DNA of 64,000 nt. Origin: Ulota crispa (Eukaryota; Streptophyta; Bryopsida; Orthotrichales; Orthotrichaceae). The stretch lies in assembly GCA_963920765.1 (NCBI GenBank), contig OY987242.1, forward strand, positions 36,356,002-36,420,001, written 5' to 3'. The position numbers and the translations under genes are program-made. The first letter of the stretch is position 1. Each line of letters begins with the position of its first letter. Of this stretch, positions 1-64,000 are shown one piece after another. A model generated the notes under the pieces. That model did no database searches. It was not told the origin of the DNA and saw nothing but the letters and a program-made list of their open reading frames with translations.

Positions 1-575
1 GTTTGTGCTATAAATAGATTAGTTTTTGGAAAACAAAATATATCATCATGTTTAAAGGTACAAATTTAATCACAATGTATGAGTCAAATAACAAAAACTA
101 ATTTTTATGAAGAGATATGTATTTTACTAAATTTGGTCATGATCACCCTAACATTAAAATCTCTATAGAGGGAATTTTGAATATTTTTGGAAATTTTTGT
201 TGAAAGGAAAATGTGTGTATGGATGTCTCCTACATATCTATGCAATCAAATCTCAAGAATTCATCACCACTATTTATTAATTAAATTTCTTGTAAAACCA
301 TGATTTTGTCACAAAACCATTTACCAAAAATAGGATGTTGGGTTTAGTAACTAAAATTTGATATACTTGATCAAGATTGCATGAGGATTGCATATCAAAA
401 TTGTGGGAATGAAATGTTATTTATATTCTTTGTTATATATACTTCTTTGGATGCCATAAAAGGGTGTTATGTACTCTTTCTTTTGGGTACTGTATGTAAG
501 ATTATGCCAAACGATGTGGTATGCATAATCCTATCAAGCATCAATAGCAAGTTTAGATCATTTGTTAAATAGTTA
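1..575 (+). repeat. Diverged half of a foldback element cut by the window edge
   Basis: This stretch aligns, with many substitutions, to the right half of the foldback element at 62383-63407 (about 62940-63410), in the same orientation. Shared landmarks include the run around TATGAGTCAAATA, the block with GATGTCTCCTAC, TGCAATCAAATCTCAA and ATTCATCACCA, and the tail ACTTCTTTGGA. The matching left arm would lie before base 1. No gene is seen; the 63-residue frame inside is a by-product of the repeat. Confidence 0.6.
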
Positions 576-1084
576 ATGGAAGGGTCCCTTATCCTAACTT
601 ATTTTTTGGGACTAGATCTTGTCTAGGTTTCACAATTGCCCACGCCCTTCGTGTCCTTGTGGTCTTCACAATTTGTAAATTTTATAATTTTGTCAATTAA
701 ACTCATTTTGATTACAAAATGTTCTAGTTCTTTGTACTAAACTTTGTAATAAGCTACTAGCCACTTAACAAATATTGTGACCTCACCTTGTACAATCTTA
801 TAAATAATTGAAGCAATAAGTAGTCATAATTCATAAAAGAACCGGTCTCTAAATCAACTTTAATTTCAAATCCAATTGTATTTAAAGTGTTATAATATTG
901 GCATATTGGGTTGTTAATAATTTAGTACCCATCTTCATAGGCATTGCGGTGCATAAATTTTCATGCGTCTCAAAGAAAACCAACAATCAATCCAATAAAA
1001 TGCATATATAGTCAATATACCAGCAATCTAAAGATTCTTTGTGCAACATGGACACCATTAGATACTGAGAAAATGTTGAATATA
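576..1084. other. AT-rich stretch with no recognisable feature
   Basis: I see no gene, RNA or repeat boundary here. The sequence is AT-rich with only short open frames. Confidence 0.4.
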
Positions 1085-2465
1085 GCCTTGAAAAATTGGT
1101 CATATATCAAAATAGGTCGGACAATTAAAGAACATCAAAAGTGGGCCTCACCAAATATAAAAACAAACTTTGCAACTATGGTGGCTAAAACATTGTGTAT
1201 GTTTATTTATTTTCAAATCAAATTGATTTGTGATAGCTTTGCCTAAAGTGACCAAGACCACAATATCAATTGGAATGCATAGTGCATTTTGAAGTTCCTT
1301 GTTTCTTTGTACAAGTGTGTTCATTTTTGGGCCAACTTGGTGGCCAACAAGTTTTTGTTGGCAAAATGGTTTCATCAAATGCTGCCTCCTCTTTTTCTAA
1401 TTCTCAAAGATCTCTTTACCACACAAGATGTACAACCTCTTCATTAACTATTTGGCAATGCTTTGTTGTGAAGCACTTGTCGATGTAAACATGTGATTCT
1501 CTTCTTGCAATCAAAAGTACACGAACAACGTGCTGATATGGAAGATTATCATGTTGCCATCTATAGCATGTCCAAGGTCTATCACAAGAACAAGGAACTC
1601 TAAAGGGCAGTGTCCATTGCAATTAATGCGGCGGTCTTGGTCACTATATATAAAGCTACCGCAAATAAATTTAATTAGGAAATAAATATACATGCACAAT
1701 GTTTTAGCCACCATAGTTGCTAGGCCTATTTTTTATAGGGAGCAACTAGGCAGACACCTCCCAATTGCTATGCTGACACCCCATAGTTTAGCTTTTAAGA
1801 TTTGAGACTATTATTACATTGAAATGTGAAATAAAATCAAAGCAATACCGTAGCGTACATTTGTGTTTACAACTACAAGTATTGCAAACATACTACAAAT
1901 ATGCCTCATTTGTGACATGGTCAAGAGTATACTAGGTCATCAAAGTGTGAGTGGGAGTATTGGATCATCAATGACATCCATACACATTGGATGACCTACA
2001 TCAGCAGTTGAAGAAACATCATGTGCGCAACAATAGCTTAGCAATCCACCTCAGCCGGAAGGTGAACCAACAAGGGCCAGAGGAATATTCTTGATCTTGA
2101 AGTATTGTACTCTCTCTCTCTTTGCTTGAGCCTGAGGATAACTAGCAGTATTGCACTGGGAATACCAATTGCTCCCTTCATTTCTTGGTTTAACTTTTGA
2201 CCGTATCACAAATGAGACATATTTGTTTTATGTTTGCAACGCTTATAAATGCAGATGTATACTAAAGTACTACTTTGATTTTATTTCACATTTTAGTGTA
2301 ATAATAATCTAAAATTTAATAAGCTAAGCTATGGGGGTGTTTGCACTCCTCATAGCAACTGGCATAGGAGGTGCGTTGCTCCTTTTTTATATTGAGGCCT
2401 ACTTTTAGTGTTCTTCAAATATCAAGCCTATATTTGATATACGACCATTTGTCCGGCCTATTTTT
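1085..2465. repeat. Diverged foldback element, right arm split by a later insertion
   Basis: The arm at 1085-1270 matches, inverted, two separated pieces at 1625-1729 and 2392-2465 (for example CCACCATAGTTGC at the inner end and TAGGCCT / GGGCCTC at the outer end). The two right-hand pieces become continuous when the element at 1739-2382 is removed, so that element is a younger insertion. The outer ends are not sharply defined. Confidence 0.55.
1739..2382. mobile_element. Mutator-like non-autonomous element, 644 bp, 9-bp TSD
   Basis: The termini GGGAGCAAC and GTTGCTCC are inverted and are flanked by a perfect 9-bp direct repeat TTTTTTATA (1730-1738 and 2383-2391), the target-site size of Mutator-like elements. 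Long subterminal inverted arms run to about 1910 and from about 2200. The middle (about 1915-2195) is not palindromic and could be acquired DNA, as in Pack-MULEs. One plus-strand frame there stays open for about 40 codons but I recognise nothing in it. There is no transposase. Confidence 0.8.
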
Positions 2466-2514
2466 TGATATTTTCCCTTGGATAATCATTAATAAAAGGA
2501 TGATATTTTTACAA

Positions 2515-2927
2515 GGGAATTGATATGTGTACCACTCCTTTTCAACTATTCTACCACACCTACTACATATGATTGATATTTACAATATTAAAGTAGGTGT
2601 AGACTATAGGAAAAACATCAGCGATTTGAAAATCCAACTTGACATAGAAGTTGCAACTTTTTTGTTTTTGTTTTTTGGCTTTGGGTTCTGCTCATAGTAT
2701 CAATTTAAAAAATCTAAATTAAACAAAGCACAATTAAAAAAAAAATTGACACTATGAGGAGGATCTAGAGCTAATTTTTTTATAATTGCAACTACTAAAT
2801 CAAGGTGTATTTTCAAATTAGTGGCGCTTTTCTCGTAGTCCATACCTACTTTAATATTATAAATATCAACCATATATAGTAGATGTGGTAGAATAGTTGA
2901 AAAGGGGTGGTACATATAACAATTCCC
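2515..2927. mobile_element. Mutator-like foldback MITE with 9-bp TSD (GGGAATTGATATG family)
   Basis: Inverted termini GGGAATTGATATGTG / ATAACAATTCCC are flanked by perfect 9-bp direct repeats TTTTTACAA at 2506-2514 and 2928-2936. The arms continue inward through TTTTCAACTATTCTACCACACC. Relatives with the same ends are at 6106-7081, 40910-41342 and 50270-50687. It carries no coding sequence. This copy proves that the family inserts with a 9-bp TSD. Confidence 0.85.
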
Positions 2928-2968
2928 TTTTTACAATTATATTCCTTCATTATTTTTTGATGCTTTAT

Positions 2969-3111
2969 CACTAGAAGAAAAAATTATTGTAAACAACTAG
3001 TTCTCGACGGCTGCAAATGTTTTAAACAACTATACAATGACTTAATTCCAGTTGTTTAGGACATTTGCAGTCGTTGTAAACTTGTTGTTTATTGCAAAAT
3101 TTCTTGTAGTG
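2969..3111. mobile_element. Short CACTA-type MITE, 143 bp
   Basis: It begins CACTAGAAGAAAA and ends TTTCTTGTAGTG, the standard plant CACTA (Spm/En) terminus, and is flanked by a 3-bp TSD TAT (2966-2968, 3112-3114). The inside is a diverged hairpin with TTTGCAG on both arms. It is non-coding and was presumably mobilised by a CACTA transposase encoded elsewhere. Confidence 0.85.
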
Positions 3112-3114
3112 TAT

Positions 3115-3865
3115 TTTGTATAGAACAAGCCACAGTACAGAACATCACATTGCCATTGATTGACATACATCTCCAAAGCATTACTGCATTTCTTACACAA
3201 AGTCAACCAAACCAAAAAACAATGCAAAGACTAAAGACATAAGCACTAAATTAACCATAGAAAGGGAAAAAATAATGAATAAACTAGAATCATGAACTCA
3301 ATGCAAAGAAAAGGCAAAACACAAATTACACTAAGGTGGTGACCAAATGGATGAAAATTTTGATAGCTTGATACATTGAAGATATATTGTTTGTCAAATT
3401 CAACTTGGTTCAACAGTAGGCCACGAGAATCTGGCCTAGATCCTACGCAACCATCTTTCTCCCTTTTCAATTCTGTTGCCCAAAACGTTGAAACCCCTGC
3501 TCGTAATGCGCGTGCAAACAAAACTCCATGTACACGGGCCACATGAAACAATGACTCCTAAATTTGAGTCTTACAACCAAAAATGCCATATTCACAACCT
3601 CCAAATTGCATCTGACAACATTTGAAAACGCAAATGGCCTGGCATGCAAAAGTATTCCATATCTGTACGTACCATAAGCAAAAATATGTAACCTCTGCCA
3701 AGTCCACCGTGTAATAATATGTTGCTGCTCCCTAATATTATTACACAATTTCATTTGAAACTCGACTCCACCATGTAGTAATATGTCACTATTTAGTATC
3801 TTGCACATTACAAATCCTAAGATGCTTACAGCCACATGTTTCTTCCAATGACTCCCTTCTCTCAT
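3115..3865. other. Region with no gene I can support
   Basis: Several minus-strand frames of 60-130 codons overlap here, but they lack conserved-looking segments and clear splice structure. Local GC rises slightly toward 3900, next to the candidate exon. Confidence 0.3.
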
Positions 3866-4069
3866 TCATTTTGGATTGTAAAACCAAGAGAAGGATAAAC
3901 ACCCAATAGTTGAAGTTTCCGCGTTGGATTGCACTGCAATTTCCACATGAAGTGGCGTTGGAGGCTCCGCAAGTGCCCCCTCCGCTGGCACCTGTGGAGG
4001 TGCCCTCACCTCTGGCGCCGCAAGTGTCCCCGCTATGTGGATGATGTTGATCTCCTCCTCAAACAAATC
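3866..4069 (-). CDS. Candidate terminal exon, unknown protein (low confidence)
   Basis: On the minus strand an AG acceptor (TTTTGCAG) precedes an open frame of 67 codons ending at TAA (3866-3868). It begins DLFEEEINIIHIAG and continues with a Pro/Ala/Glu-rich stretch (APPQVPAEGALAEPPTP), which makes it clearly more GC-rich than its surroundings. That composition and the acceptor are the only evidence. I find no upstream exon and no known family. It could equally be a gene fragment carried by a transposon. Confidence 0.25.
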   Translation of the reverse strand, partial: DLFEEEINIIHIAGTLAAPEVRAPPQVPAEGALAEPPTPLHVEIAVQSNAETSTIGCLSFSWFYNPK

Positions 4070-5501
4070 CTGCAAAATTGGTTGACAAGAGAAGAATAAT
4101 AAAAATAGTGCCAATTGGCAGTGTGTGTTGTAAGTGCTCGCGTTGCGTGTTTCCTGTGTGATAGGATTTGGCTTTGGTAGTGCCACAGTGTTTTTGGTTA
4201 ATGTGACGGGAAACTTTTCATACCTTGCAAGAAATTACTGTGATCCGTATACGGCATTGTTTGCTTGTTTGTTCCTTGTGCATAGTAATCTAGAATCCTA
4301 TGAAATTCAAACCATATAATAAAGAGGATAATCACAAATGTGCAACAATATCCATATGAGTACCAAAATTATGGCAGCAAAAGTTGAATTCAAAGCTTGT
4401 TCTAGCCTATTGTAAAAATACATTCACAAGCATCAAATACACATCTATACCATAGTGCATTCACGATACAAAATTAGGTCATCCAAAAAAGCCCTAAATT
4501 GAATGTCAATCCGCAATATTTTCTTTCAAAACTCAAGAAACCAGAACACTGCGGGAAGGAGAATAGCGTCAAAGAAATGCACGCACTGCTCATCAACTTC
4601 ATAAACTAACAAAACCAAAAAAATCAAAATTAAAATACAAAGCTTCCAAATTTATTGTGAAGGTCCAAGCATCAAATCTTGGGTGGGTCACTCTTTGAAT
4701 GTTGGGCAACCCCGTGCAGCTATGAGGTATTTTTAGAGGGCTATTTACCTCACATGCAAAAATAAAAAGGTCTTTATAATTATATAATTTGGCAAAATGA
4801 CGTACATTATGGCACAAATATAATTACTTATACAGCATAGGGGATTCCTTTTTTTTAACACTATTTTCTTTGTAAGGTAGAAAATGAATTATCAAGCAAA
4901 ATGACCGCAAAAGGTTAGATATGAGGTACAAAAAAGACATGTGAATATTTGATGGTTGGAATCTAATATTGTAAGATTTTTTTTCTTACACATTTTTTTT
5001 TGTTAAAACATTTTAGTTGGAGTTAGATTTTGCATTTTTTTTACATCTTATTATTTTAATTTGGACCTTTGTTAGGGCAATTTAGTTTACACAAAATTTT
5101 GATATTTATTTCACTCCCCATTTTTTAGATAAATGCTTCTTTTGGGTTTAAATTTATATTTGGTTTTTATATCATATTTTTAGCTATGATATAGGTCATA
5201 ACAAATTAATTTGTTTTAAATTTTGAGTTTTTCTCCCTTCTTATTATTTTTGTTAAGTCACCTTTGCTTTAACTTTTCATTTAATACAACATGGTCCCTT
5301 GAATACATAGCTGCCTGTACAAATCTATACTAGGTTCAGTCTTGTGCATAGTTTAATGCCAAATCTTGTGCCCTTACACAAGTTGTAAAAAAACTAATGT
5401 CTTAGATTTATAGTGTACCTACACTATTTTTATTAAATTTAGCACTTTGAATGTTCTCTTCTTTATTTGTAAATTTGTTATAATTTTATCTTAAATGAAT
5501 A
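4070..5501. other. AT-rich intergenic sequence, nothing recognised
   Basis: Long T-rich runs (especially 4850-5300) and short frames only. I see no terminal repeats with target duplications. Confidence 0.35.
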
Positions 5502-6105
5502 AAGGGAAAATTTCATGGATACCCCTGAAGTTTGCAATATTATCACAAATACCCCTAAAGTTTCAATAATATCATGAGTACCCTTTGATCAAGTGAGTTC
5601 TTTACTGATTGTTTAGGCTTCTTTCGTGGATTTTAAAATAGACACTTTTCTAAATGCAAAGGCCTTTTTTTGTGACCTGACATCAAGTTAGCCGGAATCT
5701 CATTTGCTTTTAGTAGGAGAGAACATGCCTGCCCTCACATCTATTGAGCGCTTGCTGTTTGTGGATTTTGATTGGGAACACGATTAGTGTCCGTGGATTA
5801 CTAGGAACACAATTCCAAAGTTCAGGCTCAGGCTAGCTTGGGTGCAATGATTTTGTTTTTTTGCAATGTTTTTTTTTTTTAACATGTCACTAGTTATAAA
5901 ATAAACTATTCCAACCAAACCCTGAGTGTTGATTTGAGAATGGAAATTGGCTCAGGTTGGCTTGGGCATGGCACAAGGTTGTTGAAAATGTTGATAATGT
6001 ACACCAAATAATGCATTTAGGTTGCCCCATACTAATTTCTTGACATTTCACACTATTTAAATACTTATTGCTGCTATAGTACTTTTTCAACAATAATTAC
6101 TACAA

Positions 6106-7081
6106 GGGGATTGATATGTCTACCACACCCTTTCAACTATTCTACCACACCCTAGGGTAAATTTTAGATTTCCACCATCAAATAGTTGAATTTGAGAATT
6201 TGGAATTTAGATTTGGACTTAGAGACCTTGATTTTGTGTAGAGCCATAAAAACAACGTTGCAATTGAAACAACACCCAATGAAAATGCTTAGCTCGTGGG
6301 AAAAATACTACTTTTATATTTTGTTTATAAAAAAGGATAGCATTTTCATTGGGTGTTGTTCAATTGCAACGTTGTTTTTNNNNNNNNNNNNNNNNNNNNN
6401 NNNNNNNNNNNNNNNNNNNNNNNNNNNNNNNNNNNNNNNNNNNNNNNNNNNNNNNNNNNNNNNNNNNNNNNNNNNNNNNNNNNNNNNNNNNNNNNNNNNN
6501 NNNNNNNNNNNNNNNNNNNNNNNNNNNNNNNNNNNNNNNNNNNNNNNNNNNNNNNNNNNNNNNNNNNNNNNNNNNNNNNTTTAGGTTGCCCCATACTAAT
6601 TTCTTGACATTTCACACTATTTAAATACTTATTGCTGCTATAGTACTTTTCAACAATAATTACTACAAGGGGATTGATATGTCTACCACACCCTTTCAAC
6701 TATTCTACCACACCCTAGGGTAAATTTTAGATTTCCACCATCAAATAGTTGAATTTGAGAATTTGGAATTTAGATTTGGACTTAGAGACCTTGATTTTGT
6801 GTAGAGCCATAAAAACAACGTTGCAATTGAACAACACCCAATGAAAATGCTTAGCTCGTGGGAAAAATACTACTTTTATATTTGTTTATAAAAAGGATAG
6901 CATTTTCATTGGGTGTTGTTCAATTGCAACGTTGTTTTTATGGCTCTACACAAAATCAAAGTCTCTAAGTCCAAATCTAAATTCCAAATTCTCAAATTCA
7001 ACTATTTGATGGTGGAAATCTAAAATTTACCCTAGGGTGTGGTAGAATAGTTGAAAGGGTGTGGTAGACATATCAATCCCC
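6106..7081. mobile_element. GGGATTGATATG foldback at the palindrome centre (spans the gap)
   Basis: The termini GGGGATTGATATGTC and GACATATCAATCCCC and the inner CTACCACACC arms match the Mutator-like MITE at 2515-2927. Its flanks are inverted copies of each other (TACTACAA on the left, TTGTAGTA on the right) instead of a direct TSD, because the surrounding palindrome continues straight through it. The stated length includes the 200-N gap and the duplicated contig end. Confidence 0.7.
6380..6579. other. Assembly gap (200 N) with the same sequence on both sides
   Basis: There are exactly 200 N, a typical placeholder size. Bases 6016-6379 (364) recur directly at 6580-6939 (360). The only four differences I find are one-base losses in homopolymer runs: TTTTT/TTTT, AAA/AA, TTTT/TTT and AAAAAA/AAAAA. 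This is what two unmerged overlapping contig ends look like. Predicted frames running into the N block are meaningless. Confidence 0.9.
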
Positions 7082-7684
7082 TTGTAGTAATTATTGTTGA
7101 AAAGTACTATAGCAGCAATAAGTATTTAAATAGTGTGAAATGTCAAGAAATTAGTATGGGGCAACCTAAATGCATTATTTGGTGTACATTATCAACATTT
7201 TCAACAACCTTGTGCCATGCCCAAGCCAACCTGAGCCAATTTCCATTCTCAAATCAACACTCAGGGTTTGGTTGGAATAGTTTATTTTATAACTAGTGAC
7301 ATGTTAAAAAAAAAAAACATTGCAAAAAAACAAAATCATTGCACCCAAGCTAGCCTGAGCCTGAACTTTGGAATTGTGTTCCTAGTAATCCACGGACACT
7401 AATCGTGTTCCCAATCAAAATCCACAAACAGCAAGCGCTCAATAGATGTGAGGGCAGGCATGTTCTCTCCTACTAAAAGCAAATGAGATTCCGGCTAACT
7501 TGATGTCAGGTCACAAAAAAAGGCCTTTGCATTTAGAAAAGTGTCTATTTTAAAATCCACGAAAGAAGCCTAAACAATCAGTAAAGAACTCACTTGATCA
7601 AAGGGTACTCATGATATTATTGAAACTTTAGGGGTATTTGTGATAATATTGCAAACTTCAGGGGTATCCATGAAATTTTCCCTT

Positions 7685-8067
7685 GTTTCTAGTGGATGGT
7701 CTAAGCAACCAATGGTGAAGTTTGTGAGAAAATCCTTGGACCATCAAAAGAGGACAAGATTATACAAGCAAAGGAGTCAACTTAATGAGTTGTAGAACTC
7801 ATTTGTATGAAAAGCCCTTCCAAATAAAGTCTTGACAAAGATTAGGTTCTCAACCAAACCAAACCCTCTTAATTAAAACCTTCTTTTTTTTTATCTCTAG
7901 AAAAAGCCAAGGCTCCAACTTATCTTGCTCCTTTATTTTCTACCCACAACAAGCATGATTTCTAGAAACAACTCACCCAAAATCAAACCATTCATAATCA
8001 AGACAATTAATGTTTGAGGTGCCATATTATAAAAAGCACCAAGAAAGAGTGGCTGAACAGTTCTATG
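7685..8067. other. Unassigned spacer between palindrome and next foldback
   Basis: No gene or repeat boundary is recognised. Confidence 0.3.
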
Positions 8068-8524
8068 GTGCGTGCCACCATAAACCAACAAACTACAAAA
8101 AGTGGCCAAATTCTTGGGTATTTTGTTTTATTAGCTTTTAGCTGTGACCTGCTTCACTATTGAGATGACACCTCGTGGACTTGTCACGATGAACATAAAT
8201 GTGTGACCAAGTAGCATGATTCCACTTTGGATTTTTATTAATTTAGTTAGTCATCTTGTCAATTTCATGCAAATTAATTATTAATATTGAGGCAACTAGT
8301 GCTAGGGTGGCCAATTCTTTGCCCTCTTAGTGTAAAAATGTCCAATAGTTACCATTTTTGAATGATGATAACTTTTTTTTGGCAAACAATAATTCCAATT
8401 TCTCTTCGTAACTTTCTTCCTAAAATCTCATTGCTTGTAGTTACGAAGATATATCATTTTTTGGGGGTTGCTATAAACAGTTAATATGATTGTTGCATCT
8501 TTGTTAGTTTATGGTGGCACGCAC
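8068..8524. mobile_element. Foldback MITE with GTGCGTGCCACCATAAAC ends
   Basis: Inverted ends GTGCGTGCCACCATAAAC (8068 on) and GTTTATGGTGGCACGCAC (to 8524) enclose 457 bp. The target duplication is unclear (possibly CTA), so the superfamily is not assigned. It has no coding content. Confidence 0.65.
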
Positions 8525-9337
8525 TATATAGCAAAGACTTCAACAAGCAAAATTTTCCCCAAATAAATGGGATGACTTTCGTTTACATACCGATTTCACA
8601 TCCTCTACTTGATCGTTTTCGCCGGCTAATTGCAAAGATCAACCGGCTACCATAACACAAAACACCGGTTTTCTCTGTTTCTCTCTAAACATTGTTTTCC
8701 AAAATATACTTAGAAAAAATGTTTCCTCCACTATTTAATACGGTCTTGCGACCCATCTCTGCAGCTCTGCAGCTTTACAAAAATTATGCTTGAACAAACA
8801 GCGTTGGAATAAACTGAACCCTCTAAAAAGCTGACACAATTATGTGCAACTCATTGCACACTAACCTCCAATTCTCGTCATACTCCTTTGTAAAATATGT
8901 CTGTTCCCATCACCCAGTGCACATATGCTTCAGTTAGGATATCGCCTTTAGAATCAGTTCACACTTGGTTTTATAAAAAATGGTAAGTCCAATATATACC
9001 ACCAGCCACTCAATCAAAACCATGTCTATACTGTTGAAACATGCAGATCATGGTTTTTTTCTCATTCTAATAAAATTTTGCTACCCTCCAGAATTAACAG
9101 TTTCAGCTCCCACTAAAGATATGAAAAATGTTTACGTTTTGGCGAAGTCTGCTGACGTGGCTGAAATCAACTGTGACTCTTCTCAAACCATAAAGTTGAG
9201 AGCCTATGCAGTGAATCAGTCCAAGTGATGATTTACTGAATGTTCACACCTTTCTTTCTACTACTTTTCATAATTTTTAGTTTCTCCGAGTTTCAAAAAT
9301 TGACACACAAGATAGCCTTTTTGTGTGGGTGGAGATG
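8525..9337. other. Downstream flank of the IPI1/TEX10 gene
   Basis: This stretch lies past the minus-strand stop at 9338 and probably includes the 3' untranslated region. I see no clear AATAAA signal and no second gene. A plus-strand frame at 8980-9228 has no recognisable features. Confidence 0.35.
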
Positions 9338-12300
9338 TCAGAATCTCACCTCAAGAGTCGCTAGAATTGCTTGCAAGGAATCCTTTGCGCTCGACAGCAC
9401 TCTCGACAGCTTCTCTTGCTTGCAAATTAGTAGAAGCATTTGGGTAGTAGCGCACATATCCTCCAGAGAGCCTGCGGCTGACGCCTGTGAAACTGAAATG
9501 TAACCACAACTTCGTTAATACAAATGCCCAAAGTAGAGAACCCCCATTCCCCGTGGCTTGTAAAGTCACCTATTACAATGCAAGAGCTATCTAACCATGT
9601 GACATGGAGGCATCGTTGGCATTGTTTGAAGCTCACAGTCGAAAAATTATACGTAATATCTGGGAGATCCAGTATAAGTTGTTCAAGGGTAGTCTAGGTT
9701 CGAGTTTGAGACCCTACTACTTCAAACTTCACCAATTCAGAACATTCAAACAATACATTGTTCGTGTCTTAGAGTACTATCAAAAAAGTGGACAAGAATA
9801 TGTTAAAAAAATGCTGTTCTAGAATGGAAATCATTTAGAACAACTGAGAGTCAAGGTACGGTTACCCTCACATCCTGTTCAACACATTTGTCCAAGCTCC
9901 AGGCATTCAAGAGTAGCCTCTTCAAAGCTCTCAACGACTAGGGTTATGAACTTCTTGTGTACCGAAGCCATTCAGCCATTCAAGCGCGTTTACTACAAGG
10001 TAAATAGGACAGAGTGAAGGTCATACCTTCATGTAGAAAGGACTGAACACTCTTCAACACCGCGTCAGTAAAATCCTGACTATTGGAAAGGAGTACAAAA
10101 CACGGCCGATGGAGAACCATTGAAAGCTCGTCACCTCCAGCTGGGCTTTCTCGCTGCAAACTTTCAACAGGTCAGTGTCGCAATGAAAGACTGCTTTTAC
10201 CTTCTGCAGCTCTGACGTTCAAATCATGCAAACAACCGAAAACAAACAACTCAAAAGGCAATCTGATTGATGATCAAAGGCTTGACAGAAAACTGACCTC
10301 AAACAGAGCAATGAGAAATTCAGCTACACATCGTGATAGAATCTCTTGCAAGGATTCCGGCAGCACTGATGACTCACTTCTCTTATCCGTGCTTAGCAAC
10401 GCAATTGCACAAAGGAAACTGTGCACAGAACACAAAGAGGGATAGTTCACCTGCAAAAGAACAGGAGTATAAACCTAGTGTCTTCACACATTTGAAACTA
10501 AGAGTGCTTCAGAACATACCTGCTAGAGAATGTACAGTAAGTGGACAAAAATGTTCAGTCAAGTGAGTTTGTAAGTGAACGAGTCTTGACCGAACACTTT
10601 TGTCCACTTACTGAACAAAGTAAAATTCTGCAAAATGTGACAACAACGTGAATGGAACACCAAGTATGTTTCTGTACTTACAAGCTCTTGCAGGATCGAT
10701 GGAGCAAGCAAATTCAAAACGAGGTTGCAATCTCCAAGTTGAGTGAGACTACTACAAATCACCCCAGCGAGCGCTATTCTTCTTCTTATAAAGGCTGCTC
10801 CTTGATTTCCGCTTAAACTGATTGACATGATCCGGGCTTTGGAAGAACTTCCAGCCAGCGATTCTCTTCCAGCTGCTCATGAAGAAACAAGTGTTCAAAT
10901 TATCAGGCTACGAACTACTGCTTCAAAGTGAGGAGTGCCCTCTTTCCAAAACAACGTACACCCTGTGCAAGAAACTAAAACAAGAGGAGTGGACAGGGTA
11001 GACGAACCTGAAGCTGCAGTATGGCCTGCAAGTAACGTAACTAGGAAACTTAGATGTTCGGCGAGTCCTGAGGAGCCTCGCATGATAACATTTTGGAACA
11101 CTTCAACTACCCGTGTTGCCACCTCTGAGCTCAACTCATCCGCTGCCAAGAAAAACAGTATCAAGCGAAAACTCTACTAAAGCATTGAAGAAGTTCAGAA
11201 GATAAGTCTCGGATCACAGACGTTGAAAACTAAGATCAAATTGACACCAAACACTCGAGTCTGTCCAGAAATGGACAGGAGCTCTGATCAGCACAAAACC
11301 CTCGTTAATTCAAGGGGCAAGGAACATAACATTGATGATAACTGCAAGGTCGTGAAGTCTTACAAAGACAGCAATGAGCCATTGCTTTTAAGAACGGGCT
11401 TGAAAAATTTCTCCAGTAGCACAGCGTGTCAACCGCAAGTTCTTGACATTCCCTTGGAAGTTTGACAAATGGTCCAAAAAAACACTTCCCTGCAACGAGC
11501 CCTTCAGAGATTTAGGGGGCTGCACCACTATTATAATAGGTTCACTACCACATAATTGGTCACATTGGAGAGGTGAAAAAACTCTCTACACCGCAAAGCC
11601 GAACAAGAGAAAAAAGGAAACAAAGAGTCCCATGGGTTATGCAGAGTGTGGATACTGACCGTCACTTTTAGTAGAAGCTAGAAATGTGCAGAAGAAGGGT
11701 ATCATGTGAGGTTGCAGTGCTCCGTATTCTTCAGATAGTGCAGAACCTTCTGGCGCAGATCGACCTATATGTAACAGCATTTGCAACACAGCCTGAAAGG
11801 GACGAGCAAAGGACGTCAGTATCAAACGCCAAGCCATTCCGGAGCTCTCACATCAAGGGCTTACAGTTAAGGAGACCAACACATGCAACAGATACATCAG
11901 AATGCTACCCTCGTACAACTTTTGTACCCACAAGAGCTCCCAGGATGATTTCTTAGCTAAAACTTTAACAAAAGAACTAATATGGTATCGCAACCATGAC
12001 CATGTCCAATATTGACAAGTCGGCAGAAATTTGACAAACCTGGGAAATAGATACATGTGTATGCTTAAGCTCCCATAGGAGACGTGGCAGAGACTGCATC
12101 CATTGTTTCTGAAATTGAAGAGGTACGTCCACTTTCCCTCTGTTGCCGTGCTGCAAAATGCACACGCTTCCTAGTTGTGAAGTTTGAAGAGCTCAAATTT
12201 TTTAGTTATTGTACTTGAGCTAGCAACATACTTGCATAAGGTACAGAGATACACAATCTATGATATCAATATAACAACAAGCTGAAAATAACTTGAGGAA

Positions 12301-15300
12301 AATGATGCAGACTCGGGCAGAGCTCCGTACCGGCAAGAGAATCTCGGCCATTGCAGATAAGCAAGAAAGCTTGATAGCAGAGTGAGCTTTGCTGGTTTCA
12401 AACACTTTTGTAAAAGCCTGCACACAGCGTTGAGCGTAAACAAACTAGCATGTGGCTCTTTATATTATCTCCCCAGGTCTACTCCTTAGAACAGCTTATT
12501 CAACAAAGAGCTTTACAAAAGAAGTAGCAGAAAACTGGAAAAAACACGTTATCCATGGTGCAGAGAATAAAAAACTTTGTATGTAAGGTCCACAATCAAA
12601 CACAAGGTCATACCTGTAATAGTGCGATTACCCAATCGTCAGCGATACATAAAAGTAAGCCAGGAAGCCGATTGATAAGTAGCCTTTGATGAGGCTCAGC
12701 AAGCTTGCTATCCACCACTCCAGCAGCCATTTCTGATGATGGCAGCATCTGGGAACTCAAAACGTTACTTGGGGAGCTACTTAAAGCAAATCAGCCCCTA
12801 TTTCTAACATAGCTACGGTATTTGAATGTGAGGAATATTATTGAGAAGTATCCTATTTGGAGCTTTTGTATGGCATCTAAAACAACAGGTGTACAAAATG
12901 AGAATCAGGAGCTCAGCATATAAGACCAAAGTTCCCAAACTTGATAGCGAGTTTTGAGTTGCAAATACATACCACTCCATACAAGGCACTTTCATAATAT
13001 TGAAGAGTCACAAGAATGGCATAATGCTCGTTTACGTTCTCTGTTTCCTTGTTTGGAGGCACAATCAAATGCAGCATGACCTCACAGATTCCCACGTTCA
13101 AAGCTACCAAATCCTCCTGCACCTGAAGTTGGAACTATCCACTTTTCAGTGAACGATTACCATCGAAAAGGCAACGTAAAACGCAGAAATGGAATAGACA
13201 TGGAATTTCAGTTAATAGCTGAATAAGAGGAATGATGAAAAACCTTGGCTGGCAGGCGAATGGAAGGAGCAGAAACTGGGAAGGCCGCTAGCAAGTGATT
13301 TTGCAAGCCTGACAAAAACTTCTGCCTCATCCACATCCGCATTTCCCAGCCCTCTTCACCAATAGAAGACGGAAAACTTGATTTTTGCAAACCTCGAGTG
13401 CATCCTTCAAGAATGAAACATTGAAATAGAAGAGAGAGAGCTTGAGTGATGGACACCATGCAGCTAAGGTTGACAGCATCAGGCATGGGACCACCACAAA
13501 CTGTTGGTGCACAATCTGCCCAGCAATCAATCAGCACTGGAACAAGGGGTGCCGCCATTACAACCACGTGTCCTTGAACTCCTGGAGGTTACACCACATC
13601 AGACACATTAGTGCTCCCTTAGAATAGTTATTCAAGTCAGCTCCAAAAGACTATCTAAAGTCCATCTTATAATCAGCTGAACGTGATGCGAGTAAAGAGA
13701 GAATTAGCTTGGACAAACTCCATGATATAGCAGTAATCACCTGTACTTTGGACCCTCTTGGATGCCACGCCTGTTTGCTGTGCTGACCCTGCCAGAAAGT
13801 GCTATTAGCAAAGAAGCCTCCACCAGACGTACATGAGACTGTCCGATAAACAACACGTGTTCTTTTAACAAGCATAGGTGATAATTATTTTAGTTCAACA
13901 TGTAGAAGAATTACTAGGAGACAACCGGATAACACCAACCAAATTCCTTATCTAAAGAAACATCGTTAGGACTTGCCAGTGCCCATTGCTTGACTAGCAG
14001 AAGCCTGACTGGATTCAAATCCATGCTCAACACGCTTTCCTTGAAAACCTAAGTTTCCTTCCGGTCGTCTGCTATTATGTCCATGCAAAGCACTCATTTC
14101 AGCCGTTCCCTCCTGAAACATGTACCGTCGATTAAGTTATGCACGCAGCCTCAAAAAATTCTTATTCCAAAGGTATGCTCTCATAAGAACAGAAGATAGT
14201 GGGTAATCTGAACACTGACCTGAATAGTGGTAGAATACTTCTGACCCCAGCAGTGAGATTGAGTACCATTCGAGGCAGAACTAAAAGGCCGAGTTGACAA
14301 GCTAGCTTTCAACGATGTCAAGAAGTTAACGAGGCTGCTGAGCACGTCTCCTAAGCGGTTCACAGCCTGGCCACTTACACCTCCTTTTCCAAGAAGATCC
14401 ACATAATGGTGCACAATCTGGCCACAAAGCAGCAACATCGAAAACTCAAAATATGCGAGAGAAGAAACATAGCCAACTGAGTTGACGAAAATAAAAAGAT
14501 TGAGCTGCAATCACAGCTGAGATCACATTAAAGACTGGAGACGGGAAACTTTAAGCGTTCGTAGTAAGAAAATCAACCTGGCCTGAAAAGGATGACACCA
14601 CAAGATGTGGATAACGCTGAACAAGGAGATCCAGGAAGGAACATGCAGATGCTCGAACATCCATCACCAGGTGTGTCATTGCGCTGCTCACATGAGCCAT
14701 CAGCCCTGGCACAAGAGGTGCCATCATTCCCTACAAAAACAAGCAACGCTTTCAGCATAGAAAGGTTTCTGACATGACTGAATCGGGAGAGAGAACTCCA
14801 TCCATTCTCCTATTTCTACCCACTATTGTCTTGTTGGACAGATTTTGGGGTCTGGTTGTCATGTTGTCTGTCCAATGTCGCGTGAAGTATACGTGAAATT
14901 TTTGTCTAACAAGGCCAAATTTAACAAGGCCAAATTTAACAGCTTACATAATTTGAAAATTTACTTTAAATATGACCCAAACTTTAGAATCTAATAAGTG
15001 TTTATTAAATCAAGATACTTCATTAAAATGAAACGTTACTTCATTAAAATGAAACGTCAATATGTCAAGATCAGAAATAGAGAGTGCTTTATTTAAAGTC
15101 AATTGACTTTAGTAGACGGACAGAGTGACGTCGTGTTTGTTGAGTTGTTGCCAGGTCGGAGAAGACAACCCAGTTTCTAACCCTAAGCCTCAACGTGTGC
15201 ATGATTTGGAGAAGAGAAAAAAACCTGAGGTAAGCCTGGCAAAATTGAGGTTCTCAACAGCAGCAGAAGAGTTTGCCGGACCGCCTTGTCGTGGTCAGTG

Positions 15301-16790
15301 ATTCGAGGAGAGAGCTTCTCCACAATAGCCATACAATGCATCGGCAGCTCCATAGGAAAACGTGCAAAAAGGTCCTTTAATCCCATCAGTGCTTCTGCAA
15401 ACAAGTTGAATAATTAAATTAGCACCTAATCGTATGAGTCATACCATAATCAATCAAGGCATGATTTTAAGGCATGTACCTTTGCGAACACGCTCACTGT
15501 AATGCATGCTCTGAGTGAGAAGCTCTTTTAGAGTCTGCTTCCGCTGGTTGACAGCAACTCCATCCTTATCAGCAGCCACACTCTGACCAGGGATTACAAT
15601 GGCTGCAATCACAAGTTCACAACCAACTCAGAACTTCAGAAAACGGCCAAATTGCGCATTTAGGATCCGGCTTTTTTTTTTCATTTTTTAAGAAGTGCGA
15701 AAGTGGCGATTTAAAATGTTATATAGTGCATGACACCGATAACCAACAACTATTGGCCAAACAAGAAATACTAAGGCACAACACATATACTCATTAGCTC
15801 AAAAGTAATTCCACCACCAAGCGAGACAAACCCTAAGCTTCATCTTGGTGGATTCGAATTTTTGATAACTTTTTTTTAACAAAGCCTTAGGCTAACCACT
15901 TGAATTGGGAGTTGCTGGTTATAAGTGTCATGCACTGTAGTGGTGCTTCAAATTTCAACATTCATCCACATACTGGATAGAAGTTATCACATAAGTACAT
16001 ATTAAATGTCTATAATTTGGTTTTCATCCACAATTTGGAAATTTCATCCAGGTTTAAATTTAAAAAATTGAAACTTTTTGGCGATTTCATCCAAGTTTTT
16101 TGGCATTTTTTTGACATTTTCAGCCAGACTATTTTTTTGGGTGCAATCTGGCACCAGAAAGCCAATAAAAAAAGCGAGGATTCCTCAATAATTAGCAGGA
16201 AACAAGAACACATGCAAGACAGACCTAATTGCACATTTTCAATTAGCAAAGTCCTGGAATAGCATCAAAGCACGTCCTGAACTCCCGCATTGTCACAAGA
16301 TCATTAGGTTTAGGGTTTCAAACTACTAAAGAGGTGTTAAGTAAGAAAAGGAATTAGGGTTTTAGAGGCGAGGGTTTTAACTTTTTAGTGTGTGCAATCT
16401 CGGTGACGAACAAGCAAGCAATGCAAATTACCTTTAGACTTGAAATCTGTTTTTGTGGCATTTGTCGGTGGAGGCAGCTTTCTCCCGACTTTCGATTTCA
16501 CTCTCTGCCATAATTGAAATTGGACACAAAATCCTTCAGCTCTGATTCAGCTCAGATTCTGTACGGCCATAACTAATCCACCAATAATTGGATAACAAGC
16601 AAGCAACACACCAATTGAGCTCGATCCATTTCAAGACGTAGCAGCTGCAGAATAAGAGAGAGAGACGATCAATCCAAGAGGGGAGATTGATAAACCGAAT
16701 GGTGGTCACCTTGAAATCGATGCCAACGCCTTTGACCTTGAGAGCCTTCTTGCCAGTCTTCCATGGCGCCTTGCTTCCCGAGGCCGGCAT
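9338..16790 (-). CDS. IPI1/TEX10-like pre-rRNA-processing protein, 21 exons, 956 aa
   Basis: This is a nuclear/nucleolar ARM/HEAT-like protein of the Rix1 (PELP1-TEX10-WDR18) complex, which acts in ITS2 processing and late 60S maturation (family knowledge). Exons, 5' to 3': 16790-16710, 16504-16432, 15602-15480, 15394-15225, 14730-14578, 14417-14220, 14112-13977, 13788-13741, 13581-13244, 13116-12973, 12748-12614, 12417-12331, 12150-12040, 11792-11660, 11489-11364, 11142-11008, 10872-10682, 10450-10298, 10153-10027, 9927-9866, 9484-9338. All phases join without a stop, and all introns are GT-AG except one GC-AG. The start ATG begins MPASGSKAPWKTGKKALKVK. GVGIDFK joins RVKSKVGRKLPPPTNATKTD, the basic N-terminal signature of plant members. 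Length fits the family (about 900 aa). Exon 10 could begin 6 nt earlier (13122). Confidence 0.92.
9866..9927 (-). other. IPI1/TEX10 exon 20 (least certain splice choice)
   Basis: I chose the acceptor TTGAGAG at 9930-9928, which gives ALKRLLLNAWSLDKCVEQDV in the right phase and joins the last exon cleanly. The pyrimidine-rich acceptor TTACCTTGTAG at 9993 is stronger but leads after 18 codons to a TGA at 9933-9931. If used, it would give a short alternative C-terminus that lacks exon 21. Exon 21 (ASAAGSLEDMCATTQMLLLI onward) looks like the family C-terminus, which favours the choice made here. Confidence 0.5.
10535..10613. mobile_element. Short mariner-type hairpin inside an intron
   Basis: CAGTAAGTGGACAAAAATG and its near-complement CACTTTTGTCCACTTACTG form a 79-bp hairpin inside the intron between exons 17 and 18. 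The ends CAGT...GGACAAAA resemble Tc1/mariner-type termini. The left flank is TA but the right is AA, so the TA duplication is degraded. It is too short to code. Confidence 0.6.
13971..13976 (-). other. GC-AG intron donor (GCAAGT) after exon 7
   Basis: Exon 7 reads GAG GGA ACG ... GGC ACT G and is followed by GCAAGT on the minus strand. Exon 8 (48 nt) and exon 9 fix the required phase as 1, and no GT site gives that phase with a good consensus nearby. GCAAGT is the usual strong consensus of GC-AG introns. A weaker alternative uses A|GTCAGG inside exon 7 and would remove 29 nt. Confidence 0.6.
14578..15394 (-). other. IPI1/TEX10 exons 4-5: Ipi1 N-terminal domain core
   Basis: Exon 4 (residues 93-149) contains EALMGLKDLFARFP, then a segment ending PRITDHDKAVRQTLLLLL. 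Exon 5 (residues 150-200) contains LMAHVSSAMTHLVMDVRASA. The D-x-D/H-x-x-V-R pattern and the M-T-H-L-x-x-D-V-R block are the recognisable core of the Rix1-complex Ipi1 N-terminal domain. The intron between them (14731-15224) holds two short tandem duplications near 14925 and 15020. Confidence 0.85.
16432..16790 (-). other. IPI1/TEX10 exons 1-2: basic N-terminal signature
   Basis: Exon 1 (residues 1-27) ends GIDFK at a GT donor (16709-16708). Exon 2 (residues 28-52) starts after TGGCAG with RVKSKVGRKLPPPTNATK and ends DFKSK. The motif (K/R)-x-K-x-K-x-G-(R/K)-K-x-P-x-x-N-A-T is what identified the gene. The intervening intron is 205 bp. An upstream ATG pair near 16848 opens an out-of-frame reading frame that overlaps the true start. 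If the transcript begins that far upstream it could lower translation. Confidence 0.85.
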
Positions 16791-17017
16791 GACGGAGCTC
16801 GAGGCTGCAAAACTTCGCTAAAATTCCGAAACGCGCAGTACATCATGCACTCGAAGAAGAGCTTGGACGGGCCCGTAGTACTGCATTGCTACCACGCTAA
16901 ACCAGTTGTCGTCGAGGTATAACCAGCAGGCTTATTAGAGAACTCGAGCTACGACCACCAGGAACACACACGAACTCCAGGAAACCCAAATGCTACAATT
17001 TTTTCCTAAACCCTTCC
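16791..17017 (-). promoter_or_regulatory. Probable 5' leader and promoter region of the IPI1/TEX10 gene
   Basis: This is the only relatively GC-rich stretch upstream of the start codon. It contains no clear TATA box. It is bounded upstream by a TTAA-flanked MITE (17022-17092), so the usable promoter is either short or includes that element. Confidence 0.35.
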
Positions 17018-17021
17018 TTAA

Positions 17022-17092
17022 CCCCTGAACGCCCAGGGTTTTCAAAAAAGCACTGAATAGAGGACACTTTTAGTCCCTAGGGTGTTCAGGGG
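17022..17092. mobile_element. 71-bp TTAA-flanked MITE (CCCCTGAACG family)
   Basis: TTAA (17018-17021) precedes CCCCTGAACGCCCAGGG, and CCCTAGGGTGTTCAGGGG is followed by TTAA (17093-17096). The ends are near-perfect inverted repeats. It lies about 230 bp upstream of the IPI1/TEX10 start codon. Confidence 0.75.
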
Positions 17093-17225
17093 TTAAACCC
17101 TTCCTCTCCGGACTTTTCCTTATCAGCTTTAACTTTTTGGGTTTTACTCTTTGGGTGTTACTTTATGGGTTTATGTGAGAAAAGAGCGTTGCTTACACTT
17201 ACTGCAGCAAATGCAATTAACTTAA

Positions 17226-17451
17226 CCCTTAAACGTGCATAGGGCATAGTATATACCCTGACATATAATTATTATTTGCTATCAATAAAAAAAGGAAATT
17301 TGGAATCTCAAGTATCTCACTAGAATCGCATTGACCTATTCTCCAACTTCTTTGTTGGTCTCAAATGTAATAGAGGTGTGGATCCATTCCAAATACAAGA
17401 AAAATATCCTGTATTGTATTGGTTGTAGCGACATGCTCAGATGTTTAGGGG
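17226..17451. mobile_element. TTAA-flanked MITE, 226 bp
   Basis: TTAA at 17222-17225 is followed by CCCTTAAACGTGCATAGGG. The right end, ATGTTTAGGGG, is followed by TTAA at 17452-17455. The inverted ends and target match the elements at 17022 and 19503. The stretch 17093-17225 between the two elements resembles 24703-24880 and may be another family fragment. Confidence 0.7.
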
Positions 17452-17684
17452 TTAAGGGTGTAGGGCAAAGTGCAGGGAGATTTTGAGCTCCTTCAGCACA
17501 AATCCTACATTTCTCATTGTCAACCGGTTTTTGTAGTGCATACACCAGTTATTGCCTATATATTTACACTATGATTAGAAAATTTTAAAAAAATTAGCCA
17601 ATTTTTGTAAATTTTAATCAATTTTTTTCCCATTTCATTCAGTTGGCTTTCTATTGCTTTTTGGCTCTCCCCTTACATTGGTTT

Positions 17685-17935
17685 TGGGTACCGCAAGGTC
17701 TCAAAAAATTTAGGAAACTCTAGGCTTAGCCTTTCAACAAGCTATCATGGAACGTCATTTTTGTGAAAAAAATATTGTAGAATGTCTTATATTAAAGGGC
17801 AAAGTTATAGCTCATAGGGTCCCTAAAAGTAGCTCTAGACTAACCTTGAAATTGCTTAGGTGTGTTCATATAATGGCACTTGGCGGTCCTCATCCCAACC
17901 TTCCCAAAGCAACAAATTTAATAAAATGCCCAAAT
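17685..17935 (+). repeat. Dispersed repeat containing GTACCGCAAGGTC
   Basis: The same order of landmarks (GTACCGCAAGGTC, GCCTTTCAACAAGCTAT, AACGTCATTTTTGTG, GGGCAAAGTTATAGCTCATA) occurs at 62290-62382 plus 63408-63560, and on the minus strand at 61850-62035. The copy at 62 kb is split by the foldback at 62383-63407. There is no coding capacity; the 63-codon frame is not shared by the other copies. Confidence 0.65.
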
Positions 17936-18089
17936 TAAGTAAAAAATTACAAAAACATGTCCAAATTGACACTGCTTTCTTGTAGTGCATGTTGGTACAA
18001 ATTACAAATACACTCTAATATAAGTTTGAATTTGAAATATTTTCATATCATGAATTAATCTATTTTAAGTAGCAATGAGACTGTTATTA

Positions 18090-18355
18090 ATGCCATATTT
18101 GTTAATTGGGCCAAAACGGTTATTTTGGGACTTTTGAAAGTTTGGGGTGATCACCCCAAAGCATGCCCCAAACCGAGCTTTAGCGCTTCTTTTGGTACAC
18201 ATGTCCTCACCTGAGAGGAGGAATTTGTGAGGGAAAAAATCTTAGTGGCTTAGATTGAATCTGATACTTTTGAATCTAGTTTGAGGTGACTATTTTGGAT
18301 TGAGGTGAAGTACAAAATGGTACTTTTGTTTTTCCCAATTTAACAAATATGACAT
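18090..18355 (+). mobile_element. GGTGATCACC-family MITE, copy 1
   Basis: The ends CATATTTGTTAATTGGG and CCCAATTTAACAAATATG are inverted. Inside are GGGGTGATCACCCC, a conserved GAGAGGAGGAATTTGTGAGG block, and a final GTACAAAATGGTAC. Four further full or partial copies exist at 21437, 27433, 27680 and 44937. It has no coding sequence. Confidence 0.7.
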
Positions 18356-18909
18356 TTAATATAAGTTTTAAGACGTTACAAATACCAAATGTCAATGAAG
18401 AAATTACGTCAAGGGTCTTCACAACAAAACTCATTTCAAATAGATATAACCTAATTATCTTTGGTAATGTATACATACTTGTAAATTGTAAGTAATCCAA
18501 CTGCATTAAAGTTATATAACTGAAGTGACTCTCTGATATGGCTCCTTATGGTTATTGCATGTGTAGATGCATGCCAAAATTAGATTGTATTGTAATGCAC
18601 ATGCAAATATGAATGACTCAGTCTTTGTACGTTGCAAAGTGAAACTATTAGCAAGAAAGGTTGTTTTTTGATTCATTTATAACATGTGAAAAAACACAAA
18701 GAAAATGCCTAGAACAAAATGTGTACTTTGAAATCACATTCCAATAACATAATGCAAAAATCAAGAGTTCAATCAAAAATATGCCTTTGATGGCATGGAT
18801 TGCCCATAAAACAATTACAACATTTTTGTAACTATTTCAATATTGCAATTGAAGACAATTGTAGAAAAGACAATTGCAAAACCCTACTACCTTAGAGCAT
18901 AGAATTCAA

Positions 18910-18995
18910 CCCCTAAAGGACCATATAGATGATTTTTGTCCTTGGGAATACACTCTACCCCGTGCAAGCACGGTGACCCCTATGGCACTTAAGAG
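18910..18995. mobile_element. 86-bp TTAA-family MITE within copy A
   Basis: It starts CCCCTAAAGGACC and ends GCACTTAAGAG before TTAA, with an internal hairpin around CCGTGCAAGCACGG. Copy C lacks it: there GAATTCAATAACA runs on uninterrupted (complement of about 45945-45957). The left flank is TCAA instead of TTAA, so one target copy has a substitution. Confidence 0.6.
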
Positions 18996-19502
18996 TTAAT
19001 AATATAATATCAAGAAGATGAATAATATGGAATCAAAGACATAGAATGCAAAGAAACCTGCATTCAACAAATTTTTGGATTGAGACTCATGTGAGAATCT
19101 ATATTTAATAGAAGTAGTAGATGTTGGGCATAGTATTCAATACAATATTTTGGGAAAAATTCTTTCCCAAAACCAATTTTGGAATATTGAATATTACATT
19201 TGTGAGAGTAATTTGGTGATTTAAAGTGAGTATTTTTAATAATTCCTTCAAGATATTTCATCTTTGATATAAAGTCTTGAAGAAATCACCATAAAATTCA
19301 CTTTGAATCACTGTAAGACTCTTAAACATGAAAGATTCACAAGTCCCAAAATTGGATTTTTTTCCCTAATTAACAAACATCATATTTTATTCAAAATTGG
19401 ATCAATAAATATTTATCGATAACCTCAATTACTAATTTATGCCAAAATTTATTAAAACTAGGCCCCTCCTCTGGTGAATATACTGATTTTGAGGCTATTT
19501 AA

Positions 19503-19726
19503 CCTCCAAAGGGCTCTTGGGCTCTAAAGATACGGTACCAAATACGGTCGCAACCAATATTCAGAAGTTTGAATCTCTTAGAAATTAAGTGTTACAATCA
19601 TACATATTGAAGGGTTGTATGATAGGGAATGCATAAAAAAAATTGGAAAGCCCTCATAGTAGCTCAAATACGTCTATACACATGACCATATATACGGCCG
19701 CAAAGGGCTTTTGAGCTGTTCAGGGG
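19503..19726. mobile_element. TTAA-flanked element with empty site in copy C
   Basis: In copy A, GAGGCTAT-TTAA is followed by CCTCCAAAGGGCTC. 224 bp later, GTTCAGGGG is followed by TTAA-GATTGTGAC. In copy C the complement of 45440-45465 reads GAGGCTATTTAAGATCGTGAC with a single TTAA. This filled/empty pair shows directly that the family targets and duplicates TTAA. Confidence 0.85.
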
Positions 19727-19753
19727 TTAAGATTGTGACTACTCCATATTGAA

Positions 19754-20105
19754 TCAATATTCTCCTCCAATCCTGCAAATGTGTTCTTTGACGTCTGGAA
19801 GTGTCTCAGACCCTAGGAGGGCAACGGTGAAGATGCTCTTAGGCCATTGCAACGTACTAGGGCGGTGGCGGTGGCGGACATGCAAGGGCTCGGCTTGCAT
19901 GCGATGCACCTCTAATGTTCCCTCATGAAGTCGTGAAGATTCAGGAAAGAGGGTGGTGTTCCCAACTGGTCTAAGAGCATGAAATGAAGACGATCTTCCT
20001 TCATAACCGCCACCTGGCAAAGAGGGAACTCTGTCAGTTATCTGTATACCTTCAAGCTCAGCCCTTCTGCATGCACCACAAACCTTTACAATTTTAGACG
20101 TTTAC
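19754..20105 (-). pseudogene. LQGG-type repeat-borne coding remnant, copy A
   Basis: Minus-strand residues GGGYEGRSSSFHALRPV and ESSRLHEGTLEVHRMQAEPL match the proteins at 32192-32440 and 44469-44936. The upstream MQKG start equivalent is followed at once by a stop, and the copy runs into unrelated sequence at the 3' side. I do not recognise the protein. It travels with the dispersed segment. Confidence 0.55.
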
Positions 20106-21436
20106 ACAATGCACACTGATTTGTTCAAAACTAACAACTTTTAACTCTCAAAAGATGTTACCTACCACAAGTGTTGAATGTATTCGTTCAAAGATCATTT
20201 GGTATTTGAAAAAATGGTTTCATGACAAATGTCAAAAATTCCCCAAAAAGTCCTAAGTGACCAGTACTATGTTTTCAACTTGGCTTGAAATATACGGCTC
20301 CAATGGAACTCATGTGCTACCCAAATACCCCATCCATAATTATACAACACAAGAAAGTGTATACAGTAGAGCAACATCCTTTAGGGATTGGCAGCCTTGA
20401 TTGAGAGATGATTTTCTACAAAGCTTGTGCTCGACGCTCGTCACTAAGTCATCTTGACATCCCAAAAAGGATTGAACAAGTAGAAATGAGTTGGAGATTT
20501 GGAAACCAAACAATCAAAAAACCAATTCGGTGCTTTCGTCAACGTTGAAGGCTTGTAGCTGGGATAAACTCAGAAAAAAAGCTCCTTCCTTGTAGCCAAG
20601 ATATTTGGCTCTGACTAGGTTGTCTACTTGTCCGGGCAATGACACGATCAGAGTACCATACCCCCAAAATTACCATCCGGAATGACCAAAAGTTAGGACC
20701 CGAAAACCCTTATTTTGATCACTTATTGGTTTATACGAAATGAATTATTAACATTTTGAAATTTTTGACCTCATGTGCACTTAGAGATAAGTATGTGTGC
20801 ATGCTTTGTCACTTGAAAAGTAAACTTACAATTCTTTAACATTTTATATTGGGTATGGAAAACCTCACTTGAAATTGGAGTTTAAATAATCCAAAAAAAC
20901 TACTTTTAGTACTTTATGGGGGCTCATACATATTAGATGTATGGGCCATACATGTTTGTACAACTATAATTCCATCTTCTTAGATTAGGACTATCAAACA
21001 AATTTGTTGTCTAGATGAATCCTTCATTTCATTTTTAGGAAATGGGACAATTCACGAATTCTTTACAAAAAGACTCATCTAGATATGATACCATTACCAA
21101 GTTTTTATTTTTATTTTTTTCTACTAATTTACAAGTATAACTTTATAAGCATATTATTCTCAAAACATTAACAACACAATTCTATCTATTTAGACTTAAT
21201 AAAGAGGAGAAAAATGGAGAATAAGACCAAAAACGAGCAAGATATTCCTTCTATGGTATCCTAATTGTGCTATTGCGCACCACCAAAGTTTGTATGATCT
21301 AAGAGCATCTTTTGCCACCCTATAATCATCAAGGTCCCTTCAATTTCTCTCTATCCATTTAAGAGGGGATGGCCATTTGTATCCCCAACATTGCACCTCA
21401 CTAAGCATAGTGTCAATCAATCAAAACTCAAGGAAA

Positions 21437-21712
21437 CACCATATTAGGTAATCTGGGCAAAAGGGTACATTTTGAGACTTCTGAAGGTTTTAGGTGATCA
21501 CCTAAAATCGAGCTCCAGCTTTTTTTGGGTACACGTGCCCTCACCTAAGAGGAGGAATTTGCGAGGGAAAAAATCTTAGTGGCTCCTTCTGAATTTGATA
21601 CCTTTAAATTTGGTTTAAGGTAACTTTTTGGGTTTAAGGTGGAGTACAAAATGGTACCTCTCTTTTTCCCAATTTGCCTAATATGGTGTTAGGAACTTTC
21701 AAAAGCAACAAA
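21437..21712 (+). mobile_element. GGTGATCACC-family MITE, copy 2
   Basis: The best-preserved ends in the family are ACACCATATTAGGTAA and TTGCCTAATATGGTGT. They are flanked by AGGAA on both sides, suggesting a 5-bp target duplication. The central TTAGGTGATCACCTAA palindrome and the AAGAGGAGGAATTTG block are conserved. Confidence 0.75.
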
Positions 21713-21896
21713 GTAAGTTATGACAACAAGAAAATATAACAGGCAAAGGGTTTAGAGACCCCTTCAAATATGGCTTATTGATGGAGGAAGGTAAATGTAG
21801 AAGCTGAACACATGCTAGAATTTGTTGCTTTTCATCCGGATGTGAGAGGGACCTGCACATTTGGAGGTTGCAAGAAATGCTCTAAGTTTGGTGAAG

Positions 21897-22035
21897 CTAA
21901 GGCAGGAGGTTCTAAAATGGACCATGCCCTAATTTGGACCAACTCTAAGAATAACCGACGATTTCAGAATAAAAATCTAGTACTCTCATTAATGAGTTAG
22001 GTAGGCTTAGATGATCCATTTTAGAACCTCCTACC
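21897..22035. mobile_element. GTAAGGTAGGAGG-family MITE
   Basis: CTAAGGCAGGAGGTTCTAAA and its complement TTTAGAACCTCCTACCTTAG bound 139 bp. Relatives with the same ends are at 35996-36231, 59812-60122 and 63663-63998. The target duplication is not clear. Confidence 0.65.
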
Positions 22036-22085
22036 TTAGTAGCAATATGAAGGTTTCAGTGGACATAAGTATGAGCACTAGCTCC

Positions 22086-22205
22086 TTACCTCTCCCTGCG
22101 TTTAGTGCGCCATTTGCAAGCGCAGAGCCAGAGGACGCTAGATGTTAAGTTGCCCAGAATAAAGAAAACTGATCCCTGCATCCAACTGTACGCATTCGGT
22201 GTCAT
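22086..22205 (-). CDS. Candidate 39-residue single-helix ORF (MTP mini-ORF, copy A)
   Basis: The frame starts MTPNAYSWMQGSVFFILGN and contains one likely membrane helix (about residues 11-31), followed by a basic tail ending in RTKRRER. Equivalent starts occur in copies B (28686) and C (42977), preceded by similar sequence. Lengths differ (39, 31, 25), so it is either a decaying small gene or leader sequence of the dispersed segment. I know no homologue. Confidence 0.25.
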   Translation of the reverse strand: MTPNAYSWMQGSVFFILGNLTSSVLWLCACKWRTKRRER

Positions 22206-22667
22206 TCTCAAGCCCCACTCCTCGCACTTGTGAAGATCTTCACCCCTCGGCGCGCTCTGACTCCGACTCCGACTCCTCCCCCGCGCACACACACACCGTC
22301 TCGCACAATGCACGTACACGTGTACCCAATCGATGGCAGCAAGCAAATACTAGACTTCACCGACAGTTACAGTTGTCATTCCACAGACCAGGCTTCATCG
22401 CTCAAATCGATCCCCAATTGTACTAATTAGTAAGTAGTAACTACACTGCATTCATTTATCTAGCGCTTACCGACATAATAAACAGAACAAAAGTACAGAC
22501 AATAATGATTTGAACTACCTCCAACCCACACGGTTAAGACGGCTCACAGTCGGCAATTGGCAACCCCGCAATGAGCAATTATATGTTCAGACTTCACAGT
22601 AGCTGCGGTGCCGGAGACACGGAGACCGGGTCTCTGGCGAACCAGAATCTTTGAAGTTTGAACCAGG

Positions 22668-23437
22668 GACGTTTTCAGGCTTTTTACCTTTGAGGCGCCC
22701 AGAGTTTTTACACCAAAATGAGGGTTTCCGGAGATCTACAACTTTGATACATTATATCTCAATCGATTGGATGATCCATAAAAAGTGACTATTGCAAATA
22801 GTGGAATACATATTTAGAAAAGGGCTTGCAAATTTTGGGAACAATTGACCATGAGAGATGGGAGATTATAACATTTGATCAAACAACATGTGATGGAAAA
22901 ATCTCATTTATGGGCAAGTAATTGCTATTTATTGAATTTTAGAAAATTCTATAAGCCCTTGATTCATCTCAAATTTTGTGAATAGCAAGATTAGATGTGA
23001 ATGCACACACTTGCAAATTATCAAAGATTGTACTTCTTTGAATGCTAAGTTTAAGGGCTTCAAACTGCAATGGCGCAAAAAACGATGTCTAGGTAAGTGA
23101 GATTTACCTTGAAAAGGGTCTAGAACATGTTTGAACCCTTGCCAGTCAATTCCTTGCTACCGCAAAACACATTGCAAGGTAGTTTGTAAGGGATATTGAC
23201 CAATTGCAGCTTGTAAGATGCTCCTTGCCACCTCGCCTTGTATGGTGTTCCATGCAATCATGACTCACTAGCTACTTGTACAACATTTGACTTGACTTGC
23301 CATTACTTCACTTGCAAGGACCACTTGAATACCTTGATAATTGTAGTTTAGTGCAGAATCAAAAAATTAGATTTGGTCCCCCAAAAGCGCCCCTGAAATC
23401 CTGAGCAACATGATCCCAGTTGTGGGGCGTTCATGGG
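22668..23437. other. Unassigned AT-rich sequence
   Basis: Copy A stops abruptly at 22667 after TTTGAAGTTTGAACC, so this stretch is probably inserted DNA. It ends CGTTCATGGG before TTAA (23438-23441), which resembles the right end of a TTAA-family element. I could not identify a matching left end. Confidence 0.35.
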
Positions 23438-23441
23438 TTAA

Positions 23442-24702
23442 ACCTTAATTGCCTAAAAGCATCCTTGCTTTTCAAGCGTTGTAAGTCTGAATGCTAATGG
23501 AGTATAAAAATCTCAATTGTACAATCTTGTAGTGTGCATGTTATAGGTGATGTGGATCAAATTTGGGGTTGTTTGACCACATAGATTGGAAGATTATAAT
23601 GTTTTAGTATTGAAAAATGATGCTGAAATTTTCCTAAAAACATATTTGGAGGTGAAATCTGATTTCTAAACTTAAAGTAAAAACACCCATAAGCGTTAGT
23701 GTCCCCATAACTGTCACCTCTAAAATCTTAGAAAATTTGTGGAAGTAAATAGATGTAATTACAAGAATGTGCAACATGTGAACATGAAACCTTAGTGTTG
23801 GTTATGGGTGCAATGGTAGTTTGCTTTTTAAAAATTCACAACTTATTCTCACAATATCCAAATAACACATTCAAAAAAGCAAACTCATTATTTTTTTGTT
23901 CCTAATACAATTTTAGTTTTTATTAATAGTCGTCAAGTTCAAAACCCTTAAACTAACGCTTATGGCTGTTCCTACCTTATTCAAACAAATAATATTTAAA
24001 ATGTAAAGTAATTCAAAACTAGTATACAAACACATTGGTGAAAGAAAATATCAATCAATATACTCATTGTGTATGCAAAATTGTTTTGAAATGTCAAAAG
24101 ACATTGAAAAAAGTAGCAAAAAATCACATCTATGGCTAAACCTCCTTCTACTAAAAATTTTCCCATTCACTCATAACTTCTTAGATTGATATGAAATTTT
24201 AATTGAAATAACTAGACTAGTATGCGCAACTATTCCATTAACACATATTGAAAACAAAGTTTCTATGAAGAAGTTGTAAGCCACCAAAGTTCACTGCTGT
24301 AATGCAAAAATGTGTGGATTTTGAACTTTGAGTTGCTCCCAAACATTGAAGAAAACTTGGAGTGACGTGAAATTTTTACCACAATTACTAGATTTTAAGG
24401 AAAACAAAAACTAACAAATTTTATTGAAAACAAACATTTGATGACAAAGATAAAAGCCTCCAAAGTTGCAGCCATCACAATACGATGTGGTAAATTCAAA
24501 ATGATCCTGTGAACTTTGAATGGCTTTCACAAACTCAATATGTCTTAGATTGATCTCAAAATATTACCATAAAAACTAGAATAATATGCGCAATTTTGCC
24601 AACAAATTTATTGAATTTGGACAAAGCGCAAAAATCACAACACTTCAAGTTGGAGTGATGGACTGCTAGAGAATACTTTCTGTCCCCTTAGGCAATGAGG
24701 GG
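23442..24702. mobile_element. Probable TTAA-family element, 1.26 kb
   Basis: TTAA (23438-23441) is followed by ACCTTAATTGCCTAAAAGC. The right end CCCCTTAGGCAATGAGGGG is followed by TTAA (24703-24706). The complement of the right end (CCTCATTGCCTAAGG) matches the left end. The interior has no frame over 80 codons. Confidence 0.55.
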
Positions 24703-25062
24703 TTAAACCCTTCTTCTCGGGACTTTTACTCATTGGCTTTTACTTTTTGGTTTACTTTTTGAATTTTTTTCTTTGGGTGTTACTTCATGGGATTTACTTT
24801 GTGGGATTTACTTTATGGGATTTACTTTATGGGTTTATATGGGAAAAGGGCGTTGTTTGCACTTACTGCAGCCAAGGCAATTATGGAAAAATATTAAAAT
24901 TTGAAGAATTTGAAGAGTAGACTATTTGAACTCCATGCATTTATTTCATATCAAGTGCAATTTTGCACTATCAAATATGTTATATTTATCAACTTTTAAT
25001 CATTCACCAACAACTTTTCAGCTTTTAACCACTTTTTAGAGCTTGAAATTGTCTCAGCTTAA
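24703..25062 (+). repeat. Fragment related to 17093-17225
   Basis: TTAAACCCTTCTTCTCGGG, the repeated TTTACTTTATGGG motifs and GGGCGTTG...CACTTACTGCAGC match 17093-17225. Short internal duplications of GGGATTTACTTTATG expand this copy. No coding capacity. Confidence 0.5.
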
Positions 25063-25994
25063 CCCCTAAAGGTTCAAGCCCTTTCTTTTAAGTGAAAATC
25101 ACAAAAAACTGTCACTTTGGGGGGCAATGAGTAGAAAAGTAGGAAATAAAGTTTGTTTTGCAAATCCAACCATAGGATCTTGCCTTAGATTAGAAGAGGT
25201 ACTTGTGGGAAAAATCAACTCATTCTAGATGGAGAGGAGGGAGATATTTACATCTGAAGTGAAAAAAAAGGTTTTTTTCCTTACTACTAGTAAATTTTAG
25301 GAGCCTTTGACCACTCTTGCATGAAAAAAATTACATTACACAAAGTTGAGGTTTATTTTTTCCATGTAGAAGACCAAGTTAGGTACATGTGGGAGAATTT
25401 TCAAATCAATTGGAACTATACAACACATGGGGAAAGATAGTAAGTAAAAAGAAGTAGAGAATGAGTCAAATCACTAAATTGTTAAGAATTTAATTATTAA
25501 CATGAACAATGCAAATCCCAACAGCTATAATGTTGTAGTAAACAATCTACTTACTTAGGTTTAGTTTTTTTTTCCAAAATATTAAAAATTGTGGAAAATA
25601 AAGGACTTCAAAGATTATTTTAAAGTAGAGGATCCATAACTGCCCACAAACCGAAACATCTCATAACTTTCATATCATTGATTGAAGTTGAATGATTCAA
25701 AGCTTGCCACCTATGAAAAAATCTGAAGAACCAATTCAAAGTTCTATTTTTAGAAAAATCAAAAATTTAAGAAGTTTTTGGGCTACCTGGATTGCCCTCT
25801 CTCCCCTGAGCAGCAAAAATTATTGCATAACTTCTTTGTCAAATGTCAGAATGACAAAAAAATTAGATACTCGCGTATGTTTTGGAATTCCCCACCTTCC
25901 ATAAAAGTTTCAAACATCTCACAATATAGTTTAGCTATAGGTACAAGCCCAAAATTCATTTGTCCCCTAGGGGGGACAGTTGGGCTTTTAGGGG
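25063..25994. mobile_element. TTAA-flanked element, 932 bp
   Basis: TTAA (25059-25062) precedes CCCCTAAAGGTTCAAGCCC. The right end GTTGGGCTTTTAGGGG precedes TTAA (25995-25998). The ends are inverted and the CCCCTAAA terminus matches other family members. Internal sequence resembles the element at 37265-38755 (for example AATCCAACCATAGGATCTTG). No transposase frame is seen. Confidence 0.7.
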
Positions 25995-25998
25995 TTAA

Positions 25999-26901
25999 CC
26001 CTTAAAGGACCACTTGTCCCTACGAGGGACAAATGGGACTTTGGGCAGGGTCATGCTACTAGAATTTATGATCAAATTCTATAGTTTTTCCTTTAAAGAT
26101 AGAGTTTTGCAAGAGTTATGTGGGAGAACAATTTTTACTGAATTCCAATTTACGATTCAAAAGTTATAAGGGTAAACATGTGAATTTTAGTTGGAGGGGC
26201 AGCTTGGGCATGCCATTTTTTGTTGACTTCTCCTAAGGAGAACCAATGAAGGGATGACCCTTCATTGGAATTTATCCAAAGCAATAGTGTAATAAATATA
26301 TACATTATTGTATTTGATAAATACATTCACCTTTGAATTGCAATAGCTTCTAAAGATTTGGTTCTTTTTCCAATCTTCTTTCTTGAGATTGTCAATGAAG
26401 CTAAAGTCTTCCAATCCAACACTTGGATTTTTTTTTTCTTTAATATATTTTCAGAAAACTTGGTTGACAAAAAACCTCAGTGTAGTATGAATTTCAAGCA
26501 CAAGTTTGCAATGCAGGGCCACAAAGGGTGTGTTCCATGTCTTGGTTGATCACAAAAACTTGGAGAGATATGCCTAACATGATTTAGAGCATGTTAGACA
26601 AATCTCATTAGCATCTATAGTACAAAATTTGTTCACCACACGTGGTTAAATGTCAAAGGCACCCAAAATTTTTGGGTAGGGGTAAAGAAAACTTTATATA
26701 CTACCTTCAAATGATCTTATTTCTCGATTAGTATGGTCAAACTTCACAAAATTTTCATGGCATGTTCTTGAATGAGTTTACAAAAAATCCTAAGGTTTGA
26801 TTTGATTTTTTTTTTTAAAGTTTGTTTTTGGGATCAAATTACTAGAAATGAAGGTTATGAGTTTTTTTTTTTGAAAAAAAATGTGCTTGCTCCTCTAAGG
26901 A
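25999..26901. mobile_element. Second TTAA-family element abutting the first
   Basis: It starts CCCTTAAAGGACCACTTG directly after the TTAA at 25995-25998, so two elements share one TTAA. The proposed right end, GCTTGCTCCTCTAAGGA before TTAA (26902-26905), is inverted but diverged. The junction with its neighbour forms a hairpin around TTTGTCCC...GGGACAAATG. Confidence 0.5.
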
Positions 26902-27177
26902 TTAAGAGCAAGAATGGGAGACAAAACTTTGAGAGCTCTCCAAAAGTAGATGGAAACACTTGACAAATCACAAGTTACATGCAAGGGTGCGGATGCTCTT
27001 AGGGTTTAGACTGGGTGCGTCTCAACTCTGTTTCATTAGATTAAGTTTGAAACAAAATACAACGCAGATTCATAGTTCCATTGAATACCAATTCTACAGA
27101 CTTGGTTTATAAAAGATCGGTGGATGTACCACCCATTCCGATCAGAATGCTGCTTCATATTCATTTCGTTGTCGGTA

Positions 27178-27267
27178 TCATCCATGGGATACTATTGCCC
27201 TCCAATGCAAGTGGCTAGGCCGGTACATGAATCGTGGGTACCCGCGCTCGTCGAAGAAGTCGCTCCA
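27178..27267 (-). CDS. Candidate terminal exon WSDFFDERGYPRF, copy B
   Basis: After the acceptor ATTGCAG the minus strand reads WSDFFDERGYPRFMYRPSHL and on to a TGA (27178-27180), 29 residues in all. The copy C equivalent (36614-36564) keeps WSDFFDE but then diverges to an early stop. This looks like a real host exon duplicated along with the segment. No upstream exons or family were identified. Confidence 0.3.
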   Translation of the reverse strand, partial: WSDFFDERGYPRFMYRPSHLHWRAIVSHG

Positions 27268-27432
27268 CTGCAATAAATTACAGTTATTGATCAAGCATAG
27301 AAAATACATGTTTCTGTGAATTAATTTGGGAAATTGGCAAAGAGATTGATATAAAAAGAATAATTCAGAATTATTCTGTAGTTTGGAAAAACAAGGGTCC
27401 CACTTTGTTTTCCCCTCAAACCCAAGAACATG

Positions 27433-27675
27433 TTATTTGTTAAATTGGGAAAAAGAGTACATTTTGGGAATTTTGAAGGATTAAGGTGATCACCTTAATC
27501 CGAGCTCTAGCGTTTTTTGGTACACTTCTTTTCACTTGAGAGGAGGAATTTGTGAGGGAAAAAATCTTAGTGGCTTAGACTGAATTTGATACCTTTGAAT
27601 CTGGTTTAAGGTGGCTATTTTGGATTAAGGTGAGGTACAAAATGGTACCCATCATTTTCTCATTTTAATGAATAA
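27433..27675 (+). mobile_element. GGTGATCACC-family MITE, copy 3
   Basis: It contains TTAAATTGGGAAAAAGAGTAC, AAGGTGATCACCTT, the GAGAGGAGGAATTTGTGAGG block and GTACAAAATGGTACC. It lies inside copy B and is absent from copy C. Confidence 0.65.
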
Positions 27676-27679
27676 CACA

Positions 27680-27885
27680 TGCAAGTTACTTTTAATTAGG
27701 TTCAAAGGTATCAAATTCAATCTGAGCCATTAAGATTTTTTCTATCGTATATCCTTTCTATCAAGTGCGGACATGTGTTGGTTTGAGGTGATCACCTCAA
27801 ACATCCTGACTCACTGACTCACTTCCTGAAAGTCCCAAAATGTACCATTTTTCCCAAATTAACAAATATGGAATCTATGTTTCTT
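27680..27885 (-). mobile_element. GGTGATCACC-family MITE, copy 4 (inverted, degraded)
   Basis: Reverse orientation relative to its neighbour: GGTATCAAATTCAATCTGAG, then TGAGGTGATCACCTCA and GTCCCAAAATGTAC with TTTTTCCCAAATTAACAAATATG at the end. The outer left end is missing. Confidence 0.6.
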
Positions 27886-28685
27886 TTTCTTTTTCATTGC
27901 TTTCTGGTAGATCAAGTTATTTTACATCAGCAATAGACCAATTAGTTGTACATTTAATAATAATGATCAAATAAAGTGTGCTTTACCATGTACCCGTACG
28001 AAAAAAATTAGATTACAAAGTTTTTAAATGCATGTGAACTGGCTTGAGTTAGAATTTGCCTAGGAACTCCGGGGCACAGGCTCGGCGATTCAACATCAAG
28101 CTAATGGGGGGCCGTGGGCGATGAAATTATGGTTCAAACTTCAAAGAGCCCCGATGCCGAAATCTGGAAGCTGCCGACTCAGCTTCCAGAGCAAATGGTC
28201 GTTCCTTCCCGGAAACCACGGGGTTCGCCAGAGACCCGATCTCCGTGTCTCCGGCACCGCCGCTACTGTGATGTCAGTTCTGAACATATAATTACTCATT
28301 GCGGGGTTGCCAATGGCCGAGTGAGTGTGGGTCGTCTTCTTCCCAATCGTGTGGGCTGGGGGCAGTTCAAGTTATCACCGTCTGAGTGTGGTTTTGTATG
28401 TCGGTAAGCGCTAAATGCATGAATGCGGTGTAGTTCGTACAACCGAGAGATGAAGCCTGGTCTGTGGAACGACGATTGTAAGTGTCGGTGAAGTCTAGTA
28501 TTTGCTTGCTGCCATCGATCGATCGGGTACACGTGTGCATCGTGCAAGGAGACGAAGTGCACGAAGATGGTGTGTGTGTGTGCGAGGGAGGAGAGTCGGA
28601 GTCGGAATTCTGAGAGCGCGCCGAGGGGTGAAGATCTTCACATCTTGTTCGGACGAGGAGCACGTGCGAGGATCGGAGCTGGAGA

Positions 28686-28781
28686 ATGACACCCTCTGAT
28701 CTCAGTTGGTTGCAGGGATTCGTGTTCTATATTCTGGGCGTCTTTACCCCAAGCGCCTTCCGATTCTGCGTTCACAAATAG
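28686..28781 (+). CDS. Candidate 31-residue MTP mini-ORF, copy B
   Basis: MTPSDLSWLQGFVFYILGVF begins the frame, with one likely membrane helix and a stop after FCVHK. It is the positional match of 22086-22205 (minus) and 42977-43054. GC-rich leader sequence precedes all three. Function unknown; it may be part of a first exon. Confidence 0.25.
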   Translation: MTPSDLSWLQGFVFYILGVFTPSAFRFCVHK

Positions 28782-28930
28782 CGTAAACGGCGTACTAAAC
28801 ACGCGGAAAGGTACGCGCGGAGCTAGTGCTCATGCTTACGTGCACTAAAACATTCATATTGCTACTCCACCAAACTTAGATCACGTGAACATAGGTGGTG
28901 GGCAATGGCACAATCAGTGTAGTGAGTGTA

Positions 28931-29158
28931 GTCACAGTCTGGGGAGTTTTTTGAGCTTAATTGGCCAATATCTTACATTCTTTGGGACCAATTGGTTGTT
29001 TAGAGTAAACGTTTGGTTAAGCCTATAGAAAATAAAGAATATTCTCTTTGTTTCCTCTTAAATGGTTGGTTATTTTCCTAAATTTTTGAATTCAATTTGG
29101 CAATTCTCAAAATCAACCGACTAGCTTGTAACTAAATGCCGATACTCTTTGTACATTG
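28931..29158. mobile_element. 228-bp element inserted in copy B, 7-bp TSD
   Basis: GAGTGTA flanks both sides (28924-28930, 29159-29165), while copy C has one GAGTGTA (near 43220). The sequence recurs at 30568-30800. Its ends (CTGGGGAGT near the left, ACTCTTTGTACA at the right; ACTCCCCGTACA in the other copy) are inverted. The superfamily is uncertain. Confidence 0.7.
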
Positions 29159-29244
29159 GAGTGTACCCCAAAAGGACTGTCTTACTGGTTTTTGGCTTTA
29201 CGTGTGATTTTTCTCCTCTTTTATACAGTCCTAATGGATAGAAT

Positions 29245-29500
29245 GGACAATGCTATTTCATGAGCATAGAATGGTGAGCCTGTGAGTGGTGAGCCAAGAT
29301 TTGGTGAGCCAGAATCACTTTTGACCTCAAAGTCAATGGAAAAACCTTAAAAATTATAAGTTTGTTAGAAGATAAAGGTTTAAAATGTATAATTATAAGG
29401 CCCTATGTACACAATTATAGATGAAAATGAGTATTTTGAAAAAAAATCTCTACTCGCAGCTCATGGCTCATGGATCCCCGCTCACAAAATAGCATTCCCC
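29245..29500. mobile_element. Mutator-type MITE with 9-10 bp TSD
   Basis: TGGATAGAAT occurs at 29235-29244 and 29501-29510, while copy C has the single site TGGACAGAAT. The inverted ends are GGACAATGCTATTTCATGAGC and the complement of GCTCACAAAATAGCATTCCCC. No coding sequence. Confidence 0.75.
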
Positions 29501-29525
29501 TGGATAGAATTGTGTTGTCAATGTT

Positions 29526-29710
29526 TTGAAAGTAACATGCTTATACAACTATACTTGTGAATTAGTAGAAAACAAAAAAATTATTTTAAAATTTGAAATG
29601 GTATTATGTTCGGATGAGTCTTCTTGTAACGAAAATGTTATTTTAAAATTTGAAATGGTATTATGTTCAGATGAGTCTTGTAAAAAATTCTTGAACGGTC
29701 TCATATCTTG
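29526..29710 (+). repeat. Local duplication inside copy B
   Basis: ATTTTAAAATTTGAAATGGT...ATGAGTCTT occurs twice, 56-57 bp apart (about 29583 and 29640). Copy C has one such unit (43378-43420), so the duplication is specific to copy B. The 61-codon frame across it is not evidence of a gene. Confidence 0.55.
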
Positions 29711-29760
29711 AAAATGAAGTGAAGGAAAAACTCATCCGGACAATAAATTTGTTTGATAAT

Positions 29761-29918
29761 CACGATATTCATTAAAAAGGGAAAAAGTGACATTTTGGGA
29801 CTTTTGGATTTTATGTTTTTTGAATTGTATTTGTTGAATATTCTTCAAAAAACATAAAATCCAAAAGTCCCAAAATGTCATTTTTTCCCTTTTTAATGTA
29901 TCGCATTGATAGGATCCA
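29761..29918. mobile_element. Hairpin MITE inserted in copy B
   Basis: CATTAAAAAGGGAAAAAGTG ... TTTTTTCCCTTTTTAATG forms a long hairpin with inner arms GACATTTTGGGACTTTTGG and its complement. Copy C shows the empty site (TTTGTTTGATAGGATTTG). The target duplication is 3-5 bp. Ends resemble the GGTGATCACC family, so it may be a deletion derivative. Confidence 0.65.
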
Positions 29919-29965
29919 AAAAACGGAATTATAGTTGTACAGATATGTATAGTCCATATATTTAA

Positions 29966-30282
29966 GGGAAAATTCCATCAATACCCTTGGAGTTTGTCAT
30001 ATTTATCATAGACATCCTTGGTTTTTCAAAAATTACACAAATACCCTTGGTCCATAAATTTTAGGCGTTTGTTTTGTTATGCACACTACTTCTTTCATGA
30101 CCAATGTTAAAATAAGGAGTGCAATAGAACATAAAAGAAGCAGTCTACACACAAGGCAGAAAGAAGTAACGTGCATAACATAACAAATGCTTGAAAATTA
30201 TGGACCAAAGGGTATTTGTGTAAGTTTTGAAAAACTAGGGGTATCTACGTAAATATGGCAAACTTCAAGGGGAAATTTTCCC
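29966..30282. mobile_element. Mutator-like foldback, 317 bp, 9-bp TSD (copy B)
   Basis: GGGAAAATTCCATCAATACC and its inverted end are flanked by TATATTTAA at 29957-29965 and 30283-30291. The identical insertion with the same TSD is at 43549-43865 in copy C, so it predates the B/C duplication. Ends resemble those of the palindrome at 5502-7684. Confidence 0.85.
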
Positions 30283-30567
30283 TATATTTAAAATACATTA
30301 GTCCTTAAAGTGCTACTAAAATTAGATGTTGAGGACTTTTAAACAACAATGTCTAATGAGTTTTTCCATATCCAATGTAAAATTTTAAAGAATTGCAATT
30401 TTACTTTTGAAGTAGCAATAGCATATACATACTTGTCTCTAGGTGCACATGAGGTCAAAATTGCCAAAATGTTAATAAATTATTTTATATGTACAAATAA
30501 ATGATCAAAATAAAGGTTTTAGGACCTCTTTGGTCATTCCGGATGGTCCTAATGGGTACCTTGATCA

Positions 30568-30800
30568 TAGTCCGGGGAGTTTTTTGAGCTTAACTAGCCA
30601 ATATCCTACATTCTCTGGGGCCAACCGGTTGTCTAAAGTAAATGTCTAGCTAAGCCTATAGAAAATAAAAAATATTCTTTTTTTCTCCTCTTAAGTAGTC
30701 GGTTATTTTCCTAAACTTTTAAATTCAATTCGGTAATTCTCAAAATCAATCGGCTAGCTTGTAACTAAATGCCGGTACTCCCCGTACATTGACCCTGATC
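30568..30800. mobile_element. Second copy of the 228-bp element
   Basis: CCGGGGAGTTTTTTGAGC to ACTCCCCGTACATTG matches 28931-29158 throughout with scattered substitutions. It is also inside copy B and absent from copy C. Confidence 0.65.
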
Positions 30801-30808
30801 GTGCCATT

Positions 30809-31785
30809 AGTGGGTGTCAAACCTTAGCTTCTCGCACCCCACAACTCTAGGTGGGGCCACCTCATAACCTGGAGTTTTTTTGCAGTTATTAGGCCTGATA
30901 ACTTGATGACCCACCTCCTGCACTGCCTAACAAGGGAAAGAGTTATCTAGTGTTTGGGAACAAGTTATGGGTACTTGTGTTTGGGATTGATGTGTTATTA
31001 AAGAGGGCACAATGATTGTATTTGTGGTCAAGAGGTGATACTAAAGAGGGAGGGTGTGATACTAAGGGAAAGAGTTATCTAGTGTTTGGGAACAAGTTAT
31101 GGGTACTTGTGTTTGGGATTGATGTGTTATTAAAGAGGGCACAATGATTGTATTTGTGGTCAAGAGGTGATACTAAAGAGGGAGGGTGTGATACTAAAGA
31201 GGGAGGGTGTGATACTAAAGAGGGAGGGTGTGATACTAAAGAGGGAGGGTGTGATACTAAAGAGGGAGGGTGTGATACAAAAGAGGGAGAGTGTGATACT
31301 AAAGAGGAAGGGTGTGATACTAAAGAGGGAGGGTGTGATACTAAAAAAGGAGGGTGTGATACGAAAGAGGGAGGGTGTGATACTAAAGAGGGAGGGTGTG
31401 ATACCGAAGAGGGAAGGTGTGATATTAAAGAGGTTAGGGTGTGATATTACAGAGGTTAGGGTGTGATATTACAGAGGTAATTGAGATTTTAGTAGTATGA
31501 TTAGTAATAGCACTAACCTCTTTAATGTCACACCCTCCTTCTTTATATCACACCCTCCCTCTTTAGTATCACACCCTCCCTCTTTAATATCACACATCAA
31601 TCTTTGTGACATTATCCCATACACAAGTTGTGAAGACTTACTCAACTTTTTATCAAGTAGTTTGTGAAGCTTTGAAAGGGTGATAACTTTGGAGAATTTG
31701 GTTCAACCACCACCCCATAATTGTACAATAAAATCCGGACAGAGTTATCTTGAAACCTGCAAATATGCCAAGTTTGACACCCACT
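30809..31785. mobile_element. 977-bp element carrying a minisatellite, absent from copy C
   Basis: The ends AGTGGGTGTCAAAC and GTTTGACACCCACT are inverted and flanked by ATT (30806-30808, 31786-31788). Copy C reads GCCATTTCC without the insertion. Inside are a direct repeat of about 130 bp (30935 and 31068 starts), the 21-bp array, and an inverted tail of CACACCCTCCCTCTTTA units at 31545-31590. No transposase. Confidence 0.65.
31167..31470 (+). repeat. 21-bp minisatellite, about 13 units
   Basis: The unit is GTGATACTAAAGAGGGAGG plus GT. Because 21 is a multiple of three, all frames stay open (one reads CDTKEGG repeated), but this is a repeat artefact. The last units drift to GATATTACAGAGGTTAGG. 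A similar GATATTACAAAGGTC motif recurs loosely at 54960-55330. Confidence 0.85.
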
Positions 31786-32191
31786 ATTTCCCTAATAACT
31801 TTGTCGAAGCCAAAATTCTTGGCTACAAGGAAGAATTTTTTTTCTGAATGTATTCCATCTTTAACATTGGGAAAAGGATCAAACAGGTTTTTTTACTGTT
31901 TGGCTTCCAAATCTCCAACTCCTTTCTACTTGTTCAACTCTATTTCAATGGTGCCTTTCATTTCAAGAAGACTTTGTGACGAGTGACGAGCACGAGCTTT
32001 GTGGAAAATCACCTCTCAATTAGGGCTATTAAGAACTGCTAGTTTTGAATAAATCATTGGACGTTGTGTAAACATTTGAAGTTGTGAAGGTTTGTTGTGC
32101 ATGCAGAAGGGCTACGCTCAAAGATATAGAGACATGAACCGTTACTGAAATAGCTCCCATCGAAGGTGAGCCACCTTCTGAGCTGAGTGCA

Positions 32192-32440
32192 ATGTTGCAA
32201 GGTGGCGGTAATGAAGGAAGATTGCCTTCATATCATGCTCTCAAACCTGTTGTGGACGTTCCCAAATCTTCACCACTTCATGAGGGAACTTCAAAGGAGG
32301 GTCGCGACAGCCTACTAGCCAAGCGCTATTGCAAGGTTGCCGAGATCCATCGCTTGGATGCCGAGATCCGTCGCCTGGATGCTGAGGATATTCCTTTCAT
32401 GACACGCCACCGAGGCCTCGGAACATTCTCTGTAAGATGA
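32192..32440 (+). pseudogene. LQGG-type coding remnant, copy B (82 aa)
   Basis: The frame begins MLQGGGNEGRLPSYHALKPV and includes SSPLHEGT, then a heptad-like RLDAEIRRLDAED segment. Upstream at 32104 the related start (MQKGYAQRYRDMNRY) runs into a stop before this frame, unlike copy C where the two are joined. It is therefore a truncated version of the 44469-44936 ORF. Function unknown. Confidence 0.5.
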
Positions 32441-32450
32441 AGTTTAGCCC

Positions 32451-34888
32451 CCATTTACATTGATTGGGCTAACACTTGATATTTTACTAATAGATGATAA
32501 ACTTACCCAAGCTAATCTTTGTTATATTAGCCTTGGATAATAGCTCTTGTTGATAGGAGCTAATTGATTTTTGGTGCCATGCCTCACAATACATATTATT
32601 GGCCCAATATTGATCTTTTAATGGTAAAATACAAAAGTATTGCTTTGTCTAATAAGATCGTGCCAGATCAACCAAGCCTGTGAACCAATAACATTGGACA
32701 ACTACTGAAATAATCCATAATTAAAATAAAACTGAAGTTGGCCACAAAAAGTTTATAAAATTAAATTTTCAGCTACCTAACTACTTGGCTTATAATCATT
32801 GAGCCCTAAATCCTATCTTTTTAAGGCTTCCAAACTTTGCTCCAACACCAAAGTAGGGTTACTCCCTCTTGGTTGCAACCACGGTCCCTTTGGAAATGCA
32901 TTGAATCTCCCACCTGGTGCACCAAATTTGCAAATTAGAAATATTATTGGAATGTTCATTAGTAACTTCAAAATATAACAAACACCTTAGATGCATCAGG
33001 AAAACAAGCTCTTACAGTAAGTATAGTGGTTTGCATTAGGCTTTTGGCATTAATGAATGAGACGAACTTGCAAGCCATGGATCTTTATGCATATCAATTC
33101 TAGAATGGCTACTAAAGGGTCATTTTGTCATATGAGATACCTTTGCGAGACATTGTCCTTTTGTCATTACATTAGCTAAATCTCGATTTCCTATTGGTGA
33201 GGTGTGTAGCTAGAGATCTAGATGTTAATTAATAAGCCTAGTTGTTCCAATCCTCATGTCCATTGCTACTGCCACAAACATACCACATTATACAAAAATT
33301 CACATTTTGAACCTCCAAATTGCCATCCATATCCAACAATTTAATAACCTCAAACATGGATGGTTTAGTTGCTCTTAAAAAATTTTAAGTCAAATAAAGC
33401 CAAATTAGTAGGCAAATATTTAGATTTGGTACTTCCAAATTTGAAGAGCATCAGCTATGTTACAATAGATAAACATACCTAAAGAAATAATGGACAACTT
33501 ACTAAACTAACCTACTTCAATGGCATTTTGTAATGACAAATATTGTAAGTGTAAGCAAGGAAATACGTATGCCTCTTTCCTTGTTATAAACAATGCAATC
33601 CACATTAACTATGTAAATATCTCAAAATATCACGTTTTGTAAAACTACATGTTAAAAGTTCAACAAACATGTATAATCTATTATTTCTATTGATAAATCT
33701 CACATGGTATAGTAGCTTGTAACAAACTACTTTCCTTATATATCAGAACTCTTTATCTTCTTTATGTTTACAAGCATCTTTTTAAACTTTCCTTTTGAGA
33801 TTAAGACAAAAAATAATGATAGAAGAAGTATTACAAACCTTCACAAGCCTGGGTGACACCAATTTAATTGTACATCAAGGTGTCCACCGGCATAACATTT
33901 TATATGAAATTTGGCTTTCATATAAGTTTTATTATCACTTCCCTTGCAATATCCTCCTGGAAAAAAAAATGAGTCATTACAAATCAATCTAAAATAGGAT
34001 TTAGTATATAAAAAAAATAACAAACACACTATCAAATATTTGCATTAATTACATAAGACATGGCCACCATCCCATAGTTCTATTAGTTATACATCACATC
34101 ATATAAACAAACATAAAAAAGACAAATAGAAGTAAGAACCACAAATAATCTATTTTACATACTTTTGCAAACAGACTCTATGTGACAAGACAACCAGATT
34201 TAAACAATGAAAAAAACCTATAAGCACAATACAATAAAACCTCTGAAAACACCAAATTGAAACTACCAAATACTAAGTCTTGATAGTAATTAAAAAATGA
34301 TAAGAACTGGTTAACAATTAATTAACTTGCAAAAGAATGATGTAAAGAAAATGATCAAATTCTACTATTCAGATCCTCTGTTATGATATTAAATTACCTG
34401 AACAAAAATCTTTAAAAACCAATGAACATCGCAACTAAAAGAGCAATCATGTAGTATTCAAGTAGATATAAGGACTTCATGATACCTAAAGTCAACCAAA
34501 TTTTGTTAAACCAGTAAAAGTTACAACTTCTATAGAACATTTAAAACATAAAAGAGTTACTTTCAAGAAAGTCATATACAACACTAATAAAAAAACAGAA
34601 CTCTAATACAAGTTTGAACTAGATCTAAGCAACTATGATATTACCGCAATAAATATCACAATTCATAAAGAGCATTACACACTGAAACAATTGATTTCAA
34701 AAAAGTAAAAAGAAAAACACTATTAACAAGCATAAGTTCTTTTGAGTTGAAATTTCAAAAGAAGGTACATGTCATAGTTATAAACCTTCCATAATTTTTG
34801 CAATTTTTTTAAAATTATTTTACTATTTTTGAACAACCCCCAAATAGGTGTCTACCTTGGCCATTTTGGGGGTTTTTAGTTCTATTTT
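32451..34888. other. AT-rich unique sequence, nothing recognised
   Basis: No gene, terminal repeat or RNA is recognised here. The open frames at 33795-34035 are shadows of AT-rich sequence. Confidence 0.35.
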
Positions 34889-34890
34889 GG

Positions 34891-35504
34891 GGGTGAAAGC
34901 ACACTACGGTTGTCCAAAATTGTAATCACGGCACAATTTCTGCACATAATAAAAATTTGGAGTCTTTTTTCTTACAGTCTTTTTGACTTTAAAATAAGAT
35001 AAAAAATAAAATAGAGTCTTACTTCTTGCATACATTGATAATTGCATAACAAAAAGTGATTTTCATCTATTAATCTAATGTACAAAGTACAAACATTAGT
35101 ATGTTTGTATTGTCACAGATTCAACTTTAGCATTGTTGTACTTTTTTTGCCTAGTTTAGGGTTTGATTTTCACATTTCAAAAAGGTAAATCCAGTGCTCT
35201 TATGTTTAGGTACTTAGATTAGACATTTAATGAGTGTTTTAGGGTCTACATAAGGAAATATCCTAGCACATGTGTGATTTTAGTATGAAGGCCAATTATT
35301 GACCTTAAAATTGTTCTTTTAAGTTTTTTTTTTTGGATTGTCTGATAGAAAGCATTGTGGTTGAGATGGGCCACCATTGCATTTTGGTTAAAATTGACGT
35401 TTTGGCTCCATTTAGTATCAAAATCTGTAAATTTTGTACCAAATATTTACATTTTGTACCAATGTTTGGACCTTTGGGGAGGTGACCGTAGTGTGCTTTC
35501 ACCC
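34891..35504. mobile_element. Foldback element with GGGTGAAAGCACACTACGG ends
   Basis: GGGTGAAAGCACACTACGG at the left and ACCGTAGTGTGCTTTCACCC at the right are inverted over 20 bp. Beyond that the arms diverge, and no clear target duplication is visible. About 614 bp, non-coding. Confidence 0.55.
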
Positions 35505-35995
35505 TTGGGTCTAAAAAAGCTTTTCTAGGGCTATAAACCAAGGATGTTGTTTATGGAGCACGCATACATATATTTATAAAAGGGTTTTGCAAAATTATAA
35601 ATTCCATGGCATCTACATTGTCTCAAAGTGGGCATTCTATCTCCCTTCATCGGCAAAATATGAAGAAATTCCTCAGCAAAGCAATTGTACCATGTGAATG
35701 TGTTTAATGGATTCTCAAATGGCTAGTTTTTATTTTATTTTATTGAATTTATTTACTATTTTCTAAAAAGCAAGAAAGAAATTGGCTTTTTGATGGTGAG
35801 TTTGTTTAGCGCATAACTTGTAGAATAAAAAATTTCTAAGACTGAATTTTCACGAGTATGCAATTTTAAGTGCTTTACAAATTTTCCATATTTTATTTTT
35901 ATTTTTAAAATCCAAAAGCTCGGTAGTACTACTAGTACTACAAGTACTAAGGGTGTTTGAGACAAAATAGTGAAGTGTTTCTTGCAACTACCCAT
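35505..35995. other. Spacer with no recognised feature
   Basis: Nothing supported beyond short frames. Confidence 0.3.
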
Positions 35996-36231
35996 GTAAG
36001 ATTAGAGGTTCTAATTTCGATCAGGCTCTAATTGTGATAAGCTCTAGGAACATTTGACATTTTACAAGAAATATCTATTATAGTCATTGATGAGTTAGGT
36101 AGGCTTAGCAATTTGCTAAGCCTACCTAACTCATCAATGACTATAATAGATATTTCTTGTAAAATGTCAAATGTTCCTAGAGCTTATCATAATTAGAGCC
36201 TGATCGAAATTAGAACCTCTGACCTTACCAC
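35996..36231. mobile_element. Near-perfect palindromic MITE (GTAAG family)
   Basis: GTAAGATTAGAGGTTCTAAT and its inverted copy enclose arms of about 110 bp that meet at GCTTAGCAATTTGCTAAGC. The arms differ at very few positions. The ends relate it to the MITEs at 21897, 59812 and 63663. Confidence 0.7.
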
Positions 36232-36563
36232 CAAAGTTTGGGGAGAAATTTTAGCTTCACCAGTTGAAATCCGGCAATATCCAGTTTCAACCGGATTTAC
36301 ACTAACATGGACCAGTTATTTTCTGTAAAACTTTTAAATTTCTATTGTAAAAATATTATATTTCGATTTATTTGAAAAATGAACCAATTTTTTAGCCGAT
36401 GATTTCAAATTTCAACCAGATTTTTTGCAATTTCAACCAACTGCCACTGCACTAACCACCAGTTCTCCCGAACCCTGCTTGCCACCCATTCCGATATAAA
36501 TGCTGCTTCATATTCATTTCGTTGTCGGTACCTTCCATGGGATACTATTAACCCTCCAAGTGG

Positions 36564-36614
36564 CTAGGCCGGTGTGAATCCTGCATACTCACTCTCATCG
36601 AAGAAGTCGCTCCA
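36564..36614 (-). pseudogene. Decayed WSDFF exon, copy C
   Basis: The acceptor TTGCAG and WSDFFDE are conserved with 27267-27178, but the frame then reads SEYAGFTPA and stops. Substitutions and small deletions have destroyed the rest, so this copy cannot encode the same C-terminus. Confidence 0.45.
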
Positions 36615-37264
36615 CTGCAACAAATTATACTTTTTAATCTAGCATAGAAAAGACATGCTGCTGTGAATTCATTGTTTTGGAAATCGGAAAAGATTGATAT
36701 AAAAGGAATAACTCTATACTGTAGGTTGAGAGCAGATTCGGCATAAAATAATCCCCTAAAATTTTGCCTAATTATCCTATAAACTATTCTTCAAAAATGC
36801 TCAATGTCAAGCAAATTAAAAATTTGAAATGTCATATATTATAAAAGTCATTAAGTTGCATTAACAATGAAAGGTCAAGGTTGATTTCAAGAGGGCTCAA
36901 TCTACTGCAAATTTTATACCAATGGCTAATTTTAGAAGGTACAAGATGCTTAAAAAAAGGTTTAATTCTACTAATTTTTTGGGTTGAATGCCAAATAATA
37001 ACAACTTTTTTTGAAAGTGCCTAATCTTGTTTAATTACAAAATTGGATGTCAAATTGGTTTTTTCTCAAAAAAAATCAATACGGCAGAGACTTGCCAAAG
37101 CTGCTCTCAACATACAATATTTGTTTTTCTTTTCATTGCTTTTTGTTATATCAAGTTATTTTACATTAGTATCAGACCAATGAGTTTTATATTTTACAAA
37201 AATGATCAAAAAGTATGCTTTTCCATACATATATGGAAAAGAAGTTAGATTATAAAGTTTTTGA

Positions 37265-38755
37265 CCCCTAAACTACCAAGGCCATTTTTTGCCAAGAACC
37301 ACTCAAAACTGCCCCTATTGCTGCGTTCATCAAAAATTTCAACAAAATGTTCCTAAAAATCCAACCATTGGATCTTGTAATGCACTTGTAGGAAAAGAAT
37401 CACAAAAACTTTTGTGACATTTGACTGTACAAATTGAAATTTGAAATTTATGAGCATTTGAAGGGAAGGGTTTTTTTTTGCTCTACAGACCTTGAATTTG
37501 TTATTTTATCTTATAGGTAATCAAGTTAGACCTTTGTACACCAATTTTCAAGGCAATCAAAGACACGGAACACATCCTAAAAACATTGCAAGGCCACTAT
37601 ATGACAAGTTTTGCAAGTAAGTTATGGCATTTTTTAGTGAAGTTTCCCACCACATGTTTTTAGATATGGAAAATTCACAGGGTGTTTGAAGATAAACATT
37701 TACTTCAAATGTTAAAAAAGAAGTCAAAAAAAGTCAAAATCTCAAAAATTTAGAAGCTCCCAAAGCCCAATCTGACCTCCTAATTGGAAATGAAAGGGAG
37801 CAATGATGAAATAATAAGGACCACCAGAGCAACATGTGGCAACCCCTCCTTGCTCCCCCCTCCATTAGAAAAAATATGAGCCCTCTCCAAGGCCCCTAAG
37901 AACCCCTCTCAAGGGGTCTCCTTAATTGTTTTAATTTGTACTTTGGGACAAATTAATTTCCTTACACCCTACTATGCCTTTGAGTACAATCATGGCTCAA
38001 TTTGGCATGTCCAATTTTCATTGGGCGTCACAATTACATGTACATATTACCAAGGTCCTTTTTCTCTATATTAAAACCTTTGATCTAGTACTTGTGAGGG
38101 TAACATTAGTTATGATTGTGTACAACAATAGGAGAATAATTAAGAAATTGAGACATAGTACTAGATTGCCATTTTCTATTCATATATTTTGTGATGTACA
38201 ATAGAAAGTCATACAAGGTAGAGACACTTCACACACGCTTTTAATGTACCCACTCTAGGCCCAATGAATGTTAAGAGAGACCATTCTTAAGGGCCTTGTG
38301 GAGGGTTCATATTATTTCCAAGGCAAAGTCAATATTTTCTCCCTTACCCAAGCTACCCCTTGAATTGCTTTTGGCCAAAAAAAGCCCATAACTTGTGAAC
38401 CATGTGACATAATCACATGATTTTTTGCATCCTGCAAACCTTACACATTCCTTCCCACTAGTAAAATGTTTTCAAGAAATCATGTAAAAAATGGAGGTCA
38501 CAACTCACAAGAATCTACTCAAAATCCCAAAAGTCCCCGGAGGAGATTGTGGTCCTTTCATAACCTTGTTAACCTTCACTGGGGGGTTCCCTTTTGCTCC
38601 CTCAATATGAGTATCCCCCAGCCAATGCCATTTGCGAGCTCTCGGCCAACACCAATGGAGATCTTTAACTAAACTGGAGCCCAGGTATCCAAGGGCAAAT
38701 ATCCCTCCAGCAGGGGGGGAGGAATATCACCAAGTATACAATGTTATGTTAGGGG
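37265..38755. mobile_element. TTAA-family element, 1.49 kb, empty site in copy B
   Basis: The left end CCCCTAAACTACC follows TTGA (37261-37264, one change from TTAA). The right end GTTAGGGG precedes TTAA (38756-38759). Copy B has the uninterrupted site AGTTTTTAAATGCATGTG (28019-28035). Part of the interior resembles 25063-25994. A different repeat (37866-38330) is nested in it. No transposase frame. Confidence 0.75.
37866..38330 (+). repeat. About 465-bp repeat, left member of an inverted pair
   Basis: This is the inverted match of 39365-39815 over its full length. The ends GAGCCCTCTCCAAGGCCCC and GGGCCTTGTGGAGGGTTCAT are themselves imperfect inverted repeats, so each member is probably a small transposon. 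Related ends flank the big CACTA element (47800 and 54530). Confidence 0.7.
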
Positions 38756-39133
38756 TTAAATGCATGTGAATTGGGTTACTGGCTTGAGTGAGAATTTGCC
38801 TAGCAACTTCGGGCACAAGCTCAACTTTCCAGCATTATGGGAGCCGTGGGCGCTAAAATTATGGTTCAAACTTCAAAGAGCTCCAATCAATGTTTAAATT
38901 TTGTTTTTGCCAGGGTACAAAGACTTGCACCTCAAAATGCACGCTAGTAAGGAAAATTTGGCTAAATTTGGAAAGAATAAATGATATGTGGAAGTTTAAT
39001 TAAAAAAATATTAATATAAGCTACTTTCATCCAAAATCTGGCAAACTAGGTTGTTGCTCAAGGTGGGATTTGGCAATTTCATTCAGATTTTCAAGCAAAT
39101 TTCTTAGTGTACTAGTAGCCAAAGGCTTTCATA

Positions 39134-39322
39134 GGTAAAAAAGCAGGTCCACAATGACTAAGTGACAATGACTAAACCATGACTGTACAGTCATTTTATG
39201 GTCATTCTTTAGTTGTTGTTTAGTCATGGCAATCATTGTCACTTAGTCATTGCAGTCATTGTCACTTAGTCATTGCAGTCATTGTCACTTAGTCATTGTG
39301 GACCCGTTTTTTTACCTGTGTT
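39134..39322. mobile_element. Foldback with an internal 23-bp tandem repeat
   Basis: GGTAAAAAAGCAGGTCCACA and TGTGGACCCGTTTTTTTACC are inverted ends. The right arm contains three 23-bp units based on TCATTGTCACTTAGTCATTG (39233-39300), while the left arm has only one. Confidence 0.6.
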
Positions 39323-39364
39323 TCTAGTACAAATTTAATTTGCCAAGAAATTAACCCTCGTTAG

Positions 39365-39815
39365 AGAAAATATGAACCCTCCACAAGGCCCTTAAGAATG
39401 GTCTCTCTTAACATTCATTGGGCCTAGAGTGGGTACATTAAAAGCGTGTGTGAAGTGTCTCTACCTTGTATGACATTCCTCTTGTACATCATTAAAACTA
39501 TGAATAGAAAATGACAATCTAGTACTATGTCTCAATTTCTTAGTTATTCTCCTACTGTTGTACACAATCATAACTAATGTTACCCTCACAAGTAATAGGT
39601 TAAAGATTTTAATATAGAGAAAAAAGGACCATGGTAATATGTACATGTAATTGTGATGCCCAATGAAAATTGGACATGCCAAAGTGAGCCATGATTGTAC
39701 TCAAAGGCATAGTAGGGTGTAAGGAAATTAATTTGTCCCAAGGTACAAATTAAAACAATTAAAGAAACCCCTTGAGAGGGGTTCTTAGGGGCCTTCTTGA
39801 GGGCTCATATTTTTT
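39365..39815 (-). repeat. Right member of the inverted pair with 37866-38330
   Basis: Reads as the reverse complement of 37866-38330 with scattered changes. About 1 kb separates the two. They could fold into a hairpin of more than 450 bp in RNA. Confidence 0.7.
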
Positions 39816-40162
39816 CGCTCTGTGAGCGCCCATGCCATATTCACTCAAATCCATAGCCTTGTGTACTTAGTCCAATAAAAGTATTACCTAAGTAGAGACA
39901 AATTGCTTGGATTTTTTTGAGTGGTAGTAGACACATGCCTAAAGGTACATGAAAAAGTACAAGTCCTTTGACTTTACCATTAAAGAGAGAATAAGAGTCA
40001 AACGTGGACATTTTAAAAAAGTGAGCGCGCCCCATTTTGAGGTCCTGGGGCGCTTAGGGGTTAAATGTTGGCTCCACTGCATGTCTAGAAGCTGCCAAAT
40101 TTTACAGTGCAAAGTTGCAAACGGGCATTTGGGAGAAGGAAGCGACGGGTCCATTTCTCTTA

Positions 40163-40475
40163 GAGTGTCTCCACTAGTGACTTTGGCTCGCTCAAAGTGG
40201 ATGAAAAGTAGCCATGCCCCTCTCATGCCACACTCAAACTCTCTTATTTGGCAAGTCTAGCAAACCACTCTTCAAACCACTATTCATACACTATTCACCC
40301 TAACTTGAGTGAGTTTTATCCTCTATTCCCTAGATAAGTGGTCAATTGCTTATTTATGGGGTGTCTTGGAGTGTTAGGCCACCTTTTCAAAGAGCATGGG
40401 TGGAGATTGGGAGCCTTCAGGCCTTGCCAAACCAGATGGAAAACTTTGAGTGAGTCTGAACCAGTGGAGATGCTC
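40163..40475. mobile_element. Harbinger/Tourist-type MITE, TTA target
   Basis: TTA, GAGTGTCTCCAC ... GTGGAGATGCTC, TTA. 313 bp; its interior (for example AAGTAGCCA, CAAGCCACT / CAAACCACT, TTTTCAAAGAGCATGG) is shared with 55553-55864. Non-coding. Confidence 0.75.
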
Positions 40476-40797
40476 TTAGAGCATCATCAACCTATACATG
40501 GCAGGGCATGGAGTTGCAAAAAAATTTGATGGATTTGGGCCACTTTGGGTTGGTCCATCCATTTATTCTTGAATGGATTGTCAACAACTGTAATTTGGTG
40601 AACAAAAGTGCTAATACACATGGTTTGAGACTAGGAAATGGCTTCTCCTAATGTGCATAATTTTGCAATCCTTTACATTGGAAGGATTTTCCCAATCTTG
40701 ATGCAATTCCCATCGTAGATTTAGGCACAAAAGAAGATATTTGCAAGTTGTTACCTAGAAGTTGCAAGCTATTGCAAGCAACACATCATTTCAACAA

Positions 40798-41454
40798 GGA
40801 GAAATTACAAAATGAGTAACAAAAAGGAAAGAAATTACAACTTGGATAACGGTTTGAAAGTAATTACAATTTGGGTAATAAAATCCAAATACCTCAATGG
40901 GTTTGGTAAGGGAATTGATATACGTACCATCCCTTTTCAACTATTTAACCACACCTACTAATCTACTATATATGGCTAACATTTACAATATAAAAGTAGG
41001 TGTGTATCAAAGTAAAAACATCACTAATTTGAAAATATAGTTTGACGTAGACATTGTAGCTTAAATTTTCTTTATACAACTTTGGATCCCTCTCACAACA
41101 TCAATTAAAAGATCTAAATTATGCTTAGTTTAATTTAGATCTTTTAATTGATGTTGTGAGAGGGATCCAAAGTTGTATAAAGAAAATTTAAGCTACAATG
41201 TCTATGTCAAACTATATTTTCAAATTAGTGATGTTTTTACTTTGATACACACCTACTTTTATATTGTAAATGTTAGCCATATATAGTAGATTAGTAGGTG
41301 TGGTTAAATAGTTGAAAAGGGATGGTACGTATATCAATTCCCTTACCAAACCCATTGAGGTATTTGGATTTTATTACCCAAATTGTAATTACTTTCAAAC
41401 CGTTATCCAAGTTGTAATTTCTTTCCTTTTTGTTACTCATTTTGTAATTTCCCC
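40798..41454. mobile_element. Composite Mutator-like foldback, 657 bp, 9-bp TSD
   Basis: TTTCAACAA occurs at 40789-40797 and 41455-41463. The ends GGAGAAATTACAAAATG and CATTTTGTAATTTCCCC are inverted. Arms of about 320 bp are nearly perfect (one mismatch noticed, GACGTAGAC / GTCTATGTC). The inner 40910-41342 is a GGGAATTGATATG element whose flanks are inverted copies instead of a direct repeat. The whole therefore behaved as one transposing unit. Confidence 0.85.
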
Positions 41455-41540
41455 TTTCAACAACAAATGCAAAGAAAGTACCAAGTCATTGGGAAACAAG
41501 CGTATGAGGAGGCCGTTTTGATGGAACCCTCTCTTGGTTA

Positions 41541-41680
41541 GAGCATCTCCACTCCAGCACGGAAGGAGAGCCGAAATCGCAATCTACTCATATTAAGAGC
41601 CATCATATCATGATCTGATGGCTCTTAATTTGAGCAAATTGCGGTTCCGGCTCTCCTTCCGTGTTGGAGTGGAGATGCTC
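41541..41680. mobile_element. Harbinger/Tourist-type MITE, 140 bp
   Basis: TTA, GAGCATCTCCACTCCAGCAC ... GTGTTGGAGTGGAGATGCTC, TTA. It is an almost complete hairpin centred on ATCATATCATGAT-like sequence. Confidence 0.8.
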
Positions 41681-41984
41681 TTATGCGTTGCAGTAGTTAT
41701 GTTTGGAGCACTAAAATATCTCCTGCACAACTAGCTGGCCTCCACTAAGAGAAATGAAGTTACAGTCCCTGATTTGGGTTGACGATGCTTTCCAGGGTGC
41801 TTCCCTAAAACCACACAAGTTTGCCATAGACCCGATCTTTGTCTGAGTCTTTCAGGCACTGTACGCATTGCTCATTCCAGGGTCGCCAATTGCCGACTGT
41901 GGACCGTCTTCTAGCTTCCCAACCGCGTGGGCTGCCCAAGGCAGTTCAAGTCATTATTGTTTGACTGTACTTTTGCTCCGGTTA

Positions 41985-42355
41985 GAACATCTTCTGCAAG
42001 GTTGCAGCACGCTCTGCAACACCTAAATAATTGAGGTTTCACAGGGAGAATGACGCCCAAACTTTCATGGCGAGGCTGAAGTTCTCTTGCAGCCCTGAAA
42101 CCTTTTAGACCTGCACCTAGGTTACAACAAATTGCACGGATACACTTGGCTATGGAGTGGGGTCATGCGTGAACAATGCTCGCAAGTGACTGTGAAGGGG
42201 ACCTCTTGAAAGCTGAAATTTGACGAGAACAAGGCTCAAGGTAAAAGCCTCACAACCTGCACAGGGATGTGTCGAGTGCTGTTGGGGATTGAAAACAAAA
42301 AAGCCGTAACAACTGGGGAGCGCGGAGCTTAGGTAGCGTGCTGCAGGAGATGCTC
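41985..42355. mobile_element. Harbinger/Tourist-type MITE, 371 bp, in copy C
   Basis: TTA, GAACATCTTCTGCAAGG ... CTGCAGGAGATGCTC, TTA. Copy B lacks it. GC-rich interior including AACCTGCACAGGGATG, with no recognisable protein. Confidence 0.7.
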
Positions 42356-42538
42356 TTAGTATGTCGATAAGCGCTAGATGCATGAATGCGGTGTGCGTAG
42401 TTAGTACAATTGGGGATCCGAGAGAGGAAGCTTAGTCTTTGGAACGATGATTGTAACTGTCGGTGAAGTCTAGTATTTGCTTGCTGCCATCAATCGATCG
42501 GGTGCACGTGTGCATTGTAGGAGACGAAGTGCAAGGAG

Positions 42539-42849
42539 TGTTGAAGTATCACAAGAGAAAACAAGAGAGAGAATACCAAAACATATACGCAGTTTGTCAC
42601 CACAAGAGCTCTTATGTTTATTTGCATAAATGCAGTTTGGTACACATAACAGAGAGAGCTTTTGTTGCAGCTTCTTTTCTCTTTTGTAAGAAACAGACCA
42701 AGGGACCATGCAAAAACCATATCAACCATTTTAGTTGAGCCGTAAATGATAAGTGATCATTAGTCTTCTTGCTAGCTAACAACCTGGTCTAGAACTCAAG
42801 TGATATTTTCTACAACATTTTCTTGTGCCACGTCATCCTAATTTCAACA
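42539..42849 (+). mobile_element. Solo LTR of an LTR retrotransposon, 311 bp
   Basis: It starts TGTTGAAGTATCACAAG and ends TTTCAACA, the TG...CA termini of an LTR, interrupting copy C at a place where copy B is uninterrupted. Flanks AGGAG (42534-42538) and CGGAG (42850-42854) fit a 5-bp TSD with one change. No internal retrotransposon region is present, so it arose by LTR-LTR recombination. The start resembles Copia LTRs. Confidence 0.75.
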
Positions 42850-42976
42850 CGGAGACGGGGTGTGTGTGTAAGTGCGGGGGAGGAGTCGGAGTCGGAGTCA
42901 TAGAGCGTTGATCAAGGAGTGAAGATTTTCACGTCTTGTTCGGAAGAAGAGCACGTGTGAGGATTGGAGTTGGAGA

Positions 42977-43054
42977 ATGACACCCAAAGATTACACTTGG
43001 ATGCAAGGATTTGTGACCTCGATTTCTATGAGCTTAATATCTGGCATCATCTAA
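42977..43054 (+). CDS. Candidate MTP mini-ORF, copy C (25 residues)
   Basis: MTPKDYTWMQGFVTSISMSL begins the frame, which stops at 43052-43054. The N-terminal MTPxxxxWxQG pattern is shared with copies A and B, but the helix is shortened, so this copy is probably non-functional. Confidence 0.2.
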   Translation: MTPKDYTWMQGFVTSISMSLISGII

Positions 43055-43548
43055 CTTTGCGCTCGCATACGGCGTAAATGGCATACTAAACACGCGGAAA
43101 GGTAGGTAAGGAGCTAGTGCTTATGCTTACGTCCACTTAAACATTCATATTGCTACTCCACCAAACTTAGATCACATGAACATAGGTGGTGGGCGATGGC
43201 ACAATTAGTGTAGTGAGTGTACCCCAAAAGGACAATCTTACTAGTTTTTGGCTTTACCTGTGATTTTTCTCCTCTTTTATACAGCCCTAATGGACAGAAT
43301 TGTGTTGTTAATGTTTTGAAAGTTATATGCTTATAAAATTATACTTGTGAATTAGTTGAAAACAAAAACGTTGTTTATTTAAAATTTGAAATGGTATTAC
43401 CAAATGAGTCTTCTTGTAAAAAATTCTTGAACGGTCTCATATCTTGAAAATGAAGTGAAGGAAAAACTCATCTAGACAACAAATTTGTTTGATAGGATTT
43501 GAAAAAAGGAATTATAGTTGTACAGATATGTATAGTCCATATATTTAA

Positions 43549-43865
43549 GGGAAAATTCCATCAATACCCTTGGAGTTTGTCATATTTATCATAGATATCC
43601 TTGGTTTTTCAAAAATTACACAAATACCCTTGGTCCATAAATTTTAGGCGTTTGTTTTGTTATGCACACTACTTCTTTCATGACCAATGTTAAAATAAGG
43701 AGTGCAATAGAACATAAAAGAAGCAGTCTACACACAAGGCAGAAAGAAGTAACGTGCATAACATAACAAATGCTTGAAAATTATGGACCAAAGGGTATTT
43801 GTGTAAGTTTTGAAAAACTAGGGGTATCTACGTAAATATGGCAAACTTCAAGGGGAAATTTTCCC
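43549..43865. mobile_element. Mutator-like foldback, copy C ortholog of 29966-30282
   Basis: Same length (317 bp) and same 9-bp TSD TATATTTAA (43540-43548, 43866-43874) as in copy B. This marks descent from one insertion. Confidence 0.85.
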
Positions 43866-44468
43866 TATATTTAAAATACATTAGTCCTTAAAGTGCTACT
43901 AAAATTAGATGTTGAGGACTTTTAAACAACAATGTCTAATGAGTTTTTCCATATCCAATGTAAAATTTTAAAGAATTGCAATTTTACTTTTGAAGTAGCA
44001 ATAGCATATACATACTTGTCTCTAGGTGCACATGAGGTCAAAATTGCCAAAATGTTAATAAATTATTTAATACATACAAATAGATGATCAAAATAAAGGT
44101 TTTAGGTCCTTTTTGGTTATTCCAGATGGTCCTTTTGGGTACCCTAATTGTGCCATTTCCGTGATAACCTTATTGGAGCCAAAAATCTTGGCTACAAGGA
44201 AGAAACTTTTTTTTGAATATATTCCATCTTTAACGTTGGCAAAATGACTGAACTGGTTTTTTTATTGTTTGGTTTCCAAATCTCCAACTCTTTTCTACTT
44301 GTTGATTCTATTTTGGTGCCTTTTGTTTCAAGAAGACTTCGTAACAAGTGGCGAGCACAAGCTTTGTAGAAAACCACCTCTCAATCAAGGCTGTTAAGAG
44401 CTGCTAGTTTTGAACAATTCAGTGTGCATGGTGTAAATGTCTGAAGTTGTGAACAAGGTTTGTGGTGC

Positions 44469-44936
44469 ATGCAGAGGGGCTTTGCTCAAAGATATAGAGA
44501 CAGGAATCGAGACTTACTTACTTCCTTGGGAAGGTATAGAGACACTCAAGAACCAATACTCACATATATAGTTCCCTTGGAAGGTATAGAGATAGGAACC
44601 AATACTCACATAGTTCCTTTGGAAAGTATACAAATAGGAACTGATATTGATGTAGTTCCCATCGAAGGTGAGCCACCTTTTGAGGTGAGTGCAACGTTGC
44701 AAGGTGGCGATTCTGAAGGAAGACCGCCTTCACATCATGCTCCCAAAGCCATGATTGTGGGCATTCCCAAAGCTAGTGAGGACATTCCCGAATCTTCACC
44801 ACTTTATGACGGAACTCTGCAGGTGGATTGCAAGCAAGCCAAGATTGATCGCAAGCAAGCCAAGATGATGGATCACATGGATCACATGGATCTCAAGTGC
44901 GTGCGCCAACGCCGTCCCCGCCCTAAACATAGGTAA
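44469..44936 (+). CDS. LQGG-type ORF, longest copy (155 aa), unknown protein
   Basis: Starting at ATG 44469 (MQRGFAQRYRDRNRD), the frame has two full repeats of a unit like VPLEGIEIGTNTHI and VPLESIQIGTDIDV and a third, VPIEGEPPFEV. It then reads LQGGDSEGRPPSHHAPKA, ESSPLYDGTLQVDCKQAK and a basic C-terminus. Copies A and B keep only the second half. It has no membrane segment and no known domain. It is probably a protein once encoded by the dispersed segment, and this copy may be intact or the product of repeat expansion. Confidence 0.35.
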   Translation: MQRGFAQRYRDRNRDLLTSLGRYRDTQEPILTYIVPLEGIEIGTNTHIVPLESIQIGTDIDVVPIEGEPPFEVSATLQGGDSEGRPPSHHAPKAMIVGIPKASEDIPESSPLYDGTLQVDCKQAKIDRKQAKMMDHMDHMDLKCVRQRRPRPKHR

Positions 44937-45175
44937 ATTGGGAAAAAGGAAGGCACCATTTTGTACTCCACGTGAAACCCAAAAAATTACCTTAAACCAG
45001 ATTTGAAGGTATTAGATTCACTTTGAGCTACTAAGATTTTTTCTCTTGCAAATTCCTCCTCTTAGGTTAGGGCACAAGTACCAAAAAAAACGCTAGAGCT
45101 TGGTTTTAGGTGATCACCTAAAACCTTCAGAAGTCCCAAAAAGTACTTTTTTTCTCAATTTAATTGATATGGTGT
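44937..45175 (-). mobile_element. GGTGATCACC-family MITE, copy 5 (inverted)
   Basis: AAATTGGGAAAAAGGAAGG, CACCATTTTGTACTC, GCAAATTCCTCCTCTTAGG, TTTTAGGTGATCACCTAAAA and TTTTTCTCAATTTAA follow in order, the reverse of copies 1-3. Confidence 0.7.
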
Positions 45176-46233
45176 TCTTAGTTTGTCTGAGAGCCAGTTT
45201 CTAGGGGTGATCAAACCTAGAGACCCGTACAAAGTGACCACTAGCAGAATAAGAAATAAAAGAACTAGAAATCTTCACAACAAGTAACTTAGAGTTTAGA
45301 AAGCAACCTCCAATTTTGGGTCCGGAACGTGCCCTTAAGTATCTTCACCGTTGCCCTCCCAAGGTCAAACACACTTTCAGAACTTCAGGAACTAGAAGAG
45401 CTCATGCTTCCAACAGGGTTTTTACCAATAAGGCAAAACTTAGTCACGATCTTAAATAGCCTCAAAATCAGTATATTCACTAGAGAAGGAGCCTGATTTT
45501 AAATTATTTTGGCATAGATTATTAATTTAGGCAATTAACAAATATGTTTCAAGGCCAATTTTGAATTAAATGCAATATTTGTTACTTAGAGAAGAAAATC
45601 TGATTTTGAGACTTCTGAAGTTTTACAATGATTTGAAGTGTATTTTATGATGATTTCCTCAAGACCTTACATCAATGAAGAAATATCTTGAAGGAATTAT
45701 TTAAAAAACTCATTTTAAATCATCAAAATACTCTCAAAAATGCAAAATTCAGCATCTCAAAATTGGTTTTGGAAAAGAATTTTTCCCAAAGTAATGAATA
45801 TTGTGTTAGAATACTATGCCCAACATCTATTGCTCCTATTAAATATAGAATCTCACATGAATTTGAATCCAAACATTTGTTTAATGCATATTACTTTACA
45901 TTTTGTGTCTTTGATTCCAAATTCATTGTTCTTTTTGATATTGTGTTATTGAATTCTATGCTCTAAGGTAATAGGGTTTTGCATGTGTCTTTTCTTTGAT
46001 TGACTTCAATTGTAGTATCAAATAGTTCAAAATTTGTTGTATATGCTTCATGGGCAATCCATCAAAGCCGTATTTTAAAGTGAACTCTTAATTTTTGCAT
46101 TATGTTATTAGGATGTGATTTCTAACTATACATTTTCTTCAAGGTATTTTCTTTGTGCTTTCTTCCATGTTATAAATGAATCAAAAATTGCCTTTCTTGC
46201 TAGTAATTTTATTTTGCAACATATTAACACTTA

Positions 46234-46628
46234 GAGCACCTCCACCCTTGCTTGCCAGATGGCAAAGCACTAGGCTTAGCCTCTAAAAGCCTTGAAAAAT
46301 AAGTCCAGCCACAACATGCCAAACAGGAAACAATGAGCAGCCTCGCCAAAAGCTGCTTCATGGACGGCAAATTCCAATGTGCTTGTTAAAACTTAAAGTG
46401 CTTGATTTTTATACTTTACAAGTTGTGGCTTGCTATGATTTGCTTGCACGTCCAAAAGAGCAGGAAAGTGCTTGCTTGTATCTTGAAAGCAAGACTTGTG
46501 GTGACTTGGAGTGCTTATTTGTGGAGGGAGGCTAGCTCTCCAGCTTGGAGCCGTGCACTTCAAACAAAGAGTTGCACTCCAAACCACGTGTGACGTGCTT
46601 TGTTTGCAGAGAAAAGATGGAGAAGCTC
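46234..46628. mobile_element. Harbinger/Tourist-type MITE, 395 bp
   Basis: TTA, GAGCACCTCCACCCTTGC ... AGATGGAGAAGCTC, TTA. It interrupts copy C; inverted copy A has no such block at the matching place (near 18650). Interior sequence gives only meaningless frames. Confidence 0.75.
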
Positions 46629-47050
46629 TTACACACTCAATCATTCATATTTGCATTTGTACTATGATACTTTCAAATTTTGGCATGCATGCACACATCC
46701 AATAACCATAAGCAGTCATATCAATAGTCATTTTAGCTATATAACTTTAATGCAATTAAGTTAATTACATTTTGCAAGTACTTATGCATTGCAAAAGGTA
46801 ATTATGTGATATATATTTGATATGATTTTTGTTGTAAAGACCCTTGATGTAATTTCTACATTGACATTTGCTATTTGTAACATCCTAAAATTTCTAAAAA
46901 TAATCTTATTGTCACTCTATGAAAAGATTTCAAGTACAAGCTTATATACAGTAAGAGTATTTGTAATTGTACCAACATGAATTTTAAAATTTGCTCCAAT
47001 GAGATAGTACAAGTCTTTCTTACCTGTCATTTGGACAGGGTTATGCCGTG

Positions 47051-47170
47051 CATGTCCCTCGGCCCTCGTGCATGTCCCTCGGCCCTGGTGCATGTCCCTC
47101 GGCCCTGGTGCATGTCCCTCGGCCCTCGTGCATGTCCCTCGGCCCTCGTGCATGTCCCTCGGCCCTCGTG
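47051..47170 (+). repeat. 20-bp GC-rich minisatellite, six exact-length units
   Basis: CATGTCCCTCGGCCCTCGTG repeats six times (some units GGTG for CGTG), then decays through CATGCCATCC-type sequence to about 47420. At 20 bp per unit all three frames are open, which explains the 127-residue frames here. GC content is far above the surroundings. Confidence 0.9.
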
Positions 47171-48133
47171 CATGTCACTTGTGCCATTCATACAAGTCAT
47201 CTCTCATGCACCTCATGCCATCCATACATGCGCCCATGCCATCCATGTAGAACATCTCCTAGCCCCATGCCATCTCCATGGCATCCCCCATGTCCCTCCC
47301 GTGGCCCTAATGCCAGCCCCCCATGGTCCCATGCCCCCATTCCCCTCAAGGCCCCCATGACATCCAGTGATGCCTCTGATCCCAGCATATCTCTCGGCGT
47401 GTTCTGGATTACAATCCCGGTCTTCTAATCCCAGCCCCTATCCAAGAAGTTACAAAACAATTATAAGATTGCATCAATTCAATAGACTTCATCCAAGTAG
47501 TTTCCATCTAAATGATTAATCAAGACATTATAATTGAAAACTGCATTTAATTATATATATAGCATAGTATACAAGCACACGCTCTGAGTGAGTAGGACGT
47601 TTATGAGTAATGCAACATTCAATTTTACAAAAATTTGATATCTCATAAATCAATTGGTATGGAATCTAATCTTGATATACTATGCAGATACAAAAAATCA
47701 ATATCTCACAATTGGTGTAGAATCTGATCCACATGCACCATCATTTTGGTCCATCTTTAAAACCAACAATACCAATTGCTTTCATCACAATGCTACTCTC
47801 ATTAACAAAATTCTAAACCCTCCAGAGGGCCCGTAGAAAATTGTGCCGCGCACTAGTAGGAAATGGGGCAAAACACAACTGCACCTTTATAACTCCCTAT
47901 GAAAAACAACTGCATGGCAGCTATAAAGAGAATTGAATAGTAAAAATGCTAACGTGGTCTCTCTCAAGTTGTATTGTAGTCATGTTTACAACTACACAAA
48001 ACTATGATACAGTTGTATCTGACAATTTCATCCCTTGACAACAATTTTAGTGAGTTTGCGGATGAAAATTAGGGATGCAGTCCATATTTTTCATCATGGT
48101 TGTCTTGTAGTTGTGTCTTGGTTTTGATTCTAC

Positions 48134-48403
48134 CACTACAAGAAAAAGGGCTCTTTTTGACTAAGAATTTTGACTACCAAAACGGTACAACGACTCAAAG
48201 TATTTGACTAGTCTAGTATGAGTCAAATAATTTATTTTATGACTACCCGTAGTCATAAACTAAATTATTTATGATTACATTCATGACTAATTACATTATT
48301 TATGACAACATGTGGGCATTTGACTAGTCATTTACTCTGAGTTGTGTTAGTCTTTTTTGTAGTCAAAATTCTTAGTCAAAAACAACATTTTTTTCTTGTA
48401 GTG
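48134..48403. mobile_element. Nested CACTA MITE, 270 bp
   Basis: CACTACAAGAAAAAGG ... TTTTTTTCTTGTAGTG with TSD TAC (48131-48133, 48404-48406). Arms continue with TTTTGACTAAGAATTTTGAC and its complement. Its end differs from that of the host CACTA element, so it belongs to another subfamily. Confidence 0.9.
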
Positions 48404-48479
48404 TACTGCAATACTACTCACTAACAACTGTGTCACGACTATAACTTATTTCTTTTATTACATTCTCTTTACTTCAATC

Positions 48480-49640
48480 ATGTAAATGAATTTTGCAATT
48501 TCTTTCTGCTCTAGGCAGTTGTTTATGCTCAAATTGGCATTTTTGAGGTCAGTGTGAATGGGTTATGTTGGGGCATTGGTAATGCACTCGCAATGTAGTT
48601 GCTATAGCATTTCTTTGATACTGTGTGACAACTAAGGAATGACTGAAGTACAACTAATTTTTTTTAAAGTTCCCTTAATTTTTAAAATTGGTTTAAGTAA
48701 CTTATTTCTAACATTCTTAGATTTCATGGGCAGCAATGTTAGGTGCAATTATGCCTTTTCAAGGTCAATGTGAATGGGTTATGTTAGAGCATTGGTGATG
48801 CAATTGCAATGTAGTTATCCTAGCATTTCTACACTACTGTGGGGCAACTAAACAACAATTGAAGTACAATTGTTTTTTTTTAAATTACCTTAATTTTTAA
48901 AATTGGTTTAAGTAACTTATTTCTGACATTCTTTGATGTCATGGGCAGCAATGTCATGTGCAATTACGTCTTTTCAAGGTTAGTGTGAATGGATTCTGTT
49001 AGGACATTTGTGATGCAATTGCATCGTAGTTGTTATTAGGTTTTCCTATTCCTATTTTACTACTTAGAAACCACCCCATCACAACTACCACTCACATTTT
49101 TTAAAACTTTCTTTATTCTTTACTCCTCCAAAATATTGATGCCATTATTTATTACCATAGGCAACAAGGTTAGTTGCAATTATGTCTTTTAATGTCAATG
49201 TGAATGCGCTCTTTTAGAGCAGTTGTATTGCAATTGCTTTTTAGTTGTCCATGGACTCTATTTGCTATTGCACTACTATTCAAATACAACTAGACTATGA
49301 GTGCCAATTTTTTGGGAAAAATATTTTTAAATTTTTGTTCTTGCTAATTTTTATTGACATTTTTTTGCTATCTTGGATAGCAAATTCTATTGCAAATATG
49401 TTTTCTGATGTTGGTGTAATACATTTTGTGAAAGTAATTGTATTGATGTTGCATCCTACTTGTTTTTGGATTCTATTTATTACTATAGTATCATTCAAAA
49501 ATAATTGTATCATGACCAACACTCATATTTTTGGCAATATTTTTTTAATCTTTTGTCCATGTAAATTTTTCTTGCCACATTTTGCTGCCAAAAGCATTAA
49601 TGTCCATTCCAATTATATTTTGTGTTGTTGATTTGCATCA
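48480..49640 (+). repeat. Tandem array with 215-bp period, five decaying units
   Basis: The landmark GGTCAGTGTGAATGGGTTATG recurs at 48547, 48763, 48978, 49193 and about 49409 (spacings 216, 215, 215, 216). Units 1-3 are close, 4 and 5 progressively diverged. Each unit also carries TGGGCAGCAATGTTA-type and GCAATTGCAATGTAGTTG-type blocks. The 128-codon frame at 49245-49631 falls within the most diverged units and is hydrophobic, AT-driven sequence. Confidence 0.8.
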
Positions 49641-50269
49641 AAGATGAATAATCAAAGTTTTAAAGTGATTGTAGGTTAATTTTAAGTTTTTTTAAAACTC
49701 TTTTATATAGATAATTGTTATACAACTTATACTCCTATCAACTAACAAAAGCATTTATAATACAGAAACAAATTTTTAACAAATATTTGCAAATTCATAG
49801 CTAATGAATCTTTTGTTGAAAAAAATTTAAAAATTTAATTTTCCAAATGAGCATATTACATTTTTGTTTTCACATATTAACAAACCTTTCATGTTTTTTA
49901 CATTTAATATGTCAATAATTTTTTTGTTTTTAAAATTTTCCATTTTTAAAAAGTACAATACTTAGATTAATTTCCATTTTCAACTTTTGTATTTTACAAG
50001 TATGTGATGTTATTGACTAAAATCATTGCTTGCAGAGTCAAGCACCACAAACATCATTGCATATTGCTAATAGTAATAGCTTTACAATTGCAATCAATTT
50101 CAATACCATTCTTATACTTGTGTTATAATTGTTTTTGAGTCGCAAATGTAAAGTGACAAACAATAAATTAGTTAAACAATTGCACCACAATTGTAATTAA
50201 TTGCAACTATATCCTAATTATTTTACAATTGTAAATAAGTGGTAATAAATATGCAAACAAATAAACTAG

Positions 50270-50687
50270 GGAATTGATATGTGCACACCCAAGGTTTGAT
50301 ATATGCACATTTGAAGGGGGGGTAAATTTTAGATATTTATCATCAACAAGTTGAATTTGGAAAGTTCAAATTCAAATTTCAATTTGGAGACCTTGATTTA
50401 GTCTAGATCCACAAAGAAAGATAGAATTGAACAACGCCTAGTAGAAAGGCTTTGTTAAGGGGCAAATTATTATTTTTACCCTTGTTTGTAAAAAAACTAA
50501 GCATTTCCACAAGGCATTGTTCAATTGTATCATTCTTTGTGTCTCTAGGCAAAATCAAGATCTCTAAGTCCAAATCTGAAATCAAACTTTCCAAATTCAG
50601 AGTGTTGATGATAACTATCTAAAATTTAGCCTCCCTCCCCCTTTAGATGTGCATATATCAAACCCCAGATATGCACACATCAATTCC
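50270..50687. mobile_element. GGGAATTGATATG-family foldback nested in the CACTA element
   Basis: GGAATTGATATGTGCACA and the complement of TATGCACACATCAATTCC bound 418 bp with long inner arms. Flanks ATAAACTAG and ATAAACAAT share 6 of 9 bases, a decayed 9-bp TSD. Confidence 0.7.
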
Positions 50688-52379
50688 ATAAACAATTGCA
50701 TTATAATTAACAACAACTGAATAATATTTAAAGCTTTCAATAAAAGTTATGATCATTAATACAAAATTCATATAATTTTTTTATGATTACCTTACTTGTT
50801 TTTCAATTAATTAATTTCATAAAATTTATCCTCACAAAAAACTACCAATTTCCTTTTATATTAGTTAAAAATTTAGTAAAATATTAATATAAATTGTTTA
50901 AATTTAGATATTAAGTCTAAATTAGTTATGATTATGATCAAAATATACAGTACATAGAAGTTTTTGCATATTAATAACTTTCAATAAGTATAAATTTAAA
51001 CATCACCAATAGCACTATTAATTAATTATGCATTTTTATTTGTTAATTTTATTAACATGAAGCTTCAAAAATCTCAATTTAGTAAACAGTAATGTTAACT
51101 AGATTTTTGTACATTAAATTGGTCATAAAAGAAACTTAAAATATAGTGAGTTTGTTTTAAAAAGTAAAAAAATTACCTTGAAAAATTTCTTAGTTCATTG
51201 AAATTTTTCATTTTCTTTTGTTATTTTAGAATAATCAACCAATCAGCTTCTCAAAAGCAATTGCCATTGATTTAAGTTAATTGACATTTTTGTAATTGAT
51301 AAATTATTGGCTTTATTTATCAAAATCAGTTTTCCAAATTTTCTAAATTCCTGATTTTTTCAAAAAAAGATTTTGAAGTTCTAAAAGGTTTAAAAATATA
51401 TATTTGTTTTTAAAAAATAATATTGAAATAAAATAAAAACACTTTACTATAGATTATAAAGTTCATGTATTCCAAAATCAAAATCATGTATTAGCCCAAA
51501 ATATTAATTGAGAGTTATGCATTCTCTAAAATTTATCTGTGTTCTTCTAATTTTTAGGAAAATCCCAATAAGTAATAATCAAAAGCTTCAATTAAAATAA
51601 GTCCAATTTAGATATGTAGAAGATATGAAACATTGGTATTAAATTTATAACAATTTTTTAATTTAAATGCTACTTTATTGACTAAAACGCAAATGCAATT
51701 AATGATTGTAATAATTGTATTAAAAGACACGCAAGTATGAAACTATGACACATTTAGTTTGTCTATTTTTAAATTGTATTTCCAAGCTTAATCACCTTAA
51801 CCTTGTAGTGTACTTCAAAACTTACAAAAGGCTAAATTAGATTGCAATAGCAATATTAAAAGAAACAATATCACTAAAAGTTTACAATTAAAGTTTTTGA
51901 AAATTGAAATGTATTATGTTCCAAAAAGTGCTAATATTACCAATAATTTTAGTTATTTTTTGAAGATAGAAAATTGAGAGTACAAAATTTCACTCACTTC
52001 TTCCAAAATAATTCACTAGATTCAAGTATTAAATGTTAGAACTTCAAAAATTGCAAACTAATTTGTTTTTTATGCTTTGCAATTTGGATTTTAAAATGTA
52101 AGTAGTCCATTTTGAGATAAAAATGTGTTTTAAGTACATTTGTAATGTTAAATTTGCCAAAAACATTTTTTCCTTGGAATTATAAAAGCATGCAGCCCAA
52201 AAATCGGATTGTATATTTAGACTCAATCACTTGAAGAAAAATATGCAATATATGACTATGCTGCAACAACTATACAACAACTGCACAATTGTAATCAAAT
52301 TATTTTGCAGTTGTTTCACAATTGTTTCACAATTGTTATATAGTCATTTAGTTGTTGTGCAGTTGTAGCATAGTTGTTT

Positions 52380-52620
52380 ATTGCTTGTTTTCTTTTAGTA
52401 AATGTGGACTCTTGATTCAGATTAGGGTTCGTAGTTTGGAGGGTGGAGATGTGGCCGCCACCCTTGAACCCTTGCACCCAAGGATAAAAAGGCTTGGATG
52501 GTTCCTCTCTTCCACTCATTCTTCTCAGTTGTAGGGCAAAGCTATGCCAAGATTTTTTGGGAATGAAAGTCCCTTCTCTTTTGTATTAGCTTGTTTCATT
52601 TGCTTGCTGTAAGTTCGAAT
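52380..52620 (+). promoter_or_regulatory. Promoter-like island inside the CACTA element
   Basis: A more GC-rich patch contains GGATAAAAAGGC (TATA-like, 52485-52496), followed by TTCCTCTCTTCCACTCATTC, which looks like a plant 5' leader. A TTTTTTTGCAG acceptor-like site is at 52644-52654. No convincing reading frame follows. It may be a remnant of the promoter of an autonomous parent. Confidence 0.25.
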
Positions 52621-53289
52621 TTGATTTTTATTTCTTGAAATTTTTTTGCAGTTCTTCCTTATGCTAGTAGCTTTCCAATGACACCAAGCACGCTGGATTT
52701 CAAGTTTTGAGGAGTTTTTGGTGGATTTTCTAGTAGAAGGGTGTCTACTACAATGGCAGTTTTCAACCCAACTTCAAAAATCCACATCTTGGTGAGTTTT
52801 AGCTCAATTTTTGTGCAAGTCTACATTCTAGATATGCGGTAGAGTGTAGTGTTTGAAAAAAATTGAAACCCTTACCTTGAGTTGTTAGTGAAATGTTGAT
52901 TGCTTCTTGAATGCATAGTGGTTTTCAGCTCTATGTGTGCAATTAGGTAGTTTTCAGAAAATTATATCTCATTGTGTGTATAGGATCTTGTGATGTGGCT
53001 TATATGGTTGCTAATCATTGTTGATCCAAATTTCAGAATTGGTTTTTTACAACTTTTAGGTTCATTTTGAAGTTTTGACAAGAGTTTAGAGAATGTAGGG
53101 TTTGTGTGCTTATATCATACTATTAGCAAGAGTTTGCAATTTATAGAAGCACAATGTGCAATTAGAGTGCAACAATAGTAGATTTTAGGATCTAGGTTAA
53201 TTCTTATTGCAATTGATTTGCAATTAAATTTCAATGTATTGACTACCAATTTTTGCAAATGATCTATGACCTTATTGAAATTGGATGAC

Positions 53290-53920
53290 AATTGTATTAT
53301 AAGTTGTTATCAACTATGTTACAACTGCAGCATAATTATGTTGCAGTGATGATGCATCCCTTTACAACTGCATTACAACTACATTACAACCGTAGTGTTG
53401 GATTTTTTCATGGAAAATTGTTGGATTATAAATGAATAACAACTGAAACTTGTTGACCATTTATTGTTGTATGGTAGTTGTACGCATGATTGTAATTACC
53501 TAGTATACATTTATCTACAAAAAATAATTACAACAAAATAAAAAAAAACAAATAAAAAACAACTACAAAGTAACTATTAAAATAGTCAGATGTCAATATT
53601 TACAAAATTAGTGTAAATAACCCAAGTATAACAACACCACAATTACACTACAACTGCATTACAATTGTGCTACAATTATAAAACAACTAAACTACAACTA
53701 TACAACAATTACATTACAACTATATATCAACCATATTACAATTGCATTACATAATTACAATACAACTACAGTACAACTACACATTATATACACATAAACC
53801 AAAGTACAACTAGACTACAACTACACAATAATTTATTACAACTACACAACAACTTCATAACAATTGTGCTATAATTGCACTACAACTATCTTACAACTGT
53901 GTTTGTCATGTGTCATATTT
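53290..53920. repeat. CACTA right subterminal repeat cluster
   Basis: Dozens of short units of the form (T/C)TACAACT(A/G)CA and ATTACAACTA occur on one strand. CACTA transposases bind such subterminal motifs (family knowledge). A shorter cluster follows the left end at 47868-48010. Confidence 0.7.
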
Positions 53921-54329
53921 TTCAAAAAAAAAATCTAGGTAAATAAAATAATAAAAATTTGACCTTAACAAATGAAAATTCGACATATGTCATAGGTGGG
54001 TCCCTCTAACAAGTATGTCAGAGGGAATTTATTGGAACATTGGGAATAGTGCAAAAGAATTCTTGCCACAAAGGAAAAATAAGGGTAGGGTGGGCTGAGG
54101 TAGTGAAAGTTTTGAAGGGTAGAGGATGATTTTCATGTGGATGAAATATTTGCAATTGTAAAAATGTGACTGCAGTGAAATAAGTCCCAAACAACTAAGA
54201 AGTGACTCTAAGACAACTGCGTTAGTGATACAACTACTAAGAGTCATTTAAAAGTCATGCCATGTCCATTACAACTCTTAAGCAGTTGTCAAATGACAGT
54301 TGTCTTTTCCCCCAATTCTACTAGTGGCG

Positions 54330-55552
54330 CAACATAACGGAGGTGAAAAAAACAATAAAAATATAAAAAATAAAAAATAAAATTTAATACAAAAACCGCC
54401 GTGGCACATGAATACATGATATGACACATTGTAGATGTTGAAATTGGCAAATTTTGACAGTTAGAAATGGCAAATTCTAATAGTCAGAAATGGCAACTTT
54501 TTTCTCTATATGCACATCTCTCATGTGGAGTTAGGGGCCTTCTAGAGGGCTCAAAATTTTGCTAATGTTTGTATTTTGCTAGGAGGTGCTTGGCATTTTA
54601 TTGATTTCTAACACATGGTTGGAGGGAGTTTGGTGTTTTATATTTGGGACATCCTTTATCGTTTCAATTTTCATCAAAAAGTTCTACAAAATTTTGGCAA
54701 TGGACATGGTTGTAGGGCACTTGGTGTTCTATATCTAAGGTGTCCTTTGTTGCTTCAACGTACAACAAAAAATTCTTGAAGGTTCTAAAAAAAGGTGCAC
54801 TTAGAAAAATCCTCCCACCTAATAGTATAGATTTGTTTGACTTTGGACAATTGCAAAATACAAAGGTACCCTAATATGCAAATATGATAGCTAAAGTTTC
54901 ATATGTTAAATATAATGCAAATTAAAAATTTCATTAAGCTTTCAAATTGTATCTATGTGATAATATCAACAAGACCGGACATGTGATATCACAAAGATAG
55001 ATATGCAGTAGTACAAAAATGCAAATGTGATATTACAAAGGTCCTAATGATTGTAGTAATATGACTAGCAATTGACACTTGCTATGCTACACATTCACCA
55101 TTAGAATTTTATATTAGATAGAATCTATAATAAAAAAAATTGGTAATTTTTCAAATTGTATCTATGTGATTATGTTATATAAAGTGGATATTTGATATTA
55201 CAAAGGTCATTGTAACTAAATATGTGAGATTATAGAGGTCAATGTAATATCATAAAAAGTGAAGATTTGATATCACAATATGTAAAGATATTATATCACA
55301 AAAAGTGAAGAAATGATATTAAAGAGGAACTTGTGATTTTGATAGTTTGATGATTTAGGGCATTTTTTTCTAGTGAAAGAAAGCCAAACTAGCTACAAAT
55401 TTGATAGCTTGTGACAAATGTGGGCATGTCCCTCTCTTTATTGTCCATATTAGCAGCTAGACATGTCTGATCTGACAAAAAAAGGCGTCAAATTGAAAAA
55501 AAAATGCCATGATGATGATAGCAATAAGCAATTGGGCTCTGAGTTGTGCTTA
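54330..55552. other. AT-rich sequence with a loose GATATTACAAAGGTC motif
   Basis: Several irregular copies of TGATATTACAAAGG / TGATATCACAA lie at 54985-55330, reminiscent of the last units of the 21-bp array at 31.4 kb. The first 230 bp continue the repeat into which the CACTA element inserted. No gene. Confidence 0.4.
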
Positions 55553-55864
55553 GGGCATCTCCACCGATGGCTTGGGCTCCCTCAAACTAGATGAAAAGTA
55601 GCCAAGCCCCTCTAAAACCCTCTCAAATTTTCTTATTTGGCGAGTCTAGCAAGCCACTCTTCAAGCCACTATTCATGCACTATTCACCCTAAATTCTGTG
55701 AGCTTTATCCTCTACTTCTCTAGATAAGTAGTCAACTTCTTATTTAAGGGTGTGTTGGAATGTAAGGCCACCTTTTCAAAGAGCATGGATGGAAATTGAG
55801 AGCCTTCAAGCCTTGCCAAACCAAATGGAAAACTTTGAGCGAGTATGGACCGGTGGAGATGCCC
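55553..55864. mobile_element. Harbinger/Tourist-type MITE, 312 bp
   Basis: TTA, GGGCATCTCCACCGATGGC ... ACCGGTGGAGATGCCC, TTA. Same subfamily and nearly the same length as 40163-40475, with matching interior. Confidence 0.8.
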
Positions 55865-57398
55865 TTAGTGCTTACCCTTTCTCTTGAAGGTTTAACTTTT
55901 GGTTTTTACTTTTTGGTTTTTATTTTTTGGATTCTGTTGTGCCGATTGCTAAGGCTGGCAACAGTGATCATACTAATGTGTAAACTTGTTCTTCATCTTA
56001 AGAAAAAACTTGGGGATTTGATTCCATCCATAGAGTATCAAAATTTGAATTCCATTTTGGATGAAGATATTATAATGAGTCTCACGGACATAATAGGAGA
56101 TTTATTTAGAAAATTACTACCGCAACACCCTAAATTACTAACAGGTCACCCCTATGAGCATGAAATTTATTAATTTAGTGCTATTTTTGATTTTTTCAAG
56201 TGGTCTATCATTCATTCACTCATAACGTTGTCACCTCCTTGAAAGAAATCCTCAAAGAAAACAAGACAAATAATTTTTTTTGTTGAAATATTATTGCACC
56301 AATATCATTTTTTGATGTATTTTTGCTTTAAGTAACTCAAAAGTCCTATATCTATAGTTTCAAATTTAAGCACACCTATTTTTTTTAGTATAGCACTCTA
56401 GCCTTAGAATGATAAAGGTGAAACAAATCTTTTAATCCAAATAAAAAAAATTAGCATTAAAAATCACATTTCATGCTTACAAGGAATGTCCCATTAACAA
56501 TTTAAGGTGTTGCAATAGTAGTTCCCTTTATTTAATAACCACAAAATAGTGCCAGTTTTTTAAAGTTCCTATCTTGATCTGATAAAAATTAGAGGCTACA
56601 TAGCTGTGATCCACATCAATGTCCGGGGAGAACCAGGATTTAGTAAATTATCAGCCAATTCAAATAGCAAAAAAGTTGGTTAAATTTAAAATAACCAATT
56701 AAAATAACTGGCAAATAACAGGTTAAATTTTACAAAAGAAAATTAATTATAATACATTATAGTATAATTACAAAAAACATTTGATGCAATCCAATGAAAA
56801 ACAAACTGGAAATGGAAAATGTTAGATTTTAGCCAATAAAGTCAAAACTTCTCCTTGAACACTAGTCTACATGTTGGTATGATCAATATATAATGAGAAC
56901 AAGGCTAGATTGCTTTAGTTCAACGGGTTTTAACTATTTTTGAATTTGAAACTCATAGCAACTTTATATTGGGGCCCAATTGTTGACCTAATTTAAAAAT
57001 TACTATAACCAACCAATGGGATTGTTCAAATCCTTGAAGTGGGTTGCTAGGCTTCATATGAAGTACTACTCTAGTTGATCTTATTGATGCATTACCGCTT
57101 ACATCACAAATTTTTGGTGTTGAAAATTGAACCCAAACCAAAAGAAATTGAGTCATTACATTGTATTGACCCAATTCAAGATCATGAGCCCAATTTTTTA
57201 ATTTATAATTGGGTGGGACCCAAGGTTTTTGTATTAGGACTTGATCAAACTTGGGCCCAATCCATAATTCATTGAATAATGGCTTAAGCCAATTGAGAAT
57301 TGAGCTTGAGCCCTAATTTAAAAATGACCCTAAGAATTGTATGGCCATATTGACTTTTTCTTTTGATATAATATTAGATGAAACTAAATCAAGTTTAA

Positions 57399-57439
<41 letters not shown>

Positions 57440-58720
57440 GTGGATGAAGTAGTGATTTGTATCCAAACATAAATGAAAATGCAAATATGTAGTTCTACCA
57501 TAATCATTATATTGCCATTCCAGCACTTTTCAAATTATCCAAATAGGGCGTTAATTGCATTTATTACAACAAATGCTTGTAAAGACAAATTACTTGCAAA
57601 ATTGGGCTTTTGACTCTTTTTGTAAGTGAGTTTTCAATTCTAGCCGTTTAGTTGAAACTTGTGCAAAAGCAGAGATCTTCCAATGTTTTGTACATAAATT
57701 ATTATTTTTAAACTTTGGAGTGTCCAAATTTAGTATTTTCTTATAGTTTTTAAAACAAAATCTCTTAAATTTAAGAGTTTGATCATTATGAGAATAATAA
57801 TGCCAATCATTGACAAAAACCAAGGACGCAAAATAGATTTTCAAATTGACATGATATAAAAAAACACCTAAATAATCAGTATAAGATAATATTGTCACAT
57901 TTGGAAAGATAAATGTTTTTTTGTCCATAATCTACATCTACATCTTTTATGGACGTCAATATTGTCATTAATAGAATCAATATAGTGAAATACATTACTT
58001 TGGAAAACGAAATACAAAAAGCTTTGATTTTCACTACCTTGACTTCTAGCAAACATGCCCAGGAGTTGTTAATCCTACAAAGAACTTGTCTTTCAACTTT
58101 TTTTAGTTTTTTGAGTTTTCTATATCCTTCAATTGCATTTAGAGTTTTGTACAAAAATCACTAAACATCTAGTGTCCAAGCAAACCATGTTGTTGAATGT
58201 TACACATAAAATCTTAAATGGCATTTAGAATGAATGAGATTTGATCAACACAATGACTTGGAAAAAATATTATAATCTAAAAATTAAACACAATTATTCT
58301 TAGGGTAACAAAGTAACCTCTCTCATGGTGAAGCCCTATATGGAAATGATCAACACCTTGGTATAATATTTCATTCAAGTTTAATAAAAAGTTTGTTTTA
58401 CTACAAAAATCTTTAGAATTTTATATAAATAGGACTTCATACTCAACACAAAAAAGTCCAATTGGATAGAACAAGTATAGATTATGGATCACATAAATCA
58501 CCAAAAATCACCAAAACAAAATAAAATGAGACATTAATGGCAAATTATACAAGAGTGAATGTATGTTTAAAAAGTAATTATAATATTCATTTTCAATTTA
58601 CATGTTTACAAATATAAACAACTATAGTTCCAATGGTTAATATAATTACATTATTTAGAATACCATTAATGACAAGGTTTAAGGAAATGTAGTATGGAAT
58701 GTGAAGCCTTACATGCGTAG
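55865..58720. other. AT-rich sequence, no gene recognised
   Basis: Contains only short frames and a (TAA)n run. The 112-codon minus frame at 57590-57928 and its neighbours show no family features. Confidence 0.35.
57401..57438 (+). repeat. (TAA)n microsatellite
   Basis: About 12 perfect TAA units. Confidence 0.95.
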
Positions 58721-58728
58721 AAATCTTA

Positions 58729-59480
58729 GTGAATAGAATGATGCTTAAGCATTACTTATTCAAAAAGATAGGTTTTGAGGATGTTGAAGGGGGTTGCAAT
58801 GTAAAAGAAAGTTACAATTATCTTCCGCTACAATTATCTGAAGATAGCGTAGAATTTCATAAGATATGGGTATCCAAAACTCACAATTCTACATTTAATT
58901 TAAACAAAATTTGCACTAAAGAGATATAAACAAACCTTGAAAAATTTGCAAAAGAATTTATTTAAACCACAACCTCTAGGATAATTTTATATCAAAAGTT
59001 GAGGTCAACTACATCAATCACAAAGCGTGGTATATGCTATTCTAATCCTATATTTGAGAACCATTTCTATTTATTGAATATCCTTTATATTGACAAAGAG
59101 ACTTGCACAAAGATATTATTGGTCAAACAATAGGTGTTTATTTGATGCAAGACAACACAATAGTTGTTCATGAACTTCATAAACTAAAACCTATCAAACC
59201 AAATCATCATGTGTATAAAAAAGAATTTACTCTAAAAACTAAATACTCTAAAAGTAAAGAGACAATACTTTGTAGGAAACACATTCATAATTGAGATTGG
59301 TTACCAAACTTGAAAGTATTTGGGCACTCTACTTAAATTGAGAAAAAAACAACATAAATGGGTGGAATGTATGGAATGGTTTGTCATTGATTTTGAGAAT
59401 GTGAAAAGAGAACAAAAAGGAAATGAAACAAGTGATCTTGTATCCATAAGACATGTTGCAAATGTAATCATATATATGGG
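58729..59480 (+). pseudogene. Decayed Ty3/gypsy-like pol fragment (RNase H region)
   Basis: At about 59103-59215 one frame reads GVYLMQDNTIVVHELHKLKP, then NHHVYKKEF, which follows the gypsy RNase H pattern G-x-x-L-x-Q-D ... S/x-x-K-L-x-P-x-E-x-x-Y-x-x-x-x-K-E. At about 59355-59460 KWVECMEWFVIDF and KGNETSDLVS resemble the later W-x-E-x-x-x-x-F-x-I ... K-G-x-x-N-x-x-A-D-x-L-S stretch. Stops separate the pieces and no LTRs were found. The match rests on pattern only. Confidence 0.4.
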
Positions 59481-59811
59481 ATGACCCCTAAACAAGTATC
59501 AAGTTAAAATAGAATCAAATATCCAAACTTTTAATATTTAATATTATACTTGTTATCTAAATTGTCAATCTTGCCCCATGCTACTATTCAATATAATTCT
59601 CTAAAGTGTTATATTCATGTAGTATTGTATAGTCCAACGTCTAGAAACAAAAGCCATACAACACTATGTTAGCAATTGGAAGCGCATGCCCATTTGTGGT
59701 TCCTTTACATTACATGGGGAAGATTCCTCAATAAAGATGCGCCCATTCTTGAGAATTTTAGTTTTAGAAAATGTGCATGACAACATAATATTTCCAAATC
59801 ACAATGAAATT

Positions 59812-60122
59812 GTAAGGTAGGAGGATCTAAAAGCAACCCGGTTCTAAAAGCGACCTCTAAAACAAAGGTACATTTTGTTTTTTCCAATGTACCTAGGATG
59901 TACATTCCAAGAGGGGGTTGCTTTTAGTGACCACTGGGTTTCAACTTGAAAAATTCATAACTAATTCCACAAAGGTTCAAAAAATATGAAACAACTTAGG
60001 TTAGACGCCAATTCCATTGTTCTTCCTACTAAAATTTACTAAAAATTGTTTCAAGGAGTTTAATTTCTTCCCAAATGCAATCAGCTCTTAAAGTGACGCT
60101 TTTTGAGCCTCCTACCTTACAC
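59812..60122. mobile_element. GTAAGGTAGGAGG-family MITE, 311 bp
   Basis: GTAAGGTAGGAGGATC and the complement of GAGCCTCCTACCTTAC bound it. The interior block ACTAATTCCACAAAGGTTC ... GAAACAACTT is shared with 63663-63998. No coding sequence. Confidence 0.75.
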
Positions 60123-60807
60123 TCCAAGTTTGCCATCCTAGTCCAACAAAAGTTAAATATGGTATTAAACCACTGCTTTTTCTAAGGATTTAAACACACT
60201 CAAGATTTAAACACAACTCTTTTTGTTAAAGGTGGAGTTGATGAGGCATAATTGAAACAACAGAATCATCTCTATTTCAATTGTGTTGTTTAGATGAGTA
60301 ACATGCAAACCAAATAGACTTTTGCTTGATTTCAATTTAACCCGTAAGCATTTGAAAGTGCCTTTGCAATCAATACAAGACAAAGTATTTTGTTTTGTTT
60401 TGGGGATTGATCCATCACACCTTTATTACATTTGAGATCAACAAAGAAGTTGGAATATAGATCACTGCAATTCTAGTGAGCTATTTGAGATCCCAAAGTA
60501 AAAGTTCTTGTTTGATAGCAAATGCCATGTACACGACCACGTATCTACTATCCCCATCCTTTAGGGTTAAATTCCATTCTTGTTAGGGAGTCACCTGCTT
60601 TCATTACACAACCTTAAAACAAGTTAGAGTGCACAAGAAAGTATCTCTACAAGAAGTGCTACACGTCTCCTTCATAAATGGCAGGCAAATCCAAACAAAC
60701 GTGAATAATCCTTATCACAGAGGACATGCTTTCTGCAACTTACTCTTCAAGTTTATCTTACAAAAGCCCCAAATGACAAAAATCCGGCATAACCTTAGAG
60801 CAAGGTC
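60123..60807. other. Flank of the candidate exon, no other feature
   Basis: If the exon at 60808-60988 is real, the first few hundred bases here would be its 3' untranslated region (minus strand). Nothing else is recognised. Confidence 0.3.
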
Positions 60808-60988
60808 TCATTCCTTCGAAGGACCAAGCCCTAGATACTTGAAGACACCGTACGCAGCGGCAGCCAGAAGAAAAAGTCCTACAGTTGGAGTAAAAGATGG
60901 ATATAGCTTGTTCACTAAAAATTGGTCCCAATCTTCCGGCAAAAATCCTGCACCCCAATTGCCCATGTACACGTCAGAGCCACCAAGT
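60808..60988 (-). CDS. Candidate terminal exon of a small membrane protein
   Basis: After an AG acceptor (GTATTAG) the minus strand encodes LGGSDVYMGNWGAGFLPEDW, then DQFLVNKLYPSF, a hydrophobic helix (TPTVGLFLLAAAAYGVFKYL) and GLGPSKE with a TGA at 60808-60810. An internal ATG (MGNWGAGF) would give a complete 52-residue protein. GC content and codon choice stand out from the AT-rich surroundings. The pattern suggests a small organelle or endomembrane subunit with one C-terminal helix. I do not recognise the family and found no upstream exon. Confidence 0.4.
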
Positions 60989-61559
60989 CTAATACTTTCT
61001 TATGTCACAGGGTTTTAGGTTCTCCTAACATTTGGAATTTCATGGTTTTTGCATGTGGTATCCAAATATCAAAATCTTATGGTAGGATGGGAACTCTTTC
61101 TTATAGAAACTATTCTGAGAGGCGATACTAAGTGTCCAGCATTGAAATAGACATTCTCACTGACCTCTGTACCATGAGTTATAGTCCAAAGAGCAGTAAG
61201 TATCTAGATTAGCCATTATTTGCAACTGCAACTTTGCAAAGTAGTTTGCCTAAATTATTTAGCAAAACTTCTACCATTATTATAAAAATTGCTACAAAGA
61301 ATGTGAACCCCAAGGTGTTAAATATGAAAATTCTGTGTTTTCAGCCACTTGAGGTACTTATGAGAAGCACACTGGGGATCACTACTCCTACCTAAAAGCA
61401 AGACCCCAAAATCTCACACAAATCAAAATTTGAGAATGGATACCACCTCATTGTCTGAACTTGTGTCAATTTTAGGTCAAAATTTGAACCCTTCCAGCTT
61501 TAGCGTGAAGTATCCAAATAATTCGTTCTCTAGTGTATTGGAATCCTCATTGATGTTCC

Positions 61560-61773
61560 TAACTAGAATATTTTGAAATGATACCATTAGCTGTACTCTG
61601 CGCTTCAAAGTGTGGTCATAACACAAAGAGCAGCAGGAAGTTAGTATAGTTATTTCTTTGAAACCCTGCCAAGTGATTTGCTTCCTACATTGACTAACAA
61701 ACTCTTCCACTAAGGTAGACATACCCATTCCCGAGGAGCATCCAATTCCGCACCGTAGATTTGAGGGTTTCAT
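61560..61773 (-). repeat. Duplicated block with open minus-strand frame, copy 1
   Basis: The minus frame contains STLVEEFVSQCRKQITWQGF and HTLKRRVQLMVSFQN. It is directly repeated at 62110-62285 with about 85% similarity by eye. Both copies keep the frame open through QCRKQITWQGFKEI. Unknown family. Confidence 0.4.
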
Positions 61774-61849
61774 AGTACACTAACGAACCCAAAACAGTGA
61801 GCAGCTACTTGCACAAGCAAATTCTGCCACATGTCAATTACTAAGTTGC

Positions 61850-62035
61850 TTTGAGAGGGTTGGTATTGGGACTGTCAAGTGTCATTATAAGAACACATCC
61901 AAGCAATTTCAAGGTTAGTCTAGAGTTGCTAATAGAGACCCTATGAGTTGCAACTTTGCCCTTTTAATAAAAAATATTCTACAATGCCTTTTTCCACAAA
62001 AATGGCGTTTTATGATAGCTTATTGAAAGGCTAAC
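61850..62035 (-). repeat. GTACCGCAAGG-type dispersed repeat, minus copy
   Basis: Reverse complement of the landmarks at 17685-17935, including CTATGAGTTGCAACTTTGCCC and TTTTTCCACAAAAATGGCG. Confidence 0.6.
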
Positions 62036-62109
62036 CCTATAGACTTTTCCCTAAACTTTTCAAGACCTTGCAGTGCCCTAAATCCTTAAACGCTTGGGAA
62101 TGGGTATAT

Positions 62110-62285
62110 CTACCATATTTGGGAAAGATACCATTAGATATATTCTGCATTTCAAAGTGTGGTTGTAACACAAAGAGCGGTAGGATTTTAGTATAGAGAT
62201 TTCTTTGAAACCTTGCCAAGTGATTTGCTTCCTACATTGACTAACCAACTCTTCCACTAAGGGTTGTACACCCATACCCGAGCGT
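62110..62285 (-). repeat. Duplicated block with open minus-strand frame, copy 2
   Basis: The minus frame reads PLVEELVSQCRKQITWQGFK and HTLKCRIYLMVSFPN. Differences from copy 1 are substitutions and no frameshift is visible. Confidence 0.4.
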
Positions 62286-62382
62286 TTGAGGGTTTAGGGT
62301 ACCGCAAGGTCGGAAAAATAAAATGTGGGGTTAGCCTTTCAACAAGCTATCGTGAAACGTCATTTTTGTGGAAAAAGGAAGT

Positions 62383-63407
62383 ATTGTACAGTACCAGTTA
62401 GTATTGATAGGTAGAACCTATTTTGGCATTCCAAAGAAGTTTGTATAACAAAAAAAGTAAAGGTCAGTTTAATCTCATATTTTTGGCATGTGATTCTCAT
62501 GAAATCCCAATGGACCATACCAAATCTTGGTTACTAAAAATAAAAATCCTATTTTTGGTAAGTTGTTTTGTGTCAAAATTGTGGTTTTACAAGAAAGTTG
62601 ATTAAAACACATTGGTGATGAATTTTTGAGATTTGATTGCATGGATGCGTAGGAGACATCAGTGCGCACATCTTTCCTTCTAACAAACATCTTCAAAAAG
62701 TTCAAAATTCCTTCAATGGAGACTTGAACGTTGATGTAATCATGATCAAATTTAGTAAAATAAATATCTCTATTTTTTAATTAGTTCTTGGCAAAATAAA
62801 CATATCATCATGGTCAAAGCGGGGCATTTTTTTTTGACGAATCTATTTTTGCTAGATTCAAAAAGAGCACACGCAGTTGGGGAATAAATGGAGGGAAAAA
62901 CTTTCATTAGTTATCTTTGTCACCAGTTGGCTCTTTTTTGCCAAAAAAAATGCGCTAGTTCAAAGGTATAGATTTAATCATAATGTATGAGTCAAATAGC
63001 ACAATTTAATTATCATAAAGAATTATTTATTTTACTAAATTTGATCATGATTACATCAACGTTCAAGTCTCCATTGAAGGAATTTTGAACTTTTTGAAGA
63101 TGTTTATTAGAAGGAAAGATGTGCGCACTGATGTCTCCTACGCATCCATGCAATCAAATCTCAAAAATTCATCACCAATGTGTTTTAATCAACTTTCTTG
63201 TAAAACCACAATTTTGACACAAAACAACTTACCAAAAATAGGATTTTTATTTTTAGTAACCAAGATTTGGTATGGTCCATTGGGATTTCATGAGAATCAC
63301 ATGCCAAAAATATGAGATTAAACTGACCTTTACTTTTTTTGTTATACAAACTTCTTTGGAATGCCAAAATAGGTTCTACCTATCAATACTAACTGGTACT
63401 GTACAAT
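62383..63407. mobile_element. Foldback element, 1025 bp, arms about 400 bp
   Basis: ATTGTACAGTACCAGTTAG and its complement end the two arms, which are near-identical for about 400 bp each and produce mirror-image frames. The spacer (about 62790-62960) is not palindromic. It interrupts the dispersed repeat also found whole at 17685-17935, which gives an unoccupied version. The target duplication is unclear. A diverged copy begins the window (1-575). Confidence 0.75.
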
Positions 63408-63662
63408 ATTTCATAGCAAAGGGCAAAGTTATAGCTCATAGGACCCCTAAAAACAATTGTAGATAAATCTTGAAACTCCTTGGATGTGTTCTTATAACGA
63501 TAGTCCCAATCCCAACCCTCCCAAACCAACTTAGCCATTGACACAAATTCACTTGTGGATTTACTTGTGCAAGTAGCATTCACAGCTCCACTTTGGATTC
63601 AAGAGTGTATGATGAACACCCCAAATGTAGAGTGCAGAATTAGGGAGCACTTAGATTTGGGT
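63408..63662 (+). repeat. Right part of the GTACCGCAAGG-type repeat plus flank
   Basis: GGGCAAAGTTATAGCTCATA to CCCAACCCTCCCAAACC continues the repeat split by the foldback. The rest has no recognised feature. Confidence 0.55.
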
Positions 63663-63998
63663 GTAAGGTAGGAGGCTCTAATTTGGCTCACGCTCTAAAA
63701 TGGATCATCACCTTCTCAAATGTACTATTTTTGTACATGTTGTTTTTCATAAGCTTCAACAATGTACAGACATGTAAATTTGAGGAGGTGATCCATTTTA
63801 GAGCCCTATGCCATTCCTACTACAAAATTTCATAACTAATTCCACAAAGCTCCAAAAAATATGAAACAACTTGGATCAGATGCCAATTCCTCTTGTCTTT
63901 CAAGGAAAATTTACTGAAAAATACTTCAAGAAGTTTCACCTCCCTAAAATTCAGTTTCAGCCCTTAGATGATCCATTCATGAGCCTCCTATCTTACAT
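63663..63998. mobile_element. GTAAGGTAGGAGG-family MITE at window end
   Basis: TGTAAGGTAGGAGGCTCTAA and the complement of GAGCCTCCTATCTTACA. It contains AAAATGGATCATCACC and its inverted copy GGTGATCCATTTTAG at 63788, and shares the interior of 59812-60122. Confidence 0.7.
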
Positions 63999-64000
63999 AC

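Follow-up and report, generated by a model that had tools for sequence, protein, structure and literature searches.

The piggyBac-type MITEs of animals, among them those of insects and corals, are short, non-coding elements that end in terminal inverted repeats (TIRs), are flanked by TTAA and occur in many copies, and the ends of piggyBac itself begin with CC. Work on plant transposons centres on hAT, CACTA, Mutator, PIF/Harbinger and Tc1/mariner. Trichoplusia ni piggyBac consists of a single 594-aa frame, with D268, D346 and D447 as its catalytic residues (PMC7351741). A 2025 MITE survey of 207 plant genomes, four of them from bryophytes, reported the same five superfamilies plus a special group, without using the word piggyBac in its main text; nor is piggyBac mentioned in the available text of a 2025 review of plant MITEs. 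Plant repeat tables do list PiggyBac, with 1,230 fragments in C-fern, 206 in Oryza coarctata and 60 in Stellaria, at rounded genome shares of 0; a review names PiggyBac among angiosperm MITE superfamilies, and one compilation assigns it to all groups, land plants included. An initial sequence-only reading of the DNA described here had held that the presence of piggyBac in land plants is not established, which is too strong as worded and needs softening because such small counts appear in plant papers, although the consulted portions of these sources tie no transposase to the copies counted.

Our study examined a window of 64,000 nucleotides, the whole stretch of DNA analysed, from the moss Ulota crispa (GCA_963920765.1), so that the plant-type genome suggested by the initial reading is borne out. 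We consider it almost certain that the elements in this window are non-autonomous transposons of the piggyBac superfamily, comprising MITEs and longer derivatives. This was indicated by direct observation: the elements have CCY ends beside TTAA and occur in many copies, some have empty sites, and transposase-bearing relatives with like ends are present in the same genome. An already described superfamily, mainly familiar from insects and other animals, thus occurs in a land plant, where it was not expected. The ends of the eight elements reported for the window match the proposed positions at 8/8 intervals, exactly or off by one base. They had been taken for one transposon family with CCCC(T)AAA-type ends abutting TTAA; ends of this kind are present in all eight, but the left flank reads TCAA at 18910 and TTGA at 37265, and the elements fall into several families, whose ends are of the CCC(C/T)TNA type next to TTAA.

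The elements are given here without strand. A micro-MITE of 71 bp (17022-17092; 17018..17096 and 79 bp in all with both TTAA) was seen as a folded, near-complete hairpin with a TIR of 13/16. It is followed by a MITE of 226 bp with TTAA on both sides (17226-17451; 17222..17455), an element of 86 bp with a weak TIR of 7/16 and flanks of TCAA on the left and TTAA on the right (18910-18995; 18906..18999), and a MITE of 224 bp with TTAA on both sides (19503-19726; 19499..19730). The element of 1,261 bp at 23442-24702 (23438..24706) has a core of ~950 bp and a nested insertion (~23674-23978) that interrupts the alignment with its listed relatives, in which the two aligned parts adjoin or nearly so. 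A further right-type end (...GGGGCGTTCATGGG|TTAA) lies at 23381..23441, where the start is only indicative, and has its TTAA in common with the element starting at 23442; a left partner for it was looked for and not found. Two neighbours, an element of 932 bp with TTAA on both sides (25063-25994; 25059..25998) and one of 903 bp with a TIR of 11/16 (25999-26901; 25995..26905), have the TTAA at 25995-25998 in common, and the first 53 bp of the latter match the inverted right end of a 25063-type copy flanking transposase locus L031 at 81 %. The last and longest, of 1,491 bp, is flanked by TTGA on the left and TTAA on the right (37265-38755; 37261..38759) and contains an unrelated nested repeat of ~459 bp (37863-38321). 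On C7, a diverged copy of the element (78 % over query 1-596 and 84 % over 1060-1294) lacks the repeat at that place, and a copy of the repeat adjoins it. The right-type end that had also been placed at 40061 is present as the solitary motif GCGCTTAGGGG followed by TTAA (40061..40064), but no left partner was found for it.

The ends were evaluated against background in several ways, which bears on whether they might be chance motifs or an artefact of assembly or contamination. The window contains 7 occurrences of the motif AGGGGTTAA, whereas 60 first-order Markov sequences average 0.32 with a maximum of 2; the left-hand form TTAACCCC was not enriched in the window (2 against 1.23 in Markov sequences). 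Identity of the TIRs over 16 bp ranges from 7 to 13 across the eight elements. When all pairs of window TTAA sites separated by 60-1,600 bp were scored, 33/5,936 reached ≥11, the elements themselves included; therefore, the TIR alone sets five of the eight apart, but not those starting at 17226, 18910 and 19503. What speaks for chance is that many TTAA pairs have TIRs as good as those of these three. However, the 14-base end of the micro-MITE, TTAACCCCTGAACG, is found 563 times genome-wide, compared to 2 for the reversed pattern and 0 for a scramble, and among the matches listed, from chromosome 1 and part of chromosome 2, three facing pairs span exactly 80 bp each. Furthermore, 40 places were scored in each of four families, across many chromosomes. 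These counts include the window copy in the families of 17226-17451 (86-100 % identity, full or near full length), 19503-19726 and 23442-24702, and in that of 25063-25994, where 17 of the 40 candidates cover the whole of 1-932. Genome-wide copies thereby confirm the 17226 and 19503 families, and the support for 18910 is its empty site. Together with the existence of empty sites in the window and of transposase loci on chromosomes 1 to 11, these copy numbers refute chance or artefact, an explanation that we regard as having a negligible probability.

The initial reading had proposed in advance that most copies should be flanked by TTAA, and this was seen at both ends in 21/30 sampled copies of the 17226 family, 7/8 of the 19503 family and 8/8 of the 25063 family (the last being eight further copies chosen among full-length matches), against a TTAA background of ~0.8 %. 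In the 17226 family, 9/30 copies are without TTAA on at least one side, and in the 23442 family the right TTAA is present in 5/6 fetched copies, window copy among them. The CCY start of the ends is seen in transposase-bearing and window elements alike, with degenerate forms in the window (ACC at 23442, TCC at 26901 and CTC at 18995). Tourist-like PIF/Harbinger MITEs might produce a similar picture if a 3-bp TWA duplication were read as TTAA by chance, as TTAA contains both TTA and TAA, and a plant MITE review, in the text available, gives TWA as the preference of plant Tourist MITEs. However, the ends are symmetric only when all four TTAA bases count as target, TTAA stands on both sides in 36/46 sampled copies pooled over three families, two window copies included, and the transposases found with these CCCCTAAA-type ends are piggyBac. 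The duplication found is thus a four-base TTAA with symmetric ends, and a PIF/Harbinger origin is extremely improbable.

Empty relatives inside the window were found for three of the eight elements. The two that had been reported beforehand are both real and each has a single TTAA: one at 45338..45606 on the minus strand for 19503-19726, and one at 27877..28155 on the plus strand for 37265-38755. Our study adds a third, at 45797..46096 on the minus strand, for 18910-18995 (18906-18999 with flanks), which reads TCAA. Duplication of TTAA is therefore seen in the flanks of three families and at two of the three empty sites. As a control, a spanning match was obtained for 12/400 random pseudo-elements, and 4/6 of those shown sit in tandem arrays. 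The empty sites may be relatives that were never occupied or ones that were restored, two histories that sequence alone cannot tell apart. An empty site was also considered for the transposase element L033, the joined flanks of which match window 45629-45808, but with just 14 bp left of the junction this is too little to claim.

A search of the genome for the transposase domain DDE_Tnp_1_7 (PF13843) gave 120 matches, 120/120 above the curated cut-off, which merge into 116 loci on chromosomes 1 to 11; E-values for three proteins range from 8e-60 to 2e-64. There were zero PF13843 matches in 14 control genomes, a set that may hold no eukaryote, and zero within the window, and no transposase domain was seen in the short elements. 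Full transposase-bearing elements with matching ends and TTAA flanks were delimited at L031 (5,019 bp) and L033 (5,094 bp). The L031 family is represented again by L032, a copy with 90.5 % identity end to end and a left flank of TTCA, and at L034 only a candidate right end was seen. Of the two identities proposed initially, piggyBac-like or Sola3-like, the former is thus upheld by TTAA-flanked copies and by DDE_Tnp_1_7 transposases inside 5-kb elements ending CCCYT...RAGGG|TTAA, which provide the transposase linked to ends of this kind that had been sought. The right 30 bp of 23442-24702, TTAA included, is 90 % identical to the left end of L031; this direct match covers one window family only, and the others have a short end motif in common with the transposase elements. 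Sola3 uses TTAA as well. A Sola3-type transposon might accordingly own the MITEs, with the piggyBac transposases of this genome forming a separate set, and the restriction of direct end sharing to one window family leaves some room for this. Nevertheless, CCCYTNANYGCC-type ends next to TTAA are common to the window MITEs and to elements that encode a piggyBac transposase, so that Sola3 is not needed as their owner and is very unlikely, and we retain the assignment to piggyBac.

In an alignment of 11 transposase proteins, the first and third catalytic Asp are each present in 8/8 proteins covering the position, and the second in 9/11, being changed in L025 and L026. Matches in the PDB are confined to piggyBat (9c0f) and 6x67, which we take to be T. 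ni piggyBac, with profile E-values of 1.3e-51 and 7.3e-48, respectively (5.8e-17 and 4.1e-20 in a single-sequence search), and the motifs aligned to them include all three aspartates. The 594 residues of 6x67 agree with the length in the consulted part of PMC7351741. The coding region of the moss elements lies in at least two separated blocks, and a conserved upstream block (IAKLLGW motif), with zero Pfam matches, is found at 49/116 loci. Identity to the first protein is 31-37 % for eight of ten others and higher (58 and 76 %) for the remaining two. A C-terminal C/H motif was detected by pattern in L021, L022 and L047 (3 of 20 locus files, representing 17 distinct places, with many fragments stopping short of this region), and Pfam reported no Cys-rich C-terminal domain in L021. 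A structure model was too poor for use (mean pLDDT 40.6), and a search of IMG/VR with the single L034 transposase, which reaches close relatives only, returned no viral relatives.

An internal stop is absent from only 10/120 matched transposase stretches, and present activity is therefore doubtful. Domestication was considered for the intact-looking L046 and L047 (C1:1180709-1181995 and C8:19570986-19572215) but is not favoured, as L046 is split over separate frames and L047 has the upstream module of L034. No TIR/TTAA pair was found for either within the stretch examined, and both look more like decayed elements than like clear host genes. Divergence from the majority sequence has a median of 5.8 % in 30 copies; this value of ~6 % and the mostly interrupted transposase frames suggest past bursts.

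Following the known piggyBac reaction, elements of ~5 kb would supply a transposase with a DDD active site, which would bind the CCCYTNA-type ends and cut the element out with hairpin ends bearing TTAA. Insertion would follow at another TTAA, with duplication of the tetranucleotide, and the short elements without a transposase domain could be mobilized in trans. Because excision and insertion would both use TTAA, a flanking TTAA would stay a target, which may explain the rows of elements with common TTAA sites. TTAA flanks abut another CCY end in 9/65 cases compared to 59/1,349 other TTAA sites, counting both strands (Fisher one-sided p 0.003). These common sites and the upstream block conserved at transposase loci are new details.

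The presence of at least 116 transposase loci, together with several TTAA MITE families of high copy number, means that piggyBac can spread in a land plant, and raises the question of descent versus horizontal transfer. We lean slightly towards the view that mosses host an old, diverse piggyBac radiation of their own, with a lineage-specific N-terminal module (IAKLLGW), and that this radiation accounts for a large share of the MITEs in a land-plant genome. If this radiation is true, a five-superfamily MITE classification would misplace or miss such elements. The loci and MITE families found suggest that classifiers of plant MITEs should allow for TTAA. In addition, a piggyBac native to plants might serve as a tool for footprint-free excision in plants.

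In comparison with T. ni piggyBac and Myotis piggyBat, the moss elements share the DDD transposase, with homology along most of the protein except the N-terminal part, and the TTAA target; with piggyBac they also have ends beginning CC in common. However, in place of the single 594-aa frame given for T. ni piggyBac in the part of its report consulted, they are elements of ~5 kb with coding in two or more separated blocks and the IAKLLGW block upstream, and the moss genome holds many divergent subfamilies. They resemble the TTAA MITEs of animals in their short, non-coding, TIR-ended, TTAA-flanked and many-copy build, and differ in the moss host, in CCCCTAAA/CCCCTGAACG-type ends and in a minimal hairpin of 71 bp. 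The PiggyBac entries of plant repeat tables bear the same label and, as far as those tables were available, give labels and counts without a transposase or an empty site, whereas Ulota crispa has transposase loci, full elements and empty sites.

Our analysis of the Ulota crispa genome (assembly GCA_963920765.1) supports well the presence of piggyBac transposons in a moss, some transposase-bearing and others non-autonomous. The search covered 274,817,297 bases in 157 contigs, with the window at C1:36356002-36420001, and the chromosomes searched include C1 (41,373,197 bases) and C4 (25,686,176 bases). The published assembly is described as 11 chromosomes and 275.00 Mb in 408 scaffolds, the longest of 41,373,197 bp, with an N50 of 25,686,176 bp, and the available part of that genome note holds no transposon annotation (PMC11803377). 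A profile search for a transposase, which the sequence-only reading of a piggyBac- or Sola3-like family had called for, returned at least 120 matches to the piggyBac transposase domain PF13843 (DDE_Tnp_1_7) on chromosomes 1 to 11, all above the cut-off (best E value 1.3e-73), a lower bound because scoring covered 116 of the 527 candidates from the first look. The matches merge to at least 116 loci, and 10 of the 120 matched stretches are free of internal stops. PF13843 had no match in 14 control genomes, a set that may contain no eukaryote. A PDB sequence search returned two proteins only, 6x67, which we take to be T. ni piggyBac, and the piggyBat transposase 9c0f. The TVDE, CDN and VDQ motifs, with the three catalytic aspartates, are kept wherever the fragments reach them, with loci L025 and L026 as exceptions at the second. 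Two pairs of PF13843 matches with equal scores and opposite orientation (C7:18203169-18204302 and 18223004-18224137; C2:36765124-36766008 and 36779670-36780554), 15-20 kb apart, look like inverted segmental duplications.

Four transposase loci (L031-L034) were fetched with wide flanks. L031 holds a transposase-bearing element of 5,019 bp with TTAA on both sides; L032 is 90.5% identical to it end to end and has TTCA as its left flank; the 5,094-bp element at L033 belongs to a different family and has TTAA on both sides; and L034 yielded no more than a candidate right end. Linkage of the window elements to a transposase with the same ends, a further check proposed with that reading, was seen for one family by a 30-base match at 90%, TTAA included, between the right end of 23442-24702 and the left end of L031, and for the others by motif. 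The same right end resembles like ends at the fetched loci L043 (86% over 29 bases) and L045 (90% over 30 bases). L031, L033 and L034 show the pattern CCCYTNANYGCC at their ends, and the remaining window ends share all or part of it, which suggests a link to the transposase elements at the level of a motif.

The transposase domain is preceded by a conserved block containing IAKLLGW, which had no match in Pfam. Two protein queries placed it at 102 merged loci. At 49 of these a PF13843 match follows on the same strand, no more than 6 kb downstream and at a median gap of 1.7 kb, and at one the match is on the wrong side or strand; 49 of the 116 transposase loci listed carry the block. We infer that it is either a transposase exon lying upstream or a second gene. 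The other 53 block loci have no PF13843 match downstream among the matches listed, and may represent transposase loci that were left unscored or else a gene family of their own.

Direct reading of the window found the described CCCC(T)AAA-type ends at all eight intervals (17022-17092, 17226-17451, 18910-18995, 19503-19726, 23442-24702, 25063-25994, 25999-26901 and 37265-38755); that they abut TTAA holds for most flanks and fails at the left flanks at 18906 (TCAA) and 37261 (TTGA). AGGGGTTAA occurs 7 times in the window, where 0.32 would be expected and none of 60 simulated sequences had more than 2, and TTAACCCC is not enriched there (2 occurrences against 1.23 expected from simulated sequences). 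Inverted-repeat identity over 16 bases is, in the order of the elements, 13, 9, 7, 9, 12, 12, 11 and 11; at least 11 is reached by 33 of the window's 5,936 TTAA pairs, and the ends alone are unconvincing for three elements because their identity is low against these pairs. Two of the three (19503 and 17226) belong to families with at least 40 scored places each, window copy counted.

The genome-wide search for copies used the DNA of each element without its flanks, and family sizes are lower bounds because the best 40 candidates were scored per family. TTAA was predicted at both ends of most copies, and this was borne out in three families. Among fetched copies including the window copy, exactly adjacent TTAA was found in the 17226-17451 family on the left in 24/30, on the right in 26/30 and on both sides in 21/30, and in the 19503-19726 family in 8/8, 7/8 and 7/8, respectively; eight of eight further copies of 25063-25994, picked among whole-query matches, have it on both sides. 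Right ends only were scored for 23442-24702; five of the six copies fetched, one being the window copy, have TTAA there. The background frequency of TTAA is 0.74-0.80% of positions, both in the window and in the fetched loci of the 17226 and 19503 families. Genome-wide there are 563 exact occurrences of the 14-base end TTAACCCCTGAACG, compared to 2 for the pattern in reverse and 0 when scrambled. TTAA sites are shared between elements: the neighbours 25063-25994 and 25999-26901 have a single TTAA in common, and 9 of 65 TTAA flanks in 38 fetched copies adjoin another CCY end, compared to 59 of 1,349 other TTAA sites in the same loci (Fisher one-sided p 0.003, comparison sites counted on both strands), although L002, counted among the nine, may be ordinary flanking sequence.

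Empty sites were sought by joining 150 bases from each side of an element and comparing these with the window and fetched loci. Spanning matches were obtained for three of the eight elements, all within the window: 18906-18999 (82%), 19499-19730 (73%) and 37261-38759 (78%), the empty copies reading TCAA, TTAA and TTAA. The empty sites claimed for 19503-19726 and 37265-38755 were recovered, each matching the joined flanks with a single TTAA. The original target of 18906-18999 may have been TCAA, because its filled left flank also reads TCAA. As a control, 12 of 400 random pseudo-elements gave a spanning match; of six inspected, four fell within the tandem arrays around 31 and 48.7 kb, the other two elsewhere.

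Other repeats were observed in the window. The same repeated sequence, carrying a 14-bp tandem unit TTTTACTTTTTGGG, follows two different MITEs (short non-autonomous elements), at 17097-17210 after 17022-17092 and at 24707-24870 after 23442-24702, and these MITEs seem to occupy the same TTAA of a repeat. Separate from the TTAA elements is a high-copy repeat of ~459 bp with inverted ends of ATTAGAAAAAATATGAGCCC type, 91-94% identical at 39 or more further places; one copy (37863-38321) is nested in element 37265, another lies at 39361-39816 and more occur in the fetched loci L010-L018. No TTAA was found at the ends inspected, except one shortly before the 39361 copy. A ~200-bp repeat family has three copies in the window (18185-18377, 21519-21711 and 27510-27702) and, by eye, a fourth at about 44950-45170 in opposite orientation; its copies lie near several of the TTAA elements. 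A very long and almost perfect inverted repeat at 40802-41450 pairs 319 of 320 bases between arms 40802-41121 and 41131-41450, and a run of N at 6380-6579 lies between two 185-bp direct repeats of identical sequence.

The 30 copies of the 17226 family differ from their majority sequence by 1.8-10.6% (median 5.8%), with 278 transitions against 80 transversions and no pair closer than 96%, and the eight copies of the 19503 family by 5.2-10.6%; this gives a rough picture only, because resemblance to the window copy decided which copies were taken. The divergence speaks for a past burst and not for present movement. T. ni piggyBac forms a hairpin intermediate, leaves a TTAA overhang and a seamlessly repaired donor site, and inserts at TTAA (according to the available text of PMC7351741). 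In the moss, where target, ends, enzyme family and catalytic residues were observed directly, excision would by analogy proceed through such a hairpin with a TTAA overhang, the donor site would then be seamlessly repaired and the excised element would insert at TTAA, presumably in that order, with the short elements probably moved in trans.

No moss piggyBac transposons are reported in the titles and abstract openings of the open-licence papers listed, a part of the matching literature, which makes this weak evidence of absence; Repbase and other repeat libraries may hold such records. In the available text of a moss genome paper, the term appears only as 'piggybacking' (PMC10619864). A survey of MITEs published in 2025, covering 207 plant genomes with four bryophytes among them, recognizes five superfamilies and one special group, and its main text, as available, does not use the word piggyBac (PMC12550479); nor does the available text of a 2025 plant MITE review (PMC12595863). 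As far as the accessible parts of these sources go, PiggyBac is one of seven angiosperm MITE superfamilies in another review (PMC10004981), is among the superfamilies present in all groups in a compilation including 80 land plants (PMC4438587), and enters repeat tables for C-fern (1,230 fragments; PMC6890710), Oryza coarctata (206; PMC10576809) and Stellaria (60; PMC13180808). The kind of element is known, and what is surprising is its host, its diversity and its upstream module.
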